From contig OZ038453.1 of the NCBI GenBank assembly GCA_964036195.1, positions 25,010,352 to 25,074,351 on the forward strand: a stretch of DNA of 64,000 bases, given 5' to 3'. This DNA is from Sphaerolaimus hirsutus (Eukaryota; Nematoda; Chromadorea; Monhysterida; Sphaerolaimidae). Below, one piece after another: positions 1-64,000 of this stretch. Both the position numbers and the translations under genes were made by a program. The notes beneath the pieces were generated by a model that did not search any database, had not been told where the DNA came from, and was given only the letters and a program-made list of their open reading frames with translations. Every line of letters begins with the position of its first letter. The first letter of the stretch is position 1.

Positions 1-359
1 TTGTGATTGTGACAAATTTTGACCAAGATTGTCAATGACATACAAATATACTATTTTTACCACACATGGCTGGTAAAGCTCAGATAGTATTGATACTTTT
101 GATATTTATTCAGCATTTAAAAAATTGCAAACTACCTATATTCAGGTCAACTCACTGAATAACATCTTATTTTTAAAAAACATTTTTGAATATTTTCCAG
201 ACATTTATTTTTTTAAATTTTTTAAATAAGATATTTTCTAGATATTGTAAAAACAGTGCCAATGTAAAACAAAAGTCATCCAAATATCTTTGGAGTCTAT
301 GTTTGTATCTACCCAACAGCAGTACATTTATTCAGTTAATCGTAATACATATTGTGTAG

Positions 360-427
360 GTTTTGCGAGCCACCAGCCACAACGTGGGATGTTGTTGAAC
401 AGGAGTATGAGACATCCTGCCTTCAAC
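360..427 (+). CDS. Unit 1 'CEPP' exon of PAN-type secreted protein gene
   Basis: A 68-nt exon preceded by a TAG acceptor and followed by GTTAGT. Read with one leading base, it encodes FCEPPATTWDVVEQEYETSC-LQ and leaves one base (phase 1). The same exon recurs at 24885-24952 and 36228-36295 with the same borders and phase and few substitutions, which is the main evidence that it is real. It should join the Thr-rich linker exon at 4986: the leftover C plus CT makes a proline codon. The upstream exon (the equivalent of 24363-24524) would lie left of the window. The function is not recognised beyond an extracellular Cys-containing spacer. Confidence 0.7.
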
Positions 428-459
428 GTTAGTCACCATACTACTGCCAGCTAGGTAAC

Positions 460-764
460 TAGTGATGTAAAAAGCGCCAGGAGTTTGGCGCCAAGCCTCA
501 AAAGCACCATTGCGCTTTTCCGACCCCCGGCGCCAAGCGCCAATGGCGCCACAGCAAAACGGCGCTAAGCACCAGATGCGTCATGGCGCTTTTGCTTGGC
601 GCCAGCGCCAGACATTTTGTTCCTAGCGCCGGGTAAAAATAGCGGCAAGCGCTGATGGCGCCAAGCGCCATGTCGCTTTTTATGGGCATGGCGCCAGACG
701 CCAATGGCGCCACAGCAAGTAAGCGCCAAGCGCCAAAAGCGCCATGGTGTTTTTACATCACTAC
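460..764. mobile_element. hAT-like MITE, GGCGCC-word family (copy 1)
   Basis: The ends are inverted (TAGTGATGTAAAAAGC at left, its complement ending ..TTTTTACATCACTA at right). The interior is almost wholly GGCGC/GCGCC words such as AGCGCCATGGCGCT. The flanking octamers TAGGTAAC and CAGCTAAC agree at 6 of 8 bases, consistent with an old 8-bp target duplication. There is no coding capacity; apparent ORFs here are low-complexity. Confidence 0.75.
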
Positions 765-795
765 AGCTAACTAAGGTGAACAAATTACCCATATG

Positions 796-1042
796 CTCCA
801 GAGACTTTACACCTTGCACGTGTAGTTCACACTTGAAGCGTGCCAATGTCATTTACCTAATGCATGTGATTTTAATTAAAAAGGTTAAAAAATTGATTGG
901 TGCTATAAAGTTACAGATAAACATAATCACAACAATGAATTGTTTATGTTTTCACAAAATCGCATGATTTAATTATCATTGGCACACTTCCAACGTGCGA
1001 CACAAATCAGTGCAAGTGCAGAGTATCAGGTCCGCTGAGTAT
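796..1042. repeat. ~250-bp TATACTCC..GGAGTATA family, copy 1
   Basis: The left end reads ATGCTCCAGAGACTTTACACC then a 'cctTGCACG..GTGCCAA' block. The right end has TTGGCACACTTCCAAC..GCAGAGTATCAGG..GAGTATA. The same layout is seen at 3465-3716 and 8480-8732, with a left-end fragment at 2613-2680. The right halves are roughly inverted relative to the left. Superfamily not assigned; no clear target duplication seen. Confidence 0.6.
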
Positions 1043-1059
1043 ACCAACGTGCACAATTG

Positions 1060-1500
1060 AAAAAAATACCATACCATCCACAGTTGTTAAAATGTATATA
1101 CATTTTTTTCAAATCTACATATATGTGAGTACTAGGTAAATACATATACCTACATACATACTTTTTTAAAGTAACTGTACTGACAAGTACGCATACTTTT
1201 GTAAAGTACACGTGTACAGAAAATGTTTTACAGAAATTTCAAATCGCAATTTTTTGTTTCTAAAAAAAGAAATAGGTAATATCATTTTCATATAATGATT
1301 CTCAATACTCATGAAAATGACATCTGTTATGTCTCCCAGTGTAAAAATCACTCTCAGATGTAAAAAATTACCCATGAAAAAGTAGCTACTTTTACATAGT
1401 TTATTAAGAAAAGTACTCACTTTTACATTTTATGAATTTTCCTGGAGTAAAAAGTATTTTACTCACATGTACTCTTCCAGAGAAATCCATTGGGAAATAG
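1060..1500. repeat. AT-rich word-repeat tract (TACATATAC / AGTACTTTTAC)
   Basis: No gene is seen. The stretch is built from short words such as TACATATACCTACATACATAC and AAAAGTACTCACTTTTAC, like the other word-saturated elements, but I could not define its ends. Similar 'AGTTGTTAAAATGT..TTTAC' text occurs near 42570-42735. Confidence 0.4.
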
Positions 1501-1504
1501 TAAC

Positions 1505-2180
1505 CAGCTGCTAAAAAAAGTTCTTTTATAAATAGATAAGTCTTATTTTTCAGCTATTCCTTACTCCAGATGGGTTAGCCATTGCTGTTCAAGTTATTTT
1601 TTCTCTCCATACTTTACATCCAAAACTGATTGCCATCTTTACATGATATCTTGCAGTAAACATGCCATTTTATTTTCCATTTTATTTTCTAGTATTCTAT
1701 TTTCCAAAACACACACTGTTTATACCTTACCATATGTATGACAATGGCAAATGAAAATTTGGGAATTTGGGAACATTTTCAAATTTTCAATTTTTTATGG
1801 ATATTTTGAACTTTTATCTTTTTTATTCCATGAGTAGTGAATGCCCTGTTGATGTATTTTGAATTTAGGACTGTGTCATATTCACTGCTGATAAATAGAT
1901 GAAATAATCAGCTAAATTTTTTATATTCACACCTATGTAGTGGCGTTTGGCATGTAGACAATGGATCAAGAGTTTCCAAGGTTTTGACACTCGCGGCGGC
2001 TTGATAGATAGCAAATCCCTCCTCCCGAGAGACAAATCACTGAAAACTATTCTGGGGGCTCGTTGGAGCAAATGACTTACTCGTATGATATATACTGTAT
2101 TTCCTTGAAATACCCCCGGGCCCGGGCGGTTTCTTTTTCAGAGTGGAATTTTTGAGGGGGGTATTTCGAGGGGAGGAGGT
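1505..2180. other. Intronic spacer, unit 1
   Basis: No exon recognised. It holds a fragment at 1965-2030 related to the right part of the CTATCTATC-word element at 42010-42507. From about 2095 it also holds a CCTTGAAATACCCCC..GGGGGGTATTTCGAGG hairpin related to the TA-flanked family. Confidence 0.4.
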
Positions 2181-2181
2181 C

Positions 2182-2300
2182 TACATGCCAAGCGGGTCTA
2201 CATGCCAAGCGCGTTTACATGCCAAGCGAGTTTACATGCCAAGCGGGTTTACATGCCAAACAAATTTACATGCCAAGCGAGCCTACGTCGCTTGTATGCC
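2182..2300. repeat. 18-bp minisatellite (ACATGCCAAGCGGGTCT)
   Basis: About seven consecutive imperfect copies of an 18-bp unit, TTTACATGCCAAGCGAGT and variants. The + strand happens to be open (HAKRVYMPSGF-like repeats). It ends about 80 bp before the acceptor of the decayed linker exon. I treat it as a tandem repeat, not a coding exon. Confidence 0.75.
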
Positions 2301-2378
2301 AGTTCAAAAATGTAAAATCACTGCTTTCAGTCCCAGTGACATCGAAGCAGTGACAGACATGATATTGTTCACTTGCAG

Positions 2379-2530
2379 CAACGACAGTCGCCACAACAAC
2401 TACAGGCGCTTCAACGACTACTTCCCCAACGACCACAACAACTACAGGCGTTTCAACGACTACTTCCCCAACGACCACTTCCCCAACGACCACTTCCCCA
2501 ACGACCACAACAATTTCGGAGGTCCTTTAA
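2379..2530 (+). pseudogene. Decayed Thr-rich linker exon, unit 1
   Basis: After ..TTCACTTGCAG the sequence reads, in the phase expected after the CEPP exon, P-TTVATTTTGAST.. with repeated TTTSP units. It is the counterpart of the linker exon at 25338-25522. The frame hits TAA at 2528-2530 where the intact copy reads TWEVLEDYG and then a GT donor. No donor is evident here. Because a second, shorter and phase-correct linker lies at 4986-5062, this exon is probably skipped or dead. Confidence 0.55.
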
Positions 2531-2884
2531 AAATCGTGGAATTTCCTCAAACAACTTGCCATTTTGTCAGATGAACAAAATAAGCGACTGCAAGACTTAG
2601 TTTTCATATTGCTATACTCCAGTGACTTTACGCATTGCACGCGTGGTTAACGTTTAAGATGTGCCAACGGTGGTTAAAAAGATGAAAGACAAATTTGCAT
2701 CGCTGGTACAATTATCGTATTTCCTCGAAATACCCCCCCCCCTCGAAATACACCCCCTCGAGATACCCCCCCTAAAAATGGACACTATGAACTTATAACC
2801 CCCCCCCCCCCCTCGAAATACCCTCCCCCCCAAATTTAGTGTATAGAGAACGTAAATGACAAAGGCTGCGGTTTGTCATCTGGG

Positions 2885-4203
2885 TAACGATGGCAAACCC
2901 TCCAAAAAAAGTATTTAAATTTTTAAGTGTTTTTTCCGAAATGAACTTTCGAATTTTCGAATTTTTCCTGAAATGAATTTTTGAATTTCGAATTTAATTT
3001 TCGAATTTTCGAATCTTTTTTGGCAATTTTTGAATTTTTTCGGCTATTTTTCGAATTTTTTCAAAAAATTTTCGAATTTTTTTGTAAAAATATTGAATCT
3101 GAAGTTTTAAATGAACAATTTGGACTGTTTTGGAAGTGGGTATACTTGGCAGATGTGATACTCTACAAATAGATATGATTTATGTCTTCAACTGGCAGAC
3201 AGCCAACTGAAAACTTGTGAACTGACTCCCCACTCCACTCCACTTCATCCCAACTCTGAAGTCTGAACCGGTTCAGTAAGTTCACTGCCAACTGCGGTTA
3301 TGACGTCATGATGGAGTGTTACCTCCTGAAAAATGTACAGTGTAATGTTGCCTGAGTATAGCGCACTGAGCGTACTCAGTGCATACAGTGCTAACTTCAC
3401 AAGATACAGGTAAATACTTCTCAAACCACTCTTCTTTGATAATATCTTTGATCACATCTCTTTTATACTCCAGTAACATTACACCCTGCACGCGTGGTTC
3501 CCGCTGGAAGCGTGCCAAATTTTTTTTTTATGCATGTGATTTTTATAAAAAGTTGAAAGAATTCATCTCAGTTATAACGTGATACGTTAACTTATTCACA
3601 ACTAGATTTTTTCATATTTTATACAAAAATAGCAGGCTTGATGACTATTGGCACACTTCCAACATGAGACATAAATCAGTACGTTGGCAGAGTATCATGT
3701 TCACCAAAGTATACTTATAAATATGTGCAGTTCCTATGGGCCATCCCAGACACCTGTAAAATGCTCTGTGAAATGTAAAATGTTATGCAAAGTGTCTAGA
3801 GTCATGGAAATGCTGTGGAAAATTGCAAATATGTTAACCATTTTCCCGGGCATTTTCATAACTTTTGACACTTGCATGACATTCCACATTTTACAGGGCA
3901 TTTTACATTTCAACGTTTTTGGACATTTTTTTTTGTTTTGTTTCGCTTTTTCATACGCACCGCGTACCAATTGACAGTTTATTGAGCACGTTGAACTTAA
4001 GAGTTTGTTTTGTTGCCTTGAATTCCCTGAAAAATTCGAAAAGTATTTTCGAATTTTTGAATTTTCGAATTTTCGAATTTTTTGAAAAATAAATCGATTT
4101 TTAAGTGTTTTTTCTAGGGGTGAAATAAAAATTCGAAAATTATGAAAAAATTCAAAAATTCGAAAATGTTTTCGAATTTTCGAATCTTTTTTTGCCATCG
4201 TTA
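2885..4203. mobile_element. hAT-like MITE, CGAATTTT-word family (copy 1)
   Basis: Termini TAACGATGGCAAA .. TTTGCCATCGTTA. An exact 8-bp duplication, CATCTGGG, lies at 2877-2884 and 4204-4211. Both subterminal regions are runs of TTCGAATTTTCGAA and its inverse. The middle carries another ~250-bp repeat (3465-3716) and a further palindromic TGTAAAATG tract. A second copy lies at 10335-11020. No transposase is encoded. Confidence 0.88.
3465..3716. repeat. ~250-bp TATACTCC family, copy 2, nested
   Basis: TATACTCCAGTAACATTACACC at left and ..GGCAGAGTATCATG..AAGTATA at right, matching 796-1042 and 8480-8732. It sits inside the CGAATTTT element and so gives a third nesting level within 2713-4475. 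Confidence 0.65.
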
Positions 4204-4559
4204 CATCTGGGTAATGCAAAACACACGTTAAAAACGATGACTCTGTTATGTGAGAACAGTGATTATACGTCTACACACTTGTACAAGTCTTTAGAGTCTT
4301 ATCAATGGCGATTTTTGTTTCATTTTCGACGTCTGCGTACGTTTCAGACGACAACTTAGTACTTGGTTTTCAAAAAATTTCTGGCGAAATAATAACCCCC
4401 CCTCGAAATACCCCCCCTCAAAATTCTCACTCTGAAAAAATAAACCCCCCGGGGGTATTTCGAGGAAATACGGTAGACTGGTTCATCTATAACGATACAC
4501 GTAGATACATCCAAGTGCAACCTCGTTTGCTGCATTTATTACCAGTTTAGGGTATGAAA

Positions 4560-4930
4560 TAGCCCATTCGTCACTACGATCCTTCTCGAAAATTTCTGGC
4601 GAAATAATAACCCCCCTCGAAATAACCCCTCAAAATTTCCACTCTGAAAAAATAAACCCCCTGGGAGTATTTCGAGGAATGTTCTGGGGGTTTTCAGTTA
4701 GCGCATTCACAGCAATTTTTTTTAATTTTTTTTCAGAAAGATCGAATACTTTTATTATCATTGGCACGCTCCCAATATGGGACATACATAACTGCACATG
4801 CAGCATGTCATGTCACTAGTGTATTACTTAACCCCCTTGGATTGACCCACGTCGAAATACCCCCAGGTCTGAGTTGAGCGACCTGGCAAAATTATAACCC
4901 ACCTCGAAATACCCCCACCCGAATCCAATG
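4560..4930. repeat. Fragments of CCTCGAAATACCCCC and TATACTCC families
   Basis: A truncated right-hand part of the TA-flanked family (4590-4680), a right-end fragment of the TATACTCC family (4760-4815) and more CTCGAAATACCCCC words to 4920. No gene seen. Confidence 0.45.
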
Positions 4931-4985
4931 TAAGTACACTTGTTACATGTCCAAATTCAATTGCATTGCGTTACACAGATCCCAG

Positions 4986-5062
4986 CTACTACTTCAACTA
5001 CGACCACAAACCCGACTACAACCGAACCACAGTGGGAGACCTTTATCTACTATCAAATAGTG
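4986..5062 (+). CDS. Unit 1 Thr-rich linker exon
   Basis: The acceptor ..ACACAGATCCCAG is followed by CT ACT ACT TCA.., which joins the CEPP exon (phase 1) to give P-TTSTTTTTNPTTTEPQ and then WETFIYYQIV, with donor GTATAT at 5063. The WE..I/V..Y start matches the PAN lead-in of unit 2 (TWEVLEDYGLV). The exon ends in phase 0, as does its unit 2 counterpart. It encodes a mucin-like, likely O-glycosylated stalk between the Cys-rich region and the PAN domain. An inverted-repeat element begins only 12 nt after the donor. Confidence 0.65.
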
Positions 5063-5826
5063 GTATATATTTTTGAGGCGTCCAATTCTAAAAGTCGATA
5101 AGTCCAAAATATGAAAATTTCGAGTTAGGTCCGGAAACATGGTCTGTGGCTACTCCCGCACATTTATCATACTTTTCCATATATTTTTTTTTACCTCACA
5201 TGCATAGGCGGCGTAAGTGCTTCTACGCTTATGAATGACACAAGCAGAAATTTCACTGTCACATTGTGACATTCACAAGCGCGTATTGTACAAACTAGGG
5301 TGAAAGCTCAAAATTAGCTCATAATCACTCAAATTTACACCATTTTGTCAATTTTTGCCTTTATAATCATTATTTTCATCAATATACATGGTTATATTAT
5401 TAAAGGTTTGTTATATTAGCTAAAAAGGCAAAGAAAAATATCCAAAAAGGCTTGGAAAATTCACATGGTGCACTCCCTCAGCACCTCCAAGCCTGAACCC
5501 TGTTTCGACCCTTTTCAGTAGACAGGGATTTTTACCGGGGTGGTGGCAGGGTCTCATCAGTACTGACCACCAAAACTTACTTACAACCTAATCACCTACA
5601 CCCTAAACTTACTGGAGCGGCGGGGCCGACCGGCGTGGTATCGCTTGACATGTTGCCTGTCGATGTATCCTTCGGTTTACGTTTAACACCTATTTTTGGC
5701 ATAATGAGTTGTGCGTGTGTTGACGCATGTGTTAAATGCTCATGCGGAATTCAAATTTTGCCGCCACAAATTGATTTTTGCTTGACAATCATGGTGCGAA
5801 ACTAGTTACAAGGCATGTGTTTGTGT

Positions 5827-8478
5827 TTACCTACTAATTAAATCTCTAATTATTTGCATTGTGTCGCAATCTAAGTTCATATTATATTTCCATAGTAAAC
5901 TTCTGTATCGTGTAGTGCACTTCAAGGCCACTTCAAATAGAATGTCATTTGAATATTCATTGTTTTTATGTCCTTCAATAATTGGTTTGATACTACATAC
6001 AAAGTTGTTCCAGCTTGAGCATAATCTTAGAGCTCTTAGCCAATGTCCAAAAAATGTACTCCTTTTGACACAAAGTGCCTGGGCACTTCTAAAGTTAGTT
6101 GCGGTGATGCATTTGAAGTTAAAGTCAAGTCTCTTATTGTATAATTTCCAGTTCAAATTTTTAAAGTCAATGGTCATATCAAGAAAGTCAGTAGAAGTTC
6201 CATCACGGTCTGTTCGATTAAGCGGAAGGTTACTTGGGTATATTTAACCTACTATTTGTTGAACATCAATGTCACTCCCTTTCTTGTAACATATCAATTA
6301 ATCATCTATATATCTGAAACATCTGAACATTTTTCTTTGTTTATCTCTGTTGTGCATTACCCATTCATTTCGCGCCACATAGGGCTGGTGCATGCAATAC
6401 TAGGTGCAGATGCACAACCCATAGGTAGGCCAGATGTTTGAATACTAAGTATGATTCTGAAAGTACAGTTTTAAGTAGGTTCATAACACCTTCCTTATCT
6501 AATGTCAGAAGTTTGTTGTGTATATTATCACTGTACCACAGATTTTGCCATCCAACAACAACATATTTTTTACCAGCATTACAAAAACATTTGTCAGCTA
6601 TTTTATGGATGCATCTTAAAATCTCTTTGTGGCACATATTTGGGTACAAGGTGGAAAAATCACCACTAAAACATCGAACTGAATCAGTGCCTTTGCCAGC
6701 ATCTTCCACAAATTCCTGAATTTCTATTGAACTTTCACATGGCCAGTAGCCACTGCATGCAGTTTCTGAAGCTTCTGAGAATGTTGAGCAGTAATTTTTC
6801 ATATGTGCCTTAAAATGTCGCAAAATGCGATGTAAGATAATGGCTGCTGGTTTAATTGGAGCTGTACTTCCCCCACTTATAAATCTAAATTTAACAGGGT
6901 TTTTGTGCATTTTAGGTATAGGGAAAAGTCTGGGTAGGCTTTGCCATTTAGTGTTAATTGGAATATCTAGATTTCTGAGCAAATTATTATGTTTATTGAT
7001 GATGTCATTTTCTAAATCTGATACTGGTGTGTAAGTTGCATTACCCCTGCAGTGCATGACATCATTATTCCAGAAAACACCCAGTTCAGCACACATTGCC
7101 TGAGCGGCAAATTTTTTGCATACAATAATCAGATTGCTCGTTGCTTTGTCAGCTGGTGCTATTAGATATTTATCATGTAGGTTCTGACAAACTTTTTTAA
7201 TGTAGTTAACGTCAATCAAATCAGGGAAGTTATCTGTCCAATTTTTGGTTCTCTTGGAAATAAAGTTATCCAGATCTTCAATAATGTCATTTGTAATTTG
7301 AATATTAAATTTAATACTTATTTTTTGAAGTAAATCTAAGATCATCTTTTTACACCCTGAAACGCTGTTATCCATTGTACATCTGTATTTGGCCCCTAGT
7401 TTCAAGGCATTTTCCAGATAACTGTCATTCAGAATGGCCAAGTTGCCAGTAACAACATGTTTATGGTGCAGATCCATAAAATGTGACTTTTCACATTCAC
7501 ATCTTTTTTCCAGTATCAATTTTAGATCCCCTTCAGTGATTGATTTGAATACCTTGTTGTGATTGCATAGTGTGTGTGAAAGGGGTTTATCATAAGTAAA
7601 ACAGACTATAATTTTATTCAATTTGAGCCAGTCATTTGCTATTTTATCACAAAATTTTTTGCTGTTGAGAAATTTAGCTGGTCTAATACAATCCATTGTA
7701 GCACCTGGAAATTTACATGTAAAGAAGTGTTTTTTACGCAAATCAATTGGTTGTTTTTTATTGAGGTCACCTTTACTGGTAAGAAATCCAAGTACAGCCA
7801 TGGCCATATCAGTAGAATTATCACAAAGTCGTCTATGTACATGTCCAATCATTCTTTGTAAATCAAGTATTTCTTGATATTTACATGTTCTCAAAAATTT
7901 TATAACTGAACCATAGTCAAAATTAGCAGAATTGAATGTCAAAATTTTATCACAAATTTCATCGGTCGACCATCTTTTGTGTTTACGTTTTTTGGTGCGG
8001 ATCCGATCACTATGATTTCTAGGAACAGGGCGACAAAAATAAGGACTGTTTGCAAACTTAGGCAATTTACCTTTTTTGATAGTGCCGTAACCAGGGATTT
8101 TTGTGTTCAAACCAAAAGGGTAGGCCGTATTTAATAAGAGTATCCATTCCTTTTCAGCACTTAGCAGACTAGCTTTGTCATAAATTCCCAGGATTTTAAA
8201 TTTAGGGTTATGTCCCGGTAGTGTGAAGTGTTTAACTAATTCTGTTTCCATTTTACCTTTTTTGAAGCTTCTAATGTGTTCACCAATGCGCAATTTAAAT
8301 TTTCTACATGTTTCTCCTACGTAATGTAGTTTGCAATCAGTACAGGTAATCAAATACACAACATTAGTAGAATTGCAGTTAGCGTGAGCATCTAGTTCTG
8401 AGCAGTATACGTATCCCATGCTACTTTCACTTGTATATATTTCAGTGTTAATGTACTGGCAATAGGTGCAGTTACCAC
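5827..8478 (-). pseudogene. Broken Penelope-like element with N-terminal GIY-YIG (Naiad/Chlamys type)
   Basis: Reverse transcriptase plus GIY-YIG nuclease of a retroelement. The minus-strand frame is open from at least 8470 (CGNCTYCQY zinc-ligand-like motif) through the ATG at 8419 to about 6400. GIY-YIG is first: NVVYLITCTDCKLHYVGET, with R and H of the RIGEH helix about 13 residues later and a Glu near KEWILLL. RT motifs follow: IAPADKATS, IPKMHKNPVKFRFISGG and FSGDFSTLYP (motif A Asp). The frame then shifts: GLPMGCASAP (motif B) is in another frame, and RYIDD (motif C) is followed at once by a stop. The C-terminal part (DFLDMTIDF onward) runs from 6177 to the stop at 5827. A CxxC between GIY and YIG and nuclease-before-RT order are traits of the permuted Penelope-like clade. 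It is not functional as read. Confidence 0.85.
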
Positions 8479-8479
8479 A

Positions 8480-8732
8480 TGTATACTCCGGTTACTTTAC
8501 ACCTTGCACGCGTGGTTCCCGCTCGAACTGTGCCAACGATGGTTAACGCGTCCGAGTTTCATAAAAAGACGACAAAATTGATTGTTGTTATAATGTTATT
8601 CATTAACATATTCACATCGATGAATTTTTACATATTTTTACGGAAATCGCATGATTTAATAATCATTGGCACGCTTCCAACACGAGATATAAATCAGTGC
8701 GAGGGCAGAGTATCACGTACGCGGAGTATACG
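8480..8732. repeat. ~250-bp TATACTCC family, copy 3
   Basis: TATACTCCGGTTACTTTACACC at left and GGCAGAGTATCACG..CGGAGTATA at right. It abuts the 5' end of the Penelope-like element. It is the best-preserved copy; its ends are inverted over about 9 bp. Confidence 0.65.
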
Positions 8733-8739
8733 TGTGGTG

Positions 8740-9330
8740 AGAAACTGACTGGAACTTGGGCTTGATTTAACACAGATGGTTTTACCATCATTGAAAACGT
8801 GCATTTGCGCGTAGCAAAGTGGTGAAGGTTAGAGTTTGGAAGGTTTGTAGCAGGCCAAGTACTGCATCCTGGATGGCCTTGTCCAGGGGCAGGAAAGAGA
8901 AGGTGCCAGTCCTTTTGGGCCAACGGCTTTTATCGGCGGGCCGGTACCCTAAATAGGGTTCCCACCTTTGATAGTGAGATCATGGGCATGCCGGGTACTC
9001 TACTATACCTTTTTTAGCCAATTTCATCTATATCTGTAGCGATTTCGAATTTTTTGGCTTGCTGCCAACTTCACACAAAGAACTCCGATAAGAAGGTGTC
9101 ACAAGGTGAAATTTTGGCTCATGTGAATGTCACAAGCACAAATGGGGACCTTGCGCTGCCTATGCTCACATGCCCTGTATGTTAGTGTCAAATTTGACAT
9201 TTTTGAAAAAAATGCGAAAAATTGGCACAATAAGTCCACAGCACATAGTTTTGGGTAAATTGGACATGCACCACGGGCCCGGAATGAAATGCGGTCTGAA
9301 ACTGAAATGCGAGTTACTGCGAATCGCATT
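8740..9330. other. Spacer inside composite element
   Basis: Non-coding as far as I can see. It has a moderately GC-rich stretch at 8870-8970 (GGCGGGCCGGTACC). This may be untranslated sequence of the Penelope-like element or part of the composite element. Confidence 0.3.
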
Positions 9331-9470
9331 TTGTGGACTTGTCGACTTTTAGAATTAGACGCCTCAATTAGAATGCTACTGTATATTATGCATGAAGAAA
9401 ATAGGCCACTGCGAAGCTCATTTTCATACATTTGTGTAAATAATGTTATATTCTTTCACATAAAATGCAG

Positions 9471-9608
9471 GGAGGCGAAATGAACGAAGATCGAATCAAT
9501 TTGTTTTTAGTTGATTTTGCCGAGTGCAAGAACATCTGCGCAGCCGAACCAAGATGCAAAGCGATCAGTTTTATAGTGTTTTCAGAAAAATTCAAGCAAG
9601 ATTGGGGT
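9471..9608 (+). CDS. Unit 1 PAN/Apple-like domain, first exon
   Basis: A 138-nt, phase 0/0 exon between ..TAAAATGCAG and GTAAGT. It encodes the first half of a PAN/Apple-like module: FAECKNICAAEPRCKAISF, the usual helix C-x3-C-x6-C followed by a hydrophobic strand. The counterpart in unit 2 (25623-25733) reads FDECKEACAAEPTCKACTF. PAN modules mediate protein or carbohydrate binding in secreted proteins. This exon is longer than the unit 2 copy by nine codons near its 3' end. Confidence 0.75.
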
Positions 9609-9775
9609 GTAAGTGTTCGTATATTTATGTACCTGGTTGTGTGCGGAAACTGTTGTGCAAAAATTAACATTTATTGCAAATACCTGGGTATTTTCTAAAA
9701 ATGCCATTACATTTAGAAAAAAATATTTCTGTGGGGCGTTAAATAATAGTGCAGTCGGGAAAGGGTCAAGCCTAT

Positions 9776-9932
9776 TACGCATGCAAACCCATCATGCATG
9801 TAGACCCATTATAGACACATTATACCCGCAGGGGGGTGGGTGACCCCACACCAAACCGCTTAGCTATCTATCTATCCCAGAGGCAAAGTTTTTGCTGGGT
9901 CTACTATATGCGTGATGGGTTTACGTGCGTAA
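9776..9932. repeat. Small foldback with CTATCTATC core
   Basis: The arms ACGCATGCAAACCCATCA..GTAGACCCA and TGGGTCTAC..TGATGGGTTTACGTGCGT are inverted. The loop contains AGCTATCTATCTATCCCAG, related to 42060-42170. Confidence 0.55.
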
Positions 9933-10042
9933 TGGCATAGCGCCGTCAGGTCACATGTTCTGTCGGAGCATGCCCCCAGTTTTCCAGCAGAGTAATAATT
10001 TTTATTTGATCATTTCAGCTTTCATGTTTATTATTCTTTCAG

Positions 10043-10132
10043 GAAGAAGACAAATGCATTTTGTTTGAACATACAAGGTTTGATGCACCAGACATGTACT
10101 GTATAGCCGTGCCGAATTTTAATTATGGTCAT
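10043..10132 (+). CDS. Unit 1 PAN/Apple-like domain, second exon
   Basis: A 90-nt, phase 0/0 exon between TTCTTTCAG and GTACGT. It encodes EEDKCILFEHTRFDAPDMYC and then IAVPNFNYGH, the second half of the PAN-like module with two cysteines. The unit 2 equivalent (26400-26483) reads ECSMIDHTRFDIPDNYC..; HTRFD.PD.YC is conserved. Together with 9471-9608 it supplies the expected cysteines of the module. The following intron contains three nested or adjacent MITEs before the last exon at 13805. Confidence 0.75.
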
Positions 10133-10173
10133 GTACGTTTTTTGACATTTTTTACGTGTGTATTACTCAGGAA

Positions 10174-10329
10174 TAGTGACGGAAAAGCGCCATGGCGCTT
10201 TTGGCGCTTGGCGCCGCACCCATGAAAAGCGTCACTGCGCTTTTGGCGCTTGGCGCTAGCGCCAAAGAAAAAAGCACCATGGCACTTCTGGCGCTTGGCG
10301 CCAAAGTCATAGCGATTTTTCCATCACTA
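10174..10329. mobile_element. hAT-like MITE, GGCGCC-word family (copy 2)
   Basis: TAGTGACGGAAAAGC .. TTTTTCCATCACTA ends with a GGCGCC/AGCGCC interior. The left octamer CTCAGGAA (10166-10173) matches the right flank exactly once the later insertion at 10335-11020 and its duplication are removed. Confidence 0.85.
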
Positions 10330-10334
10330 CTCAG

Positions 10335-11020
10335 GCACGATGGCAAAAAAAGATTCGAAAACATTTTCGAATTTTCGAATTTTTTCATAATTTTCGAATT
10401 TTTATTTCACCCCTGGAAAAAACACTTAAAAATCGATTTATTTTTAAAAAATTCGAAAATTCAAAAATTCGAAAATAGTTTTCGAATTTTTCAGGGAATT
10501 CAAGGTGACAAAACGCAGTTTTAAGTTCAGAGTGCTAAATAAAGTGACAATTGCTATGCGGTGGGTCTGGAAATGTCTCATGCAATGAAATACCAAACAA
10601 TTAGAACCACGGCCCTCTACTTCCGCGGATACAGACTCCGGTCCATCAAAAAAATCTCTTGCGGGTTTTCCGAGGGGCAGTCACAATATGTTTTTGAAAG
10701 GCATTCAGCCCCAGCGAAAATAGTGAAAACTGATCCACATAAGTGTTTCTACCATTTGTCATGTTAAAGTGAAGTGAAATTAAGGTTAAAAGGGGCTCCA
10801 AACATGAAGACAGTCCAAATAATGTGTTTTTAGCTTCAAATTCAATATTTTTCTAAAAAAATTCGAAAATTCCCAAAAAAGATTTGAAAATTTGAAAATT
10901 CGAAAATTAAATTGAAAATTCAAACATTAATTTGGGAAAAAATTCAAAAATTCGAAAATTCACTTTAGAAAAAACACTTAAAAATTTAAATACTTTTTTC
11001 TGGAAGGTTTGCCATCGTTA
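10335..11020. mobile_element. hAT-like MITE, CGAATTTT-word family (copy 2)
   Basis: Ends GCACGATGGCAAAAAA .. TTTGCCATCGTTA, with AAAATTCGAAAATTC words throughout. An exact 8-bp duplication, CTACTCAG, lies at 10327-10334 and 11021-11028. It landed across the right border of the GGCGCC element. Confidence 0.85.
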
Positions 11021-11355
11021 CTACTCAGGAATCAGAAATTTATACTCAATGTAGAATAGGCATGTGTTTCACTGTGTTTTCTCAGTTGCCAGAGGTGTAA
11101 TTTCCAACTACACGTTTCCTATATATCCCAAATTGAATGGAAATGGAAATTGGCCATATTAGCTTAATGGGCAATTTATGCAATTTTCGACTTTTGGAAG
11201 TTTGCACCACAGATTTAAGTTTGCACTTTTCTTACTATTTTTCCCCACAAATAGAAATTACTGATATTTTGCTGGATACAACATGGAGATATGAACTTGC
11301 TGATGGATATTTTTCAAAAATTGTTCCTTATTGCACCAAATGTGTCAAGTGTGAC

Positions 11356-13479
11356 TAGCATTGAAAAAATCTCTGGGAGATTTTTAGTTAAAAAATCTCA
11401 GAAAATCTCAAAATATATAAGATTTTCTGAGACTTATATTTTTTCCCTGATTTTCGAGCGAGATTTAATTATTTTTTCTCCTGATTGAGAAAATCTCTCA
11501 AGAAAATCTCTCTATATTTTCCCATTTTCACCTTCAAATTCACTAGTTCATGTGCTTTTTTTACCAATTTTCATCAATTTTTGACTAAATATATATTTGC
11601 TTATATACCCATTTTTGGCTACTTTCCCCCTATTTGTAGTTTTTCCTGCCCTTTTTTCTGTTCTATGGCATGAAAGAGCCAATAAAAAAGTTATCTGAAA
11701 TACATTTCCTGTACTCAAGTACTTTCAAGAAGTATACAAAAGAGAGTACTGGTACTTTTTCTGAGGAAATTTAGATGTATTTACTTATTACTCAAGTATA
11801 TGTATTTTTGAGTAAACATAAATATGTTTTAACCCTTGAACCATACTGAACACCTGCAGTCCCATGAAGACCCAGTGCTCAAGTACGAGCTGTACCTAAG
11901 CACTGGATCCAGGGTTGGCAAAATCTCAGAAAAAAATAAAAATAAAATAAAAAAACAATGGAAAATTTAAGAATAAAATAAAATAAAATAAAATGGAAAA
12001 TTTAAGAATAAAAATTAAAATTGTATAAAAATTTGAATTTTTGTAGAATTTTTGTAAAATTGTATAAAAATTTGTATTTTTGTAAAATTGTATAAAAATT
12101 CATGTTTTTTTTTGTAAAATTTTATCTCATTGCTTGAGTTTCTACCTGTTTATTCATCGATCTGGGCGCAGTTCCAAGCTTTGTAAAGTGTCAAATGTCA
12201 TGTAAAATGACATGCAAAGTGTCAATCATCATGACAAATGTAAAGTAAAGTGTAAATTGTCATGGCATATAAAAATTAAACTATCAATTGTCAAGCAAAT
12301 TGTATCCAAATCTTATGTTTTGTATCCAAATTATGTTGTTGTTGAATCCAAATCTTATGTGAACATTTGGATACAAAAACATTAGATTTAAATACCAAAC
12401 ATACTATGGATACAAAAACAACATTTGGATACACAATTTTCAGTTTGCATGGCGATTGTAATGACAATTGCCACTTTGCTTGAAATTTGACATGACACTT
12501 GACGTTTTGCATGAGAATTGACACTTTACTTTACATTTGTCATGACAATTGACACTTTGCATGACATTTCACAAATGTGCCCAGTACACTCCAGTAGTCC
12601 TTCTACTGAAAATGCTCACCATTTTGCTCAATAATTGTAACTAAACACTTGCAGCCAGCTAACAATATGGGGTAAACAACCATTTTGAAAAGTAAGGGGT
12701 AAATTTGTCACGGTTTTTCATGTATAGGTCTAATTGTAACATTTTTCTGGTCTTGCATGCATGATTTCGATTTTTTTGTAAAATTTTTGTAAAATTTTTG
12801 TAAAATAGTGTCATTTTATTTTATTAATGACTTTTGAGAATAAAATAAAATAAAATAAAATGAAACAAGAATAAAATAAAAATAAAATAAATTTTTTATA
12901 CAATTTTACTAAAATGAATTTTTATAAAACCAACCCTGTCTGGATCTACGTTGGCACTGGATGTTGCTACTTGTGCAACAGGTAAACTTAGGTACTGGGT
13001 TCTAGTCATTTTAACAACTAAAGAGTTGACAGCATGCTTTGGTAATATAGTTACCAAATTTTGGTGAGAAAGTCATCTGATAAATTCTGTGGAGATCATC
13101 ACACATGAAAGTATTCTACTATGAGGAAAAATGTGCCTAAACCATATTTTTGTTCATTATTCAGATACTAAATACATGGCAGTACAAAGTATGCTGTCAG
13201 TAGACAATATGCTGTTATCATATGAAATTGTGAATGAAAAGGTTAAACAACACATACAATATCTACTCCAAATGGTTCAAACACGTTGAAATATGGATTT
13301 AATCATACTTTAAGTTGAGAGATTTTTTGAGATTTTTTGAACTGCAAGAGATTTTCTCAGAGATTTAATTATATTTTCAAAAAGGACCCAAAATATTTAA
13401 TTATATTTTTTTCTAGAGAGATTTTCTGAGATAATATTTAATTATATTTTTTCAAAATCAGTCGTTTTTTTCAATGCTA
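11356..13479. mobile_element. hAT-like MITE, GAGATTTT-word family, carrying a nested element
   Basis: Ends TAGCATTGAAAAAATCTC .. TTTTTTTCAATGCTA. An exact duplication, AGTGTGAC, lies at 11348-11355 and 13480-13487. The subterminal text is GAGATTTTCTGAGA-like on both sides. It is interrupted by the element at 11910-12938. A related right end with internal text lies at 63430-63690. Confidence 0.85.
11910..12938. mobile_element. hAT-like MITE, CAGGGTTGGCAAA / AATAAAAT family (copy 1)
   Basis: Ends CAGGGTTGGCAAAAT .. TTATAAAACCAACCCTG. The flanks ACTGGATC and TCTGGATC agree at 7 of 8 bases. The outer parts are AATAAAATAAAAT and TTTTTGTAAAATT words. The centre is a TCAAATGTCATG/CATGACATTTGA palindrome with TTGGATACAAAAAC words. 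Second copy at 36753-37754. Confidence 0.85.
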
Positions 13480-13539
13480 AGTGTGACACTTAAAAAATAT
13501 TAACAACATTAAATTTTTTTTGTAAAATGGTAACAAATA

Positions 13540-13680
13540 CCGTATTTGCTTGAATAGTTCCTCCCTTGAATAATCCCCCTACATATGGATAAAAAAACGG
13601 AATGTAGGTAAATTCATGCGTGTACACATTGTACACAATGAATATGCGCTGAATGAATATGCAAATACGGTATATGGGAA
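13540..13680. repeat. CCGTATTTGC element remnant
   Basis: TACCGTATTTGCTTGAATAG.. at 13540 and ..GCAAATACGGTA at 13664-13675 are inverted and TA-flanked; related to the CCGTA-ended MITEs. No gene seen. Confidence 0.5.
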
Positions 13681-13804
13681 TGCAAATCTTATGCTGCTTA
13701 ACTCAACCTTAACAAATTTTGGAATTTACACTTTTACAACTGGACATATCAACCATATTAGGTATATTGATATTATCAAGTGTAGATAGTGAATTTATTT
13801 ACAG

Positions 13805-13879
13805 ATATATGTTGGACTGTGCAATGGGGCAGCAGAGGAATGTAATGTCATGCCCGAAGATGCTGCTATTTGTGATTAA
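13805..13879 (+). CDS. Unit 1 last exon, ending in a stop
   Basis: After an ACAG acceptor the phase 0 reading is IYVGLCNGAAEECNVMPEDA and then AICD, TAA. The same exon occurs at 32016-32093 (KYSGLCNGAAEECNVMPEDA, AICGQ, TAG), and the identity continues about 40 bp past the stop. Three cysteines suggest that it completes an extracellular fold. There is no membrane segment or GPI-like tail, so the product is probably secreted. The stop codons lie at the same place but differ in sequence (TAA versus TAG), consistent with selection for the end rather than a chance frame. Confidence 0.7.
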   Translation: MYVGLCNGAAEECNVMPEDAAICD

Positions 13880-13949
13880 GAGTGATACAACAATTGATTG
13901 GTAGTGATTAGTATATATTTAATCATGAACATTGTATAAATGATATTAT

Positions 13950-14163
13950 CCTATATTCAGTGAACAATAGTGCTTTTGTAGGATATGACAACATTTTTGG
14001 ATTACTGATCGACCATCATGAGAAATTTTTCTTGCAAATTGAAACCAACAAACAAGTCATATTGAATTTATATGTAAATAAATCACCCAACATGCTCAAT
14101 GATGACATAGGCAAAGTCAAAATTAGTTTGGTACAATTTCAACTTTTTCACAAATATACATAG
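13950..14163 (+). other. Open stretch, uncertain
   Basis: A 67-codon open frame downstream of the unit 1 last exon (VGYDNIFGLLIDHHEKFFLQ.. ending SLVQFQLFHKYT, TAG). I do not recognise it, and no second copy was seen after the unit 2 last exon. It may be 3' untranslated sequence. Low confidence as coding. Confidence 0.2.
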
Positions 14164-14468
14164 GGTTTATACTCAGCATGCATGATACTTTGCATTAGCA
14201 CATTTTTATGTCGCTTTGAAAACATAAAACTTATGAACTAACAGTTCACAAAAAGAAAACGGAAAAAATGATTATCTGGATATTTTGTGATGCATTTTTG
14301 GAAGCAAAGTGTATTGACCAGAAATTTGTTATGCTATCTCAATAAAAATACGAATCCATACTTACTCCACTGATGACAACTATCCTAGCTGAAATAATAT
14401 GTTGTTGTTTTTTCCGCAGGATTTTGAAATATTTTGGTTAGTTTGGTCAGCTGTGGGTAATCCCAGAG

Positions 14469-14618
14469 TTGGAAAAACGTATTTACGTTTACCCGAAATA
14501 CCTGGTCATTCGGGTATTTATATTTACGTTTACGTTTACGTTTTCCAAAAATACCATTACGTTTTGTTACGTTTTCCTGACCGAAATACCCGGGTACTTC
14601 AGAAAACGTAAAAATTCT
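14469..14618. repeat. CGTTTACGTTT-word element
   Basis: CAGAGTTGGAAAAACGTA at left and ..ACGTAAAAATTCTG at right, with repeated TTTACGTTTACC and CCCGAAATACC words. It is close to the CAGAGTT-ended element at 23537-24345. A fragment lies at 58575-58650. No convincing target duplication here. Confidence 0.6.
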
Positions 14619-14754
14619 GATATTTAGGTGTTTTTAGTGGCTGCGCCCTCAGATAAAACTGCATATTGCCATGAATTCTCTACCGATTTTGATGGTTGAC
14701 CACTTAAAATGATTCTGCATCATTTCTCATCTTCTTCCAAACTCACTTCTATTA

Positions 14755-16180
14755 GTGATACTATATCAAAATGCACGTCATTTACGTTGGAAAAGGGACG
14801 AGATAACTGCCTCCATACAGAACATTGGATGTGATATCATGTGCTTTGTGGAAACCCATTTCAAATGTGCTACAGAGGTGATCAAAATTCCAGGTTACAA
14901 CGGGATACACACTTTTAAATTGGGTCGTGAAGCTGGAGGTATCTCCATTTACATTAAGGATACAATTTCTCATGTGACCATGGATTTTAAGGACTCATCT
15001 AACATAGTAGGGGTTGCTGTGAGTACAGCAAACTCAAAGCAAAATGTTGAGATATGCTACCTGAAAAATAATTCTAAAGCGAAAAAATTGCATGCCATAG
15101 TTAACAAAAATGTTAACATACTGAGTGAACTGGATGACTTAATATCTAAAGATAGATCCCACAATATAAATACTCAGCTAATAGGTGAATTTAACAGATA
15201 CATTGGAGACAACAGTTTGGGCATTACGGGCAACTCATGTGAAATAAATACCAATGGTCATTTAATTCGAGATTGGTACAGCACGTATGGATTCAAGTTG
15301 GTAAATCAAGAATTTTTGGGCTTGTGGATGTATGAAAGGATAAATGCTAAAACAATAATAGATCTGTGCTTTGCCACAAATGAAATATCTTGTGTGTCTG
15401 GTTATATAGACAGTAATGGGATGAACTGTCCATTGATTTCAGATCACCATGCAATAGTTGTTAAGATATCAGGGATTCAGACAATAAGCAAATTGAAAAA
15501 CCTGTCTAATAAGCCTCGACTGACCAAATGGGTGTGCTATACTGAATATCTGGACCAGTACAACCCTAAGACATATAATGAGTTTATATGCAACATGCGA
15601 GCAGCAAACTTTTTTTTGCACAAATGGCAGGGTTGAAAAACGGATAACGCATGTCGTTCCGCTGGAAATCAAGAAGATACATTGCAGAATGGCAAAAAAA
15701 AATGCAAACTATCCATAAATAAGGCGCCTGCAGTGCGATCCGAATTGAACAGGCTGAAATATGCAATGAATAAACGAAAACGTAAATACAACATATTGGA
15801 AAAGGATAAAAGGATAGAATGTATGCATGCACAGCCAAGACTACAATTAAAGGAGGTATACAAGCATATAAATGAAAACTGGGGTACTGCCAGATCTATC
15901 GCAACAATGCGCGACTGTGACGGTAATGTAATTAATGAACAGTGCATCATGAAAAATCAAATTTCTTGTGTAGGATGATTTTATGCAACAAAATCCAGGT
16001 TCTTCTGTATACTCAACAGTCCCTAATATGGGGTTTACACCACCAGATTTAAAAATCTTAGTTGACAATTTTAGCTACAATGAATTGTCAACTGCCATAA
16101 AAGCCAATATGCAGGCATGGTTCCAGCGTAATTCAATGCGTATCTCCACGTTGCTGCTGGAGTTATGTACTGGCAAATGA
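14755..16180 (+). pseudogene. Non-LTR retrotransposon endonuclease fragment (copy 1)
   Basis: An open frame of 293 codons (14755-15636, no ATG needed) encodes an exonuclease-endonuclease-phosphatase fold: QNARHLRWKRDE (residues 5-16), VETHF (32-36, catalytic Glu), LIGEFN (142-147, usually GDFN), IDLCFAT (202-208) and SDHHAIVV (229-236, catalytic Asp-His). The frame breaks near 15636, but linker-like sequence continues (KRKRKYNILEKDKRIE) to 15978, then shifts again to about 16180. No reverse transcriptase motif follows, so the element is truncated. GDFN changed to GEFN would impair catalysis. A sister copy is at 34960-35710. Confidence 0.8.
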
Positions 16181-16191
16181 ATTTCACACAG

Positions 16192-16320
16192 GCGAGTTAA
16201 TCCAGGCAGAGCTGTGGTTTCACATTCCATCGGCTGAGTGGTATCTCAATGATTGTTCATATCACTCAGATGGAGGTCCTGCAGAAATGTTAAATGTTGG
16301 TGCGGGGCTGGGTTACAGTG
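16192..16320 (+). CDS. Candidate exon, unknown extracellular protein
   Basis: CACACAG precedes GC GAG TTA.., and the open stretch reads ELIQAELWFHIPSAEWYLND, CSYHSDGGPAEMLNVG, AGLGYSG before GTACAA. It would be a phase 1/1 exon of 129 nt. It lies upstream of the unit 2 exons and could be one of their 5' exons, but I have no second copy to confirm it. Unrecognised family. Confidence 0.3.
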
Positions 16321-16652
16321 GTACAAATTAGTGGATATTTTGCATTTTACAAATTTAGCAATATTAGGATAAAACAGGGTACAGCACCTGAAAAGCCTGT
16401 GTCAGTCAAATAACATCGCCATGTTCAGGGCAGGCAGCCATCGTACGTTCAGTTATGACCACTAAGTACTGTACTGCTGGGGTGTAAGCGCGCAGATGTG
16501 CATGACTGCATTCAGGGGGGTAGTTACAGATTTACGTTATGCGCCTATATGACATAACGAAAAATATGAAATATGATAAAAATGAATAAAATTCTGTGTT
16601 TGGCCAAAAATAATTGTCACACCCAGATATTTGGCCATTCCACGACATCAAA

Positions 16653-16841
16653 ATCAGCTGGTGGTCAACATTCCGTGGCACTCAGGGGAAGACAATTTGG
16701 GCAGCGGCACTCTGCTGCTCTCGTTTTTAACGGCATGTGACATACTGACCACTGGTGGCAAAAACTTCAGCGATAACGCATCGGTGCAGGCTGCTATCAT
16801 TTCTGATGCCTTTTTTGTTATGGATTCTAAATATGTAAACA
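16653..16841 (+). CDS. Candidate exon, unknown protein
   Basis: After ..CATCAAAATCAG a frame opens: LVVNIPWHSGEDNLGSG, TLLLSFLTACDILTTGG, KNFSDNASVQAAIISDAFFV and then MDSKY before GTAAAC. Amino-acid usage looks protein-like and contrasts with the surrounding repeats. It might be an upstream exon of unit 2, but its entry phase (0) does not fit directly after 16192-16320. No family recognised. Confidence 0.3.
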
Positions 16842-17330
16842 TTTTAGTTGTGTGTGTTTGAAATTCATAAATTTTTGTCCGTTCATGGGCGTTTACGTTT
16901 TCGTTGTGTATGTTCGTGTAACGTATCCTCAGTGTATGGTATGCAGACATTTTGGCGTAAAGCGTGAGCGTCCCTACACGGGTCATTAATTTTTATATGA
17001 CTTTAGGACATTTTTCAGGATATACACTTTTTCGGTTTATTTTCGCATGCGTAAATAAATAGAACTTTGTATATAATATATATAAAGACGCTGGGTGTAT
17101 ATCATATACATATATAGAAATACTAAGCGTATCACAAATTCTAAATATCACAGTTTACACGCATACGTGTGCATTCATGTGAAAAGCCCTGTCTTGCAAT
17201 AAGATGGCATGAAGGGCGGACCGGTAGACTACAGACATGGGAACCGGATCTGCCTGTGGTGTTCAAAATCTCACACTGCGGGTGAAAAATCTAAAATATA
17301 ATAAGCTGTAAAAATACCTGGCTTTTAAAG
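16842..17330. other. Spacer
   Basis: AT-rich with short TATATA runs (17060-17120). I see no exon or defined element. Confidence 0.3.
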
Positions 17331-17334
17331 AATA

Positions 17335-17606
17335 TACCATATTTCCTCGAAGTACCCCCCCCCCCTCTCGAAATATCCCCCCCCCCCTCAAAATGGGCAC
17401 TATGAATTTGTGGTCCGGGAAATGCATAACAGACGTTCAAAACACTTACTGTGTTACGTTAGAACATCATTTATACCATCTACATCCTTATATAAGGCTG
17501 TAAAAACTTATAAATGGTGGTTATTGTTGCATTTTTCATGTTTTTCTCTCTCAATTTTCACTCTGAAAAAATAAACCCCAGGGGGGTAATTCGAGGAAAT
17601 ACGGTA
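17335..17606. mobile_element. TA-flanked MITE, CCTCGAAATACCCCC family
   Basis: TACCATATTTCCTCGAAGTA .. GGTAATTCGAGGAAATACGG then TA. Short internal remnant of the family (AAACACTTACTGTGTTACGT). More GGGG/CCCC words follow to 17700. Confidence 0.75.
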
Positions 17607-18054
17607 GACATAAAACACGTCTTTGTCACCCATTTAAAAGTGGGAGTTATTCGAGAGGAGGGGTTTCGAGGGGGGGGGGCTTTATAGAGGATATACGATA
17701 TTTCATGTTTTAAATGCTCTGAAATTGATTTGAAGTCTGTCAATTTGCTTCAGTTGTTTTGAATATGTGCATGTGCCCATGTTTCGGGACCAGCATGTTT
17801 ATATAGGAAAGTAAGCAGATGTTTAGCAGAAAATTATGCTATTTATTGACCATTACACCTTAATGAGAATAGACAGAAGCATATTTAAGGAACGTCCAAA
17901 AAGTCTAATTTGATATTTCAATAAAGATTTTTTAAATGTTCATTTTACAAAAAATGAAGTTAGCACTATGCACTTTGGTTCTATCGGTGTGGCTTTTCAT
18001 GCCGACACAGGCATGCTCATATTTTTCATGTGAGTGTGCATGTTAATATTAAAT

Positions 18055-18215
18055 AGTGATGTGAAAGCGCCATGGCGCTGGCGCCTGGCGCTAGCGCCAA
18101 AGCAAAAAGCGCCATGGCGCTTTTGGCGCTTGGCGCTACTTTCCAGTGGCGCCATTGGCGCTTGGCGCTACCATTTTTTAAAGCGCCAAAAAAGCGCCAG
18201 AGTGATAATTGCGCC
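18055..18215. mobile_element. hAT-like MITE, GGCGCC-word family (copy 3, right end lost)
   Basis: TAGTGATGTGAAAGCGCC left end and GGCGCTTGGCGCTA words. The expected right terminus is not present after 18205. Confidence 0.65.
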
Positions 18216-18280
18216 GCGGTGTTCATGTGCCTTATTGCCTATTTTCAGCAATTTTTGGCCATGTATGTAATTATTTTGCA

Positions 18281-18703
18281 TACCGTATTTCCTCGAAATA
18301 CCCTCGCCCCCTTGAAATACCCCCAGGTGTTTTCGAGCTGAGGAAAAAATACCCCCGACCCTCGAAATAACCCCCCCCCCCCCTCTGGAATAAGGTACAT
18401 CATGTATGCAAGGAACATGATGTATTTATTGCGACCATTTTGCATCGCAGTTATACGTATACGCTAGTTTGTGTAGCGATGTATGTTTACATCCCTGTAT
18501 GTCCCTACATACCCTATTTGGTCACGTTTATTACCGGTTTGGGGTATGTAAAAGCGTATTCTTTAGTATGAGATTCCCGAAAATTTCTGACGAAATAATA
18601 ACTCCCCCCCCTCGAATAAGCCCCCCCCCCTCGAAATGCCCCTCCTCAAAATTTCCACTCTGAAAAAATAAACCCCGTGGGGGTATTTCGAGGGAATACG
18701 GTA
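18281..18703. mobile_element. TA-flanked MITE, CCTCGAAATACCCCC family
   Basis: TACCGTATTTCCTCGAAATA .. GGTATTTCGAGGGAATACGG and TA on both sides. The internal text (ACCGGTTTGGGGTATG..) is shared with the copies near 4540 and 44040. Confidence 0.75.
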
Positions 18704-18751
18704 GGTATTTTACTCAGATATGTAATTTAGCTATTTTTACCCTGTTATCTC

Positions 18752-19455
18752 CAACGATGGAAAAAACACAGAAATTGAACACAGAAACTCATTGAGTTTC
18801 TGTGTTTTTGTTTTACACAGAAACACGGGAACTCACAAATTTTGAAAAACTCAAAACTCAAATGAGTTTTTTTTTGGAGAACACAGAAACACAGAAACAC
18901 AGAAAAGTTTGTTGAGTTTTTGAGTTTTTTCAGCGAAGTGGTTGAACACATTTTCAGAATGCACATGAATTCAGTTAAATTAAACAAGGTAAGATATGCA
19001 TGTATAGCATGTAAATATGTACATAATGTATTCATATTTTATGATGGAACAAAACATAAATTAAAGATGGCATGCACATCTCCTGGTGGACATGTTTAAA
19101 TATAGTTGTAGTTCAAATCAATTCTGTAGTCTTCCATACAGTGCACATCCATTGAAGAATTTTGGAAGTTAAAAGTTAAAACATGTGCAAAACCAATATT
19201 TTATAGGAAAACCACTGTTTCCACATCAAAATGCTGTAAATCAGAATTTTCGGGGGCGAAACTCGAGTTTTTTCAACAAAAACTTGGATTTTTTAGAAAA
19301 AAACTCAAAAAACTCGAGTTTTAACAAAAAACACAGAAATAAAAACAGAGTTACTCAAGTTTTTTTATTTATAAAAAAACTCAAAACACAGGTATTCATT
19401 TTTGAAAAACTCAAAACACAGAAAGTGTTTTTTTTGGAGAACTTACCCATCGTTG
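18752..19455. mobile_element. hAT-like MITE, AACACAGAAA-word family
   Basis: Ends CAACGATGGAAAAAACACAG .. CCATCGTTG with an exact 8-bp duplication, GTTATCTC, at 18744-18751 and 19456-19463. Both sides are packed with AACACAGAAACACAG and GAGTTTTTGAGTTTTT words. The middle is less repetitive. The terminal 9 bp resemble the CGAATTTT family (TAACGATGGCAAA). Confidence 0.85.
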
Positions 19456-19721
19456 GTTATCTCACAGTTTGCACTTTAAATCTTGAAAAATCCAATAGAT
19501 TGAAACACTGCAACCCCCAACCCCCAGACAATCTTTCAGCTTCTACCACTTCAGAGAGGCAATTTGCTGTCTATTCAAACCAGTCTTAGTTACACTTGTG
19601 TGTTGAGCAAGACAACTTATTGATTTCCATTATTTGACAATTGTGTTTTTGTAGGCAATACCAGTAATTGAAAGTGAAGAAAATAGTACTTTGTCTCACC
19701 TGTATCATTAAAGGCAATATC

Positions 19722-19933
19722 ATTTTGGCGCTGGCGCCATTGGCGCTTGGCGCCATGGCCCCGTGGCGCCTTTGGCGCTTGGCGCTAAGGTCTAGAAAAG
19801 CGCCATGGCGCTTTTGGCGCTTGGCGCCATTTTGCTGTGGCGCCATTGGCGCTTGGCGCCAGTTTCGGAAAAGCGCCATGGCGCTTTTGGCGCTTGGCGC
19901 CAAAAGTCTGGCGCTTTTTACATCACTAATACT
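19722..19933. mobile_element. hAT-like MITE, GGCGCC-word family (copy 4)
   Basis: Dense GGCGCTTGGCGCC words and a clean right end ..TTTTTACATCACTA at 19933-side. The left terminus is diverged or lost. Confidence 0.65.
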
Positions 19934-20054
19934 AAAGCACCATGTTTTGATCAAAGTCATGCCTTCTAATGATAACTCTATATACAAGTCAAATCAAATG
20001 TATTGGATGTAACCAAATAGATATTCAACATTTTAAAACCCAAAATTTAGCTGA

Positions 20055-20190
20055 AGAATTTGGAGAAAAGGCACCAACATATAAGACAAATGTTGCACCC
20101 GAGCACTGTAAAGCAGAAGTTCGTGAATATGGTTGGTTTCCCTTTACAAATCAACAGAGTTTAAAAAATGTTATGGATGTGTCTAATTCT
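20055..20190 (+). CDS. Candidate exon, uncertain
   Basis: After ..CAAAATTTAG a frame opens: EEFGEKAPTYKTNVAPEHCK and AEVREYGWFPFTNQQSLKN, up to the start of an element end (GTGTCTAATTCTAAAA) at about 20182. If it is an exon of unit 2, the element inserted at or inside its 3' edge. Not recognised; no paralogue seen. Confidence 0.25.
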
Positions 20191-20261
20191 AAAACTCGAC
20201 AAGTCCACGAAATGCAATTTTGAGCAAATCACATTTTAAGTTTCAGACCCAATTCCAGATA

Positions 20262-20590
20262 CGCACATATGCCCGTTTTTTTCACTTGACACTTTTTCAA
20301 GTGATTTTCAGATATGAGTAAAGTGAAAAAAAGTTGCGCAATGACATTAGTAAACTTTTTTCACTTCACTCATATCTGAAAATCACTTGAAAATGTGTCA
20401 AATGAAAAACAGTGAAAAATGGCTATTTTTCACTGTTTTTTTAACTTGACACAGTTTCAAGTGATTTTCAGATATGAGTGAAGTGAAAAAAGTTCACTAA
20501 TGTCATTGCGCAACTTTTTTTTCACTTTACTCATATCTGAAAATCACTTGAAAAAGTGTCAATTGAAAAAACGGGCATATGTGCGTATCG
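20262..20590. repeat. Near-perfect palindrome of ~325 bp
   Basis: The left edge ATACGCACATATGCCCGTTT and right edge AAACGGGCATATGTGCGTAT are inverted, with symmetry about 20425. Each arm itself contains CAAGTGATTTTCAGATATGA in both orientations, so the text occurs four times. Confidence 0.85.
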
Positions 20591-20869
20591 GGCGCGTGTG
20601 CGTATCAGGCCTGCCCCATTCCAGCCACGTGGTGCGTGTCCAATTTGGCTCTCTCATGATTTCCATTAAGTTCCATATGTTGACAATAAAGTGTCAAATT
20701 TTCAGCCCCTACTTTCAAACTATATGTGAAAAATGGGGTGTCCATAAAATTTCATTTGGTCAGAGCAATACCGTTTTGGGGAGGGAAATGGAACGTCGAC
20801 TTCTTGCACGCGAGAACACTTTTGATCCTGGCGGTGATGATTCTGCCTTATGCTGCGATTACAGCTCGG

Positions 20870-21600
20870 GCGTAAAATTGACCAGATGTAAAATTGATTT
20901 TGGGCGTAAAATTAATTACAGGTGAATGGATAGAGATATGGTGTTGTCATTTCAGTCAAAAAAAGCGTACATGCAGATGTTGCTTGTGTCCAAAGCTCAT
21001 CAGTTTATTTTGATTGTAAATACTAGAAGTTATGAATTTTGGCGCAAATTTTTTATTTATTTTTTATTTTAAGGGTAGAGCAGATCAACGTACAAGCAAT
21101 ATAAAATTTTTACTCATACATAAGGGACAGCCAAGACAAGGTCCGGTCCTTCAGCACAGGATACAGTATATAGGTAATACAGACAAATATGTCAACAAAA
21201 GAATAAACAATATTCCAATGTCAACAAAAACATAAAGAACATCACCTAACATTATTTCAATTATGTTTCTATAAAACATGGTTACAGATTGTACAGGTAC
21301 ACACAGATTGTATATTTACATGTGACTGTATGTACTGCACTGCAACCGAATTTAGGTTATTGAAGTCTTATGCACGATCACATGGAAAACACTGTTGGAA
21401 TTAATCTTGGATTTGTTCAAAATATTTTTATTTTTATGCCCTAATTTTATGCAACTTACAGCATGAGCTTTGGACACAAGAAACGTCTGCATCAAAGCTT
21501 TCTTTGACTGAAAAAACAATGTCGTATCTTTATCCATTCATCTGTAATTTATTTTATGCCCAAAATCAATTTTACACCTGGTCAATTTTACACCCAGGCT
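20870..21600. repeat. Inverted repeat with AAATTGATTTTGGGCGTAAA ends
   Basis: Left TAAAATTGATTTTGGGCGTA (20890) and right TATGCCCAAAATCAATTTTA (21555) are inverted, as are GTGAATGGATAGAGATA and TATCTTTATCCATTCATC inside them. Foldback element; no gene seen inside. Confidence 0.6.
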
Positions 21601-21639
21601 ATTATCACAGCATTATGGGCAATTTATAGACTTGTTGAC

Positions 21640-22440
21640 TTTTAGAAATCGGTGTCCACACCCATGAAGACCGGTCCCTGGTGGCAATAGAAGTGGCAAT
21701 AGAAGTGGCCCCAACAGGGGCCAAACATCCCTGGTGAGAAATTTTTTTTTTCAGTAAACAAAGAATTTTTGTCTCCAACAAGGGAAAAATTTTCGTCCCC
21801 TGTGGGGGACATAAAACCTTCCTTTACTGAACAAAATTTGCTCGCTGGGGACATTTAATTTTTCGGTTTAATTTACAGATGCCCCGGTCAGGGACAGGTC
21901 CCCAGCAAAAATAAAAAATCGTTAAAAGTCAATAATTAGTGTGTTTGGGTTGTTTGCATGTTAATTAGGTGATTTATCACCAAATTTACATGCAAAAAAT
22001 TTCTGCAAAACAGTTACACATGCTAATGCATATTCTTTGGGGATGTATAGTTTTTTTTCAATTTGTCTCAATTTTGGCTTGCATGTACTCTTTTGTTTAG
22101 TGAGTACGAATGCCAAGTTTGAGGTCAGAGCATTTAGTGGTTCTTATGTTTTTTATGCTTTTGTTTTTGTCATTCACTGTATTTTTGTAAAGTGAACAAA
22201 ATTCCACTGGCGACCGGTCCCCGGTGGCAATAGAAATAGCCCAGACCCAGGCCAAACATCCCTGGTGAGAAAAAATGTTGTTCAGTAAACCAATAATTTT
22301 GGTGCCTGACCGGGGACGTTCGTCCCCGACAGGGGAGAAAAATTTGTGCATGGGCATGTGTAACCATCTTGCAGAAATTTTGTGCATGCAAATTTGGTGT
22401 TAATTAACCTAATAAACATGCAAACAACCCACACACACAC
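21640..22440. repeat. Inverted-repeat tract with GGGGAC/GTCCCC words
   Basis: Two arms (about 21655-21990 and 22015-22440) share GACCGGTCCC.GGTGGCAATA and AGGCCAAACATCCCTGGTGAG, which are in the same orientation, and TGCAAACAACC / GGTTGTTTGCATG, which are inverted. No gene seen. Confidence 0.5.
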
Positions 22441-22508
22441 ACAAATTATTGACTTTTGAAATTACTAACCGAGATGGATGAAGGACTTGTTGACTTTCAG
22501 CCCAAAAC

Positions 22509-22936
22509 TACGTTTTACCTCTAATATAAGGCATACCTTATATTGTTTTCATCAGATTTTTAGAGCCAAAAGTTATACCTTGTAGTAGAAGGTACTTTCA
22601 ATTTTTTTCGCCAGATTTTTGTCTGGTAGACAATTCAAAGTTTCTCTTCGAGTGAGTAGTGCCGCCGTAAACTGACACACTTTGACACACTCAGCGGCGG
22701 AAGTCGACAAAGAGTCATAGCAGTGCTCTTCGGCACCATTTTCCATCATGTTTAGCAACTATTTTTATTATTTTGCGTGTTTTGGCACGCAGCCAGCTGT
22801 GCCTTATTAGAGGTCTGCCTTATATTAGAGGATACCTTTTATTTATTTTGTCGCGTTCAAAATAGCCAAAAGTTATGCCTTATATTAGAGGGTACCTTAT
22901 ATTAGAGGGATGCCTCATATTGGAGGTAACACGGTA
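22509..22936. mobile_element. TA-flanked MITE, CTCTAATATAAGG family
   Basis: Left ..TTTTACCTCTAATATAAGGC and right TTGGAGGTAACACGGTA are inverted, with inner AGAGGGTACCTTATATT words. Sister copy at 59550-59998. Confidence 0.65.
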
Positions 22937-22939
22937 GAT

Positions 22940-23530
22940 GGACTTGTTGACTTCTTGCCATTTTTTTGCATTTTTTCCCAAAAATGTCAAATTTGGCACT
23001 ATCATATATAGCTAGGCATGTGAGGTCAGAAAATTTATGGAAAAAAATGAAAAACACCAGTATGAAATACACAGCAAGAAATAAGTGTCTATTGTGTTTT
23101 TTTCGAACAACATCATGAGCCAAAAGTGGGGGAATGTGGAAACAATGGTGTCTTCCAATCGCCTAAATCAGTCAATCGGCGCTCATTTTTTCCACATTGT
23201 TTTACATTTTCATTGCATTACATTGGGTACATTTGTTTCACAGCTGGCAGGGACACAGCACTTGGAATGGTTGATAAAAATGGCGGTTTGTGTGGCCAAG
23301 CATACTTCATAATCAAGTAAGTGGCATAGCAGACAAAGTGAAAAATTAAATGTGAAAAAAACCAGAGTGTTGGCTTGATTTAAGGTTGGAGAATGGTCAC
23401 CAACATCTACACTTCTGTATTATCTACACATTTGTGCTTAATTGTATAAAAAATGCTGAAATAATAATAAAACAGTCTTTCACCCAGTAAAACAATAGGA
23501 ATGTCCCAATAGGAGAAATAACTGGGTCCT
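22940..23530. other. Spacer
   Basis: AT-rich; a weak GACTTGTTGACTT element end occurs at 22938. No supported exon. Confidence 0.3.
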
Positions 23531-23536
23531 ATTTAC

Positions 23537-24345
23537 CAGAGTTCTTTAATACTGGTATTTTTGGAAAGTGTAAGTGTAAGCGTAAATACACTTTCCAAAT
23601 GTTTAGTATGGATACCAAAAGCATAAGGTATTTTTAAAATACCTAGGAAAGTGTAAAAAAGTGTAAGCGTAAATTTTTTTATAGAAAAAGCTATCACTGT
23701 TGAGCATTAAAGAACACCACTGTTTTCACCTTTAGGTCAATTTATTTATCATTTTCATGCATTATTTCACATTTTACTGCCATTGATGAAACAATTCTTG
23801 ACTGTAACAAATTTAGTGGTATAAAGTTGCCTGCTAATAATGGCATTTTTTCAGAGCTGATATTTTACTGATTTAACAATGTTTAATCAGTAAAATAGAT
23901 ACACACTGTTTAAATGCAAGAATGGACGTGCATCAAATGTCAATGCAAAAGCCAGTTGGCTTTGTGTCCAGCTGGTGAATTTTCATTGATCTTATTTTTT
24001 TTACAAAAGTATGATGAAACTGTAGAATACCATAAGTACTGATCAAAGGTTCGAGCTAGTGCACATTTGTACATTTGCCATATTTTCTACATTCAATGCA
24101 TAGCTGCATGTGTGCACTGTGCAGTGCAGTTATTTTTGTACATGACCCTGTTTTATGCTTTCTCGAATGCTTAAAACAGGGGGCGATCTGAAAGTTAAAA
24201 ATGCACTTTCTGTATCAAGTTATTTTGCCCAGGAAAGCATAAAAAAAGTGTATGGATATTTTATGAGAGTGTAAGCGTAAGCGTAAATATAAATACTTAT
24301 TTACCCAGGTTTTTGGGTAAGCATAAATACACTTTTGCAACTCTG
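23537..24345. mobile_element. hAT-like MITE, GTAAGCGTAAAT-word family
   Basis: Left CAGAGTTCTTTAATACTGG and right ..TTTTGCAACTCTG. The flanks CTATTTAC and CTGTTTAC agree at 7 of 8 bases. GTAAGTGTAAGCGTAAATAC words lie at both ends. The right border is only 17 nt upstream of the unit 2 exon at 24363, so it supplies most of that intron's 3' end. Confidence 0.8.
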
Positions 24346-24362
24346 CTGTTTACCCTATCCAG

Positions 24363-24524
24363 GTACTACTGTTCAAAAAAGTGTACTGAAACATGTCCAG
24401 AGTTGCATGAAACAAAACAAATGGCTTATGTTTCATGTGACCCCTTTGAGAAACTCGATGGAGAGGGGGCCACTGCTGACCAAGTGCACTTCAAATGCAA
24501 ATGCAAATACCGACTGAATCCTGG
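24363..24524 (+). CDS. Unit 2 Cys-rich exon
   Basis: A 162-nt exon between CCCTATCCAG and GTATGT. With one leading base it reads YYCSKKCTETCPELHETKQM, AYVSCDPFEKLDGEGATADQ, VHFKCKCKYRLNP and ends with GG, so that the next exon's first G completes a glycine. Eight or so cysteines in pairs suggest a small disulphide-rich extracellular module; I cannot name the family. If the donor is ignored the frame stays open to a TGA at 24593, but the phase match with the CEPP exon at 24885 makes splicing at 24524 the better model. Confidence 0.6.
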
Positions 24525-24734
24525 GTATGTCCCTGAGTCTTTCGAAACACCATTTTCAGCAAATAACTCCCACATGGGACTCAAAGACCTTTGACACTAC
24601 AGAATTATAACCTCTCTCTAACCTGAAGAAGGCTGAAAAATTCACTGTATTGTATTGTGACAAATGCTGAGCAAGATTGTCAATGACATACAAATATACT
24701 GAATACCTATTTTTACCACATAGGGCTCAGATAA

Positions 24735-24846
24735 TAATAGACCCCCCTAATATAAATAATCGAATAAGCCCCCCTCGAATTAACTCCACCTGAAAATTTG
24801 CTGGAGAAATAATAACCCCCCCGGGGGTATTCAAGGTTATATGGTA
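24735..24846. repeat. CCCCCTAATATAA / TATGGTA hairpin element
   Basis: AATCGAATAAGCCCCCC and GGGGGGTATTCAAGG inverted words ending ATATGGTA. It is a remnant of the CCGTA-ended TA-flanked group, in the intron between the Cys-rich and CEPP exons. Confidence 0.5.
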
Positions 24847-24884
24847 TATTTATTCAGAAAATTTGAATAACACACATTTTATAG

Positions 24885-24952
24885 GTTTTGCGAGCCACCA
24901 GCCACAACTTGGGATGTTGTTGAACAGGAATATGAGACATCCTGCCTTCAAC
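24885..24952 (+). CDS. Unit 2 'CEPP' exon
   Basis: 68 nt, acceptor TTTTATAG, donor GTTAGT. G completes a glycine from the previous exon, then FCEPPATTWDVVEQEYETSC and LQ, leaving one C. It is nearly identical to 360-427 and close to 36228-36295. The sequence upstream (ATTGTCAATGACATACAAATATAC at about 24680) also matches the first 60 bases of the window, which marks the repeat unit of the tandem array. Confidence 0.75.
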
Positions 24953-25337
24953 GTTAGTCCTGTTTATTACACCCCCCCCAGCTAGCTCAGGCAAAATTCA
25001 CCATACTGAAATGCAAAATTAAAAAATACCATACCAAAATCTGTTTATACTATTTTTTACTATTCAATTAGGATCTCAATCAGGACGCTAATTGATTTTG
25101 ACATGGAATTGAATGAAATTGCATTCATGCAAGCAAATGTGGTATATTCAGTGTGTTTGGAGACATCAACACTGCCATAAAACATAACTGTACAACACGT
25201 ACTATAAAATATAAAACCAGTGATATGAAATAAGTGACTGCCAGTTGAATGAAGCTATTGGTTTTTTTTTCTTTCTAATGAAGTAATTGCTGTTTCAGGA
25301 GTAAAGGAATCCCAAACTTAATATTGTTAACTTGCAG

Positions 25338-25522
25338 CAACAACAACTACCACCTCAACCACAAGTACATCAACAACAACAACCCCAACCACAACAACAA
25401 CAACAACAACCCCAACCACAACAACAACCCCAACCACAACAACAACAACAAGTACAACAACAACGACTACTGTGCCAACTTGGGAAGTCTTGGAAGACTA
25501 CGGACTAGTCCGAACCAAAAAT
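25338..25522 (+). CDS. Unit 2 Thr-rich linker exon
   Basis: 185 nt after TTAACTTGCAG. Entry in phase 1 gives P then about 43 residues that are nearly all Thr with a few Ser and Pro, followed by VPTWEVLEDYGLVRTKN and donor GTAATG in phase 0. This is a mucin-like stalk. The ACA/ACC codon runs make the exon length-variable, as seen between units 1 and 2. It links the Cys-rich part to the PAN domain. Confidence 0.75.
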
Positions 25523-25622
25523 GTAATGCTACTTTTTTTACATGAAGAAACTGATTAACTGCCAGACTTAGATTACATATTATTACTTTTTGCAAATTTA
25601 AAAAATGCATTCCATCATGCAG

Positions 25623-25733
25623 GTGGCTACTGATTACACATTTGAATATACATTGTTCGATGAATGTAAGGAAGCATGTGCTGCTGAACCGACTTGCAAA
25701 GCATGCACTTTTGTTTCTGATGGCTCATCTGCA
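25623..25733 (+). CDS. Unit 2 PAN/Apple-like domain, first exon
   Basis: 111 nt, phase 0/0, between CATCATGCAG and GTGAGT: VATDYTFEYTLFDECKEACA, AEPTCKACTFVSDGSSA. The C-x3-C-x6-C helix and following strand are typical of PAN/Apple modules. It is the paralogue of 9471-9608 and of the minus-strand exon at 60516-60676. Confidence 0.8.
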
Positions 25734-25803
25734 GTGAGTTTGAATGTATTGTATAGAACAGTCTGAAAAACATGCCAAATTTCCATTAACCCGTAGCAGT
25801 CCT

Positions 25804-25998
25804 GGGGGCAGTCCCAAGCCCTGTAAAGTGTAAAGTAAAGTGTCAAATATAAAGTCAAATGCAAAGTCAAGTGTCAATCAAAACAAAAAAGAAAAGATTT
25901 TATTACTGAACTTTGCATGACAATTGACACTTTACTTTGCATTTGACTTTACATTTGACACTTTACTTTACACTTTACAGGGCTTGGGATTGGCACCA
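25804..25998. repeat. GGCAGTCCCAAGCCCTG inverted-repeat element
   Basis: Left GGCAGTCCCAAGCCCTGTAA and right TTACAGGGCTTGGGATTGGC. The interior is AAAGTGTAAAGTAAAGTGTC and its complement. Further copies at 53789-53959, 54011-54540 (expanded), 55440-55815 (one-sided) and 60058-60211. Confidence 0.75.
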
Positions 25999-26399
25999 GT
26001 GCTGCACCCTGCCCAATGTCATGTAAACATATGTCATGCAAAGTGTAAAAGGTCATGTAAGGTGAAAGATTCCCAGTGAAAAATAAAATTGTATATAAAA
26101 TAGTGTGTGATATTTTAGGCGTTTTACATTTGTACATTTTACATGATATTTTACAGCATGCAAAAGTGGCACATGAATAAGCACATTTACTGTGGACAGT
26201 GGAATAAATTTTACACCCTATGTAGGCTTGGCCGGTGCCTTTCCCGGTCACACCGGCACCAGTGCTATTCTAAAAAAATGGCACCAGCACTGGCCCGGTG
26301 CCTTTCCATCACTATCTGCTGCCAGTCAAAACACACATGGTATATGTGTCTTTCCACCAAGTAAAAAATCTGACTGAATCATTATTTTTACAATTTCAG

Positions 26400-26483
26400 G
26401 AATGTAGTATGATTGACCATACAAGATTTGATATACCAGACAACTACTGTGTGGGAATGCAGGATTATATGGATTTTGACGCA
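26400..26483 (+). CDS. Unit 2 PAN/Apple-like domain, second exon
   Basis: 84 nt, phase 0/0, between ACAATTTCAG and GTAAGT: ECSMIDHTRFDIPDNYCVGM, QDYMDFDA. HTRFD.PD.YC is shared with 10043-10132. It completes the PAN-like module begun in 25623-25733. The next exon recognised is the last exon at 32016, so the intervening 5.5-kb intron holds the intact Penelope-like element in antisense. Confidence 0.8.
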
Positions 26484-26499
26484 GTAAGTTGTTGTAAGT

Positions 26500-27440
26500 T
26501 GGCAACAAAAAATGTTGGAATAAGGAATTCCTTCTCAATATTCAATGTTTTTTTTTGTGTTGTTCCCCAGGATTCCCTTGCAGTTGACAGATTAATATTG
26601 AATCTAACCATAGTTTTTAAAATAAATTTATTTTTGCTCAGAAAATACATATACCTGGGTTAGTACTTGGGTTAGTTCTGACCTGAGTAAATATGTTTAC
26701 TAATTCTGTTTACCAAACTACATTTTCTCTGAAAAATAACATGTACCTAGTCAGTTTAACACATAATTTTTAGAATTCTGAAATGAAAAATTGAGCAACA
26801 CTGTAAAACCAGATATCCAACTTGTATTCAACAAGTACAATCCATCTCTTGATTTTGTGAAGTACTTTGTTGAAAAAAGCATAAAAATATGCTGGTGGCG
26901 AGCTTTTATCGCCTGACCATTGGGTTTTGTGGAAGAGGTATTTTGAGGTGGTTTATGAATCGCTGTGGCCAGCACCTCGCACTAGTATAAGCGTTTTCCA
27001 GCTTATAATTTGCCGATTTACGTTACGTATCCAAATATGTTGTTTCAACAAAAACGAAAAAATTCAAATGAGCCACCACGTGGCTTTTTGGTTTCTGTGC
27101 ACATGTATGAAGACTCGGCACAAATTCTCTATCCTAACACACAGAAATTTACCTCAACGCCGGTGGCGAAGCGCCTAGGCTTCTTGGCCGGCGGGCCGTC
27201 GCCGGATGCAGGGGCCGCCAACGGTTTGGACGGCTTTTTTGGCAGTCTGCCCGCGGAGTGAAAACGAGCTGGGGGCGCCATCGGGATGGAGAATGAGCTA
27301 AGTTTCGGGGTCCAAATGTAGTCGAGTGATGGATCTGTCTTTTACGATCCTTTTTATATCCCGTTAACTGCGATTTTTAATCGTTTCCCATATTTTTTTG
27401 CAGCGCGATGGCTGGCGGCATTGCCTTTCATCTAGAGGAT
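26500..27440. other. Intron with CG-rich patch
   Basis: AT-rich to about 27100, then a GC-rich patch (27160-27300, GGCCGGCGGGCCGTCGCCGG) just downstream of the Penelope-like element. The patch resembles in composition 8900-8960, beside the other such element, so it may belong to element flanks. No supported exon. Confidence 0.3.
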
Positions 27441-27715
27441 TATATCGTGTGCGAGCGGACGGATTTGCATAGCGCCGTGCGTCTGTTATCCGGTTTGTGT
27501 GGGTTTGGATATTTCTTTGTTGTGTAACGTCGATTTGCCGAAGGATTTGGATAGTTGTGTGTTTGATTTTTGGGTAGATATTGATGGATTTTCAATGTGT
27601 GGGGAATTATGAATGCGATGAACGTACCGGATAAGAATAATCTGGGTGATTTTGTGTTGTGTATAGGTTGATCTGAGTAATTGTGTGATAGGCCCCGGAT
27701 TTCCGGTATGTTCAT

Positions 27716-30631
27716 CTAAGTGGTTATTGCATGAACCCAATTACGGATATCTGAGTGTCGACAAAGATTGTGTTTTGTTGTGAGGTTGGGATAATTAACG
27801 CAGAGCTTTAAGAGGGATGTTTGCATACGGTCGATTTCAAAATCCATTGTTAATAAGTTGCTAATTAGATCTTTTATGCGTTTGTTGGCATCTGTGAGGT
27901 TAGAGCATACCTCTAAGTATCTTTTAGCCTGGGAGTATAGTGTGTTGTATCCTAGACTTGGGGGGACATTACTCGATACGTGTGTATTTTTTATTATCGG
28001 AAATTTGTAATCATCGGTTTTATTCCACAGGTTGAAGTGTGGACGGTGATGTTCGATGTGGATGTCCAAGTCGAGGAAGTGTACGTGCCCACCGTTTTCG
28101 GAGATGTCTGGTTCCAGGGTTAGTTCTGTGCCGTAAATGTCTGTGCACATCGTGGAAAAATTAGGTTTGTTGATGACTAATATGTCGTCAACGTAGCGTT
28201 TTGTTCTGTGTAGTGTTCTGGCGTTGATGTTGTTTTGTTTGTTACCTAGGTACCGGTATTCCATGCCGGCTAGGGTTAGGTTGGCTATGTCGCTTGAGGC
28301 ACTTCCACCCATGGGTATTCCAAGTGTTTGCTTATAGAGTGTACCCGAGTATTTAATGTAGGTGTTATCGAGTACTGTGAGGAGCAGTGTTTCACATTGG
28401 GGTACTGTGAGGATTTTTCCGGGGCGGTTTGAGGTGTTTTGTGTCGCTCTATGCTTGGTTAGGCGAAGTGTGTCATTTTTGATTATCAGATCTAATAGAA
28501 ACTTTATGTTTGTAGCTATCAAGTGGTGCGGTAATGTTGTAAACATGTTTGCGAAGTCATAGGTATGTATACTGTGTATTTTTTGCTGTTTTTGTAGCGT
28601 CTGTATGACTTCCATGCTGTTCTTGCATAGCCAAAATCGGTTGGTACCATTTCTTTTTGTGATAACTTTGCTATATTGTTCTAGTCGTGACGTCAAATAT
28701 TGCAAAGTTTTGTGTAAGTCCCAGGCTAGGCTGTTTATGTTTGAGCATTTACTCCCCGCTATGAAGCGGAATTTTATAGGTTGCTTGTGGAATTTTGGCG
28801 TGGCGTATATTAGGGGGAATGTGTCGTTGAATCGATCCATTTCGCCGTTCATGCTTTTTGTTATTTTTAGAAGATTATCGGTGATATTTGGGCCTTCCGT
28901 ATCGGCGGGACCTATGTGTTTATAAGTGGTGTTGCCACTGTTTTGCAGGTCACCATTTATTATACCTAACTCTTTGGCGATGATCTGTAGGTAATATTTT
29001 TTACATATGAATGCATATGTGGCTGCGGCCTTGTCTATAGGAGCTATCACGTATTTTTTGTGCATAAGCCTGAGGTTTTTTTGTATTTTTGGTTTGTCGC
29101 AGAATTTTACGTTATTTGTTGGTGCAAATTTGATTGTTTTGTTAATTAGTTTTATTGATTCGTCATGCCATTTTTTGATTTGTTCGGACTGGTGTCCATG
29201 TTTCGATACTAGATGACATTTGATGTCATCAAGTATTTTTTTGGATTTTTCTGTTGTTGTTTTTTTGTTTGGCTTGTTTGGTAGCCTGTAATTTGCTCCG
29301 TAGCTCAATATTTCGCGTAGATCTTTGTCATTGCATAGAGTAAGGTCACCTGTGATGACATGATTGTGATGTTTGTCTTTGTAAATGCTCGTGTTGCAGT
29401 CGCACGTATTTGATATTATTTCGTGCAGTTTCTGTGGTGTCAAGTCTTTCAATACTTTGTTGTAGTTAAATACCGTAACGCCGAATGGAGTGTCATATTT
29501 GGTTGATATGAGCACTTCTTTCAGTGTGTCTACGATATTCGTGTCTAGATCTTTGGTTGTTTTTTGGCTTTTAAGACATTTTGTGATTCCGTTGTGGGAG
29601 TCGACTGGGTTGTCGTGGTGGTAGGTAAAGATTTTAGGATTTTTTGGTTTAGGTGTTTTTGCTGTGTTTCGTTGACGTTTTGCTGTCAGCATAGCCTCGT
29701 ATTTTTTGTAGATGTCCCAGGATATTTCTTTTTTATGCGCTCTTAGGCTTATATCATTGAGTGATGTTTCTGTGTGTATGTTTTTTAGTTTGAGGCATTT
29801 TTGATATATGTCGTAGTTACTGTCCGTATTGGTGGCTGTTATTGGCTGGTACACTCTACTTTGTTTTTGCTGCTTTTTTGATCTTGTTCCTATGCGAGGC
29901 AGGGCAAAATTAAGGAATGGAAGCCTTGATTTTTCATTTGTAAGGTCTAGTTCTGTTATATTTCCGACCCCTTTAATAATGCTGTTGCCTCCCATTGGGT
30001 AGGCTGTCATTAGGGCATTTATGTACTGAACTTCAGCGTCAGCAAAGAGTTGTGGTTTGTTTTTACCTATGTCTTCACTGGATATTTTTTCTAGTATGTC
30101 CAGTGTTATGTCGTCTGGTTGACATGTATTGTTTTCAAAATGTCTGTAAAAGACTGTGTCTACTGTGTGTATTCCTTTTTTCGATTTTCTGATGTGTCCC
30201 ATGTGTTGTGAGAACCGATGTTTTATTTTTTGTTTTGTCTCCCCTATGTATTGCATTTGACATCCATTGCATGTAAGCATATAAATTACGTTTGTACTTT
30301 CGCAGCTTAGGTGTTCGTGATGCGTAAACGTGACGTGTGTGGTGGTTGAAGTATACGTTTGGCTGGTGCTGAGTAACGGGCATGCAGCGCACCTAGTCTG
30401 CATGCACTTAGTGTGTATTGCACCTGTGGTTTTTTCGACATGTTCGACTTGCAAACCGTTGGCGGTTTGCATTTTCCATGTATTTTCTCGCGACCCGGTT
30501 GACCTTAAGAGGTCAGTTGGATTAGTATTTATTAATTTAGGCACATGCGTAACGTTCCGCTTTTGCTTGTTTGCATCGGTTGCCCCGTATGCGGTAGCAT
30601 GAGCGGCGTTGTGTGAAGTGCATAAATTCAT
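27716..30631 (-). CDS. Intact Penelope-like retroelement protein, N-terminal GIY-YIG + RT (Naiad/Chlamys type)
   Basis: A complete 971-codon ORF (ATG at 30631, TAG at 27716). It starts with a Cys cluster KCMQTRCAACP (75-85). Then comes GIY-YIG nuclease: NVIYMLTCNGCQMQYIGET (114-132; CxxC at 121/124 between the GIY and YIG motifs), helix Arg139 and His143, and catalytic-type Glu200. A linker of about 300 residues has a Cys-His set (CDCNTSIYKDKHHNH, 410-424). RT follows: IAPIDKAAAT (529-538), YATPKFHKQPIKFRF (609-623), motif A YDFANMF with Asp692, motif B GIPMGGSASSD (771-781), motif C YVDD (813-816) and FLDLDI (852-857). Nuclease-before-RT order is the permuted arrangement known from Naiad and Chlamys elements, not the C-terminal GIY-YIG of canonical Penelope. 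All catalytic motifs look intact. It lies antisense in the unit 2 intron. Confidence 0.93.
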   Translation of the reverse strand: MNLCTSHNAAHATAYGATDANKQKRNVTHVPKLINTNPTDLLRSTGSRENTWKMQTANGLQVEHVEKTTGAIHTKCMQTRCAACPLLSTSQTYTSTTTHVTFTHHEHLSCESTNVIYMLTCNGCQMQYIGETKQKIKHRFSQHMGHIRKSKKGIHTVDTVFYRHFENNTCQPDDITLDILEKISSEDIGKNKPQLFADAEVQYINALMTAYPMGGNSIIKGVGNITELDLTNEKSRLPFLNFALPRIGTRSKKQQKQSRVYQPITATNTDSNYDIYQKCLKLKNIHTETSLNDISLRAHKKEISWDIYKKYEAMLTAKRQRNTAKTPKPKNPKIFTYHHDNPVDSHNGITKCLKSQKTTKDLDTNIVDTLKEVLISTKYDTPFGVTVFNYNKVLKDLTPQKLHEIISNTCDCNTSIYKDKHHNHVITGDLTLCNDKDLREILSYGANYRLPNKPNKKTTTEKSKKILDDIKCHLVSKHGHQSEQIKKWHDESIKLINKTIKFAPTNNVKFCDKPKIQKNLRLMHKKYVIAPIDKAAATYAFICKKYYLQIIAKELGIINGDLQNSGNTTYKHIGPADTEGPNITDNLLKITKSMNGEMDRFNDTFPLIYATPKFHKQPIKFRFIAGSKCSNINSLAWDLHKTLQYLTSRLEQYSKVITKRNGTNRFWLCKNSMEVIQTLQKQQKIHSIHTYDFANMFTTLPHHLIATNIKFLLDLIIKNDTLRLTKHRATQNTSNRPGKILTVPQCETLLLTVLDNTYIKYSGTLYKQTLGIPMGGSASSDIANLTLAGMEYRYLGNKQNNINARTLHRTKRYVDDILVINKPNFSTMCTDIYGTELTLEPDISENGGHVHFLDLDIHIEHHRPHFNLWNKTDDYKFPIIKNTHVSSNVPPSLGYNTLYSQAKRYLEVCSNLTDANKRIKDLISNLLTMDFEIDRMQTSLLKLCVNYPNLTTKHNLCRHSDIRNWVHAITT

Positions 30632-30823
30632 GGTAAAAGTGGGTTTGTTTGGGTTGTTGACCGTTTTGCAATGGTCTTGTGTGATATTTGTTTTTTATGA
30701 ATGTATATTCTCGGTGCTGTGGTCAAGGTGCATGTAAGTGTATCTGTGGTCAGTCAGATATGTTGTTTGAAATTCAATTATGTTTGAAGCATGAACAGTC
30801 AATTTCTTTCTGGAGATATTAAT

Positions 30824-31055
30824 TAGTGATATATTTAGATGTGCTATGGTGCTAGCACCAAAGCAAAAAGCGCCATGGCGCCAAAGCTTTTGTCACTTGG
30901 CACTATCTTTGCCCGCCGCCAGGATAAAACTGCCTGGCGCTGGCGCTTGGCGCTAGTGCCAACACATAAAGCGCCATGGCGCTTCTGAGGACCAGAAAAC
31001 CGGCATGGCACTTTTGGCATTTGGCGTCAGAGTCCTGGCGCTTTTTACATCAGTA
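30824..31055. mobile_element. hAT-like MITE, GGCGCC-word family (copy 5)
   Basis: TAGTGATATATTTAGATG .. CTTTTTACATCAGTA with an exact 8-bp duplication, ATATTAAT, at 30816-30823 and 31056-31063. The interior is AGCGCCATGGCGC words, more eroded than in other copies. Confidence 0.85.
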
Positions 31056-31218
31056 ATATTAATTTGTCCAAAATTTTTCATAAAATTTAAAAACAACAGA
31101 AAATTAAATGTCAATGCCTTATCATTCAAAAATCTTATGGACTTTGTCCACGACAATTTGTATGCCTGTATCATCATATATTTTCAATGTTGGGTAAAAT
31201 GTTATGCGTGTATATTAT

Positions 31219-31968
31219 CACAGCAAAAAATGGGTGTGTGATGCGCTGTGAAGTGTCCTGAAGTGACTTCACGCAGACGCGAAATGTCGGCGTGAAGACA
31301 TTTCATTGCATTCCATATGGTTCACGGCACTTCACGAACCATGCAAAGTATGCTGCAAAGGTCCGTGAAGTGCACTTCACAATTTTCAGTCTTCGTTAAG
31401 CTACCGTATTTCCTCGAAATACCCCCCCCCCTCGAAATACCCCCCCCCTCGTTTGACCCCCCCCCCCTCTCGGGACCACTATGAAACAATCACCCCCCCC
31501 CCTCGAAATACCCCCCCCCAAATTGAGTGTAAAGGGAACGTACATGACATATACTGCAGTTTGTGTTCTGTGTACTGCAGAACACACGTTAAAACAATGT
31601 CGGTGTCACGTTAGAACAGTGTACATACCATCTACATACTAATATTAGTCTACAGAACCTTATAAATGGCGGTTTTTGTTGCATTTTTCGACGTCTGCGT
31701 ACGTTTCAGACGACTATTTCGTACTTGGTTTTCAAAAATTTTCTTGTGAAATAATAACCCCCCCCCTCGAAATACCCACCCCCTCGTTTAACCCCCCCCC
31801 CCTCTCGGGACCACTATGAAACAATCACCCCCCGGGGGGTATTTCGAGGAAATACGGTAGGTGAAGTGAGTGGAAGACACTCCACCGAAAACTTCGTTAA
31901 GTGTGCGGAAGTGTCTTCACTTCACAGAGCGCACTTCCACACACTTCACGAACCCAATTTTTGCTGTG
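31219..31968. mobile_element. CACAGCAAAAAATGGGT element, GAAGTG-word, carrying TA-MITE
   Basis: Left CACAGCAAAAAATGGGTGTG and right ACCCAATTTTTGCTGTG, with GTGAAGTG/CACTTCAC words throughout. It is split by the MITE at 31402-31859. Sister copy at 36308-36644. No 8-bp duplication recognised in either copy. Confidence 0.75.
31402..31859. mobile_element. TA-flanked MITE, CCTCGAAATACCCCC family (complete)
   Basis: TA, CCGTATTTCCTCGAAATA .. TATTTCGAGGAAATACGG, TA. About 455 bp. The interior shares AACACACGTT and TCAGACGACTA text with the copies at 2713, 38680 and 59097. Confidence 0.88.
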
Positions 31969-32015
31969 TACGTTGAGCTGTAACTGCAACTTAAACAACA
32001 ATGTATAATTTTCAG

Positions 32016-32093
32016 AAATATAGTGGACTGTGCAATGGGGCAGCAGAGGAATGTAATGTCATGCCCGAAGATGCTGCTATTTGTGGACAATAG
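32016..32093 (+). CDS. Unit 2 last exon, ending in a stop
   Basis: After ATTTTCAG: KYSGLCNGAAEECNVMPEDA, AICGQ, TAG; phase 0 as required by the second PAN exon. Paralogue of 13805-13879. The 3' flank is conserved (GTGATACAACAATTGATTGG) in both units, which supports a shared 3' untranslated region. Confidence 0.75.
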   Translation, partial: KYSGLCNGAAEECNVMPEDAAICGQ

Positions 32094-32165
32094 TGATACA
32101 ACAATTGATTGGTAGTGATTACTATTTATATAATCATGAACATTGTATAAATGATATTTATCATA

Positions 32166-32460
32166 AACACCTTCCCGATCAAGTCCGGCCGCCCAGTTTT
32201 GATTTTTCTTCTGACGTCCTTCCTATCTTCAGTTCTAGGGCGTGCCGGAAGCTGAAACGTGGGGGAGATATGGGCGCAACCCCCCTCTACTTCGCATGAA
32301 TTGGGTGGGTCGCCCCAAGTGCCAAATTTTTTTTGGCTTTTTTGGTGTCCCACACAGGTCCGACCCCCACTGATTTCTGTACTGTACTTGCCACATGTAA
32401 ATATGATCCACATATTGCAACAGGTGCACATGATAAAAAATTCATGTTCCCAGCGTGGAG
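32166..32460. repeat. Single arm of the AACACCTTCCCGGTCAAG family
   Basis: AAACACCTTCCCGATCAAGT followed by text (..GGTGTCCCACACAGGTCCGA) parallel to one arm of the foldback at 55931-57392. Its partner arm is missing here. Confidence 0.5.
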
Positions 32461-32568
32461 CACATGCAACTATTGAAATATGTGTATTTGCCCCACACTT
32501 GATTCGGGACTTTCAACAACTCTGCCTCGTTGTCGCTGGGAACAAAAATGTTCTCGCGTGCAAGAAGT

Positions 32569-33459
32569 AGTGATGTAAAAGGCACCGGGAAAAATGGCAC
32601 CGCACCGCACCGGCACCTTTGCCAACGCATGAAAAGGGCACCTGGCACCCTGGGGCACCGGCCAGAAAATGGCACCGCACCGCACCGGCACCGGCGGGTG
32701 CTAGCACCGAAAGGCACCGCACCGGGCTGGAATTTCTGAAGTAAATATCGGGCAGTTTCTCAGTGGTGTCACCTTTGGAAGTGCATATTTCCATGAATTT
32801 TCAACCGATTTTGATGGTTGAGCACTTAAAATGATCAGTATGATGTGGCAATCACTTTTATGCACCAATTACGATGATTACAAATGAAAGATAAAATATT
32901 TAATTCACTACTACAATGTCCATAGCCACTATTGTCTACTGATCGGAGTCGTTGCTGTACAGAGAATGGAACTATCTCTGTCATAAACTGACAACAAATT
33001 TTGAACAAAAAAGTAAGATAAATATAAAATATAAAAATGATTAAAAACTCAACAAAATTTTAGATTCGCTCATCAGATCACGTATCGGGTATAATGGATT
33101 TCACAGTAGGTATATTTATTTGATGGGAGGTTTACAAAATAGGCAAAAACGGTTGGGTAAATATATCGCTGTTTTTTGAAATATGTATAAGCGCATAATA
33201 TGGACAAAATTGCACAGCACATGAAGCCTTGGCCGGTGCCCTTCCCGATGCCTTTTACTTTTGCCCTGGTGCTAGCACCTTTGGCACCGGCAAAAAAATG
33301 GCACCGCACCGCACCAGCACCGGTGCTATTCTGAAAAAAATGGCACTGGCACCGGCATGGCACCCCTGAAGATTGCAATGACACCGCACTAGCACCGGTG
33401 TTGGTGCCCTTCGGTGCCCAGCACCGGGGCACCGGTGCCCCGGTGCCTTTACATCACTA
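32569..33459. mobile_element. hAT-like MITE, GGCACC/GGTGCC-word family (copy 1)
   Basis: TAGTGATGTAAAAGGCACC .. GGTGCCTTTACATCACTA with an exact 8-bp duplication, GCAAGAAG, at 32561-32568 and 33460-33467. Both flanks are runs of GGCACCGCACCGCACCGGCA and its complement. The middle (32730-33230) is AT-rich. The uninterrupted target occurs at 20803-20818 in inverse orientation. Confidence 0.9.
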
Positions 33460-33640
33460 GCAAGAAGTCGACAAGTCCATTTCCCTCCCAAAAACAGTTT
33501 TGCTCCGTCCAAATGAAATGTCATGGACACCGCATTTTTCACATATACGTTGAGAGCAGGGGCTAAAAAGTTGACAATTTTGGACTTGTAGACTTTTAGA
33601 ATTAGACTTCTCAACTGCAAATTGTTTGCTTGTGTTAGGT

Positions 33641-34654
33641 CTTTTTGTAAGGAAATTGATTTGGCGCAAAGATTTGACAAAGTGTTGACATACCGCGAAT
33701 GTGTAAGTGACTTAATAATTTGTACAAAATAGGAGCGTCATGGCGTGGAATTTTTCTGTGCGGAGTAACTGAAAAACGTAATTAGCATACCCTCTACCCT
33801 TGAATAAGTCCCCCAGAGAGCGATTTTTTGTCAGGACTTTTTGAGGGGGACATATTCGAGGGGGTTATCCAAGGGGGTAATCCAAGGGGGGTGTATTTTT
33901 CATTAGGATATTAAGTAACATGCAAGATCAACACAGTGCATGAATAGGGCCGAAATTCCATAATTCATGCAATGAAATCAATGCTCCATCTTTTGAGAAT
34001 CCATTTGTGAAACTTTTAGCTTTTTTTGGATTTAGAAAATGTTCTTACAAAAATATCGATTGCGGATATGTTGCATGGAAGCGTTTTACCATTAATGGCT
34101 TTTTTCTCATCTGAATACGCTTCATTGGGGTGTGAGGACAAATTTTCTTTTTGTAAGGAAATTGATTTGGCGCAAAGATTTGACAAAGTGTTGACATACC
34201 GCGAATGTGTAAGTGACTAATTAATTTGTACAAAATAAGAGCGTCATGGCGTGGAATTTTTCTGCGCGTAGTAACTGAGAAACGTGATTAGCATACCGTC
34301 TACCCTTGAATAAGTCCCCCGGAGAGCGATTTTTTGTCAGGACTTTTTGAGGGGGACCTATTCGAGGGGGTTATCCAAGGGGGTTGTATTTTTCATAAGA
34401 AAATTAAGTAACATGCAAGATATACACAGTGCATGAATAGGGCTGAAATTCCATAATTCATGCAATGAAATCAATGCTCCATCTTTTGAGAATCCATTTT
34501 TGAGACTTTTAGCTTTTTTTCAGATTTAGAAAATGTTCTTACAAAAATATCAATCGCGGATATGTCACATGTAAGCGTTTTACCGTTAATGGCTTTTTCT
34601 CATCTGAATATGCTTCATTGGGGTGTGAGGACAAATACGACGCCTTTATGCGCG
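33641..34654. repeat. 507-bp direct tandem duplication
   Basis: The text beginning CTTTTTGTAAGGAAATTGAT at 33641 recurs at 34148, and identity continues (AGCGTCATGGCGTGGAATTT, ..TGCATGAATAGGGC..) to about 34147 / 34654. Each copy carries an exon-like segment with a GTAAGT donor and a CTCGAATAAGTCCCC-type hairpin. Confidence 0.85.
34031..34210 (+). CDS. Candidate Cys-containing exon in the tandem duplication
   Basis: After a TTTAG the frame NVLTKISIADMLHGSVLPLM, AFFSSEYASLGCEDKFSFCK, EIDLAQRFDKVLTYREC runs to donor GTAAGT at 34211. The other copy (34540-34655) has one T fewer in a T-run. There a different frame is open across the region, reading CSYKNI..GYVTCKRFTVNG, FFSSEYASLGCEDK, DAFMRVMC, stop. 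Substitutions between the copies fit the first frame better at the 5' end. The upstream copy (33641-33703) has only the CKEIDLAQRF..EC end. Probably a decaying exon of a PAN-like gene; frame uncertain. Confidence 0.35.
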
Positions 34655-34659
34655 TCATG

Positions 34660-34955
34660 TGCTGAGATGGTTCAGACCCAGAATAATTTGCAAAAACTGA
34701 TGAACATTTATTGTTACGATTCTAACGTTTATTGCTACGATTTTTATCTCACATAAATATTTGATGCTGCTAAACATGCTATTTTACTTTATTGCTACAT
34801 TGCGAATTGGGTTGATTTGGTGCCATTTTATGGAGACTTTTTGCAAAAAAAAATAATCAAAATTTGACTTTACTTGTGCTTTCTATTTTGTTCATGAAAA
34901 TAAAGGCATTGGATTAGATCACTTGACAACTGTGTTGATCATACTTTTGTTATAA
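34660..34955. other. Spacer
   Basis: AT-rich sequence between the tandem duplication and the second endonuclease fragment. Nothing supported. Confidence 0.3.
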
Positions 34956-34959
34956 CAAC

Positions 34960-35710
34960 CATATCACTTCCATTAGTGATACTATATCAAAATACACATC
35001 ATTTATGCTGGAAAAGGGACGAAATAATTGCCTTGATACAGATAGAACATTGGATGTGATATCATGTGCTTTGTGGAAACACATTTCAAATGTGAGACAG
35101 AGGCGATCAAAATTCCAGGTTACAAAGGGATACACACTTTTAAATCGGGTCGTGAAGCTGGGGGTATCTCCATTTACATTAAGGATACAATTTCTCACTT
35201 GACCATGGATTTTAAGAACTCATCTAACATAGTAGGGGTTGCTGTGAGTACAGCAAACTCAATACAAAATGTTGTGACATGCTACCTGGAAAATAATTCT
35301 AAAGCAAAAAAATCGCATGCCATAGTTAACAAAAATGTTGACATACTGAGTGAACTGGGCGACTTAATATCTAAAGATAAATCCCGCAAATCTAAATACT
35401 CTGCTAATAGGTGACTTTAATGGACACATTGGAGACAACAGTTTGGGCATTACGGGCAACTCATGTGAAATAAATACCAATGGTCATTTAATTCGAGATT
35501 GGTACAGCACGTATGGATTCAACTTGGTAAATTGAGAATTTTCGGGCTTGTGGACGTATGAACGGATAAATGCTAAAACAATAATAGATCTGTGCTTCAC
35601 CACAAATGAAATATCTCGTGTGTCTGGTTATATAGACAGTAATGGGATGAACTGTCCATTGATTTCAGATCACCATGCAATAGTTGTTAAGATATCAGGG
35701 ATTGAGACAA
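34960..35710 (+). pseudogene. Non-LTR retrotransposon endonuclease fragment (copy 2)
   Basis: About 93% alike by eye to 14755-15500. It has a short insertion/frameshift near the start, then VETHFKCETEAIKIPGYKGI, and a second frameshift near 35395. The GDFN motif is intact here (GDFNGHIGDN), and SDHHAIVVKISGI is near 35670. An in-frame stop occurs after KLVN-like text at 35537. It ends abruptly around 35715, earlier than copy 1. No RT. The 5' boundary (TTAGTGATACTATATCAAAA) is shared by both copies. Confidence 0.75.
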
Positions 35711-35797
35711 TAAGCCGTTGACAAACGACTCGAAAATCGCTGACAACTATGAGTCTAAAATACAATTGACTCCATAACACTGAACTTGAACACAAAC

Positions 35798-35899
35798 TAC
35801 CATATTTCCTCGAAATACCCCCCGGGAGTGATTGTTTCAGAGTGAGAATTTTGAGGGGGTGGGGGTTAAACGAGGGGGGTATTTCGAGGAAATACGGTA
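35798..35899. mobile_element. Minimal TA-flanked MITE, CCTCGAAATACCCCC family (102 bp)
   Basis: TACCATATTTCCTCGAAATA .. GGTATTTCGAGGAAATACGG, TA. The interior is reduced to about 50 bp; it is essentially two inverted ends. Confidence 0.8.
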
Positions 35900-35958
35900 C
35901 AAATTGTGTTTTTGTGTCTTCACAGAATATGGTGGTACACTGTATCAGAAATGCTGCA

Positions 35959-36084
35959 TACCGTATATTCTCGAATAAGTCCCCCGGGGGAGTTATTTTT
36001 TCGTCAGTGCTTTTGAGGGGGGAGTTATTCAAGGGTGGGGAGTTATTCAAGAGGGGGGGGGGACTTATTCAAGGATATACGGTA
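35959..36084. mobile_element. TA-flanked MITE, CTCGAATAAGTCCCC variant
   Basis: TACCGTATATTCTCGAATAA .. TTATTCAAGGATATACGG, TA. It shares the CCGTA outer end with the other TA families but uses the word AATAAGTCCCC. It lies in the intron upstream of the unit 3 CEPP exon. Confidence 0.75.
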
Positions 36085-36227
36085 TAGGGAAAATATTGTC
36101 AATAAACATACAAATGCACAATTTTTGCTACAGAGGGCTGTAAAATATTGGCTAATAATAGAGGGCTATCTATATCCATTCAGGTCAATATTCATTCTAA
36201 TATCTGTTCCTAATACTTATTTTGTAG

Positions 36228-36295
36228 GTTCTGCGAGCCACCAGCCACTACTTGGGATGTTGTTGAGCAGGAATACGAGTCATCATGCCTGCAAC
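36228..36295 (+). CDS. Unit 3 'CEPP' exon
   Basis: 68 nt, acceptor TTTTGTAG, donor GTTAGT: FCEPPATTWDVVEQEYESSC, LQ. It has conserved borders and phase with the other two copies. No Cys-rich exon was found upstream within 4 kb. Its phase 1 end fits the LDLa exon at 37831 (C + CG gives proline, then TTTQAPSTTT). Confidence 0.65.
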
Positions 36296-36307
36296 GTTAG
36301 TCCCTTT

Positions 36308-36644
36308 CACAGCAAAAAATGGGTGTGTGGATGCGCGGTGAAGCATCGGGAAGTGTCTTCACGCCAACACTTCCCGACGCTTCACCAAGCATACCAGTTC
36401 TTCCAGCTGCGAAAATCTGCGTGAAGGCACTTCACGCTTCCTTATATGGCGCTCCCACACACATGTATACGTACGGGAAGCGTATGGATCTTCCACATTT
36501 TGGATGCACGTGAAATGCGCGGTGAAGCTAGGTGAAGAGTGTGGAAGACACTTCACCGAGATTTTTGTGATGTCTGTGGAAGCGTGCCGCTTCAAGCGCA
36601 TCCAGGTCGCTTCCACACGCTTCACGGATCCATTTTTTGCTGTG
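36308..36644. mobile_element. CACAGCAAAAAATGGGT element, GAAGTG-word (copy 2)
   Basis: Left CACAGCAAAAAATGGGTGTG, right CCATTTTTTGCTGTG; GGTGAAGC..GCTTCACC words throughout. It begins 12 nt after the CEPP exon donor. No duplication of the target seen. Confidence 0.75.
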
Positions 36645-36752
36645 TACACCATTTATCCAGTCCACAGGGGGTTGGATAGCAGAGTTAATATTGGTTATTT
36701 ACATTTACACTAAAATACACATAAAACTGCGTACTGAGTAAGTACTCGGGGG

Positions 36753-37754
36753 CAGGGTTGGCAAAATTTCAGGAAAAAAAGTGAAATAAAATAAAATGGA
36801 AAATTTCAAAATAAAAATAAAAATTGTATAAAAATTCAAATTTTTGTAAAAATTTTGTAAAATTGTATACAAATTCATATTTTTGTAAAAATTGTATAAA
36901 AATTCATATTTTTTGTAAAAATTTTTTTGTTTGTTTATAGTTCAACCTGTTCATTTGCGGAGCTGGGGCAGTCCCAAGCCATGTAAAGTGTCAAAATGTC
37001 ATATGCAATGACATGGAAAGTGTCAATTTTCATGAAAATGTTAAGTAAAGTGTCAATTGTCATGACAAATATAAATTAAAGTGGAAACTGTAAAGCAAAT
37101 TGTATCCAAATCTTATCTTTTGTATCCTAATCTTGTTGTTTTTGTAACCACATCTTATGTGAACATTTGGTACCAAAACATAAGATTTAGATACCAAAAT
37201 ATAAGGTTTGGATACCAAAACATAAGATTCAGATACACAATTGACCTTACTCTGCACGACATTTGTCATGACAATTATACTTTGCTTGACATTTGAGATG
37301 CCAATTGACCTTACTACATTTGTCATGACAATTGACACTTTGCATGATGTTTTACAAATGGACCCAGCGTTTGTAATCCAGTAATCCAGTAATCACTCCA
37401 GTAATCCTTCTACTGAAAATGCAAACCAATCTTATCGATAATTGTAACTTAACACTTGCAATGCAACTAGCTAACAATAACTACTGCATGCAACTTTTGT
37501 AAAGTAATGGAAAACTTTGTCACACGTTTTTCATGTTTAGGTCTAATTATCACATTTTTCTGACCTTGCATGCAAGATTATGATTTTTTGTAAAATTTCT
37601 GTAAAATTTTTGTAAAATGGTCCATTTTATAATTTAATTTATATTTTGGTTTAAAATAAAATAAAATGAAACAAGAATAAAATTAAAATAAAATACATTT
37701 TTATACAATTTTTATACAATCTGTATACAAATGATTTTTATAAAACCAACCCTG
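36753..37754. mobile_element. hAT-like MITE, CAGGGTTGGCAAA / AATAAAAT family (copy 2)
   Basis: CAGGGTTGGCAAAATTTC .. TTATAAAACCAACCCTG. The flanks CTCGGGGG and CTCATGGG agree at 6 of 8 bases. Same order of inner words as 11910-12938, including the central TTGGATACCAAAACATAAG part. Confidence 0.8.
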
Positions 37755-37830
37755 CTCATGGGTACAACACTTTGATGGTACAAACCCATCTGCACTTTAT
37801 CCTCTTGCAACAAAACAGTGCACATTCTAG

Positions 37831-38315
37831 CGACCACAACGCAAGCACCAAGCACCACAACATCCACTACAACATCCACAACTACAACCACAACTGAATG
37901 TGATGATGGAGACACAGCATTCACTTGCACAAGTGGCGTCGGACAGGACTACCTAGTTGCACACGGAGATGAATTCCCCCAGGAGTATTGCCCTGGCAAC
38001 ATCCCATTGTTGAGTGTATGTAATGAGTACATAGATTGTATTGATGGGGAAGATGAGCAAAACTGCCCGTTAGTAAACTGTGTTCCAGCCAAGTCCGGCA
38101 GTCACTTCCTTGACTCCAGCTGTGATGGGGCTAGAAGTCTGAAATTTTGCAGTGATGTACCCAACATCTCTCACTCCTATGCAGAAATTAATGGAGCTGC
38201 TGAACTGGACATGCGATCCTGTGGAAAATTGTTGCAATATGAAATGATGTGTGATCTAAATTTATTTGTAAATTTTATGGATAAGAGTGACATCAAAATC
38301 AATATTTACCATTAG
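37831..38315 (+). CDS. LDL-receptor class A-like exon with Thr-rich lead (unit 3)
   Basis: After CACATTCTAG the reading CG ACC ACA ACG.. gives TTTQAPSTTTSTTTSTTTTT, then ECDDGDTAFTC..YC..NIP..VCNEYIDCIDGEDEQNC, an LDLa-like module with the acidic Ca-binding pattern DCIDGEDE (about residues 75-82), followed by a second Cys-rich stretch (NCVPAKSGSHFLDSSCDG, FCSDVPNISHSYAEINGA, MRSCGKLLQYEMMC). Stop at 38313. Upstream there is no ATG, and the AG plus phase match the CEPP exon, so I read this as a terminal exon, not an intronless gene. The inverted paralogue at 51716-51274 differs by a few residues and ends in a different frame after FVNFMD. Confidence 0.7.
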
Positions 38316-38679
38316 ATTATTTACCATTAAATTAACAATATTACAGTACGATATGTCAACTGCACTGTTCTGAGAACACATTTAATTTTACTCATACTCA
38401 CCATTTTACACATAAAAATCAATAGAAAAGCACCAATCTATTGTTTCTTCAACCTTTTATCTGCCATTCTATTAGAGGTGCTGTTCAATTGGAGGTATCT
38501 TTCCCAATAAATAAACCTCTAATGTTTATGTACACTTTTGGAATGTTTCTGAGTAAAGAAAATTCAACACAATTCAAATGACAGCACAATTTATATCAGC
38601 AATCAATGTGCAAATGAGTTATTGAAATGATGTCAATGGGCCCATGGCTTGCTCAACAATGGCAAACACACATTTAGTA

Positions 38680-39129
38680 TACCGTATTTCCTCGAAATAC
38701 CCCCCGGGGGGTGATTGTTTCATAGTGGTCCCGAGAGGTGGGGTTAAAAGAGGGGGGGTATTTCGAGGGGGGGTTATTATTTCACAAGAAAATTTTTGAA
38801 AACCAAGTACCAAATTGTCGTCTGAAACGTACGCAGACGTCGAAAAATGCAACAAAAACCGCCATTTATAAGGTTCTGTAGACTAATATTAGTATGTAGA
38901 TGGTATCTACACTGTTATAACGTGACACCGACATTGTTTAAACGTGTGTTCTGCAGTACACAGAACACAAACTACAGTTATTGCCATGTACGTTCCATTT
39001 ACACTCAATTTGGGGGGGGGTATTTCGAGGGGGGGGGGTGATTGTTTCATAGTGGTCCCGAGAGGGGGGGTCAAACGAGGGGGGGGGGGTATTTCGAGGG
39101 GGGGGGGGGTATTTCGAGGAAATACGGTA
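38680..39129. mobile_element. TA-flanked MITE, CCTCGAAATACCCCC family (complete, with empty site)
   Basis: TA, CCGTATTTCCTCGAAATA .. TATTTCGAGGAAATACGG, TA. It lies in a segment duplicated in inverse orientation at 50450-51720; the counterpart at about 50883-50892 lacks it, leaving one TA-sized target (AATA, where the filled site implies TATG). It is inverted in orientation relative to 31402-31859. Confidence 0.9.
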
Positions 39130-39134
39130 TGCAG

Positions 39135-39660
39135 AAACTCCTTGAGATTCATGGAAAGTAATTTTTTTAACTCTAGACTAGGGATAGCCAGGGGTTATTT
39201 TCAAAGTTTTTTTGTCAAATAAAAACATTTTATTCAAAAAACCGGCCATCGAAACCATTTTTTTAAAAACCTTGCCAGAATTATTAGTAGTACACTCAAC
39301 AGACATGATATTCTACAATTTTGTTGCACTTATGTTTCCCTTCGCTGATCGTTGGCGATGCGAAACTTATGTTTGCTGGAAGCCTATTTAAAATAAAAGA
39401 GATAATACTTCCGCTTGTCTTTAGAACAGCTTTGCCGCACGCTGCAATGTTCACTTGGCTTCAAGGAGAAAAATAAATGGGATTAAATTCATTAAAAATT
39501 ATTAATCTACTGACAATTTCTTATATTTTATCAAACCCCTTATTTTTATTGTGTCTAAAGGGTTTAAATTCCTAGAAACACTCAAATGTGACATCTAAGT
39601 GTCCTTTACTGTCTCATTTTTGCTTTTTTTAGGAGCAACATTACCATTATACTGAAAAAT
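39135..39660. repeat. Continuation of the inverted segmental duplication
   Basis: From the MITE to about 39550 the sequence matches the complement of 50455-50880 (for example AAAACATTTTATTCAAAAAA, GCACGCTGCAATGTTCACTT). Non-coding. Confidence 0.7.
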
Positions 39661-39669
39661 GAATTCATT

Positions 39670-40895
39670 TACACTACTGTGCAGAAAAGTTGGGACTCTG
39701 CATGCTGCAGGATAAACGTTGCCAAAAGTTAAAAATGATGAATGTGCACAAATGAGAATACCATTTGTGGGTACTGTGGGGGTTGGCTACATGTGCCCAG
39801 GATGGCCAGCCATCAAGTTTCTATGTGCATATATTCTTAGTGCAGTAACACATAATGCACTCACTTTGTTTGTGTTTCAGAATAGTTGGGACTCTGCTTG
39901 TTTCGGACAATAGCTGCCCAGTTTCTTATTTTAAAGTCTGTATTCAATGCCTCTATTTATTTTAAAACAAAATTTTCAATATGGCGACTGCCACACTGTA
40001 TTGCTAAGCTATGTGATCAGCAGGGAATTTTTTAAGCTAGAACAGGAGATGGTAGTGCAAATGGGGAACTGTGGTATGTATTTGTTTTGCATCCATTGCC
40101 AGCCACTTGGAAATGGAGGTAGGCATACTAGTCCGTGGGGCTATTTGGTGTGTAAATTTGAGGCTTTGGCTTTGCTCTATTGGGGAGAACAGTTGGCCCA
40201 ACCATCATGTAATGTGCAAGCATTTTGTATGGAAGAAAGTCTGAAGGGCTATAACTTTTGATAGGGAAGAGATATTGAAATAATTTTTTGGTATAACAAC
40301 TATGTGTGTCATAAGTATATGATAGCATGTTAAAAAATGTCGCCATATAAGTCAAATCAGCATAAGGAATTTAGACACCAGTGACAACTTTGAAGTGTTC
40401 TAACTTTTGATTGGAAAGAGATATGGACTGATTTTTGGGCCAGATGAATTATTTTTGTCTAAGGTATATGATTGAACATTCAGAAAAATATATTTTTCAT
40501 GTCAAAAAACGGGTCAAATAAGCATACGGAATTTAGACGTCATTAATCAGACCTCAAAATTGGAATCTACAGGTTGTACCGATCATTATAAGTGTTAAAC
40601 GATTCAAAACAGCCCAGAAATCGTCGAGTTATAAAACTTCAAACTCAATCATCCAAATCAGCCATGTTTATTATTTTCATCGACCACCTTTTTATGGACC
40701 CCTTATCTCTGGCCTGGGGGATTATTCAAGCAAACAACTTTTTACCAGTAGCCCAAACCTTAAACCCCAACATACTCGAATGGCATCAAAATTGGGCAAG
40801 AGACAAGTCACTGGGAGGAGACAAAAGTGTTTTGGACCCATGGCCTCCCATTTCTCTATTGAGAAAAGTCCCAACTATTCAGCACGGTAGTTTGT
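39670..40895. mobile_element. Tc1/mariner-like MITE, CACTACCGTGCAG family (copy 1)
   Basis: TA, CACTACTGTGCAGAAAAGTT .. AACTATTCAGCACGGTAG(T). Internal text CCATTGCCAGC..GGGGCTATTTGGTGTGTAAA and ATAACTTTTGAT is shared with 46875-48137. The terminal CACTACCGT with TA target is typical of Tc1-type ends. No transposase is encoded. Confidence 0.75.
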
Positions 40896-41198
40896 ATCAA
40901 ATATGCACATTCTATCGGAATGGGGCTAGAAAAATGATTGGTGAGATATATTCATCGGATGAAATTTGGGGGAAAATTTTTGGCGGACTCCCACAGCAGA
41001 ATCGGTGGCTGCATGGGGGTCCCCCCTGGGCTGCATGTAGGCACCCCCTGCATGCAACCCAACCTTAGTTATCAACCACCCCCCTTGCATTTGGGCCAAG
41101 TTACAGACAGGTGAAATTTTTTCTCCAAAAGTTCCATCTATATCAGCCGGGACTGTACCAAGCGACAGATAGATGCCTTGGCGCCATTTTTATGGATG

Positions 41199-41653
41199 TA
41201 CACTACCGTGCAGAATAGTTGAGACTTTTTGCGCTGCATGATTAAAGTTGCCAGAATTTCGAAATGGTCGATATGCAAAACATTTGGATACTATACATGG
41301 GTACACTGGGGTACACTACACATGGTCGACTACACATGCCCGGGATGACCGCCCCTCGAGTTCAAATCTGCATATATTCCTGGTGTACAAACATATTAAC
41401 TCAGTTTGTTCATGTTTCAGAATAGTTGAGACTTTTCTTGTTTTGGGCAGTAGCCACCCAGTATCTCACTTTAAAGTCTATATCCAATTCCTATGTTCAT
41501 TTTTAACAAAATTTTCACCATGGCAACTGCTTGCCTGCATCGCTGAGCTCTGTGTATAGCAAGAAACATTCTAAGCATGAACAGCATATGGCAATGCATA
41601 TATGGAAATGTAGCATTCATTTATTTTTGCTGCAGTTTTGCATCCATTGCCAG
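41199..41653. mobile_element. Tc1/mariner-like MITE, CACTACCGTGCAG family (copy 2, truncated)
   Basis: Left end TA CACTACCGTGCAGAATAG and 450 bp nearly identical to 46877-47310. It breaks off at 41653, where AGTGGTGTAGCCAGGGGGG starts. Confidence 0.75.
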
Positions 41654-42009
41654 CAGTGGTGTAGCCAGGGGGGGGGGGCGGGGGGGGGGGCGGCCGCCCC
41701 CCCCCTTCCGGAGTGAGATATGGAAATGTCAGGAAATGTGTTCTCGTGCAACGATTTTGGGGTCAATTTTCAAAAATTTTGCTCGCAAGCGCGCATTTTT
41801 GCTTAACATTACTGGCATTTTTACTTTATAGATCGCGATTGCCTCAAGCTGTGTGAAAATGCAATCATTTGTGTCCATGTCGCTGTATATGTATGTTTAA
41901 TCGCTGAAAAAGCCTATATATTTTGCCCCAGTGAATATACCTCGAAACTCAAAGGAGTTTTTTGGAACACAAATATTTGTGCTTCTCTGTTTCTCAATAG
42001 TCAAGATAA

Positions 42010-42507
42010 CAGGGGTCTCCTAGGGGGGGGGGGCTGGGGGGGGGTTGCCCCCCCCCCCCAAATCCGCCAGCTATCTATCTATCCCGGAGGCCGCTCAGCT
42101 ATCTATCTATCCCGAGGCAAATTTTTTGGCTACTACCTCCAAAGACTCCCCCCAAATCGCTCAGCTATCTATCTATCTGGAGTGGTTTTTGAGAAATTCT
42201 GCCCCAATTTTCGCTCAAAATCGCCAATTTTCGCACCTTTTTATAGTTTTTCACCTTCAAAATTGTGCTCTCCGGCTATGGATAGTTATATGCCTGTTTT
42301 TAGCCATTTTAAACCTACTTTTGACCACTTTTAACCGATTATTAGCGATTTTTTCCCCTTTTGGCCTTCTATGCACTGAAAAAGCCTATATATTTTGCCC
42401 CCGCCAGCCCCCCCACCCTAGAAAAATTTTTCAGCTATCTATCCCTCCGGAGGAGCGATTTGCTTTCTATCCAGCCCCCGCGAAGGCCAAAATCTTGGAG
42501 ACCCCTG
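42010..42507. mobile_element. hAT-like MITE, CTATCTATCTATCC-word family
   Basis: CAGGGGTCTCCTAGG .. CTTGGAGACCCCTG with an exact 8-bp duplication, CAAGATAA, at 42002-42009 and 42508-42515. The word AGCTATCTATCTATCCCGGA is repeated at least three times on the left, and AGCTATCTATCCCTCCGGAG on the right. Fragments of the same family lie near 1965-2030 and 9860. Confidence 0.87.
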
Positions 42508-42559
42508 CAAGATAATGCATCAATAAATAAACAAATGATAAAAAATCAATAACAAACAA

Positions 42560-43140
42560 TAAAGCCCACATCAGTTGTTAAAATGTGAATATTTATGTTT
42601 ACTCGATAAAACAGATACTCGAGTACTGTGTAAATACGTTTACGTTTCCTCCAGAAAAAAATACCAGTACCCACTTACTCGCGTACAAAAGAACGCGAGT
42701 ACCAGAAAACGTATTTAAACGGGACATAGAAAGTGACATTTACATGGTCTACACCTGGGGCCAGTTCCACAAGTGGTAGACTAAAAAGGAAAACTCTACT
42801 CTTCACTCTCCACTTTACTCTACTCTTTACTTTTTACCCTTCTCTTTAATGTTCCACTCGTGGAAGCAGCAGCATGGGGCAGTTCCAAAGTGTCAACTGT
42901 GTACCCAGATCTTATGTTTTTGGTTCCAGATCTTATGTTTTTGCATCCAAATCTTGTGTTAAAATTTGGATACAATGTAAACACTTTCGGACTGCCCCCC
43001 GGTGCTGGTTCCACAAGTGGAAAATTAGAGTAGAGTAAAAAGTAAAGAGTAGAGTAAAACGTTAAGTGAACAATGGAGAGTTGACTTTTCCTTTTTATTT
43101 ACTGTTGAAAATCGCTGTACTTCACAGGTTGTACTTTTTA
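42560..43140. repeat. Word-repeat tracts (TACGTTTACGTT; GAGTAAAGAGTAGAG)
   Basis: At 42765-43085, CCAGTTCCACAAGTGGTAGA.. and ..TGGTTCCACAAGTGGAAAA frame ACTCTACTCTTTACTTTTTA / TAAAAAGTAAAGAGTAGAGT inverted words, with a nested TTATGTTTTTGGTTCCAGA tract. No gene seen. Confidence 0.55.
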
Positions 43141-43278
43141 GTTACCGTATTACCTCGAATTATCCCCCCCCCTCCCTCGAATTACCCCCCCCCCCCCTCA
43201 AAATGGGCTGGGGAAATAATATACCCCCCCTCGAAATACCCCCCTCCGGAATGATGTACACCATGTATGCAATGTACA

Positions 43279-43515
43279 TAGGGTTCAAACGGGACTGCGG
43301 TCCCGGTACATGGTTCGGCAAAAAGTCGGGACTGGGGCGGTCCCGGTCCCGGTCCCGACACCCCAGTCCCGGTCCCGGTCCCGACAATTGAAAAAAGCCA
43401 GTCCCGGTCCCGGTCCCGGTCCGGACCACCCAGTCCCGGTCCCGGTCCCGGTCCCGACATTAGAAAATTTCTGGTCCCGGTCCCGGTCCGAAAAACTGGT
43501 CCCGTTTGAACCCTA
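43279..43515. mobile_element. hAT-like MITE, GGTCCC-word family
   Basis: TAGGGTTCAAACGGGAC .. GTCCCGTTTGAACCCTA with an exact 8-bp duplication, AATGTACA, at 43271-43278 and 43516-43523. The interior is runs of GGTCCCGGTCCCGGTCCCG with a few GGGAC inverses. Only 237 bp, very GC-rich. Confidence 0.9.
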
Positions 43516-43611
43516 AATGTACATGATGTATTTATTACTACTTATTTGCATTGCAGCTACTCTTATACGCTCATTTGGGTACAGATGTACATCTATAGCC
43601 CCAATATAACC

Positions 43612-44033
43612 TACCGTAAATGCTCCAATAAGGCGACTGTCGGTTTATTGTTTTCAGCACATTTTTGGGGGTCGCATTATTGGAGGGGTCGCTTTATTGG
43701 AGAGGGTCGCATTGTATCTTTCGACACCTCAACAACTCAACTGTTCATGTAACTCGTATGAGCAAGGCATCGTAAAACAATATTGTTAAGCAAAAATTAC
43801 CACAATCCCACAAAATTTGCTCAATTTGCCTAATTAGCAACGTCCTAAGATTGCAACATCATTTTCTTACGTCCGTTTTCTATTTTTTATTTTTATTTGG
43901 GGGTCGCATTATTGGAGGGGGTCGCATTATTGGAGAGGGTCGCTTTATACTTAGACAACGTGCCAAAGGGGGTCGTACTATTGGAGAGGTCGCTTTATTG
44001 GAGGGGGGTCGTCCTAATAGAGCATTTACGGTA
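43612..44033. mobile_element. TA-flanked MITE, CTCCAATAAGGCGAC family
   Basis: TACCGTAAATGCTCCAATAA .. CTAATAGAGCATTTACGGTA, with GGGTCGCATTATTGGAGGGG words repeated inside. CCGTA-type end. Confidence 0.8.
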
Positions 44034-44214
44034 TCACATTTATTACCGTTTTTGTGTAAGAAATAGCGTATTCTTTACTACGAATTCCACAAAATTTTCT
44101 GGCGAAATAATAAAACCCCCCTTGAATAACCCCCCCCCCCTCGAATTAACCCCCCCTCAAATTTTGCTGGCGAAATAATAAACCCCCATGGGGGTATTTC
44201 GAGGTAATACGGTA

Positions 44215-46075
44215 TATATTAGCATAGTGTGTGTGAAAAAATAGACAGTTTATAACAAGAAAATCTGAATGTTCCTGAATGAAAAACTGTGTAGCATACT
44301 TTTGTTCTTGTCAAACCAGCTTTGCACACATTTGAGTTCACCAGAATGAGATATCCGTCAACTAAAACCGATAGAAATCAAAAGTAACTCTGGTAAATCC
44401 AATCGCGTTCAAAGCTGAGTTTTCGAAGTTTCGGTTTTCAACTGCTTATAAAATACTATAATGACAAATTTCAAACTCAAACGACCGATATATAAAATAT
44501 CTAGAAACAAAATCTCTCAATCTGAGCTTTACCTTTTAATAAAAATCATAAAAATGGCAGTGAAGTAACTTGAAAGATAAAACAAAACCGGGTAAACTGC
44601 TAGGCATCAAAAAGTGCGATGAAAAAAACTAAAATCTGGCGCTGTGCCAAAATTTTGAAATAAACAAAACATCAAAGTTAACACCACAATCGTTCACAGT
44701 GTCTCAAAACTAACTTTCCACGTGTAAACTAACCACTGAAAAGTTCCCTGAGCGATTTTTGCCGACGCTCATAATTATAAACTTGGAAGGATATGAACCG
44801 CTTACTTCGTTAACACTAAGAGCGTGGCGGTACAAAGTTTAAAAGCTTAAAAAGCTGATTGCGATCGGTCAGTTACCGGACTATTTCACTTGTACCTTTG
44901 AATATAAGTTTCACATAGTTATGTTTCGGTGTCACTGAAAAATGATAGAATCAACTAATTTGGGTCCGATAAACCGAAATCTGGTGCATTTACATCGGGT
45001 AAATAAAATTCATTTTTAATTTCATCAAAATTTCGCTGCTGCGATAGTTTTCTGTCAGATTTTTATCATAATCTGTAAGATTTTCTTACGTGACGTCATA
45101 GAAAAAAATAATAAAAAAATAAGAAAATCGAAGTGATGCGGCGCGTGTCCCGTTGCGGTTGATTACGAAGATATTTTGGCTGCTTTGCGGCGGTAAAGGT
45201 TACTTTCAATTTCGTCAATCAACTTTATACTGATTTATCAGCTGAAAATTGAAGGCATGTAATGGTATTTGGCATTGTGCCAGTTTAACCCTCAAAAACG
45301 CTTTTTGTGACGACAATGCCCAGGTACAATACAATGACATACAATTCATCGGCATTCTTGTTTACGATTTTTTTATTAAGTGGCAAAAATTCGATTTGAA
45401 TACCCTTTGTATTTTTGATTTGAATACCGTTTTTACTTCGCATAAACATACTTTACATACAAATTTGCCATATTTTCACAATTTTTTAGGCTCTGCTTCG
45501 GCTTAGGCTTAGATCTGAGTGCTTTGGTGATGCACTCATTCTCTGTGAGGAGGTACGAGTGTCACTTGGACCTAAGCCAATTATCAAACGAACGCTGACA
45601 AATTGTTTGCCGTTCAAGTTTTCCCAGAAACAAATAAAAGTTTAATTTTGCAGATATTCACTGGCCGGGAACATTGCAAAGGCTGCGAGTGGCGCAATTT
45701 TTGCGAACATCGCGAAATTTGAATAAAAAGGTGCATTTATTTAGTATCTACATTTTGTACCATAAAAATTACCATTGGAGGTGGTTTTATATTTACGAAA
45801 TGTGCATAAGTGGCATGTCCGAAATAATCTATTTGTTTAAACGCGTTTTTGAAACGCATCATTGGAACATCGTAAGGGAGAAAGGGACAATCAGAAGAAA
45901 AAAAACAGTTTCATGTAAAATCCGAATCAATCATAAAAAGTAATATTCAATATTTTTATCTAGATTATTCTTTAAAAAGTATAAATCTAAATTTTTTAAA
46001 CCAAACCCTCCAATTTTTTGACAAAATAAAATCACCCAGAAAATTTATCAAAATCCAAAAACAAATTTCGCAGCC
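44215..46075. other. Low-repeat region upstream of Flower-like exon
   Basis: One of the longest stretches without recognisable element ends. I see no exon. It probably includes promoter and 5' untranslated sequence of the gene starting at 46076, but I cannot point to a core promoter motif. Confidence 0.4.
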
Positions 46076-46169
46076 ATGCAGCCGCAACAACAACCGGATG
46101 CCGGTGCAGAACAGGCGCCGTTTTACGTAAAATGGGGCGCCAGAATTGTTGCTGTAGTGGGCGGGATTC
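46076..46169 (+). CDS. Probable first coding exon of a Flower-like (CACFD1 family) membrane protein
   Basis: ATG at 46076, then MQPQQQPDAGAEQ, APFYVKWGARIVAVVGGI and a donor C|GTGAGT (phase 1). Drosophila Flower and its relatives begin with a short polar tail, then an E-Q-P-(W/F)-Y-x-K-(Y/W)-G-(S/A)-R motif leading into the first membrane helix, and this exon fits that pattern including the position of the splice after the start of helix 1. Flower is a small tetraspan vesicle protein linked to calcium entry, endocytosis and cell competition. I did not find exon 2 downstream; the intron would contain the nested elements at 46210-48372. The call rests on about 20 residues. Confidence 0.45.
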
Positions 46170-46380
46170 GTGAGTTAAAGGGGGTGGGATTTGTTGGGTT
46201 CAATTAACCTAGACACACTAGTTGACATGGATGCCGAATGTCAACTGGTTCCCATCCCAATTGAAAGCTTGCTGACCAGCCGACGAACGACTTTCAAATG
46301 CAAAAGTGTTGAATCGTGTTGCAAATGAAGCTGTAGTGTAGAAAATATTGCGCTATGTAAATATATCTGTATACAATAAT

Positions 46381-48278
46381 TAGGGTCGGCCAATGTTTTT
46401 TTAAAAACGTTTTTTTAAACATGACGTCCGAAATGTTTATTAAAAAAAAACATCGGCCGAAATTTTTAGTACTAAGCACTAGGTATTTTGCAAAATTTTT
46501 GCGCGCAAGCGCGCAATTTCACACACAAATTGACATTGGTGGTTGTTTTCATTGGTTTTGTGGCATTTTTAGTATCAAAGTATCCATTTCTATGTGCTAC
46601 CATGGGTTAATAAGCCGACATATGTTGCTGTAGTATATAATATTGAGGTAATGTGCTTCCATGTACCTCCACAGTGTGTAACTTCACCCCCAAAGTAACA
46701 ACATCATTTTATAACCTTGTTTGATCACTATTCCGTGCCAAACTTTCCCTAAAGTCACAAACATTTGACTATAAGGCGATATACAAATGATATGTCAACG
46801 AAAAATGGATATTTTTGACACAAATCACCACTTATAATGCTATCCCATGGCTCCACAGACATTATATGATCATATACACTACCGTGCAGAATAGTTAAGA
46901 CTTTGCGCTGCGTGATTAATGTTGCCAGAATTTCGAAATGGTCGATATGCAAAACATTTGGATACTATACATGGGTACCCTGGGGGGTTGACTACACATG
47001 CCCGGGATGACCGCCCCTCAAGTTCAAGTCTGCATATATTCCTAGTGTACAAACATTTTAACTCAGTTTGTTCATGTTTCAGAATAGTTGAGACTTTTCT
47101 TGTTTTGGGCAGTAGCCACCCAGTATCTCACTTTAAAGTCTATATCCAATTCCTATGTTCATTTTTTAACAAAATTTTCACCATTGCAACTGCTTGCCTG
47201 CATTGCTGAGCTCTGTGTGCAGCAAGACACATTCTAAGCATGAACAGCATATGGCAATGCATATATAGAAATGTGGTGTTTATTCATTTTTGCTGCATTT
47301 TTGCATCCATTGCCAGCAACTCAGAAATGGGGTTAGGCATACTACTGACTGGGGCTATTTGGTGTGTAAATTTGAGGTTTTGGCTTTGCTTTATTAGGGA
47401 GAAAAGTTGGCCCAACTGTGAATGAGTAATGTGCAATTATTTTGGATGGAATGAAGATGGAAGTTTGTAAGTGCTATAACTTTTGATTGGAAAGAGATAT
47501 TGAAAAAACGTTTTTGTCATATTAAGTCTCTCTGTTTAAAGTATGTTATAGACTGTTCAATAACAAAATTTTCATGCTGCAAACCCCAGTAAAATAAGCA
47601 TAAAATATTTAGACACCATTGAAAAATTTGAAGTGCCATAACTTTTGATCGGAAAGACATATTGAACTCATTTTTGTTTTAAATGAATCCTCGTTGTCTA
47701 AAGTATATGATAGCATGTTCAAAAAAATTGTTTTGTCATGTTCAAAAACTGGGTCAAATTGGCATACGGAATTTAGACATCCCTAAACCGACCACAAAAA
47801 TAGAATCTGCAGGTTGTCCTGATCATTTCAAGCATTGAATGATTCAAATCAGCCCAGAAATGGTTGAGTTATTAAGCTTCAAATACACTCATCCCGATTG
47901 CCCATTTTTTCTATATTTATTGAACATCTTTTTATAGACCCCCCTTATCTCGGGCCTGGGGGATTATTTGAGCAAACAAAAAATTTACATAGTAGCCCCA
48001 GCATCAAACCCCAAAATACTCAAACGGCATCAAAATTGGACAAGGGACAAGAAATTGGGAAGCAAAAAAAGTGTGGTGGACCCCCAGCCTACTGTATCTC
48101 TGTGTGAAAAGTCTCAACTATTCTGCACGGTAGTGTATAACATCACAGAGTATTGCCACTGTCTGATATACCTATATATGTTGACACAAGGTCATATCTG
48201 GAAGCTTTTAGAAAAAACAACGTTTTTAAAATAAAAAAACGTTTTTTATTAAAAAAAAACGTTTTTTTTCCAACCCTA
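46381..48278. mobile_element. hAT-like MITE, AACGTTTTTTT-word family, carrying Tc1-like MITE
   Basis: TAGGGTCGGCC.. and ..TCCAACCCTA with an exact 8-bp duplication, ACAATAAT, at 46373-46380 and 48279-48286. AAACGTTTTTTTAAA words lie at both ends. It is interrupted by 46875-48137. Confidence 0.87.
46875..48137. mobile_element. Tc1/mariner-like MITE, CACTACCGTGCAG family (copy 3)
   Basis: TA CACTACCGTGCAGAATAG .. CTATTCTGCACGGTAGTG TA. It is the innermost of three nested elements and the longest copy of this family (about 1.26 kb). It has no transposase motifs. Confidence 0.85.
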
Positions 48279-48374
48279 ACAATAATGCGTAGTGTTACTT
48301 TACTCGTCAGCAAGCTTTGAATTGGGGTGGGAACCAGTTGACATTTGGTGTCCTTGTCAACCAGTGTGTAGGGC

Positions 48375-48759
48375 CATACATTCTGTCAAGGTAATTCGAT
48401 GTCCCTATTTTTTGAATGTAATTCGATCAGTTGTCGATGCGGGATTTTTGTCATTTCATCGGAAATTATACCTCGCTGGAAACTGGAAATTCCGAAAAAC
48501 ATTGTCGCATTGAATCCATTAAAATTTTAGATTTCCAGGATTAGTAAATTTTTATTCAAATGAATTTAAACTGGTCAATTCCACAAGTGGAGAAGTAAAA
48601 TGTAAATTTATAAATGGAAGTCAAAAAAACAATTTTTCTTCTTTTAAATGTTTTCTGTCACTTCAAAAAAATTTTACCCCCCCCCCACCAGGTGATTTAA
48701 CAACAAAAAACCAATTTGAAAATCACGAAAACTTCACATAAATTCTTTCCCTTTTTCAG
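48375..48759. other. Spacer
   Basis: AT-rich, including a C-run (48677-48690). No supported feature. Confidence 0.3.
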
Positions 48760-48832
48760 TGTGCATGGTCCTGGCAATATGGGTTATGTTCACTACCAGC
48801 GCCAGGTGTATTGTGATTGCCCTGTTGCAAGT
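48760..48832 (+). CDS. Candidate small exon
   Basis: Between CCTTTTTCAG and GTAAGT, with one leading base: VHGPGNMGYVHYQRQVYCDC, PVAS. Good splice sites and a CDC motif, vaguely like the CKCKY end of the exon at 24363-24524. It might be part of a fourth unit of the array or of the gene beginning at 46076. Unrecognised. Confidence 0.35.
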
Positions 48833-48839
48833 GTAAGTT

Positions 48840-49320
48840 TTGTTTTGCAAGCTCGGCATTTGCATATGCAAAAGTGATATTGCAAAATTCAATTCTAAAA
48901 TTGAGTGTGGGTATACTCAGGGGACAGCACACCTAGTATGAAAACCTGCCATGGTTTAATGACCAAAACCTTGTGATAAATTTCTTTATTCATTATTCCA
49001 TAGTAAAAAATGAAATATGATGAAAAACTGTTTAATTTTTGTCTCATTATTCCGACGGGTTATGGTAGGCTTTCATACTAAGTATGATGTCCGCCGAGTA
49101 AAAGCCATGTAGGATTTTTCTTCCTTTAAGCATGGGGCAATGAAGGATTATCTAAGTCTTTGACAAAGCAAAAATAATGTACATATTTTTCAGTCAAAAA
49201 GCCAAAAATTGTCCAAAAAAGTCCCTAAATATTTCGCCAAATTCACATATGAGGATATGAGACTATGGTAGTCCCCCGTAGCTAAAGTAATGTGCTTACC
49301 CTCGCAGCATATAAGCCTTA
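48840..49320. other. Spacer
   Basis: AT-rich. The phrases CTAGTATGAAAACC and GGCTTTCATACTAAGTATGA form a weak inverted pair. No gene seen. Confidence 0.3.
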
Positions 49321-49330
49321 ACAAATAAAT

Positions 49331-49396
49331 AGAGCCCAGCGGTCAGGGCGCTTGTGTTCTACACGCGAGGCGCAGGTTCGATTCCCGCCTGTGGCA
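49331..49396 (+). pseudogene. tRNA-related sequence (SINE head or tRNA pseudogene)
   Basis: A D-arm GCCC..AGCGGTCA..GGGC, an anticodon-like loop GTTCTAC and a T-arm with GGTTCGATTCC (B box) are present, and the 3' side ends CCTGTGGCA. The 5' half of an acceptor stem complementary to TGTGGCA is missing (ATAAATA instead), and the T stem has a mismatch. It is therefore not an intact tRNA gene; a pol III SINE head is likely, running toward the assembly gap 50 bp downstream. Confidence 0.55.
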
Positions 49397-49447
49397 GTGC
49401 AATTTTTGCACTCTAAGTATGTACCAAGTATGCCGCCATTTTCCTTT

Positions 49448-49647
49448 NNNNNNNNNNNNNNNNNNNNNNNNNNNNNNNNNNNNNNNNNNNNNNNNNNNNN
49501 NNNNNNNNNNNNNNNNNNNNNNNNNNNNNNNNNNNNNNNNNNNNNNNNNNNNNNNNNNNNNNNNNNNNNNNNNNNNNNNNNNNNNNNNNNNNNNNNNNNN
49601 NNNNNNNNNNNNNNNNNNNNNNNNNNNNNNNNNNNNNNNNNNNNNNN
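49448..49647. other. Assembly gap (200 N)
   Basis: Exactly 200 unknown bases. Open frames drawn across it are meaningless. The gap abuts a sequence that is repeated 600 bp further on, a likely cause of the assembly break. Confidence 0.99.
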
Positions 49648-50405
49648 AAAACAGCTCGAAAAATGGTGACTTTTGACTTTGATCAATTTTTTTAGTAGGA
49701 AGACGACATTTTTGGATATCTGTATGGAAAGAAATTTTGAGTTTCTATGTCTGTAGATTCCAAATCCATGATAAAAATGGGGGTGAAATTTTTTTACATC
49801 AAAAGTGAATTTTTGTATGAAAGCACCCTTCCAAATTATGTTTAATGAAAAATGATGATATACAAATGAAAGACAATGCAAAAACAACCTATGTTTATGA
49901 TGGAAACTTTTTTCATGCAACTTCATCTGAGCCTTCAGAGTTAGATTGTATGTGATGGTGAGACAGGGGTTAAGCTGATTTAAACTGCTGTAGCAAAAAA
50001 GTGCATGCCTACTTTTTAGAAAATTTTTTATTATAATTAACTATGCAATTGAGCACAGTTTTTGCAGAAAAGGCTAAGCTCTCAATTACAAACTGAAAAT
50101 TTGGTGCCATTTTCAAAATTTCAGTCATGATTTTCGGTGAGAAAAAAACGTTTGATGAAATAAGTTTGTATGGGCCAATTAATCTCCACAACTATCTTAA
50201 TAAAAATTCAAAATATTATATTGATAGATGAAGTCAAGCAAAAGTTATGAATTTTCAAAAAACAGCTCGAAAAATGGTGACTTTTGACTTTGATCAATTT
50301 CTTTAGTAGGAAGATGACATTTTTGAATATATGTATGGAAAGAAATTTTGACTTTTTCTATATGTAGATTCAAAATATACGATAAAAAACGCAAAAAAAA
50401 ATTTT
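49648..50405. repeat. Direct repeat beside the gap
   Basis: AAAACAGCTCGAAAAATGGTGACTTT at 49647 recurs at 50260, with about 130 bp of similarity (AGTAGGAAGA.GACATTTTTG). Non-coding. Confidence 0.7.
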
Positions 50406-50449
50406 GTGCCTTCACAGGTTTGGGCATGTTTGGTTCTTAGGGAAAGCGA

Positions 50450-51270
50450 GTCTTAAACCCTTTAGACACAATAAAAATGAGGGGTTTGATAAAATATAAG
50501 AAATTGTCAGTAGATTAATAATTTTCAATGAATTTAATCCAATTTATTTTACTCCTTGAAGCCAAGTGAACATTGCAGCATGCGGCAAAGCTGTTCTAAA
50601 GACAATCGGAAGTATTTTCTCTTTAATTTTAAATAGGCTTCCAGCGAACATAAGTTTCACGTTGCCAACGATCAGCGAAGGGAAACATAAGTGCAACAAA
50701 ATTGTAGAATATCATGTCTGTTGAGTGTACTACTAATAATTCTGGCAAAGGTTTTTAAAAAAATGGTTTCGATGGCCGGTTTTTTGAATAAAATGTTTTC
50801 ATTTGAAAAAAACCCTTTGAAAATAACCCCTGGTCTAGAGTTAACAAAAAATTACTTTCCATGTTTCCCAAGGAGTTTCTGTATTTACTAAATGTGTGTT
50901 TGCCATTGTTGAGCAGGCTATGGGCCCATTGACATCATTTCAATAACTCATTTGCACATTGATTGCTGATATAAATTGTGCTGTCATTTGAATTGTGTTG
51001 AATTTTCTTTACTCAGAAACATTCCAAAAGTGTACATAAACATTAGAGGTATATTTATTGGGAAAGATACCCTAATTGAACAGCACCTCTAATAGAATGG
51101 CAGATAAAAGGTTGAAGAAAAAATAGAATGGTGCTTTTCTATTGACTTTTATGTGTAAAATGGTGAGTATGAGTAAAATTAATTGTGTTCTCAGAACAGT
51201 GCAGTTGACATATCGTACTGTAACATTGTTAATTTTATGGTAAATAATTTAATGGTAAATATTGATTTTG
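50450..51270. repeat. Inverted segmental duplication of 38315-39560
   Basis: Complementary to the region downstream of the unit 3 LDLa exon, with the TA-flanked MITE absent. Together with 51274-51716 the duplicated block is about 1.27 kb. Confidence 0.85.
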
Positions 51271-51273
51271 ATG

Positions 51274-51716
51274 TCACTCATCCATAAAATTTACAAATAA
51301 ATTTAGATCACACATCATTTCATATTGCAACAATTTTCCACAGGATCGCATGTCCAGTTCAGCAGCTCCATTAATTTCTGCATAGGAGTGAGAGATGTTG
51401 GGTACATCACTGCAAAATTTCAGACTTCTAGCCCCATCACAGCTGGAGTCAAGGAAGTGACTGCCGGACTTGGCTGGAACACAGTTTACTAACGGGCAGT
51501 TTTGCTCATCTTCCCCATCAATACAATCTCTGAACTCATTACATACACCACCCAATGGGATATTGCCAGGGCAATACTCCTGGGGGAATTCATCTCCGTG
51601 TGCAACTAGGTAGTCAGCCATGTCCTGTCCGACACCACTTGTGCAAGTGAATGCTGTGTCTCCATCATCACATTCAGCTGTGGTTGTAGTTGTGCTTGGT
51701 GCTTCCATTGTGGTCG
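51274..51716 (-). CDS. LDL-receptor class A-like exon with Thr-rich lead (inverted paralogue)
   Basis: Reading minus: acceptor ACACATTGCAG at 51717, then TTMEAPSTTTTTAECDDGDT, AFTCTSGVGQDMADYLVAHG, ..EYCPGNIPLGGVCNEFRD, CIDGEDEQNC and the second Cys-rich stretch to FVNFMDE, TGA. LDLa residues are intact, including DCIDGEDE. Open sequence continues upstream of the AG without an ATG start, so a hydrophobic run there (SIAISLALFVAIYM) is more likely intron than signal peptide. Neighbours on this strand are unknown; a PAN exon lies 9 kb upstream at 60676. Confidence 0.7.
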
Positions 51717-51859
51717 CTGCAATGTGTATTGTTTTGTCGCAATTTGGAACCATGTAAATTGCCACAAAAAGAGCCAATGAAATTGCAATCGAAATCAAAA
51801 AGAGTCAATTGCCTTGAAAAGAGTCAATAACAAACTGGTAGGCATTTCTGTTTATTGGT

Positions 51860-52690
51860 TCTGTTTTATTTTACACCCCATCCACACTGACACGATAATG
51901 ACCTTTAACCCCATCTAACCGCACATCACACCTGCGCAAGGGGGGGAGGGGCGCGCGGCGACGCCAGCACCCCCTCCCCCGAAATCGGGCGCACACACAC
52001 GCGCGAAATGCACTCAAAGCACGCGGGGGAGCGGCGGGGGGAGACGGGGGAGGCATATCGGGGTGAATTCAACACCCCGAAATACGCGCCGCGGGGGTGC
52101 CTTTGAGGCGTCAAAATGGAAAAATTGAAAGGGGGTATGCGCACCCCCTCCATATATTTGGGGCTTTAATTGGTTTGGGGGAGGGAAATATTGAATTGGG
52201 GAGGGGGGGGGCATCTTTTTCCAATGTTTCAGTGCGAGATGTTTCAGGCGGTGTGTGATTTTTGATGGCTCATTCTTTTGAACTGAATAATTTTTTTAAA
52301 ATAATTTAGAGTTAATAAAACATTCATATAAAGACAATTTATATGACGCACGTACATTTTTCAGTTGGAAATTATGGAAATGTATACGCGAGATCTAAAG
52401 TAAACCGGCATAAATTCATTAAACGTCCACCATTAAACCATTAACACTACAATATAACAAAATGCAGCACACACAAACCGCAACCACACAAATCATAAGC
52501 CGCCACGAATGGGGGAACAGCGGGGGGGGGGCTGTTTCAAAAGATGTCGCGCGTCACAAACTTGCCACCAAAGTCACATTTGCCGCGCGGCAAAAGGCTG
52601 CACAGCGCCGCGGCAGCAGAAACGAAGGCTGGAACACGACTGCAGCTGCAGCTAAATGGGGGGCGGCTGCGGCAGGGAACCAAATTTGAT
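51860..52690. other. GC-rich non-coding patches
   Basis: 51930-52215 is dominated by GGGGGAGGGG and GCGCGC text, and 52520-52690 by CCGCGCGGC/GCAGCGG. Composition differs strongly from neighbours. No exon or paired ends were recognised. Confidence 0.35.
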
Positions 52691-52812
52691 TGCCCCCACC
52701 CATTATTTGACTACTTCGGTGCAACCTCGTTTACCTACCAAACAATGTAAATATCAACCTACATTAGTTCCATACTTCCATAAACCATTTTTCCATAACA
52801 TGAAACGTTTTC

Positions 52813-53488
52813 TACTTAGTCTGACTGAAAAGTCCCCGGGCAGTGCTCGCCATTAGTGATGGAAAAAGCACCGGGAAGTATGGCACCGCACCGCACCGGC
52901 ACCGGTGCCATTCCTCAGAAAGGGCACCTGGCACCATGGGCACCGGCCAAAAAATGGCACCGGCACCGGCATGGCACCCTCGCAAAATGGCACCGCACCG
53001 CACCAACCAGCACCGGTGCTGGTGCCCTTCGGTGCCCAGCACCGGGGCACTGGTGCGCCGGTGCCTTTCCATCACTACTCGCCATTTGCTCTAGGGGTGA
53101 GCTACGGTCATAAAATTTTGACACGTTAAGATATCAGGTGTTTTGAGTTTTCACCTTAAGTTTCCAAATTACTCTCTTTCAGCAAATCATGCGTTTGCTG
53201 GTAGTGTTGAATACTATCAGCACATTGCCAACACACTGGCTTACACTAGCCAAAGTTTCATGATCACAACTTAAAGCAGCGTTGAGCTAGAGCACCATTT
53301 GTACATCAGTACAAAATGACCGAAATTGTAACCCTCACAGTTCCCCAGTGGGTTGAGCTAGAGGGGTGAAATTTTGGGTGAAAACTCAAAACACCTGATA
53401 TCTTAACCTGTCAAAATTTGATGACCGTAGCTTACCCCTAGCGCGAATGGCGAGCACTGCCCCGGGACTTTTCAGCCGGACTAAGTAC
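52813..53488. mobile_element. Foldback element with ACTTAGTC ends, one arm interrupted
   Basis: The left arm ..CTGAAAAGTCCCCGGGCAGT.. and TAGGGGTGAGCTACGGTCAT.. is mirrored by ATGACCGTAGCTTACCCCTA and CTGCCCCGGGACTTTTCAG. The left arm contains the GGCACC MITE; the right arm does not. Confidence 0.8.
52854..53077. mobile_element. hAT-like MITE, GGCACC/GGTGCC-word family (copy 2)
   Basis: TAGTGATGGAAAAAGCACC .. GGTGCCTTTCCATCACTA with an exact 8-bp duplication, CTCGCCAT, at 52846-52853 and 53078-53085. The interior is GGCACCGCACCGGCACC words only. Confidence 0.9.
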
Positions 53489-53788
53489 ATGTTATGTCTT
53501 ACCCACCCGTCAGAGGGGGTTGGGGTTTTTCACACTAACTGTTTTGCACACAAAATTACTCTTATTGTTTTGTATCTACCATTGATTGTTTCATCACTCC
53601 TATTTGGCCCGCCCTGTTAAATACTTGATTTCGATACTGCGACAGCATCCATTGCGGATGAACACGCAAATGCTTCACTAATCGCTGATGCAAACAAATA
53701 TGTTCATTGGCCACTGAAAGTATCATATTTTTAATCGACCTGTTTTCCCGCCAACCAAATATAGCGTGAGGTTCACTAGAAGACTGGT

Positions 53789-53959
53789 GGCAGTCCCAAG
53801 CCCTGTAAAGTGTAAAGTAAAGTGTCAAATGTAAAGTCAAGTGCAAAGTAAAGTGTCCATCAAAACAAAAAAGAAAATATTTTATTACTGAACTTTGTAT
53901 GACAATTGACACTTTACAGTTGAAACTTTACTTTGCACTTTACTGGGCTTGGGACTGCC
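53789..53959. repeat. GGCAGTCCCAAGCCCTG element
   Basis: GGCAGTCCCAAGCCCTGTAA .. TTTACTGGGCTTGGGACTGC. AAAGTAAAGTGTC words; the middle is CAAAACAAAAAAGAAAATAT, as at 25880. Confidence 0.75.
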
Positions 53960-54540
53960 CCCTGACTAAATATGTGAAATTCTTTATTTTTTATATAAGA
54001 ATGTCTTCAGGTGCCAATCCCAAGCCCTGTAAAGTGTAAAGTAAAGTGTCAAATTTAAAGTAAAGTGTAAAGTAAAGTTTCAAAGGTAAAGTAAAGTGTA
54101 AAGTAAAGTGTCAAATGTAAATTCAAATGTCAAATGTAAAGTCAAATGTTAAGTAAAGTGTCAAATGTAAAGTCAAGTGCAAAGTAGTGTCCATCAAAAC
54201 AAAAAAGAAAATATTTTATTACTGAACTTTATATGACAATTGACACTTTACAGTTGAAACTTTACTTTGCACTTTACTGGGCTTGGGACTGCCCCCTGAC
54301 TAAATATGTGAAATTCGTTATTTTTTATATAAGAATGTCTTCAGGTGCCAATCCCAAGCCCTGTAAAGTGTAAAGTAAAGTGTCAAATTTAAAGTAAAGT
54401 GTAAAGTAAAGTTTCAAAGGTAAAGTAAAGTGTAAAGTAAAGTGTCAAATGTAAATTCAAATGTCAAATGTAAAGTCAAATGTCAAGTAGAGTGTCAAAT
54501 GTAAAGTAAAGTGTCAAATGTAAAGTCAAATGTCGATTGT
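53845..54540. repeat. Tandem expansion (334-bp period) of the AAAGTGTCAAATG tract
   Basis: CTGACTAAATATGTGAAATTC occurs at 53963 and 54297, and the flanking text through CCAATCCCAAGCCCTG is nearly identical, so a 334-bp block is tandemly duplicated. Beyond it AAAGTAAAGTGTCAAATGTA words run to 54540. Confidence 0.8.
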
Positions 54541-55440
54541 GATGAAAAACAAAAAATATTAAGGAAAAAAGAAAAATATTAAAAGAAAATTCACGAGATC
54601 TGCATGAAATGTATTCCGACATGGATAGTGTATGTCGGCGGTATCGTGAATCCACAATATCGTATATTTGCATGTTCCAGATCATAAATGTGGTATGTAT
54701 CCAAAATCAATGGGGGATAACAGATCGGGTGACATATGGGAACTTAACCCAACTGAAAGTTTGTATTGGATATTGGTGGATACAATTGGATATTGTACGA
54801 ACGAGAGTAAAAGACGTGGGATTTCTATATGCACGTATTTCTATACGTGGATATATGCACGTTCTATGTGAAAATTGCGATTTTTCTGAAAAAAGGTACC
54901 ACTGTATCTCGGGAACGAAAGGGACTATAATGCTGATTTTTTTTCTAAAGTGTGAAAAACTATACGTAGAGGTCAAATCCACGCTTAACTGAATTTTTAT
55001 GGATTTGGTGCTTGTGAACTTTTAGAATGGAACTCCCCATTTTCGCTCACTTTATCACATTCCGCGGTCATTATTGGTGACGCGAACGCAAATGCTGTGC
55101 CTTTAATTTGCATTCGTACATTACTCCACCGTATACAATGGTGAATTGGAAGCGTGCCAAGTTTATATAAGGTCTGCGATCCAAATCAACAGTTTAAATT
55201 TTAAAAATCGTCGTGTTTCGAAATGTTGCTTCAGACCTAAATGAACGAGGATCAACACATTGCGCTGTTACAAAAAATCGTAAATCGCGTTGTTTGAAAG
55301 ATTATATGTTTTCCGGCCCAAAATTCTGCTGCAGCCAATAAGTTGAAATTCTTGGTTCATGATCGCCATCCGACATGATACTATCCCTGGCGGAATCCAT
55401 TTCACATGGATTTCGTGACTTTCTTTTTATTATTTTTCTA
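54541..55440. other. Spacer
   Basis: No supported exon. Contains TACGTGGATATATGCACGT-like words at 54830. Otherwise unremarkable AT-rich sequence. Confidence 0.3.
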
Positions 55441-55815
55441 TTTTTGTGTATATTTATCATTTGTCATGACAATTGACACTTTACTTTACATTTGACATTT
55501 TACTTTGAATTTGACTTTACATTTGACACTTTACTTTGCATTTGACTTTACTTTTGACATTTGACTTTGCATTTGACTTTACATTTGACACTTTACTTTG
55601 CATTTGACTTTACTTTTGACATTTTACTTTGCATTTGACTTTACATTTGACACTTTACTTTGCATTTGACTTTACTTTTGACATTCGAATTTGCATTTGA
55701 CTTTACATTTGACACTTTACTTTGCATTTGACTTTACTTTTGACATTTGACTTTGCATTTGACTTTACATTCAACACTTTACTTTACACTTTACAGGGCT
55801 TGGGACTGCCCCCAG
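55440..55815. repeat. TTTGACTTTACATTTGACAC tandem tract, right end GGGCTTGGGACTGCC
   Basis: About eight consecutive units of TTTGACTTTACTTTTGACAT and TTTGACACTTTACTTTGCA, ending in ACAGGGCTTGGGACTGCC. It is a one-sided, expanded copy of the CCCAAGCCCTG element. The open frames on it are repeat artefacts. Confidence 0.8.
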
Positions 55816-55930
55816 ATCACTGTGATCACTATCACTCCCCAGTCACGCAGCTGGCAGGACATTGCATTGGTCTGGTACACTGCAGTGCCCGTGATAGGTC
55901 TGAAAATAAATACCTCTTTTTTACTGGATT

Positions 55931-57392
55931 GTAAACACCTTCCCGGTCAAGTTCACCACCCATTTTTTTATTTCACTTCGAATGCAATATCTCCGTCCAT
56001 GGGGGTGTTATAAGGCTGAAACTTTGTATATATTAAGTTGTAAGACCCCCTTACTCCCCAACAATGGGGGGAGGTGCGGCGACTCACTACAGGGTGGGTT
56101 GCCCTATATGCAAAAAAAATTTGTGGCGTTTTTGGTGTCCCAAGCAAGTTCACCACCCACTTGATTAGCTACACTTTGAAGGCTATGTCTCCAGCTGTGA
56201 GGGCGGTAGAAAGCTGAAATTTGGGGGATGCCTAGCCAACAACCCCCCTCACAATACACCAGTGGGGCGGCTGCCGACGACCCACTAAAGCATGGGTCAC
56301 TGCATATAAATTTGATAATTTTTTTTAAGAACAACCCAAGTGTCCCAAACAAGTTCGCCACCCAACTGCATTATAAAAAAATGTTGTGAGAACATACCTG
56401 ATATAAAATTGAATCAGATATGAACCCTAGTTCTGCTCATAAATTTTTTTTCAGTAGAGCACCCACCCTGTCCCATAAACAGCAGATTGAAAATTTCACT
56501 TTAAACCAATTTTTTGTATCACACTTAAAAAGTTGGTTTACAAAGTTCACTAGAGGAGGGTCTAAGGTTCAAAGTTATGTAAACAACATAACCTCTTAAA
56601 TGCTTCCATAAGGAAATTTATTTGGGGTGAATGAAAAAGTGAAAATTTTGTCAAATTTTCTTCCTGAAATGACATCATTTTGACATCATAGAATTCACCC
56701 CACGTAAATTTCCTTATGGAAGCATTTTAGAGGTTATGTTGTTTACATAAATTTGAACCATAGACCCTCCCCTAGTGAACTTTGTAAACCAACTTTTTAA
56801 GTGTGATACCAAAAATTGGTTTAAAGTGAAATTTTCAGTCGGCTGTTTATGGGACAGGGTGAGGGTGCCCTACTGAAAAAAAATTTTTTTTGCTGAAATA
56901 GTGTTCCAACCCAATTCATTTTTATATTAGGTATGTTTTTGCAACATTTTTTTAATGCAGTTGGGTGATGAACTTGTTTTGGGACACTTGGGCTGTTTTT
57001 AGAAAATGGTTTACTTTATATGCAGTGACCCATGCTTAAGTGGGTCTACGGCAGCCGCCCCACTGGTGGATCGTGAAGGGGGTTGTTGGCAAGACATCCC
57101 CCAAATTTCAGCTTTCTACTACCCTCACAGCTTGAGATATGGCTCTCGTAGTGTAGCCAATCAAGTGGGTGGTGAACTTGTTTGGGACACCAAAAATGCC
57201 AAAAAAATTGTTGCATGTAGGGCGAACCACCCTGTAGTGAGTCGCCGCACCTCCCCCATTGTTGGGGAGTAGAGGGGTCTTACAACTTAATATATACAAA
57301 GTTTCAGCTTTATACCACCCCCATGGATGGAGATATTGCATTCGAAGTGAAATAAAAAAATGGGTGGTGAACTTGTCCGGGAAGGTGTTTAC
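55931..57392. mobile_element. Long foldback element (two ~700-bp arms)
   Basis: Left GTAAACACCTTCCCGGTCAA and right TTGTCCGGGAAGGTGTTTAC. The arms pair through GTTCACCACCCA, CGAATGCAATATCTCC, AGCTACACT, CCCACTAAAGCATGGGTCAC and on to a loop at about 56650-56680. Arms are about 85-90% complementary by eye. No coding capacity. A single arm lies at 32166-32460. Confidence 0.87.
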
Positions 57393-57399
57393 TACACCT

Positions 57400-57990
57400 G
57401 GGGCAAAATTAGATTCTCCCTTATTTTTTTCTTCAAATTATGCCCTATGCCTAACATGCAATACAAAAACCCCTGTGATAAACAGCGTATTTCCTCGAAA
57501 TACGCCCGGAAAGTTAACCCCCTCGAAAAAGTCACAATGACAATACCAATGTGAATGACTTTGATAACAATTGTAAAATAACAAGGGATCAGAAAAAAGT
57601 GAGTGCCCGCAAAATTCGATTGAACGTTCCATAGCAGTTATCTCTTGATCACACAATTCAGAGTTTTGAGTTTTTTAAGTTTTGTTTGGGTTAACAGGTT
57701 GATAAAAGGATTCCCTTATAAAACCAACCAACAAGAAGCGAAATTAGTCTTCTGGGGAAAATAAAATCGGCTGGTGAAGATTGGCTATACATTTCTACAT
57801 CCCCGCTGGAATGACGTCACATAACCGAACCATTTGTCTTGAAAACTTGAAACCTTAATCATTGAAACTGCTTAGAATATCATTTATTTTTTGTTCAATT
57901 TTTACCCACCCTTCTATTGGAGAGGCCGTTCTATTGGAGACACCCTTCGATTGGAGACCCACCCTTATATTAGAAGAAATACAGTATGTG
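57400..57990. other. Spacer with element fragments
   Basis: A CGTATTTCCTCGAAATACGC fragment at 57487 and a TTGGAGAGGCCGTTCTATTGG / TTAGAAGAAATACAGTA fragment at 57918-57986, both from TA-flanked families. No gene seen. Confidence 0.45.
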
Positions 57991-58575
57991 GAAAAGGCGG
58001 CCGTCTTTTGGTGATTGTCAGCATTGTATAAAAATTATTTGTATACCAATTATATAAACATTGTAAATACAAAAATTGTATAAACATTTTACAAAAACTT
58101 TTATTCAATTTTAATTTTTTTGATGTTTTATTTTTTTTATTCCAAAATGTCATAAATAAAATATAAATAAACCATTTTGCAATTTTTTTACAGAAATTGT
58201 ACAAAAAAATGGGAATGTGTGTAACAGGAAGTTGCGTGGTATTGTTAGCTAGCCGCAAAGTGCAACGTTGCCCCAACGTTGCAACTTTTTTTCAAAAGGC
58301 ACCGGTGCCGGTGCGGTGCGGTTCCATTCTCTGTACAGCAACGTTGCCATTTGCACAGTGTGATGATGGTGATGACAATAATGACCAACCTGCTTCGAAT
58401 CAAAATAAATAAGGCAAAACACAAGACAGACCGTAGTAGAACCATTGAAGAATGTGCCATCGATGCCAAATGACTCTGGTTTATCAAATCTACTCACACG
58501 ATCAAGCCCACATGCTGTCTGAAAATTTTGCAATCGATTCAGTAAGTTTATTAGAATGTAGCAGAGTTCCAAATC
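57990..58575. repeat. TTTGTATAAACATTGTA words and a GGTGCCGGTGCGG remnant
   Basis: 58015-58200 repeats ATTGTATAAAAATT and TTACAAAAACTTTTAT. At 58290-58325 a short GGCACCGGTGCCGGTGCGG stretch recalls the GGCACC family without its ends. No gene supported. Confidence 0.4.
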
Positions 58576-59096
58576 GTGTTTACGTTTACCCGAAATACCA
58601 AGGTATTTGGGTATTTATACTTACGTTTACATTCACATTTTCCAAAAATACTATTACGGCGGCGGCTGTCCGGTGCCTGGCGCGAGGGCGGGTCGGGAGG
58701 GATTTTACTCCCGAAAATAAAAATAAAAATCGGACATACGTCTTATGCAAACTTGGCAGCTGGCCAAAAATTTCGAAATCGCCATAAAAAAAGGTATATA
58801 ACCATGTATAACGATAAAAACAGCGACTACGTAGGTCAAAGTTTCCAAAATGGGTCGAATTTGAGCGGTTTTTGGCAAAAAAAAGTGCAGGCGGGCGGGA
58901 GCGGGCATGCCTGCCCAATCAAATCTCGGTTTGCCAGACACGCCCATCATGTCCTCCCTTTTCGGGCGTGTCTGCCCAATTAAATCTGGGCCTGGACACA
59001 TCACTAACCAGCATGTTTTTATAAATACGTATAAATTTATGCCGCATTCAATAACAAATTGTAAATTTACCCTGCTCAACTATTTTATTATTTGAC
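58575..59096. other. Spacer, with CGTTTACCCGAAATACC fragment
   Basis: 58575-58650 belongs to the CGTTTACGTTT family. 58655-58990 has a GGCGGGCGGGAGCGGGCATGC patch and two CTGCCCAAT(C/T)AAATCT repeats. No exon supported. Confidence 0.4.
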
Positions 59097-59528
59097 TACT
59101 GTATTTCCTCGAAATACCCCCCCCCCTCGATATACCCCCCTCTCGAAATACCCCCTCAAAAAGGAAACTATGAATTTATAAATCCCCCCTCGAAATCCCC
59201 CCCAATTTACTGTATAGAGAACGTAATGCGGTTTGTGATCCGGGAAACGCAGAACACATGTTAAAAACAATGACTGTGTTCTGTTAGAACAGGGTTTATA
59301 GCATCTACATACATATAGGTATAAGTTTATAGAGTCTTATAAATGGCGGACTTTGTTGCATTCTTCGATGTCTGTGTTCATTACAAGCGACAATTTCATA
59401 CTGGGATTTCAAAAAAAATTCTGGCGAAAAAATAACACGCCTCGAAATACCCCCCTCACGTTTAACCCCCCTCAAAATTCCCACTGAAAAAATAAACCCC
59501 CCAGGGGGTAATTCGAGGAAATACGGTA
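59097..59528. mobile_element. TA-flanked MITE, CCTCGAAATACCCCC family (complete)
   Basis: TA, CTGTATTTCCTCGAAATA .. GGTAATTCGAGGAAATACGG, TA. The interior (GCGGTTTGTGATCCGGGAAA, AACACATGTTAAAA) corresponds to the uninterrupted version of 2713-4475. Confidence 0.85.
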
Positions 59529-59549
59529 TTCTTTGTTATCCAACTTATA

Positions 59550-59998
59550 TACCGTATTACCTCTAACATAAGGTATAATTTATATTGATTTCGTCAGCTT
59601 TTTTCAGCGTTTTGATATACCTTATATTACAGATATACCTTATATTACAGGTATACCTTATATTGTTTTCACCAGATTTTGCAAACACATTACCAACAGT
59701 GAACAACAATGCAATTCATTTTTTCAAACTGGAATGTAACAAAAGGGTGAATACAAGTCATAAATACAAGTTGTATGTACGAACTTGTCTTGGTGTTCTT
59801 CTGCACCAGTTGTCCGCCGTGTTTGGCAATCATTTTTATGATTGTATGCGTTTTGGCCAGCTGTGTCTTATAGGTGTACATTATATTGGAGGGAGGCATT
59901 TTATTTATTTGGTCATGTTCAAAAAAGCCAAAAGGCATACCTTATATAAGAGGGTACCTTATATTGGAGGTATACCTTATATTGGAAGTAATATGGTA
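59550..59998. mobile_element. TA-flanked MITE, CTCTAACATAAGG family
   Basis: TACCGTATTACCTCTAACAT .. ATATTGGAAGTAATATGGTA, with TATACCTTATATTACAG words. Sister of 22509-22936. Only 22 bp separate it from the previous MITE. Confidence 0.75.
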
Positions 59999-60057
59999 TT
60001 TATATTTGTAGCTGCAATGAAAACTGGCAGAAATAGATACAGCATTGCATATATGGT

Positions 60058-60211
60058 GGCAGTCCCAAGCCCTGTAAAAGTGTAAAGTAAAGTGTCAAAT
60101 GTGAAGTCAAATGCAAAGTTCAGTCATAAAATATTTTCTTTTTTTTGTTTTGATTGGCTCTTTACTTTGCACTTGACTTCACATTTTACATTTTACAGGG
60201 CTTGGTACTGA
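60058..60211. repeat. GGCAGTCCCAAGCCCTG element
   Basis: GGCAGTCCCAAGCCCTGTAA .. TTTTACAGGGCTTGGTACTG; central TTTTTTGTTTTGATTGGC. Followed to 60340 by CATTTCGAGGGGGG and a GTTTGTTTG run, then by ATATCAAAA.ATAATCTACAT repeats at 60355-60445. Confidence 0.7.
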
Positions 60212-60515
60212 CCTGATGTACATTATTCCAGACTGTGGCATTTCGAGGGGGGGAGTGTTTTGTTTGTTTTTGTTTGTTTGTTGTTGTTGTTTTTTTTGGG
60301 GGGACGTATTTTGAGGGGGTATTTCAAAAAATAGTGTATATCTTGATGAATAAATCTACATATCAAAATATGTAGATTTACATATCAAAAATAATCTACA
60401 TATCAAAACATAATCTACATATCAAAAAATAGTGTATTGACATATCAAAGTAAATGAACCCACGCAATTTCCAAATCGACAAAATCAAAGTAGTGTGATT
60501 TAGAAAGAAACTCAC

Positions 60516-60676
60516 GCGATGACCAAAATCCTGAAATGTAACTGATTTGCAATTAGAGTTTGCCTCACATCTCTTAAAGCACGATTCCTTGTTCTGGGGA
60601 TTGTTCGCATTGTATGCATTTCCATACATGTCCCACTCATCGTCCTGATAAATTTCCCACATCGGACTATTTTCGG
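60516..60676 (-). CDS. PAN/Apple-like exon on the minus strand
   Basis: On the minus strand, after TTTCTGCAAAG, two leading bases then ENSPMWEIYQDDEWDMYGNA, YNANNPQNKESCFKRCEANS, NCKSVTFQDFGHR and donor GTGAGT. WEIYQDD..SCFKRCEANSNCKSVTF aligns with WEVLEDY..DECKEACAAEPTCKACTF of unit 2, joining in one exon the lead-in and the first PAN half that are split in units 1 and 2. Entry phase 1 also agrees with the linker entry. It is a more diverged family member; the second PAN half was not found downstream. Confidence 0.65.
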
Positions 60677-60769
60677 CTTTGCAGAAATAGCATGAAAAAT
60701 CACAATGTAATCAACCAAAATTGTTCAACACAGTTTTTAATTTGAACTTTTTAAAACATAAATGTATAC

Positions 60770-60935
60770 ATAAAGTTTTTTTTTTGCTCACGCATGAGTC
60801 AATAAAACGTAAAGTATTTTTTACTTTTACACTGTGTAACACGTGAGTAAACGTAAAATCCAGTATTTTTACTCAGAGAAAAGATTAAAGCAAGTATTTT
60901 TGATTTTGTACCCAGGAAATCATAAAAGAGAGTAA
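60770..60935. repeat. AAACGTAAAGTATTTTTAC word tract (copy 1)
   Basis: Shares AAAACGTAAAGTATTTTTACTTTTACACTGTG with 62530-62620. The two flank the 60938-62243 elements in direct orientation. Confidence 0.6.
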
Positions 60936-60937
60936 AT

Positions 60938-61540
60938 GAAGGGTGTGCTTCTAAAAGTACCGATCTACAAATTTTTCAAATTTGAGTTAGGACCAATTTT
61001 GGGGTCCCCATAAAAATGCGCTTCAAAAATATATATAATATGTGGGGGGTGCGAAATTCAATTTTGAGATATGGGGGGTCGAAAAAAGCAAAAAAATCGC
61101 AAAATACAGTTTTTGAAATTTTAAAAGTACCGATCTACAAGCTTTTTCAGCTTTTGTGTCTTTAAAAGTACCGATCTACACACTTTTTTCAAAATTGTTA
61201 TTTTAAATGTACTGATCTGCACATTATTTTTTGTGCTTCTAAAAGTACCGATGTCAGATCGGCGTCCGGTTGCGCAAAAACTCATTTTGTGCTTTTTTAT
61301 TATGGGTAAAAGTACCAATCTACATCATTCTGATTTTGTGCTTTAAAAAATACCGATCTACACGCATGTATAAAATGATTATAAACATGCATGTGGATAC
61401 TTAACGATATGGCTGAAATACCCTTACCCAAAATTCCCATACCCAATACCATGTATGGGTATCGCATGCTCCAAACTTTCAATTGCGATTATCTCAAAAT
61501 CGATTTTTTGTAGATCGGTACTTTTAGAAGCACACCCTTC
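60938..61540. mobile_element. Inverted-repeat element, AAAGTACCGATCTACA-word
   Basis: Left GAAGGGTGTGCTTCTAAAAG and right CTTTTAGAAGCACACCCTTC. The word AAAAGTACCGATCTACA recurs about seven times in the left and middle part, and inverted at the right. No clear target duplication. Confidence 0.75.
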
Positions 61541-61713
61541 AAATATAAAAGTGAGAGTCGTCGCTTTTACTACCCGTCACAACTTGAATTTTGACCATTT
61601 CATCAACGATGATTTCCAATGCCAATTTTGCAGCCGTTTCAATTCGTTTTAACGCTGTTGCTTTTTATGGACCCCATATGTTCATTTGAAATACGTTTTC
61701 TGTACTCCCGCAC

Positions 61714-62243
61714 TACACTACCGTGCAGAATAGTTGAGACTTTTCACACATAGAGAAACAGTAGGCTGGGGGTCCACCACACTTTTTTGCTTCCCAATTT
61801 CTTGTCCCTTGCCCAATTTTGATGCTGTTTGAGTATGTTGGGGTTTGATGCTGGGGCTACTATGAAAATTTTTTGTTTGCTCAAATAATCCCCCAGGCCC
61901 GAGATAAGAAGGGTCTATAAAAAGATGGTCAATAAATATACAAAAATGGGCAATCTGTATGAGTGTCTTTGAAGCTTAATAACTCGTCCATTTCTGGGCT
62001 GATTTTGATCATTCAACATTTAAAATGATCGGCAAAACCTGCAGATTCTATTTTTGGTGTCGGCTTAGTGATGTATAAATTCTGTATGTCGATTTGACCC
62101 AGTTTTTGAACATGGAAAAAAAGCTTTTTAAAGTATATGATAACAGTATCGTATCCAAATGTTTTGCATATCGACCATTTCAAGATTCTGGCAACATTAA
62201 TCACACAGCACAAAAAGTCTCAACTATTCTGCATGGTAGTGTA
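61714..62243. mobile_element. Tc1/mariner-like MITE, CACTACCGTGCAG family (copy 4)
   Basis: TA CACTACCGTGCAGAATAG .. CTATTCTGCATGGTAGTG TA. It is a 530-bp internally deleted form, inverted relative to 46875-48137 (it carries the AAGCTTAATAACTCGTCC text from the far end). Confidence 0.85.
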
Positions 62244-62645
62244 TATCAAAAAGTATGCGTAAAGGTGAGTACCAGTATTTTTTCCAGTGGAAACATAAAA
62301 GTACCAAATTTTTTCAATATACATATTATGCAAATGTAAACTGTTTATTTTTTACCCACCCCTGACTACAGAAAATGTTTAGTAAATTTTTTTACTCATG
62401 AGTAAATGTGAGTAAACATACTTTACCCTTGGAAAACATAAATGTGAGTATTTTTGAGAAATTTTACCCCAATTTTCAGACTCACCTATTTTACATCTAT
62501 CATTGCTTACAGTAAAGTTTTTTATTCCACTCACAGCTGAGTTCAAAAAACGTAAAGTATTTTTATTTTACTTTTACACTGTGTAAAACATGCGTAAAAT
62601 ACTTTTTTCCAGAGAAAATGTAAAAACGAGTATTTTTTCCAGGGA
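62244..62645. repeat. AAACGTAAAGTATTTTTAC word tract (copy 2)
   Basis: ACTCATGAGTAAATGTGAGTA and CGTAAAATACTTTTTTCCAG words. Ends not defined. No gene seen. Confidence 0.5.
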
Positions 62646-62667
62646 AAACATATCATTTGAGGATATA

Positions 62668-63220
62668 CAGGGGTGGGCATCTTCAGTTACCGCTGGGAAA
62701 ATGCGATAGATTGAGCTACGGTTGAGCTATCGGAATGAAATTTTAACACAATGGAGTAGACTCCATAGGACACCTATTCTGAAGTTTGCAACCCAAACGG
62801 CCACATTTTGGGTGAATTGTGGAACACACGGTTTTTAGTGTGATTTTGTGACTTGGCGTCACCCATAGGATAAATCGAGGGTGGCGTTTGAGGGGGGGGC
62901 ATCGGTCGTTGGTGTCGTCCCATTCTGTCGTACATCGGCCGATTTTGATGCCCTTTGAGTATGTTGTGGTCGCGCCTACTACCTAATTCTTTTTTTACTC
63001 GAATAGTCCCCCAGTCCCGAGATAAGGGAGGTGAAGTCACAAAATTACACTAAAAACTGTGTGTTCCACAACTCCTCCAAACTGTGGCCGTTTCGGTTGC
63101 AAACTTCAGCATAGGTGTCCTATGGAGTCTACTCTATTGTGTTGAAATTTCATTGTGATAGCTCAACTGTAGCTCAAGCTATCGCGTTTTTCCAGCGGTA
63201 ACTGAAGATGCCCACCCCTG
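62668..63220. mobile_element. Foldback MITE with CAGGGGTGGGCAT ends
   Basis: CAGGGGTGGGCATCTTCAGT .. ACTGAAGATGCCCACCCCTG, arms of about 200 bp (GTAGACTCCATAGGACACCT, CCAAACGGCCACA, GGAACACACGGTTTTTAG). The CAGGGGTGGGCA terminus is hAT-like, but flanking octamers AGGATATA and TACAACAA do not match. No transposase. Confidence 0.82.
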
Positions 63221-64000
63221 TACAACAATATCATGTTATCATGTTTAACATATGATGTTCAAATTTATCAATATTGAAGTGTGTGCTTAACATACTAAAT
63301 GGGGTACATTTATACTGCCATGCCAAATTTTAGCACTTTTCATTTGAGTTGATGTCTTGCTCTGATGTCAGCATATTAAAGCCATTTGCCTGACGTGTGC
63401 CACACTCTATCTATATGTCCTATGTTCAAGGCATAGATGGGAAAAATTGCCGAAAATAGCTGAAAATAGGCACATAACCCATGAACTAGTGTTTTTGAAG
63501 GTTAAAATTGTATGAAAGTTATGAAAATGAAATTGAGATTTTTTTGAGCTAAGAGTTATTTTTTGAGTAATTTAATTATATTTTCTGAAGACCTAGAGTG
63601 ATTTATATATATTTATATTTTTCCAAACTTGGAATAATATATTCATATATATTTTCCAAAAAATGTGCTTTTTTCGAATGCTAATTACAATTAGTGGAGC
63701 CAGGCACAGGCAATTCATATTCAAACATATATTTACCGTGTGGGTGTCAAAACAACTTTTTGACATAAAACAGAACCAGAAACAGGAAAAAATTTGCACT
63801 TGCCAGAAAATGGAAACGGAAATGGTAAAATTTTGCACTCACTGGAAAACGGAAAACAAAAAAATGAAATGCCAGAAAACAGAAAATGAAAGTAAAATTT
63901 GCACGTAAATGTAATAAGATGCGGAAATTTTGCTGGAAACAAACAGTAATTGCACCTGAAATGAACAAAATTTGCATATTTTTTGTCAGAAATCGGAAAA
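63221..64000. repeat. Right-end copy of GAGATTTT family and AACAGAAAATG word tract
   Basis: 63430-63690 parallels the interior and right end of 11356-13479 (..TTTTTTCGAATGCTA). 63770-64000 is CAGAAAACGGAAA..-type words and their inverses, probably the start of another word-saturated element that continues past the window. No gene seen. Confidence 0.5.

Follow-up and report, generated by a model that had tools for sequence, protein, structure and literature searches.

Word arrays in the arms of hAT-like elements from the nematode Sphaerolaimus hirsutus as probable transposase binding sites

Introduction

hAT elements with subterminal repeats are already known, and the word arrays described here are an extreme variant of that kind. 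The maize Ac transposase is reported to bind subterminal AAACGG, with the hexamers lying in the terminal ∼200 bp, and Ds derivatives to retain the tips and some of the hexamers (PMC3260210). In Hermes, several BED domains reportedly contact subterminal repeats and the core reads the TIR (PMC10368747). The BED/Hermes domains of hAT proteins are described as preferring CGG, GCGC or AT-rich motifs, with four hAT proteins matching their own subterminal regions (PMC8097297), and the BED proteins BEAF-32B and DREF as binding CGATA and TATCGATA (PMC5021357, PMC5913717). The termini of hATm are given as TAGGGTG...CACCCTA (PMC6004678). More distantly, Kat1 of Kluyveromyces is reported as a domesticated hAT with a hexamer present six times between its TIRs (PMC4763223), and in the piggyBac-related coral CMITEs the TIR and the interior are said to differ in evolutionary rate (PMC2872659). 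It is an open question how a transposase can acquire a new DNA specificity and still recognize its own ends.

Here we analyze a stretch of 64,000 nt from Sphaerolaimus hirsutus (GCA_964036195.1, contig OZ038453.1, positions 25,010,352-25,074,351, forward), hereafter the window, together with related copies elsewhere in the genome. We use "tip" for the terminal inverted end of an element, "arm" for the outer stretch behind the tip and "word" for a short repeated motif. The elements are probably hAT DNA transposons and their deletion derivatives (MITEs), and the words, judging from sequence and by analogy, would be subterminal binding sites of BED-type transposases. Similar to Ac/Ds, they belong to hAT and have 8-bp duplications, and AAACGG is frequent in the arms of CGGAAA elements; in contrast to Ac/Ds, the arms are far denser, there are many word types per genome and one tip occurs with three words. 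The C-terminus of one element (L045) matches Hermes, whereas the housefly element has sparser sites, short AAGT/AAGC motifs distributed asymmetrically over its two ends, compared with dense arrays at both ends here. The words fall in the CGG, GCGC and AT-rich classes of the CGGBP/hAT-19 work, a match made after the fact; proteins were measured in that study, while saturated arms and word replacement behind a constant tip are not described in the available part of its text (PMC8097297). CGGAAA elements share the hATm termini (10 complete elements, one with TAGGGCG at one end), a likeness in the termini, and the accessible portion of the hATm description makes no mention of word arrays (PMC6004678). 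Kat1 differs in being domesticated, at one locus and with few repeats, and the CMITEs in belonging to another superfamily and having a conserved interior region instead of short-word arrays.

Results

After correction of its element boundaries, the window contains 16 elements that are bounded by inverted ends and flanked by 8-bp duplications (Table 1). Their TSDs are exact in 11 cases and have one mismatch in three and two mismatches in two, counts that hold partly by construction because our scans demand an 8-bp TSD. A strict scan of the window (10-bp TIR, exact 8-bp TSD, A at position 2 and G at position 5) recovered six elements, and none appeared in any of 10 Markov shuffles. Under looser criteria the scan gave 10 matches versus 0-1 per shuffle; eight of the 10 belong to the 16 elements, and the matches at 12236-12538 and 46405-48244 were left out of the count. 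The inverted ends and words reported in the initial annotation of this DNA are real, and all eight octamers that it named flank their elements on both sides. Several elements are much longer than it had placed them, namely the GAGATTTT element at 11356-13479, with a AATAAAAT element nested inside, and the AACGTTTTTT element at 46381-48278. A GGCGCC element at 18054-19928, which it did not list, encloses the one at 18752-19455.

Table 1. Elements located in the window, with word counts and related copies.
Positions	Element	TIR	TSD	Word counts and relatives
460-763	GGCGCC-word MITE	TAGTGATGTAAAAA, 14-bp perfect	differs by 2 bases	GCGCCA 21 versus shuffle maximum 7; near-identical copy (L002) has exact TSD CAGCTAAC
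2885-4203	TTCGAA/CGAATTTT element	TAACGATGGCAAA	exact, CATCTGGG	12 word copies in arms, none in middle; remnant of a hAT C-terminus, decayed, near 3361-3463 (tblastn E 0.007; blastn 78.5% to L022)
10174-10329	GGCGCC MITE; right duplication split by 10335-11020 element		CTCAGGAA at 10166 and 11024	
10335-11020	TTCGAA/CGAATTTT element inserted at end of 10174-10329; left tip decayed		CTACTCAG at 10327 and 11021	9 word copies in arms, none in middle; resembles L022
11356-13479	GAGATTTT element	TAGCATTGAAAAAA	AGTGTGAC at 11348 and 13480	AATCTC 12 versus shuffle maximum 7
11910-12938	AATAAAAT element nested in 11356-13479	CAGGGTTGG	ACTGGATC/TCTGGATC, one mismatch	Complete element of same type at L048 6883-7922
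18054-19928	Long GGCGCC element	TAGTGATGTRAAA	ATATTAAA/ATACTAAA, one mismatch	GCGCCA 40 versus shuffle maximum 10
18752-19455	AACACAG element nested in 18054-19928	CAACGATGG	exact, GTTATCTC	Relative L063 contains hAT C-terminal fragment (by similarity)
23537-24345	GTAAGCGTAAAT element	CAGAGTT	CTATTTAC/CTGTTTAC, one mismatch	
30824-31055	GGCGCC MITE, decayed		exact, ATATTAAT	GCGCCA 9 versus shuffle maximum 5; just 1 copy of GGCGCC
32568-33459	GGCACC element	TAGTGATGTAAA	exact, GCAAGAAG	GGCACC 18 in arms, 1 in middle
36753-37754	AATAAAAT element	CAGGGTTGG	two mismatches	AATAAAAT 6 versus shuffle maximum 4; top 6-mer does not exceed shuffles
42010-42507	CTATCTATC element	CAGGGGTCTCC	exact, CAAGATAA	CTATCTATC 7 versus shuffle maximum 1
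43279-43515	CGGGAC/GGTCCC MITE	TAGGGTTCAAAC	exact, AATGTACA	Same tip elsewhere with sister words
46381-48278	AACGTTTTTT element	TAGGGTYGG	ACAATAAT at 46373 and 48279	Relative at L005 2334-3027; top-6-mer enrichment marginal
52854-53077	GGCACC MITE	TAGTGATGGAAA	exact, CTCGCCAT	GGCACC 13 versus shuffle maximum 4

For each window element, the commonest 6-mer of the outer arms was compared with 300 exact dinucleotide-preserving shuffles. It exceeded all of them in 14 of the 16 elements, the exceptions being 36753-37754 (150/300 shuffles as high) and 46381-48278 (2/300). The word originally named for each element likewise exceeded all 300 shuffles in 14/16; GGCGCC did not in 10174-10329 (2/300) and 30824-31055 (66/300), and GCGCCA was above all shuffles in both. 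When boundaries were guessed, AATAAAAT, AACGTTTTTT, GTAAGCGTAAAT and CTATCTATC had been near chance, and with located ends most rose above the shuffles, AATAAAAT at 36753 and AACGTTTTTT still being weak by the 6-mer test. The words had also been described as dominating element interiors. That description holds for short elements only, in which the arms meet; in each of the ten window elements longer than 680 bp the word lies in the arms, with 0 middle copies in eight and 1 in two, and filling of the whole element was rejected for these long elements. The short MITEs are mostly arm. Elements of 139-357 bp show the traits of MITEs, being short and non-coding, with TIR and TSD, and at high copy number.

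The genome contains 28 matches to the hAT C-terminal domain PF05699, 17 of which lie inside elements with both ends located (TSD exact in 15, one mismatch in two); no element ends were found for the other 11. All 17 elements have a word array within their outer ∼230 bp, compared with 0-2 word copies in the middle, and the top 6-mer of their ends exceeds the maximum of 200 Markov shuffles. Thus, transposase-bearing types have short inverted tips, ∼200-bp arms rich in one 5-8 bp word and a nearly word-free middle with a transposase or its remnant. The proposal that the elements are hAT-like is thereby borne out, both by the 8-bp TSDs and by PF05699 in elements of five word types, as is the expectation that transposase-bearing copies would carry a word in their subterminal ∼200 bp (17/17). 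Among the window words, CGAATTTT/TTCGAA (five elements) and AACACAG (L063) were found in transposase-bearing copies, but GGCGCC, GGCACC, CTATCTATC, GAGATTTT, AATAAAAT, AACGTTTTTT and GTAAGCGTAAAT were not. The words tied to hAT C-terminal pieces are CGGAAA, TTCGAA, CGATAT, a CGTAC-type word (L045) and TCGGGT (L046), with AACACAG as a sixth through the L063 fragment, which was assigned by similarity.

L045 is 6 kb long and contains a BED finger (E 1.2e-5, above the Pfam cut-off, with two inferred exons joined) and a Hermes-like C-terminus (E 7.8e-13). Its RNase-H-like exons were recognized by eye, the Pfam search giving no match for them, and its arrays are the sparsest among the 17 (11 copies, shuffle maximum 8). 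A BED finger was seen in this element only. The genome-wide zf-BED search gave eight matches, seven of which form one exon cluster on C1 at 7.47-7.68 Mb; a DUF659 search matched nothing anywhere, controls included, and is hence uninformative. The longest open frame at any PF05699 match is 148 aa, and an intact source with a single exon was therefore not observed. For GGCGCC, GGCACC, CGGGAT, CGGGAC, CTATCTATC, GAGATTTT, AATAAAAT and AACGTTTTTT elements we found no transposase; therefore, word change was not seen accompanying finger change. GGTCCC is tied to a transposase solely via the tip common to CGATAT elements.

The abundance of words might instead reflect an arms race among MITEs, in line with the sequestration of the enzyme suggested in the initial annotation, in which surplus words are selected because more sites capture limiting transposase or titrate competitors. 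In keeping with this, elements have tens of words, whereas Ac reportedly needs only some three hexamers (PMC3260210), and about 16,600 copies of one tip stand against at least 150 scored matches out of 478 candidates for one transposase C-terminus. However, the arms of transposase-bearing elements are equally dense, which means that word density is not a trait of MITEs only. We consider an arms race unlikely as the explanation, and it would be an addition to transposase binding more than an alternative to it.

The initial annotation had given each family one private word. A pairing of one private word with each TIR was rejected, since one TIR carries three words and one word has two TIRs. Specifically, the 12-bp tip TAGGGTTCAAAC has 16,617 genomic copies versus 37 for its reversed control (16,033 versus 55 for the tip TAGTGATGKAAAA), and the words behind it are CGATAT, CGGGAT or CGGGAC, which mutually differ by one to three bases; 14,371 of the 16,617 sites continue with GATAT, GGGAT or GGGAC. 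CGATAT is also found behind a second, different tip: three of four transposase relatives (L067-L070) combine CGATAT with this other tip, one with a tip base change, and L070 has no recognizable ends. GGCGCC and GGCACC both occur behind the tip TAGTGATG. In all 24 TAGGGTTCAAAC tip pairs with both tips classified, the two tips carry the same word. The word thus characterizes the element as a whole, since the two ends agree in the pairs examined, and subfamilies with a common tip and skeleton can have different words.

Within the arrays, words are separated by non-word spacers, and in several families the words of both arms share orientation. Distances near 40-42 bp recur, as do 58, 67, 74 and others, helical phasing being a hint only. 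Word sites have diverged less than arm spacers in CGGAAA elements (108/1870 versus 295/2439) and in GGCGCC elements (33/963 versus 64/910). Overall, the conservation of TTCGAA words does not exceed that of spacers (25/806 versus 78/2105; leave-one-out 4.4% versus 2.8%), though at non-CpG sites it does (4/602 versus 59/1938). Neutral tandem expansion, under which the words would have arisen by slippage, like micro- or minisatellites, and become trapped in MITE ends without serving in binding, is consistent with the calling of many arrays by a tandem repeat finder, with the recurrent higher-order units near 40-42 bp and with the lack of overall excess conservation of TTCGAA words. It does not fit the arrays at both arms and their absence from the middle in all 17 transposase-bearing elements, the agreement of all classified tip pairs, the recurrence of words with non-word spacers between them or the different words borne by one conserved tip and skeleton, and we judge it quite improbable. 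Simple microsatellites, which had been raised as the reading that would overturn a binding role, find no support, being inconsistent with the arm-only placement and the word agreement of both tips. It is very unlikely that the words serve host factors instead of the transposase, for example a zinc-finger protein of the host (BED or another type) that recruits, silences or transcribes the elements: CGATA and TATCGATA are reported to be bound by host BED proteins of flies (PMC5021357, PMC5913717) and the C1 cluster has seven zf-BED exons, but a large set of words, each linked with one type of transposase, is more readily explained by many transposases than by a few host factors, and symmetric placement beside both tips suits end recognition.

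Discussion

If the words are transposase binding sites, as we favor, the N-terminal BED finger of the transposase would bind the word and the catalytic core would read the tip, and repeated words would let a multimeric transposase grip the end through many contacts. Arrays may grow as units of nearly 40 bp are duplicated in tandem, and a deletion from one arm to the other, where their words have the same direction, would remove the gene and leave a word-filled MITE. Word and tip appear to evolve as separate modules; a change of finger specificity could thus drive concerted word replacement under a kept tip and give rise to a new MITE lineage. It is possible, if somewhat doubtful, that this amounts to a two-part address code, in which a slow-changing tip serves the catalytic core and the word array serves the BED finger, the words having been rewritten in concert at most of an element's tens of sites, on several occasions while the tip stayed constant, and each rewrite having split off a new MITE lineage that numbers thousands of copies. 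Were this true, word rewriting would be a molecular analogue of speciation by changed recognition.

Related families with the same tips and a different word would form a natural record of enzymes changing target. Six transposase-tied words and three words behind an identical tip, with thousands of copies each, occur in one genome, and such variety makes the match of finger to word directly testable by binding assays. Transposase binding would also account for MITEs that might otherwise be set aside as low-complexity curiosities, and it suggests that words, in addition to tips, could be used to match orphan MITEs with transposases. Among the best literature matches, compared by title and abstract opening and mainly from outside subscription journals, we found no description of word-filled hAT MITEs or of words being replaced while the tip stays constant.

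Two random 10-kb stretches of the genome gave five scan matches, too few for a density estimate. In one (L047), an outer element encloses one GGCGCC and one CGGAAA element, and the other (L048) contains two elements with the tip CAGGGTTGG, one of them a AATAAAAT element.

Word arrays in the arms of inverted-end elements

The window, part of a 30-Mb sequence in the 348-Mb assembly of the single genome analyzed, contains, with corrected boundaries, 16 inverted-end elements with 8-bp duplications, of which 11 are exact, three have one mismatch and two have two. Together they cover ∼12.3 kb of the 64 kb (coordinate sum; nested elements counted inside their hosts). A strict element scan found six elements in the window versus none in 10 Markov shuffles. 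The nested arrangement is informative. A TTCGAA element, named like the others for its word (the short motif repeated through its outer arms), is inserted at the end of a GGCGCC MITE, interrupting the duplication of the MITE; an AATAAAAT element lies within an GAGATTTT element and an AACACAG element within a GGCGCC element.

When the outer 200 bp per side, or the entire element if <450 bp, were compared with 300 exact dinucleotide shuffles, the commonest 6-mer exceeded every shuffle in 14 of the 16 elements; it was marginal in one (2/300 shuffles) and not enriched in another (150/300). The initial annotation described words filling element interiors. This is true only of the short elements, because in the 10 elements >680 bp the annotated word lies in the arms, with no middle copy in eight and a single one in two.

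Words at the ends of transposase-bearing elements

A genome search with the profile of the hAT C-terminal dimerization domain (PF05699; E value 0.001) gave 28 matches, and the enclosing element was complete for 17 (15 in 3-kb loci and two in longer stretches). In all 17, the top end 6-mer was more frequent than in any of 200 Markov shuffles and occurred zero to two times in the middle. Specifically, CGGAAA occurs 36 times in the arms (436 bp) and once in the middle (666 bp) of locus L029, the corresponding counts for the TCGGGT element L046 are 20 and two, and L045, with a CGTAC-type word, has 11 in its arms (shuffle maximum 8) and none in its 5,546-bp middle. Thus, wordless transposase-bearing partners, the finding that the initial annotation had set against its own binding-site proposal, were not seen among these 17. 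No element ends were detected around the remaining 11 of the 28 matches, several of which belong to the same families by sequence.

With two inferred exons joined, L045 gives a BED-finger match (E = 1.2e-5), and its C terminus matches Hermes structures (E = 7.8e-13); the element looks like an intron-bearing hAT gene. AACACAG is the sixth word type with a transposase fragment (locus L063, E = 1.7e-8; ends and duplication, CAATTGAT, read directly from the sequence). One window element retains a decayed fragment of a TTCGAA-type gene, weakly matched by tblastn (E = 0.007) and 78.5% identical in DNA to the corresponding part of locus L022. Among the PF05699 matches in the genome and in similarity comparisons, no transposase was found for the other words of the window, nor was one found in this genome for the tip (terminal inverted sequence) TAGTGATG.

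Two TTCGAA-type hAT fragments with equal scores lie ∼3.8 kb apart on a small contig; an assembly repeat or a duplication may account for them. Of the eight zf-BED matches in the genome, seven fall in one 0.2-Mb cluster, which may consist of host genes derived from hAT DNA-binding domains by domestication.

Coordinates of elements and other features
Feature	Sequence	Position	Length	Duplication
hAT element	L045	3744-9749	6,006 bp	CCTTGGCG
Element with TTCGAA-type gene fragment	Window	2885-4203		
TTCGAA element in GGCGCC MITE junction	Window	10335-11020		
Split GGCGCC MITE duplication	Window	10166 and 11024		CTCAGGAA
Element, top 6-mer not enriched	Window	36753-37754		
Element, top 6-mer marginal	Window	46381-48278		
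CGGAAA element	L047	8787-9461	675 bp	
Outer element, long inverted end CATAGCTGAAATCGAGGGTA	L047	791-3071		CTCGGCAG
TTCGAA-type hAT fragments (L024, L025)	C626	2703-2936 and 6536-6769		
zf-BED cluster (L037-L039, L041-L044)	C1	7466186-7680097		
GIY-YIG open frame, minus strand	Window	6365-8491	708 aa	
GIY-YIG open frame, minus strand	Window	27716-30694	992 aa	
Tandem arrays	Window	53804-55785	31-bp unit	

Word and tip are separate modules

The tip TAGGGTTCAAAC occurs at 16,617 places in the genome versus 37 for a reversed control. One of three five-base continuations follows it at 14,371 places (GGGAT at 8,581, GATAT at 3,241 and GGGAC at 2,549); the other 2,246 remain unclassified. Representatives fetched for each continuation have the tip and a skeleton in common, but their arms carry CGGGAT, CGATAT and CGGGAC, respectively. 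The first 100 occurrences listed for contig C1, all from one chromosome end, include 29 pairs, defined solely by inward orientation and a distance of <1.5 kb. Both tips were classified in 24, and the words agreed in every one (0/100,000 permutations); the other five have one unclassified tip, and no pair combines two words. CGATAT also stands behind the tip TAGGGTTGGGAC in L067 and L069, and in L068 with one tip base altered; the transposase fragments of these three loci share 60-67% identity with the fragment from the TAGGGTTCAAAC/CGATAT type. The tip TAGTGATGKAAAA (16,033 occurrences versus 55 for the control) accompanies GGCGCC in four window elements and GGCACC in two. Word and tip are separate modules.

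Arm structure and constraint on the words

In all nine CGGAAA elements, every CGGAAA copy has the same orientation across both arms; thus, the arms are direct rather than inverted repeats despite the inverted tips. The arms of L046 follow this pattern and those of L019 are mostly unidirectional (11:3 and 12:3); orientation is mixed in L045 and consistent in only one arm of the TTCGAA elements (n = 5). Recombination or slippage between direct arms could remove the gene. The CGGAAA element in L047, in which no transposase match was found at E 0.01, has an array that runs inward and repeats about every 40 bp.

We compared divergence from the family consensus at word sites and arm spacers. Word sites diverged less for CGGAAA (108/1,870 versus 295/2,439; nine copies) and GGCGCC (33/963 versus 64/910; seven copies, five fetched by similarity). 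TTCGAA showed no difference (25/806 versus 78/2,105; six copies), although its non-CpG sites did (4/602 versus 59/1,938). In leave-one-out analyses against other repeated 6-mers, words diverged by 6.0% versus 10.8% for CGGAAA and by 4.4% versus 2.8%, opposite to the expected direction, for TTCGAA. Constraint on the words would thus be supported in two of three families, and weakly, because the sites are non-independent and defining words on the consensus favors them.

Putative binding role of the words

In Ac, the transposase binds to AAACGG repeats lying within the terminal 200 bp (PMC3260210), Hermes finds its own end via several BED domains on subterminal repeats (PMC10368747), and the BED proteins BEAF-32B and DREF have CGATA and TATCGATA sites (PMC5021357, PMC5913717). 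Yellan and co-workers measured CGG-, GCGC- and AT-rich motifs for hAT-derived BED/Hermes domains, four hAT proteins having motifs that match their own subterminal regions (PMC8097297). Matched post hoc to these classes, CGGAAA, CGGGAC, CGGGAT and TCGGGT resemble the CGG class, GGCGCC the GCGC class, and AATAAAAT and GAGATTTT the AT-rich class. The words are quite probably BED-finger sites. hAT subterminal repeats as such are known; among the papers listed in our literature searches, we found no description of such arm density, of so many words in one genome or of words replaced in concert while the tip stays constant.

Other features

The outer element in L047 encloses an 899-bp GGCGCC element. 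Two long open frames in the window have a GIY-YIG domain and presumably resemble Penelope-like retroelements. The tandem arrays contain words such as GTAAAGTGTCAAA, and similar words occur within AATAAAAT elements. Poly-C tracts recur in the window next to CTCGAAATA-like units (e.g., 2738, 17346, 31412, 43153 and 59107).
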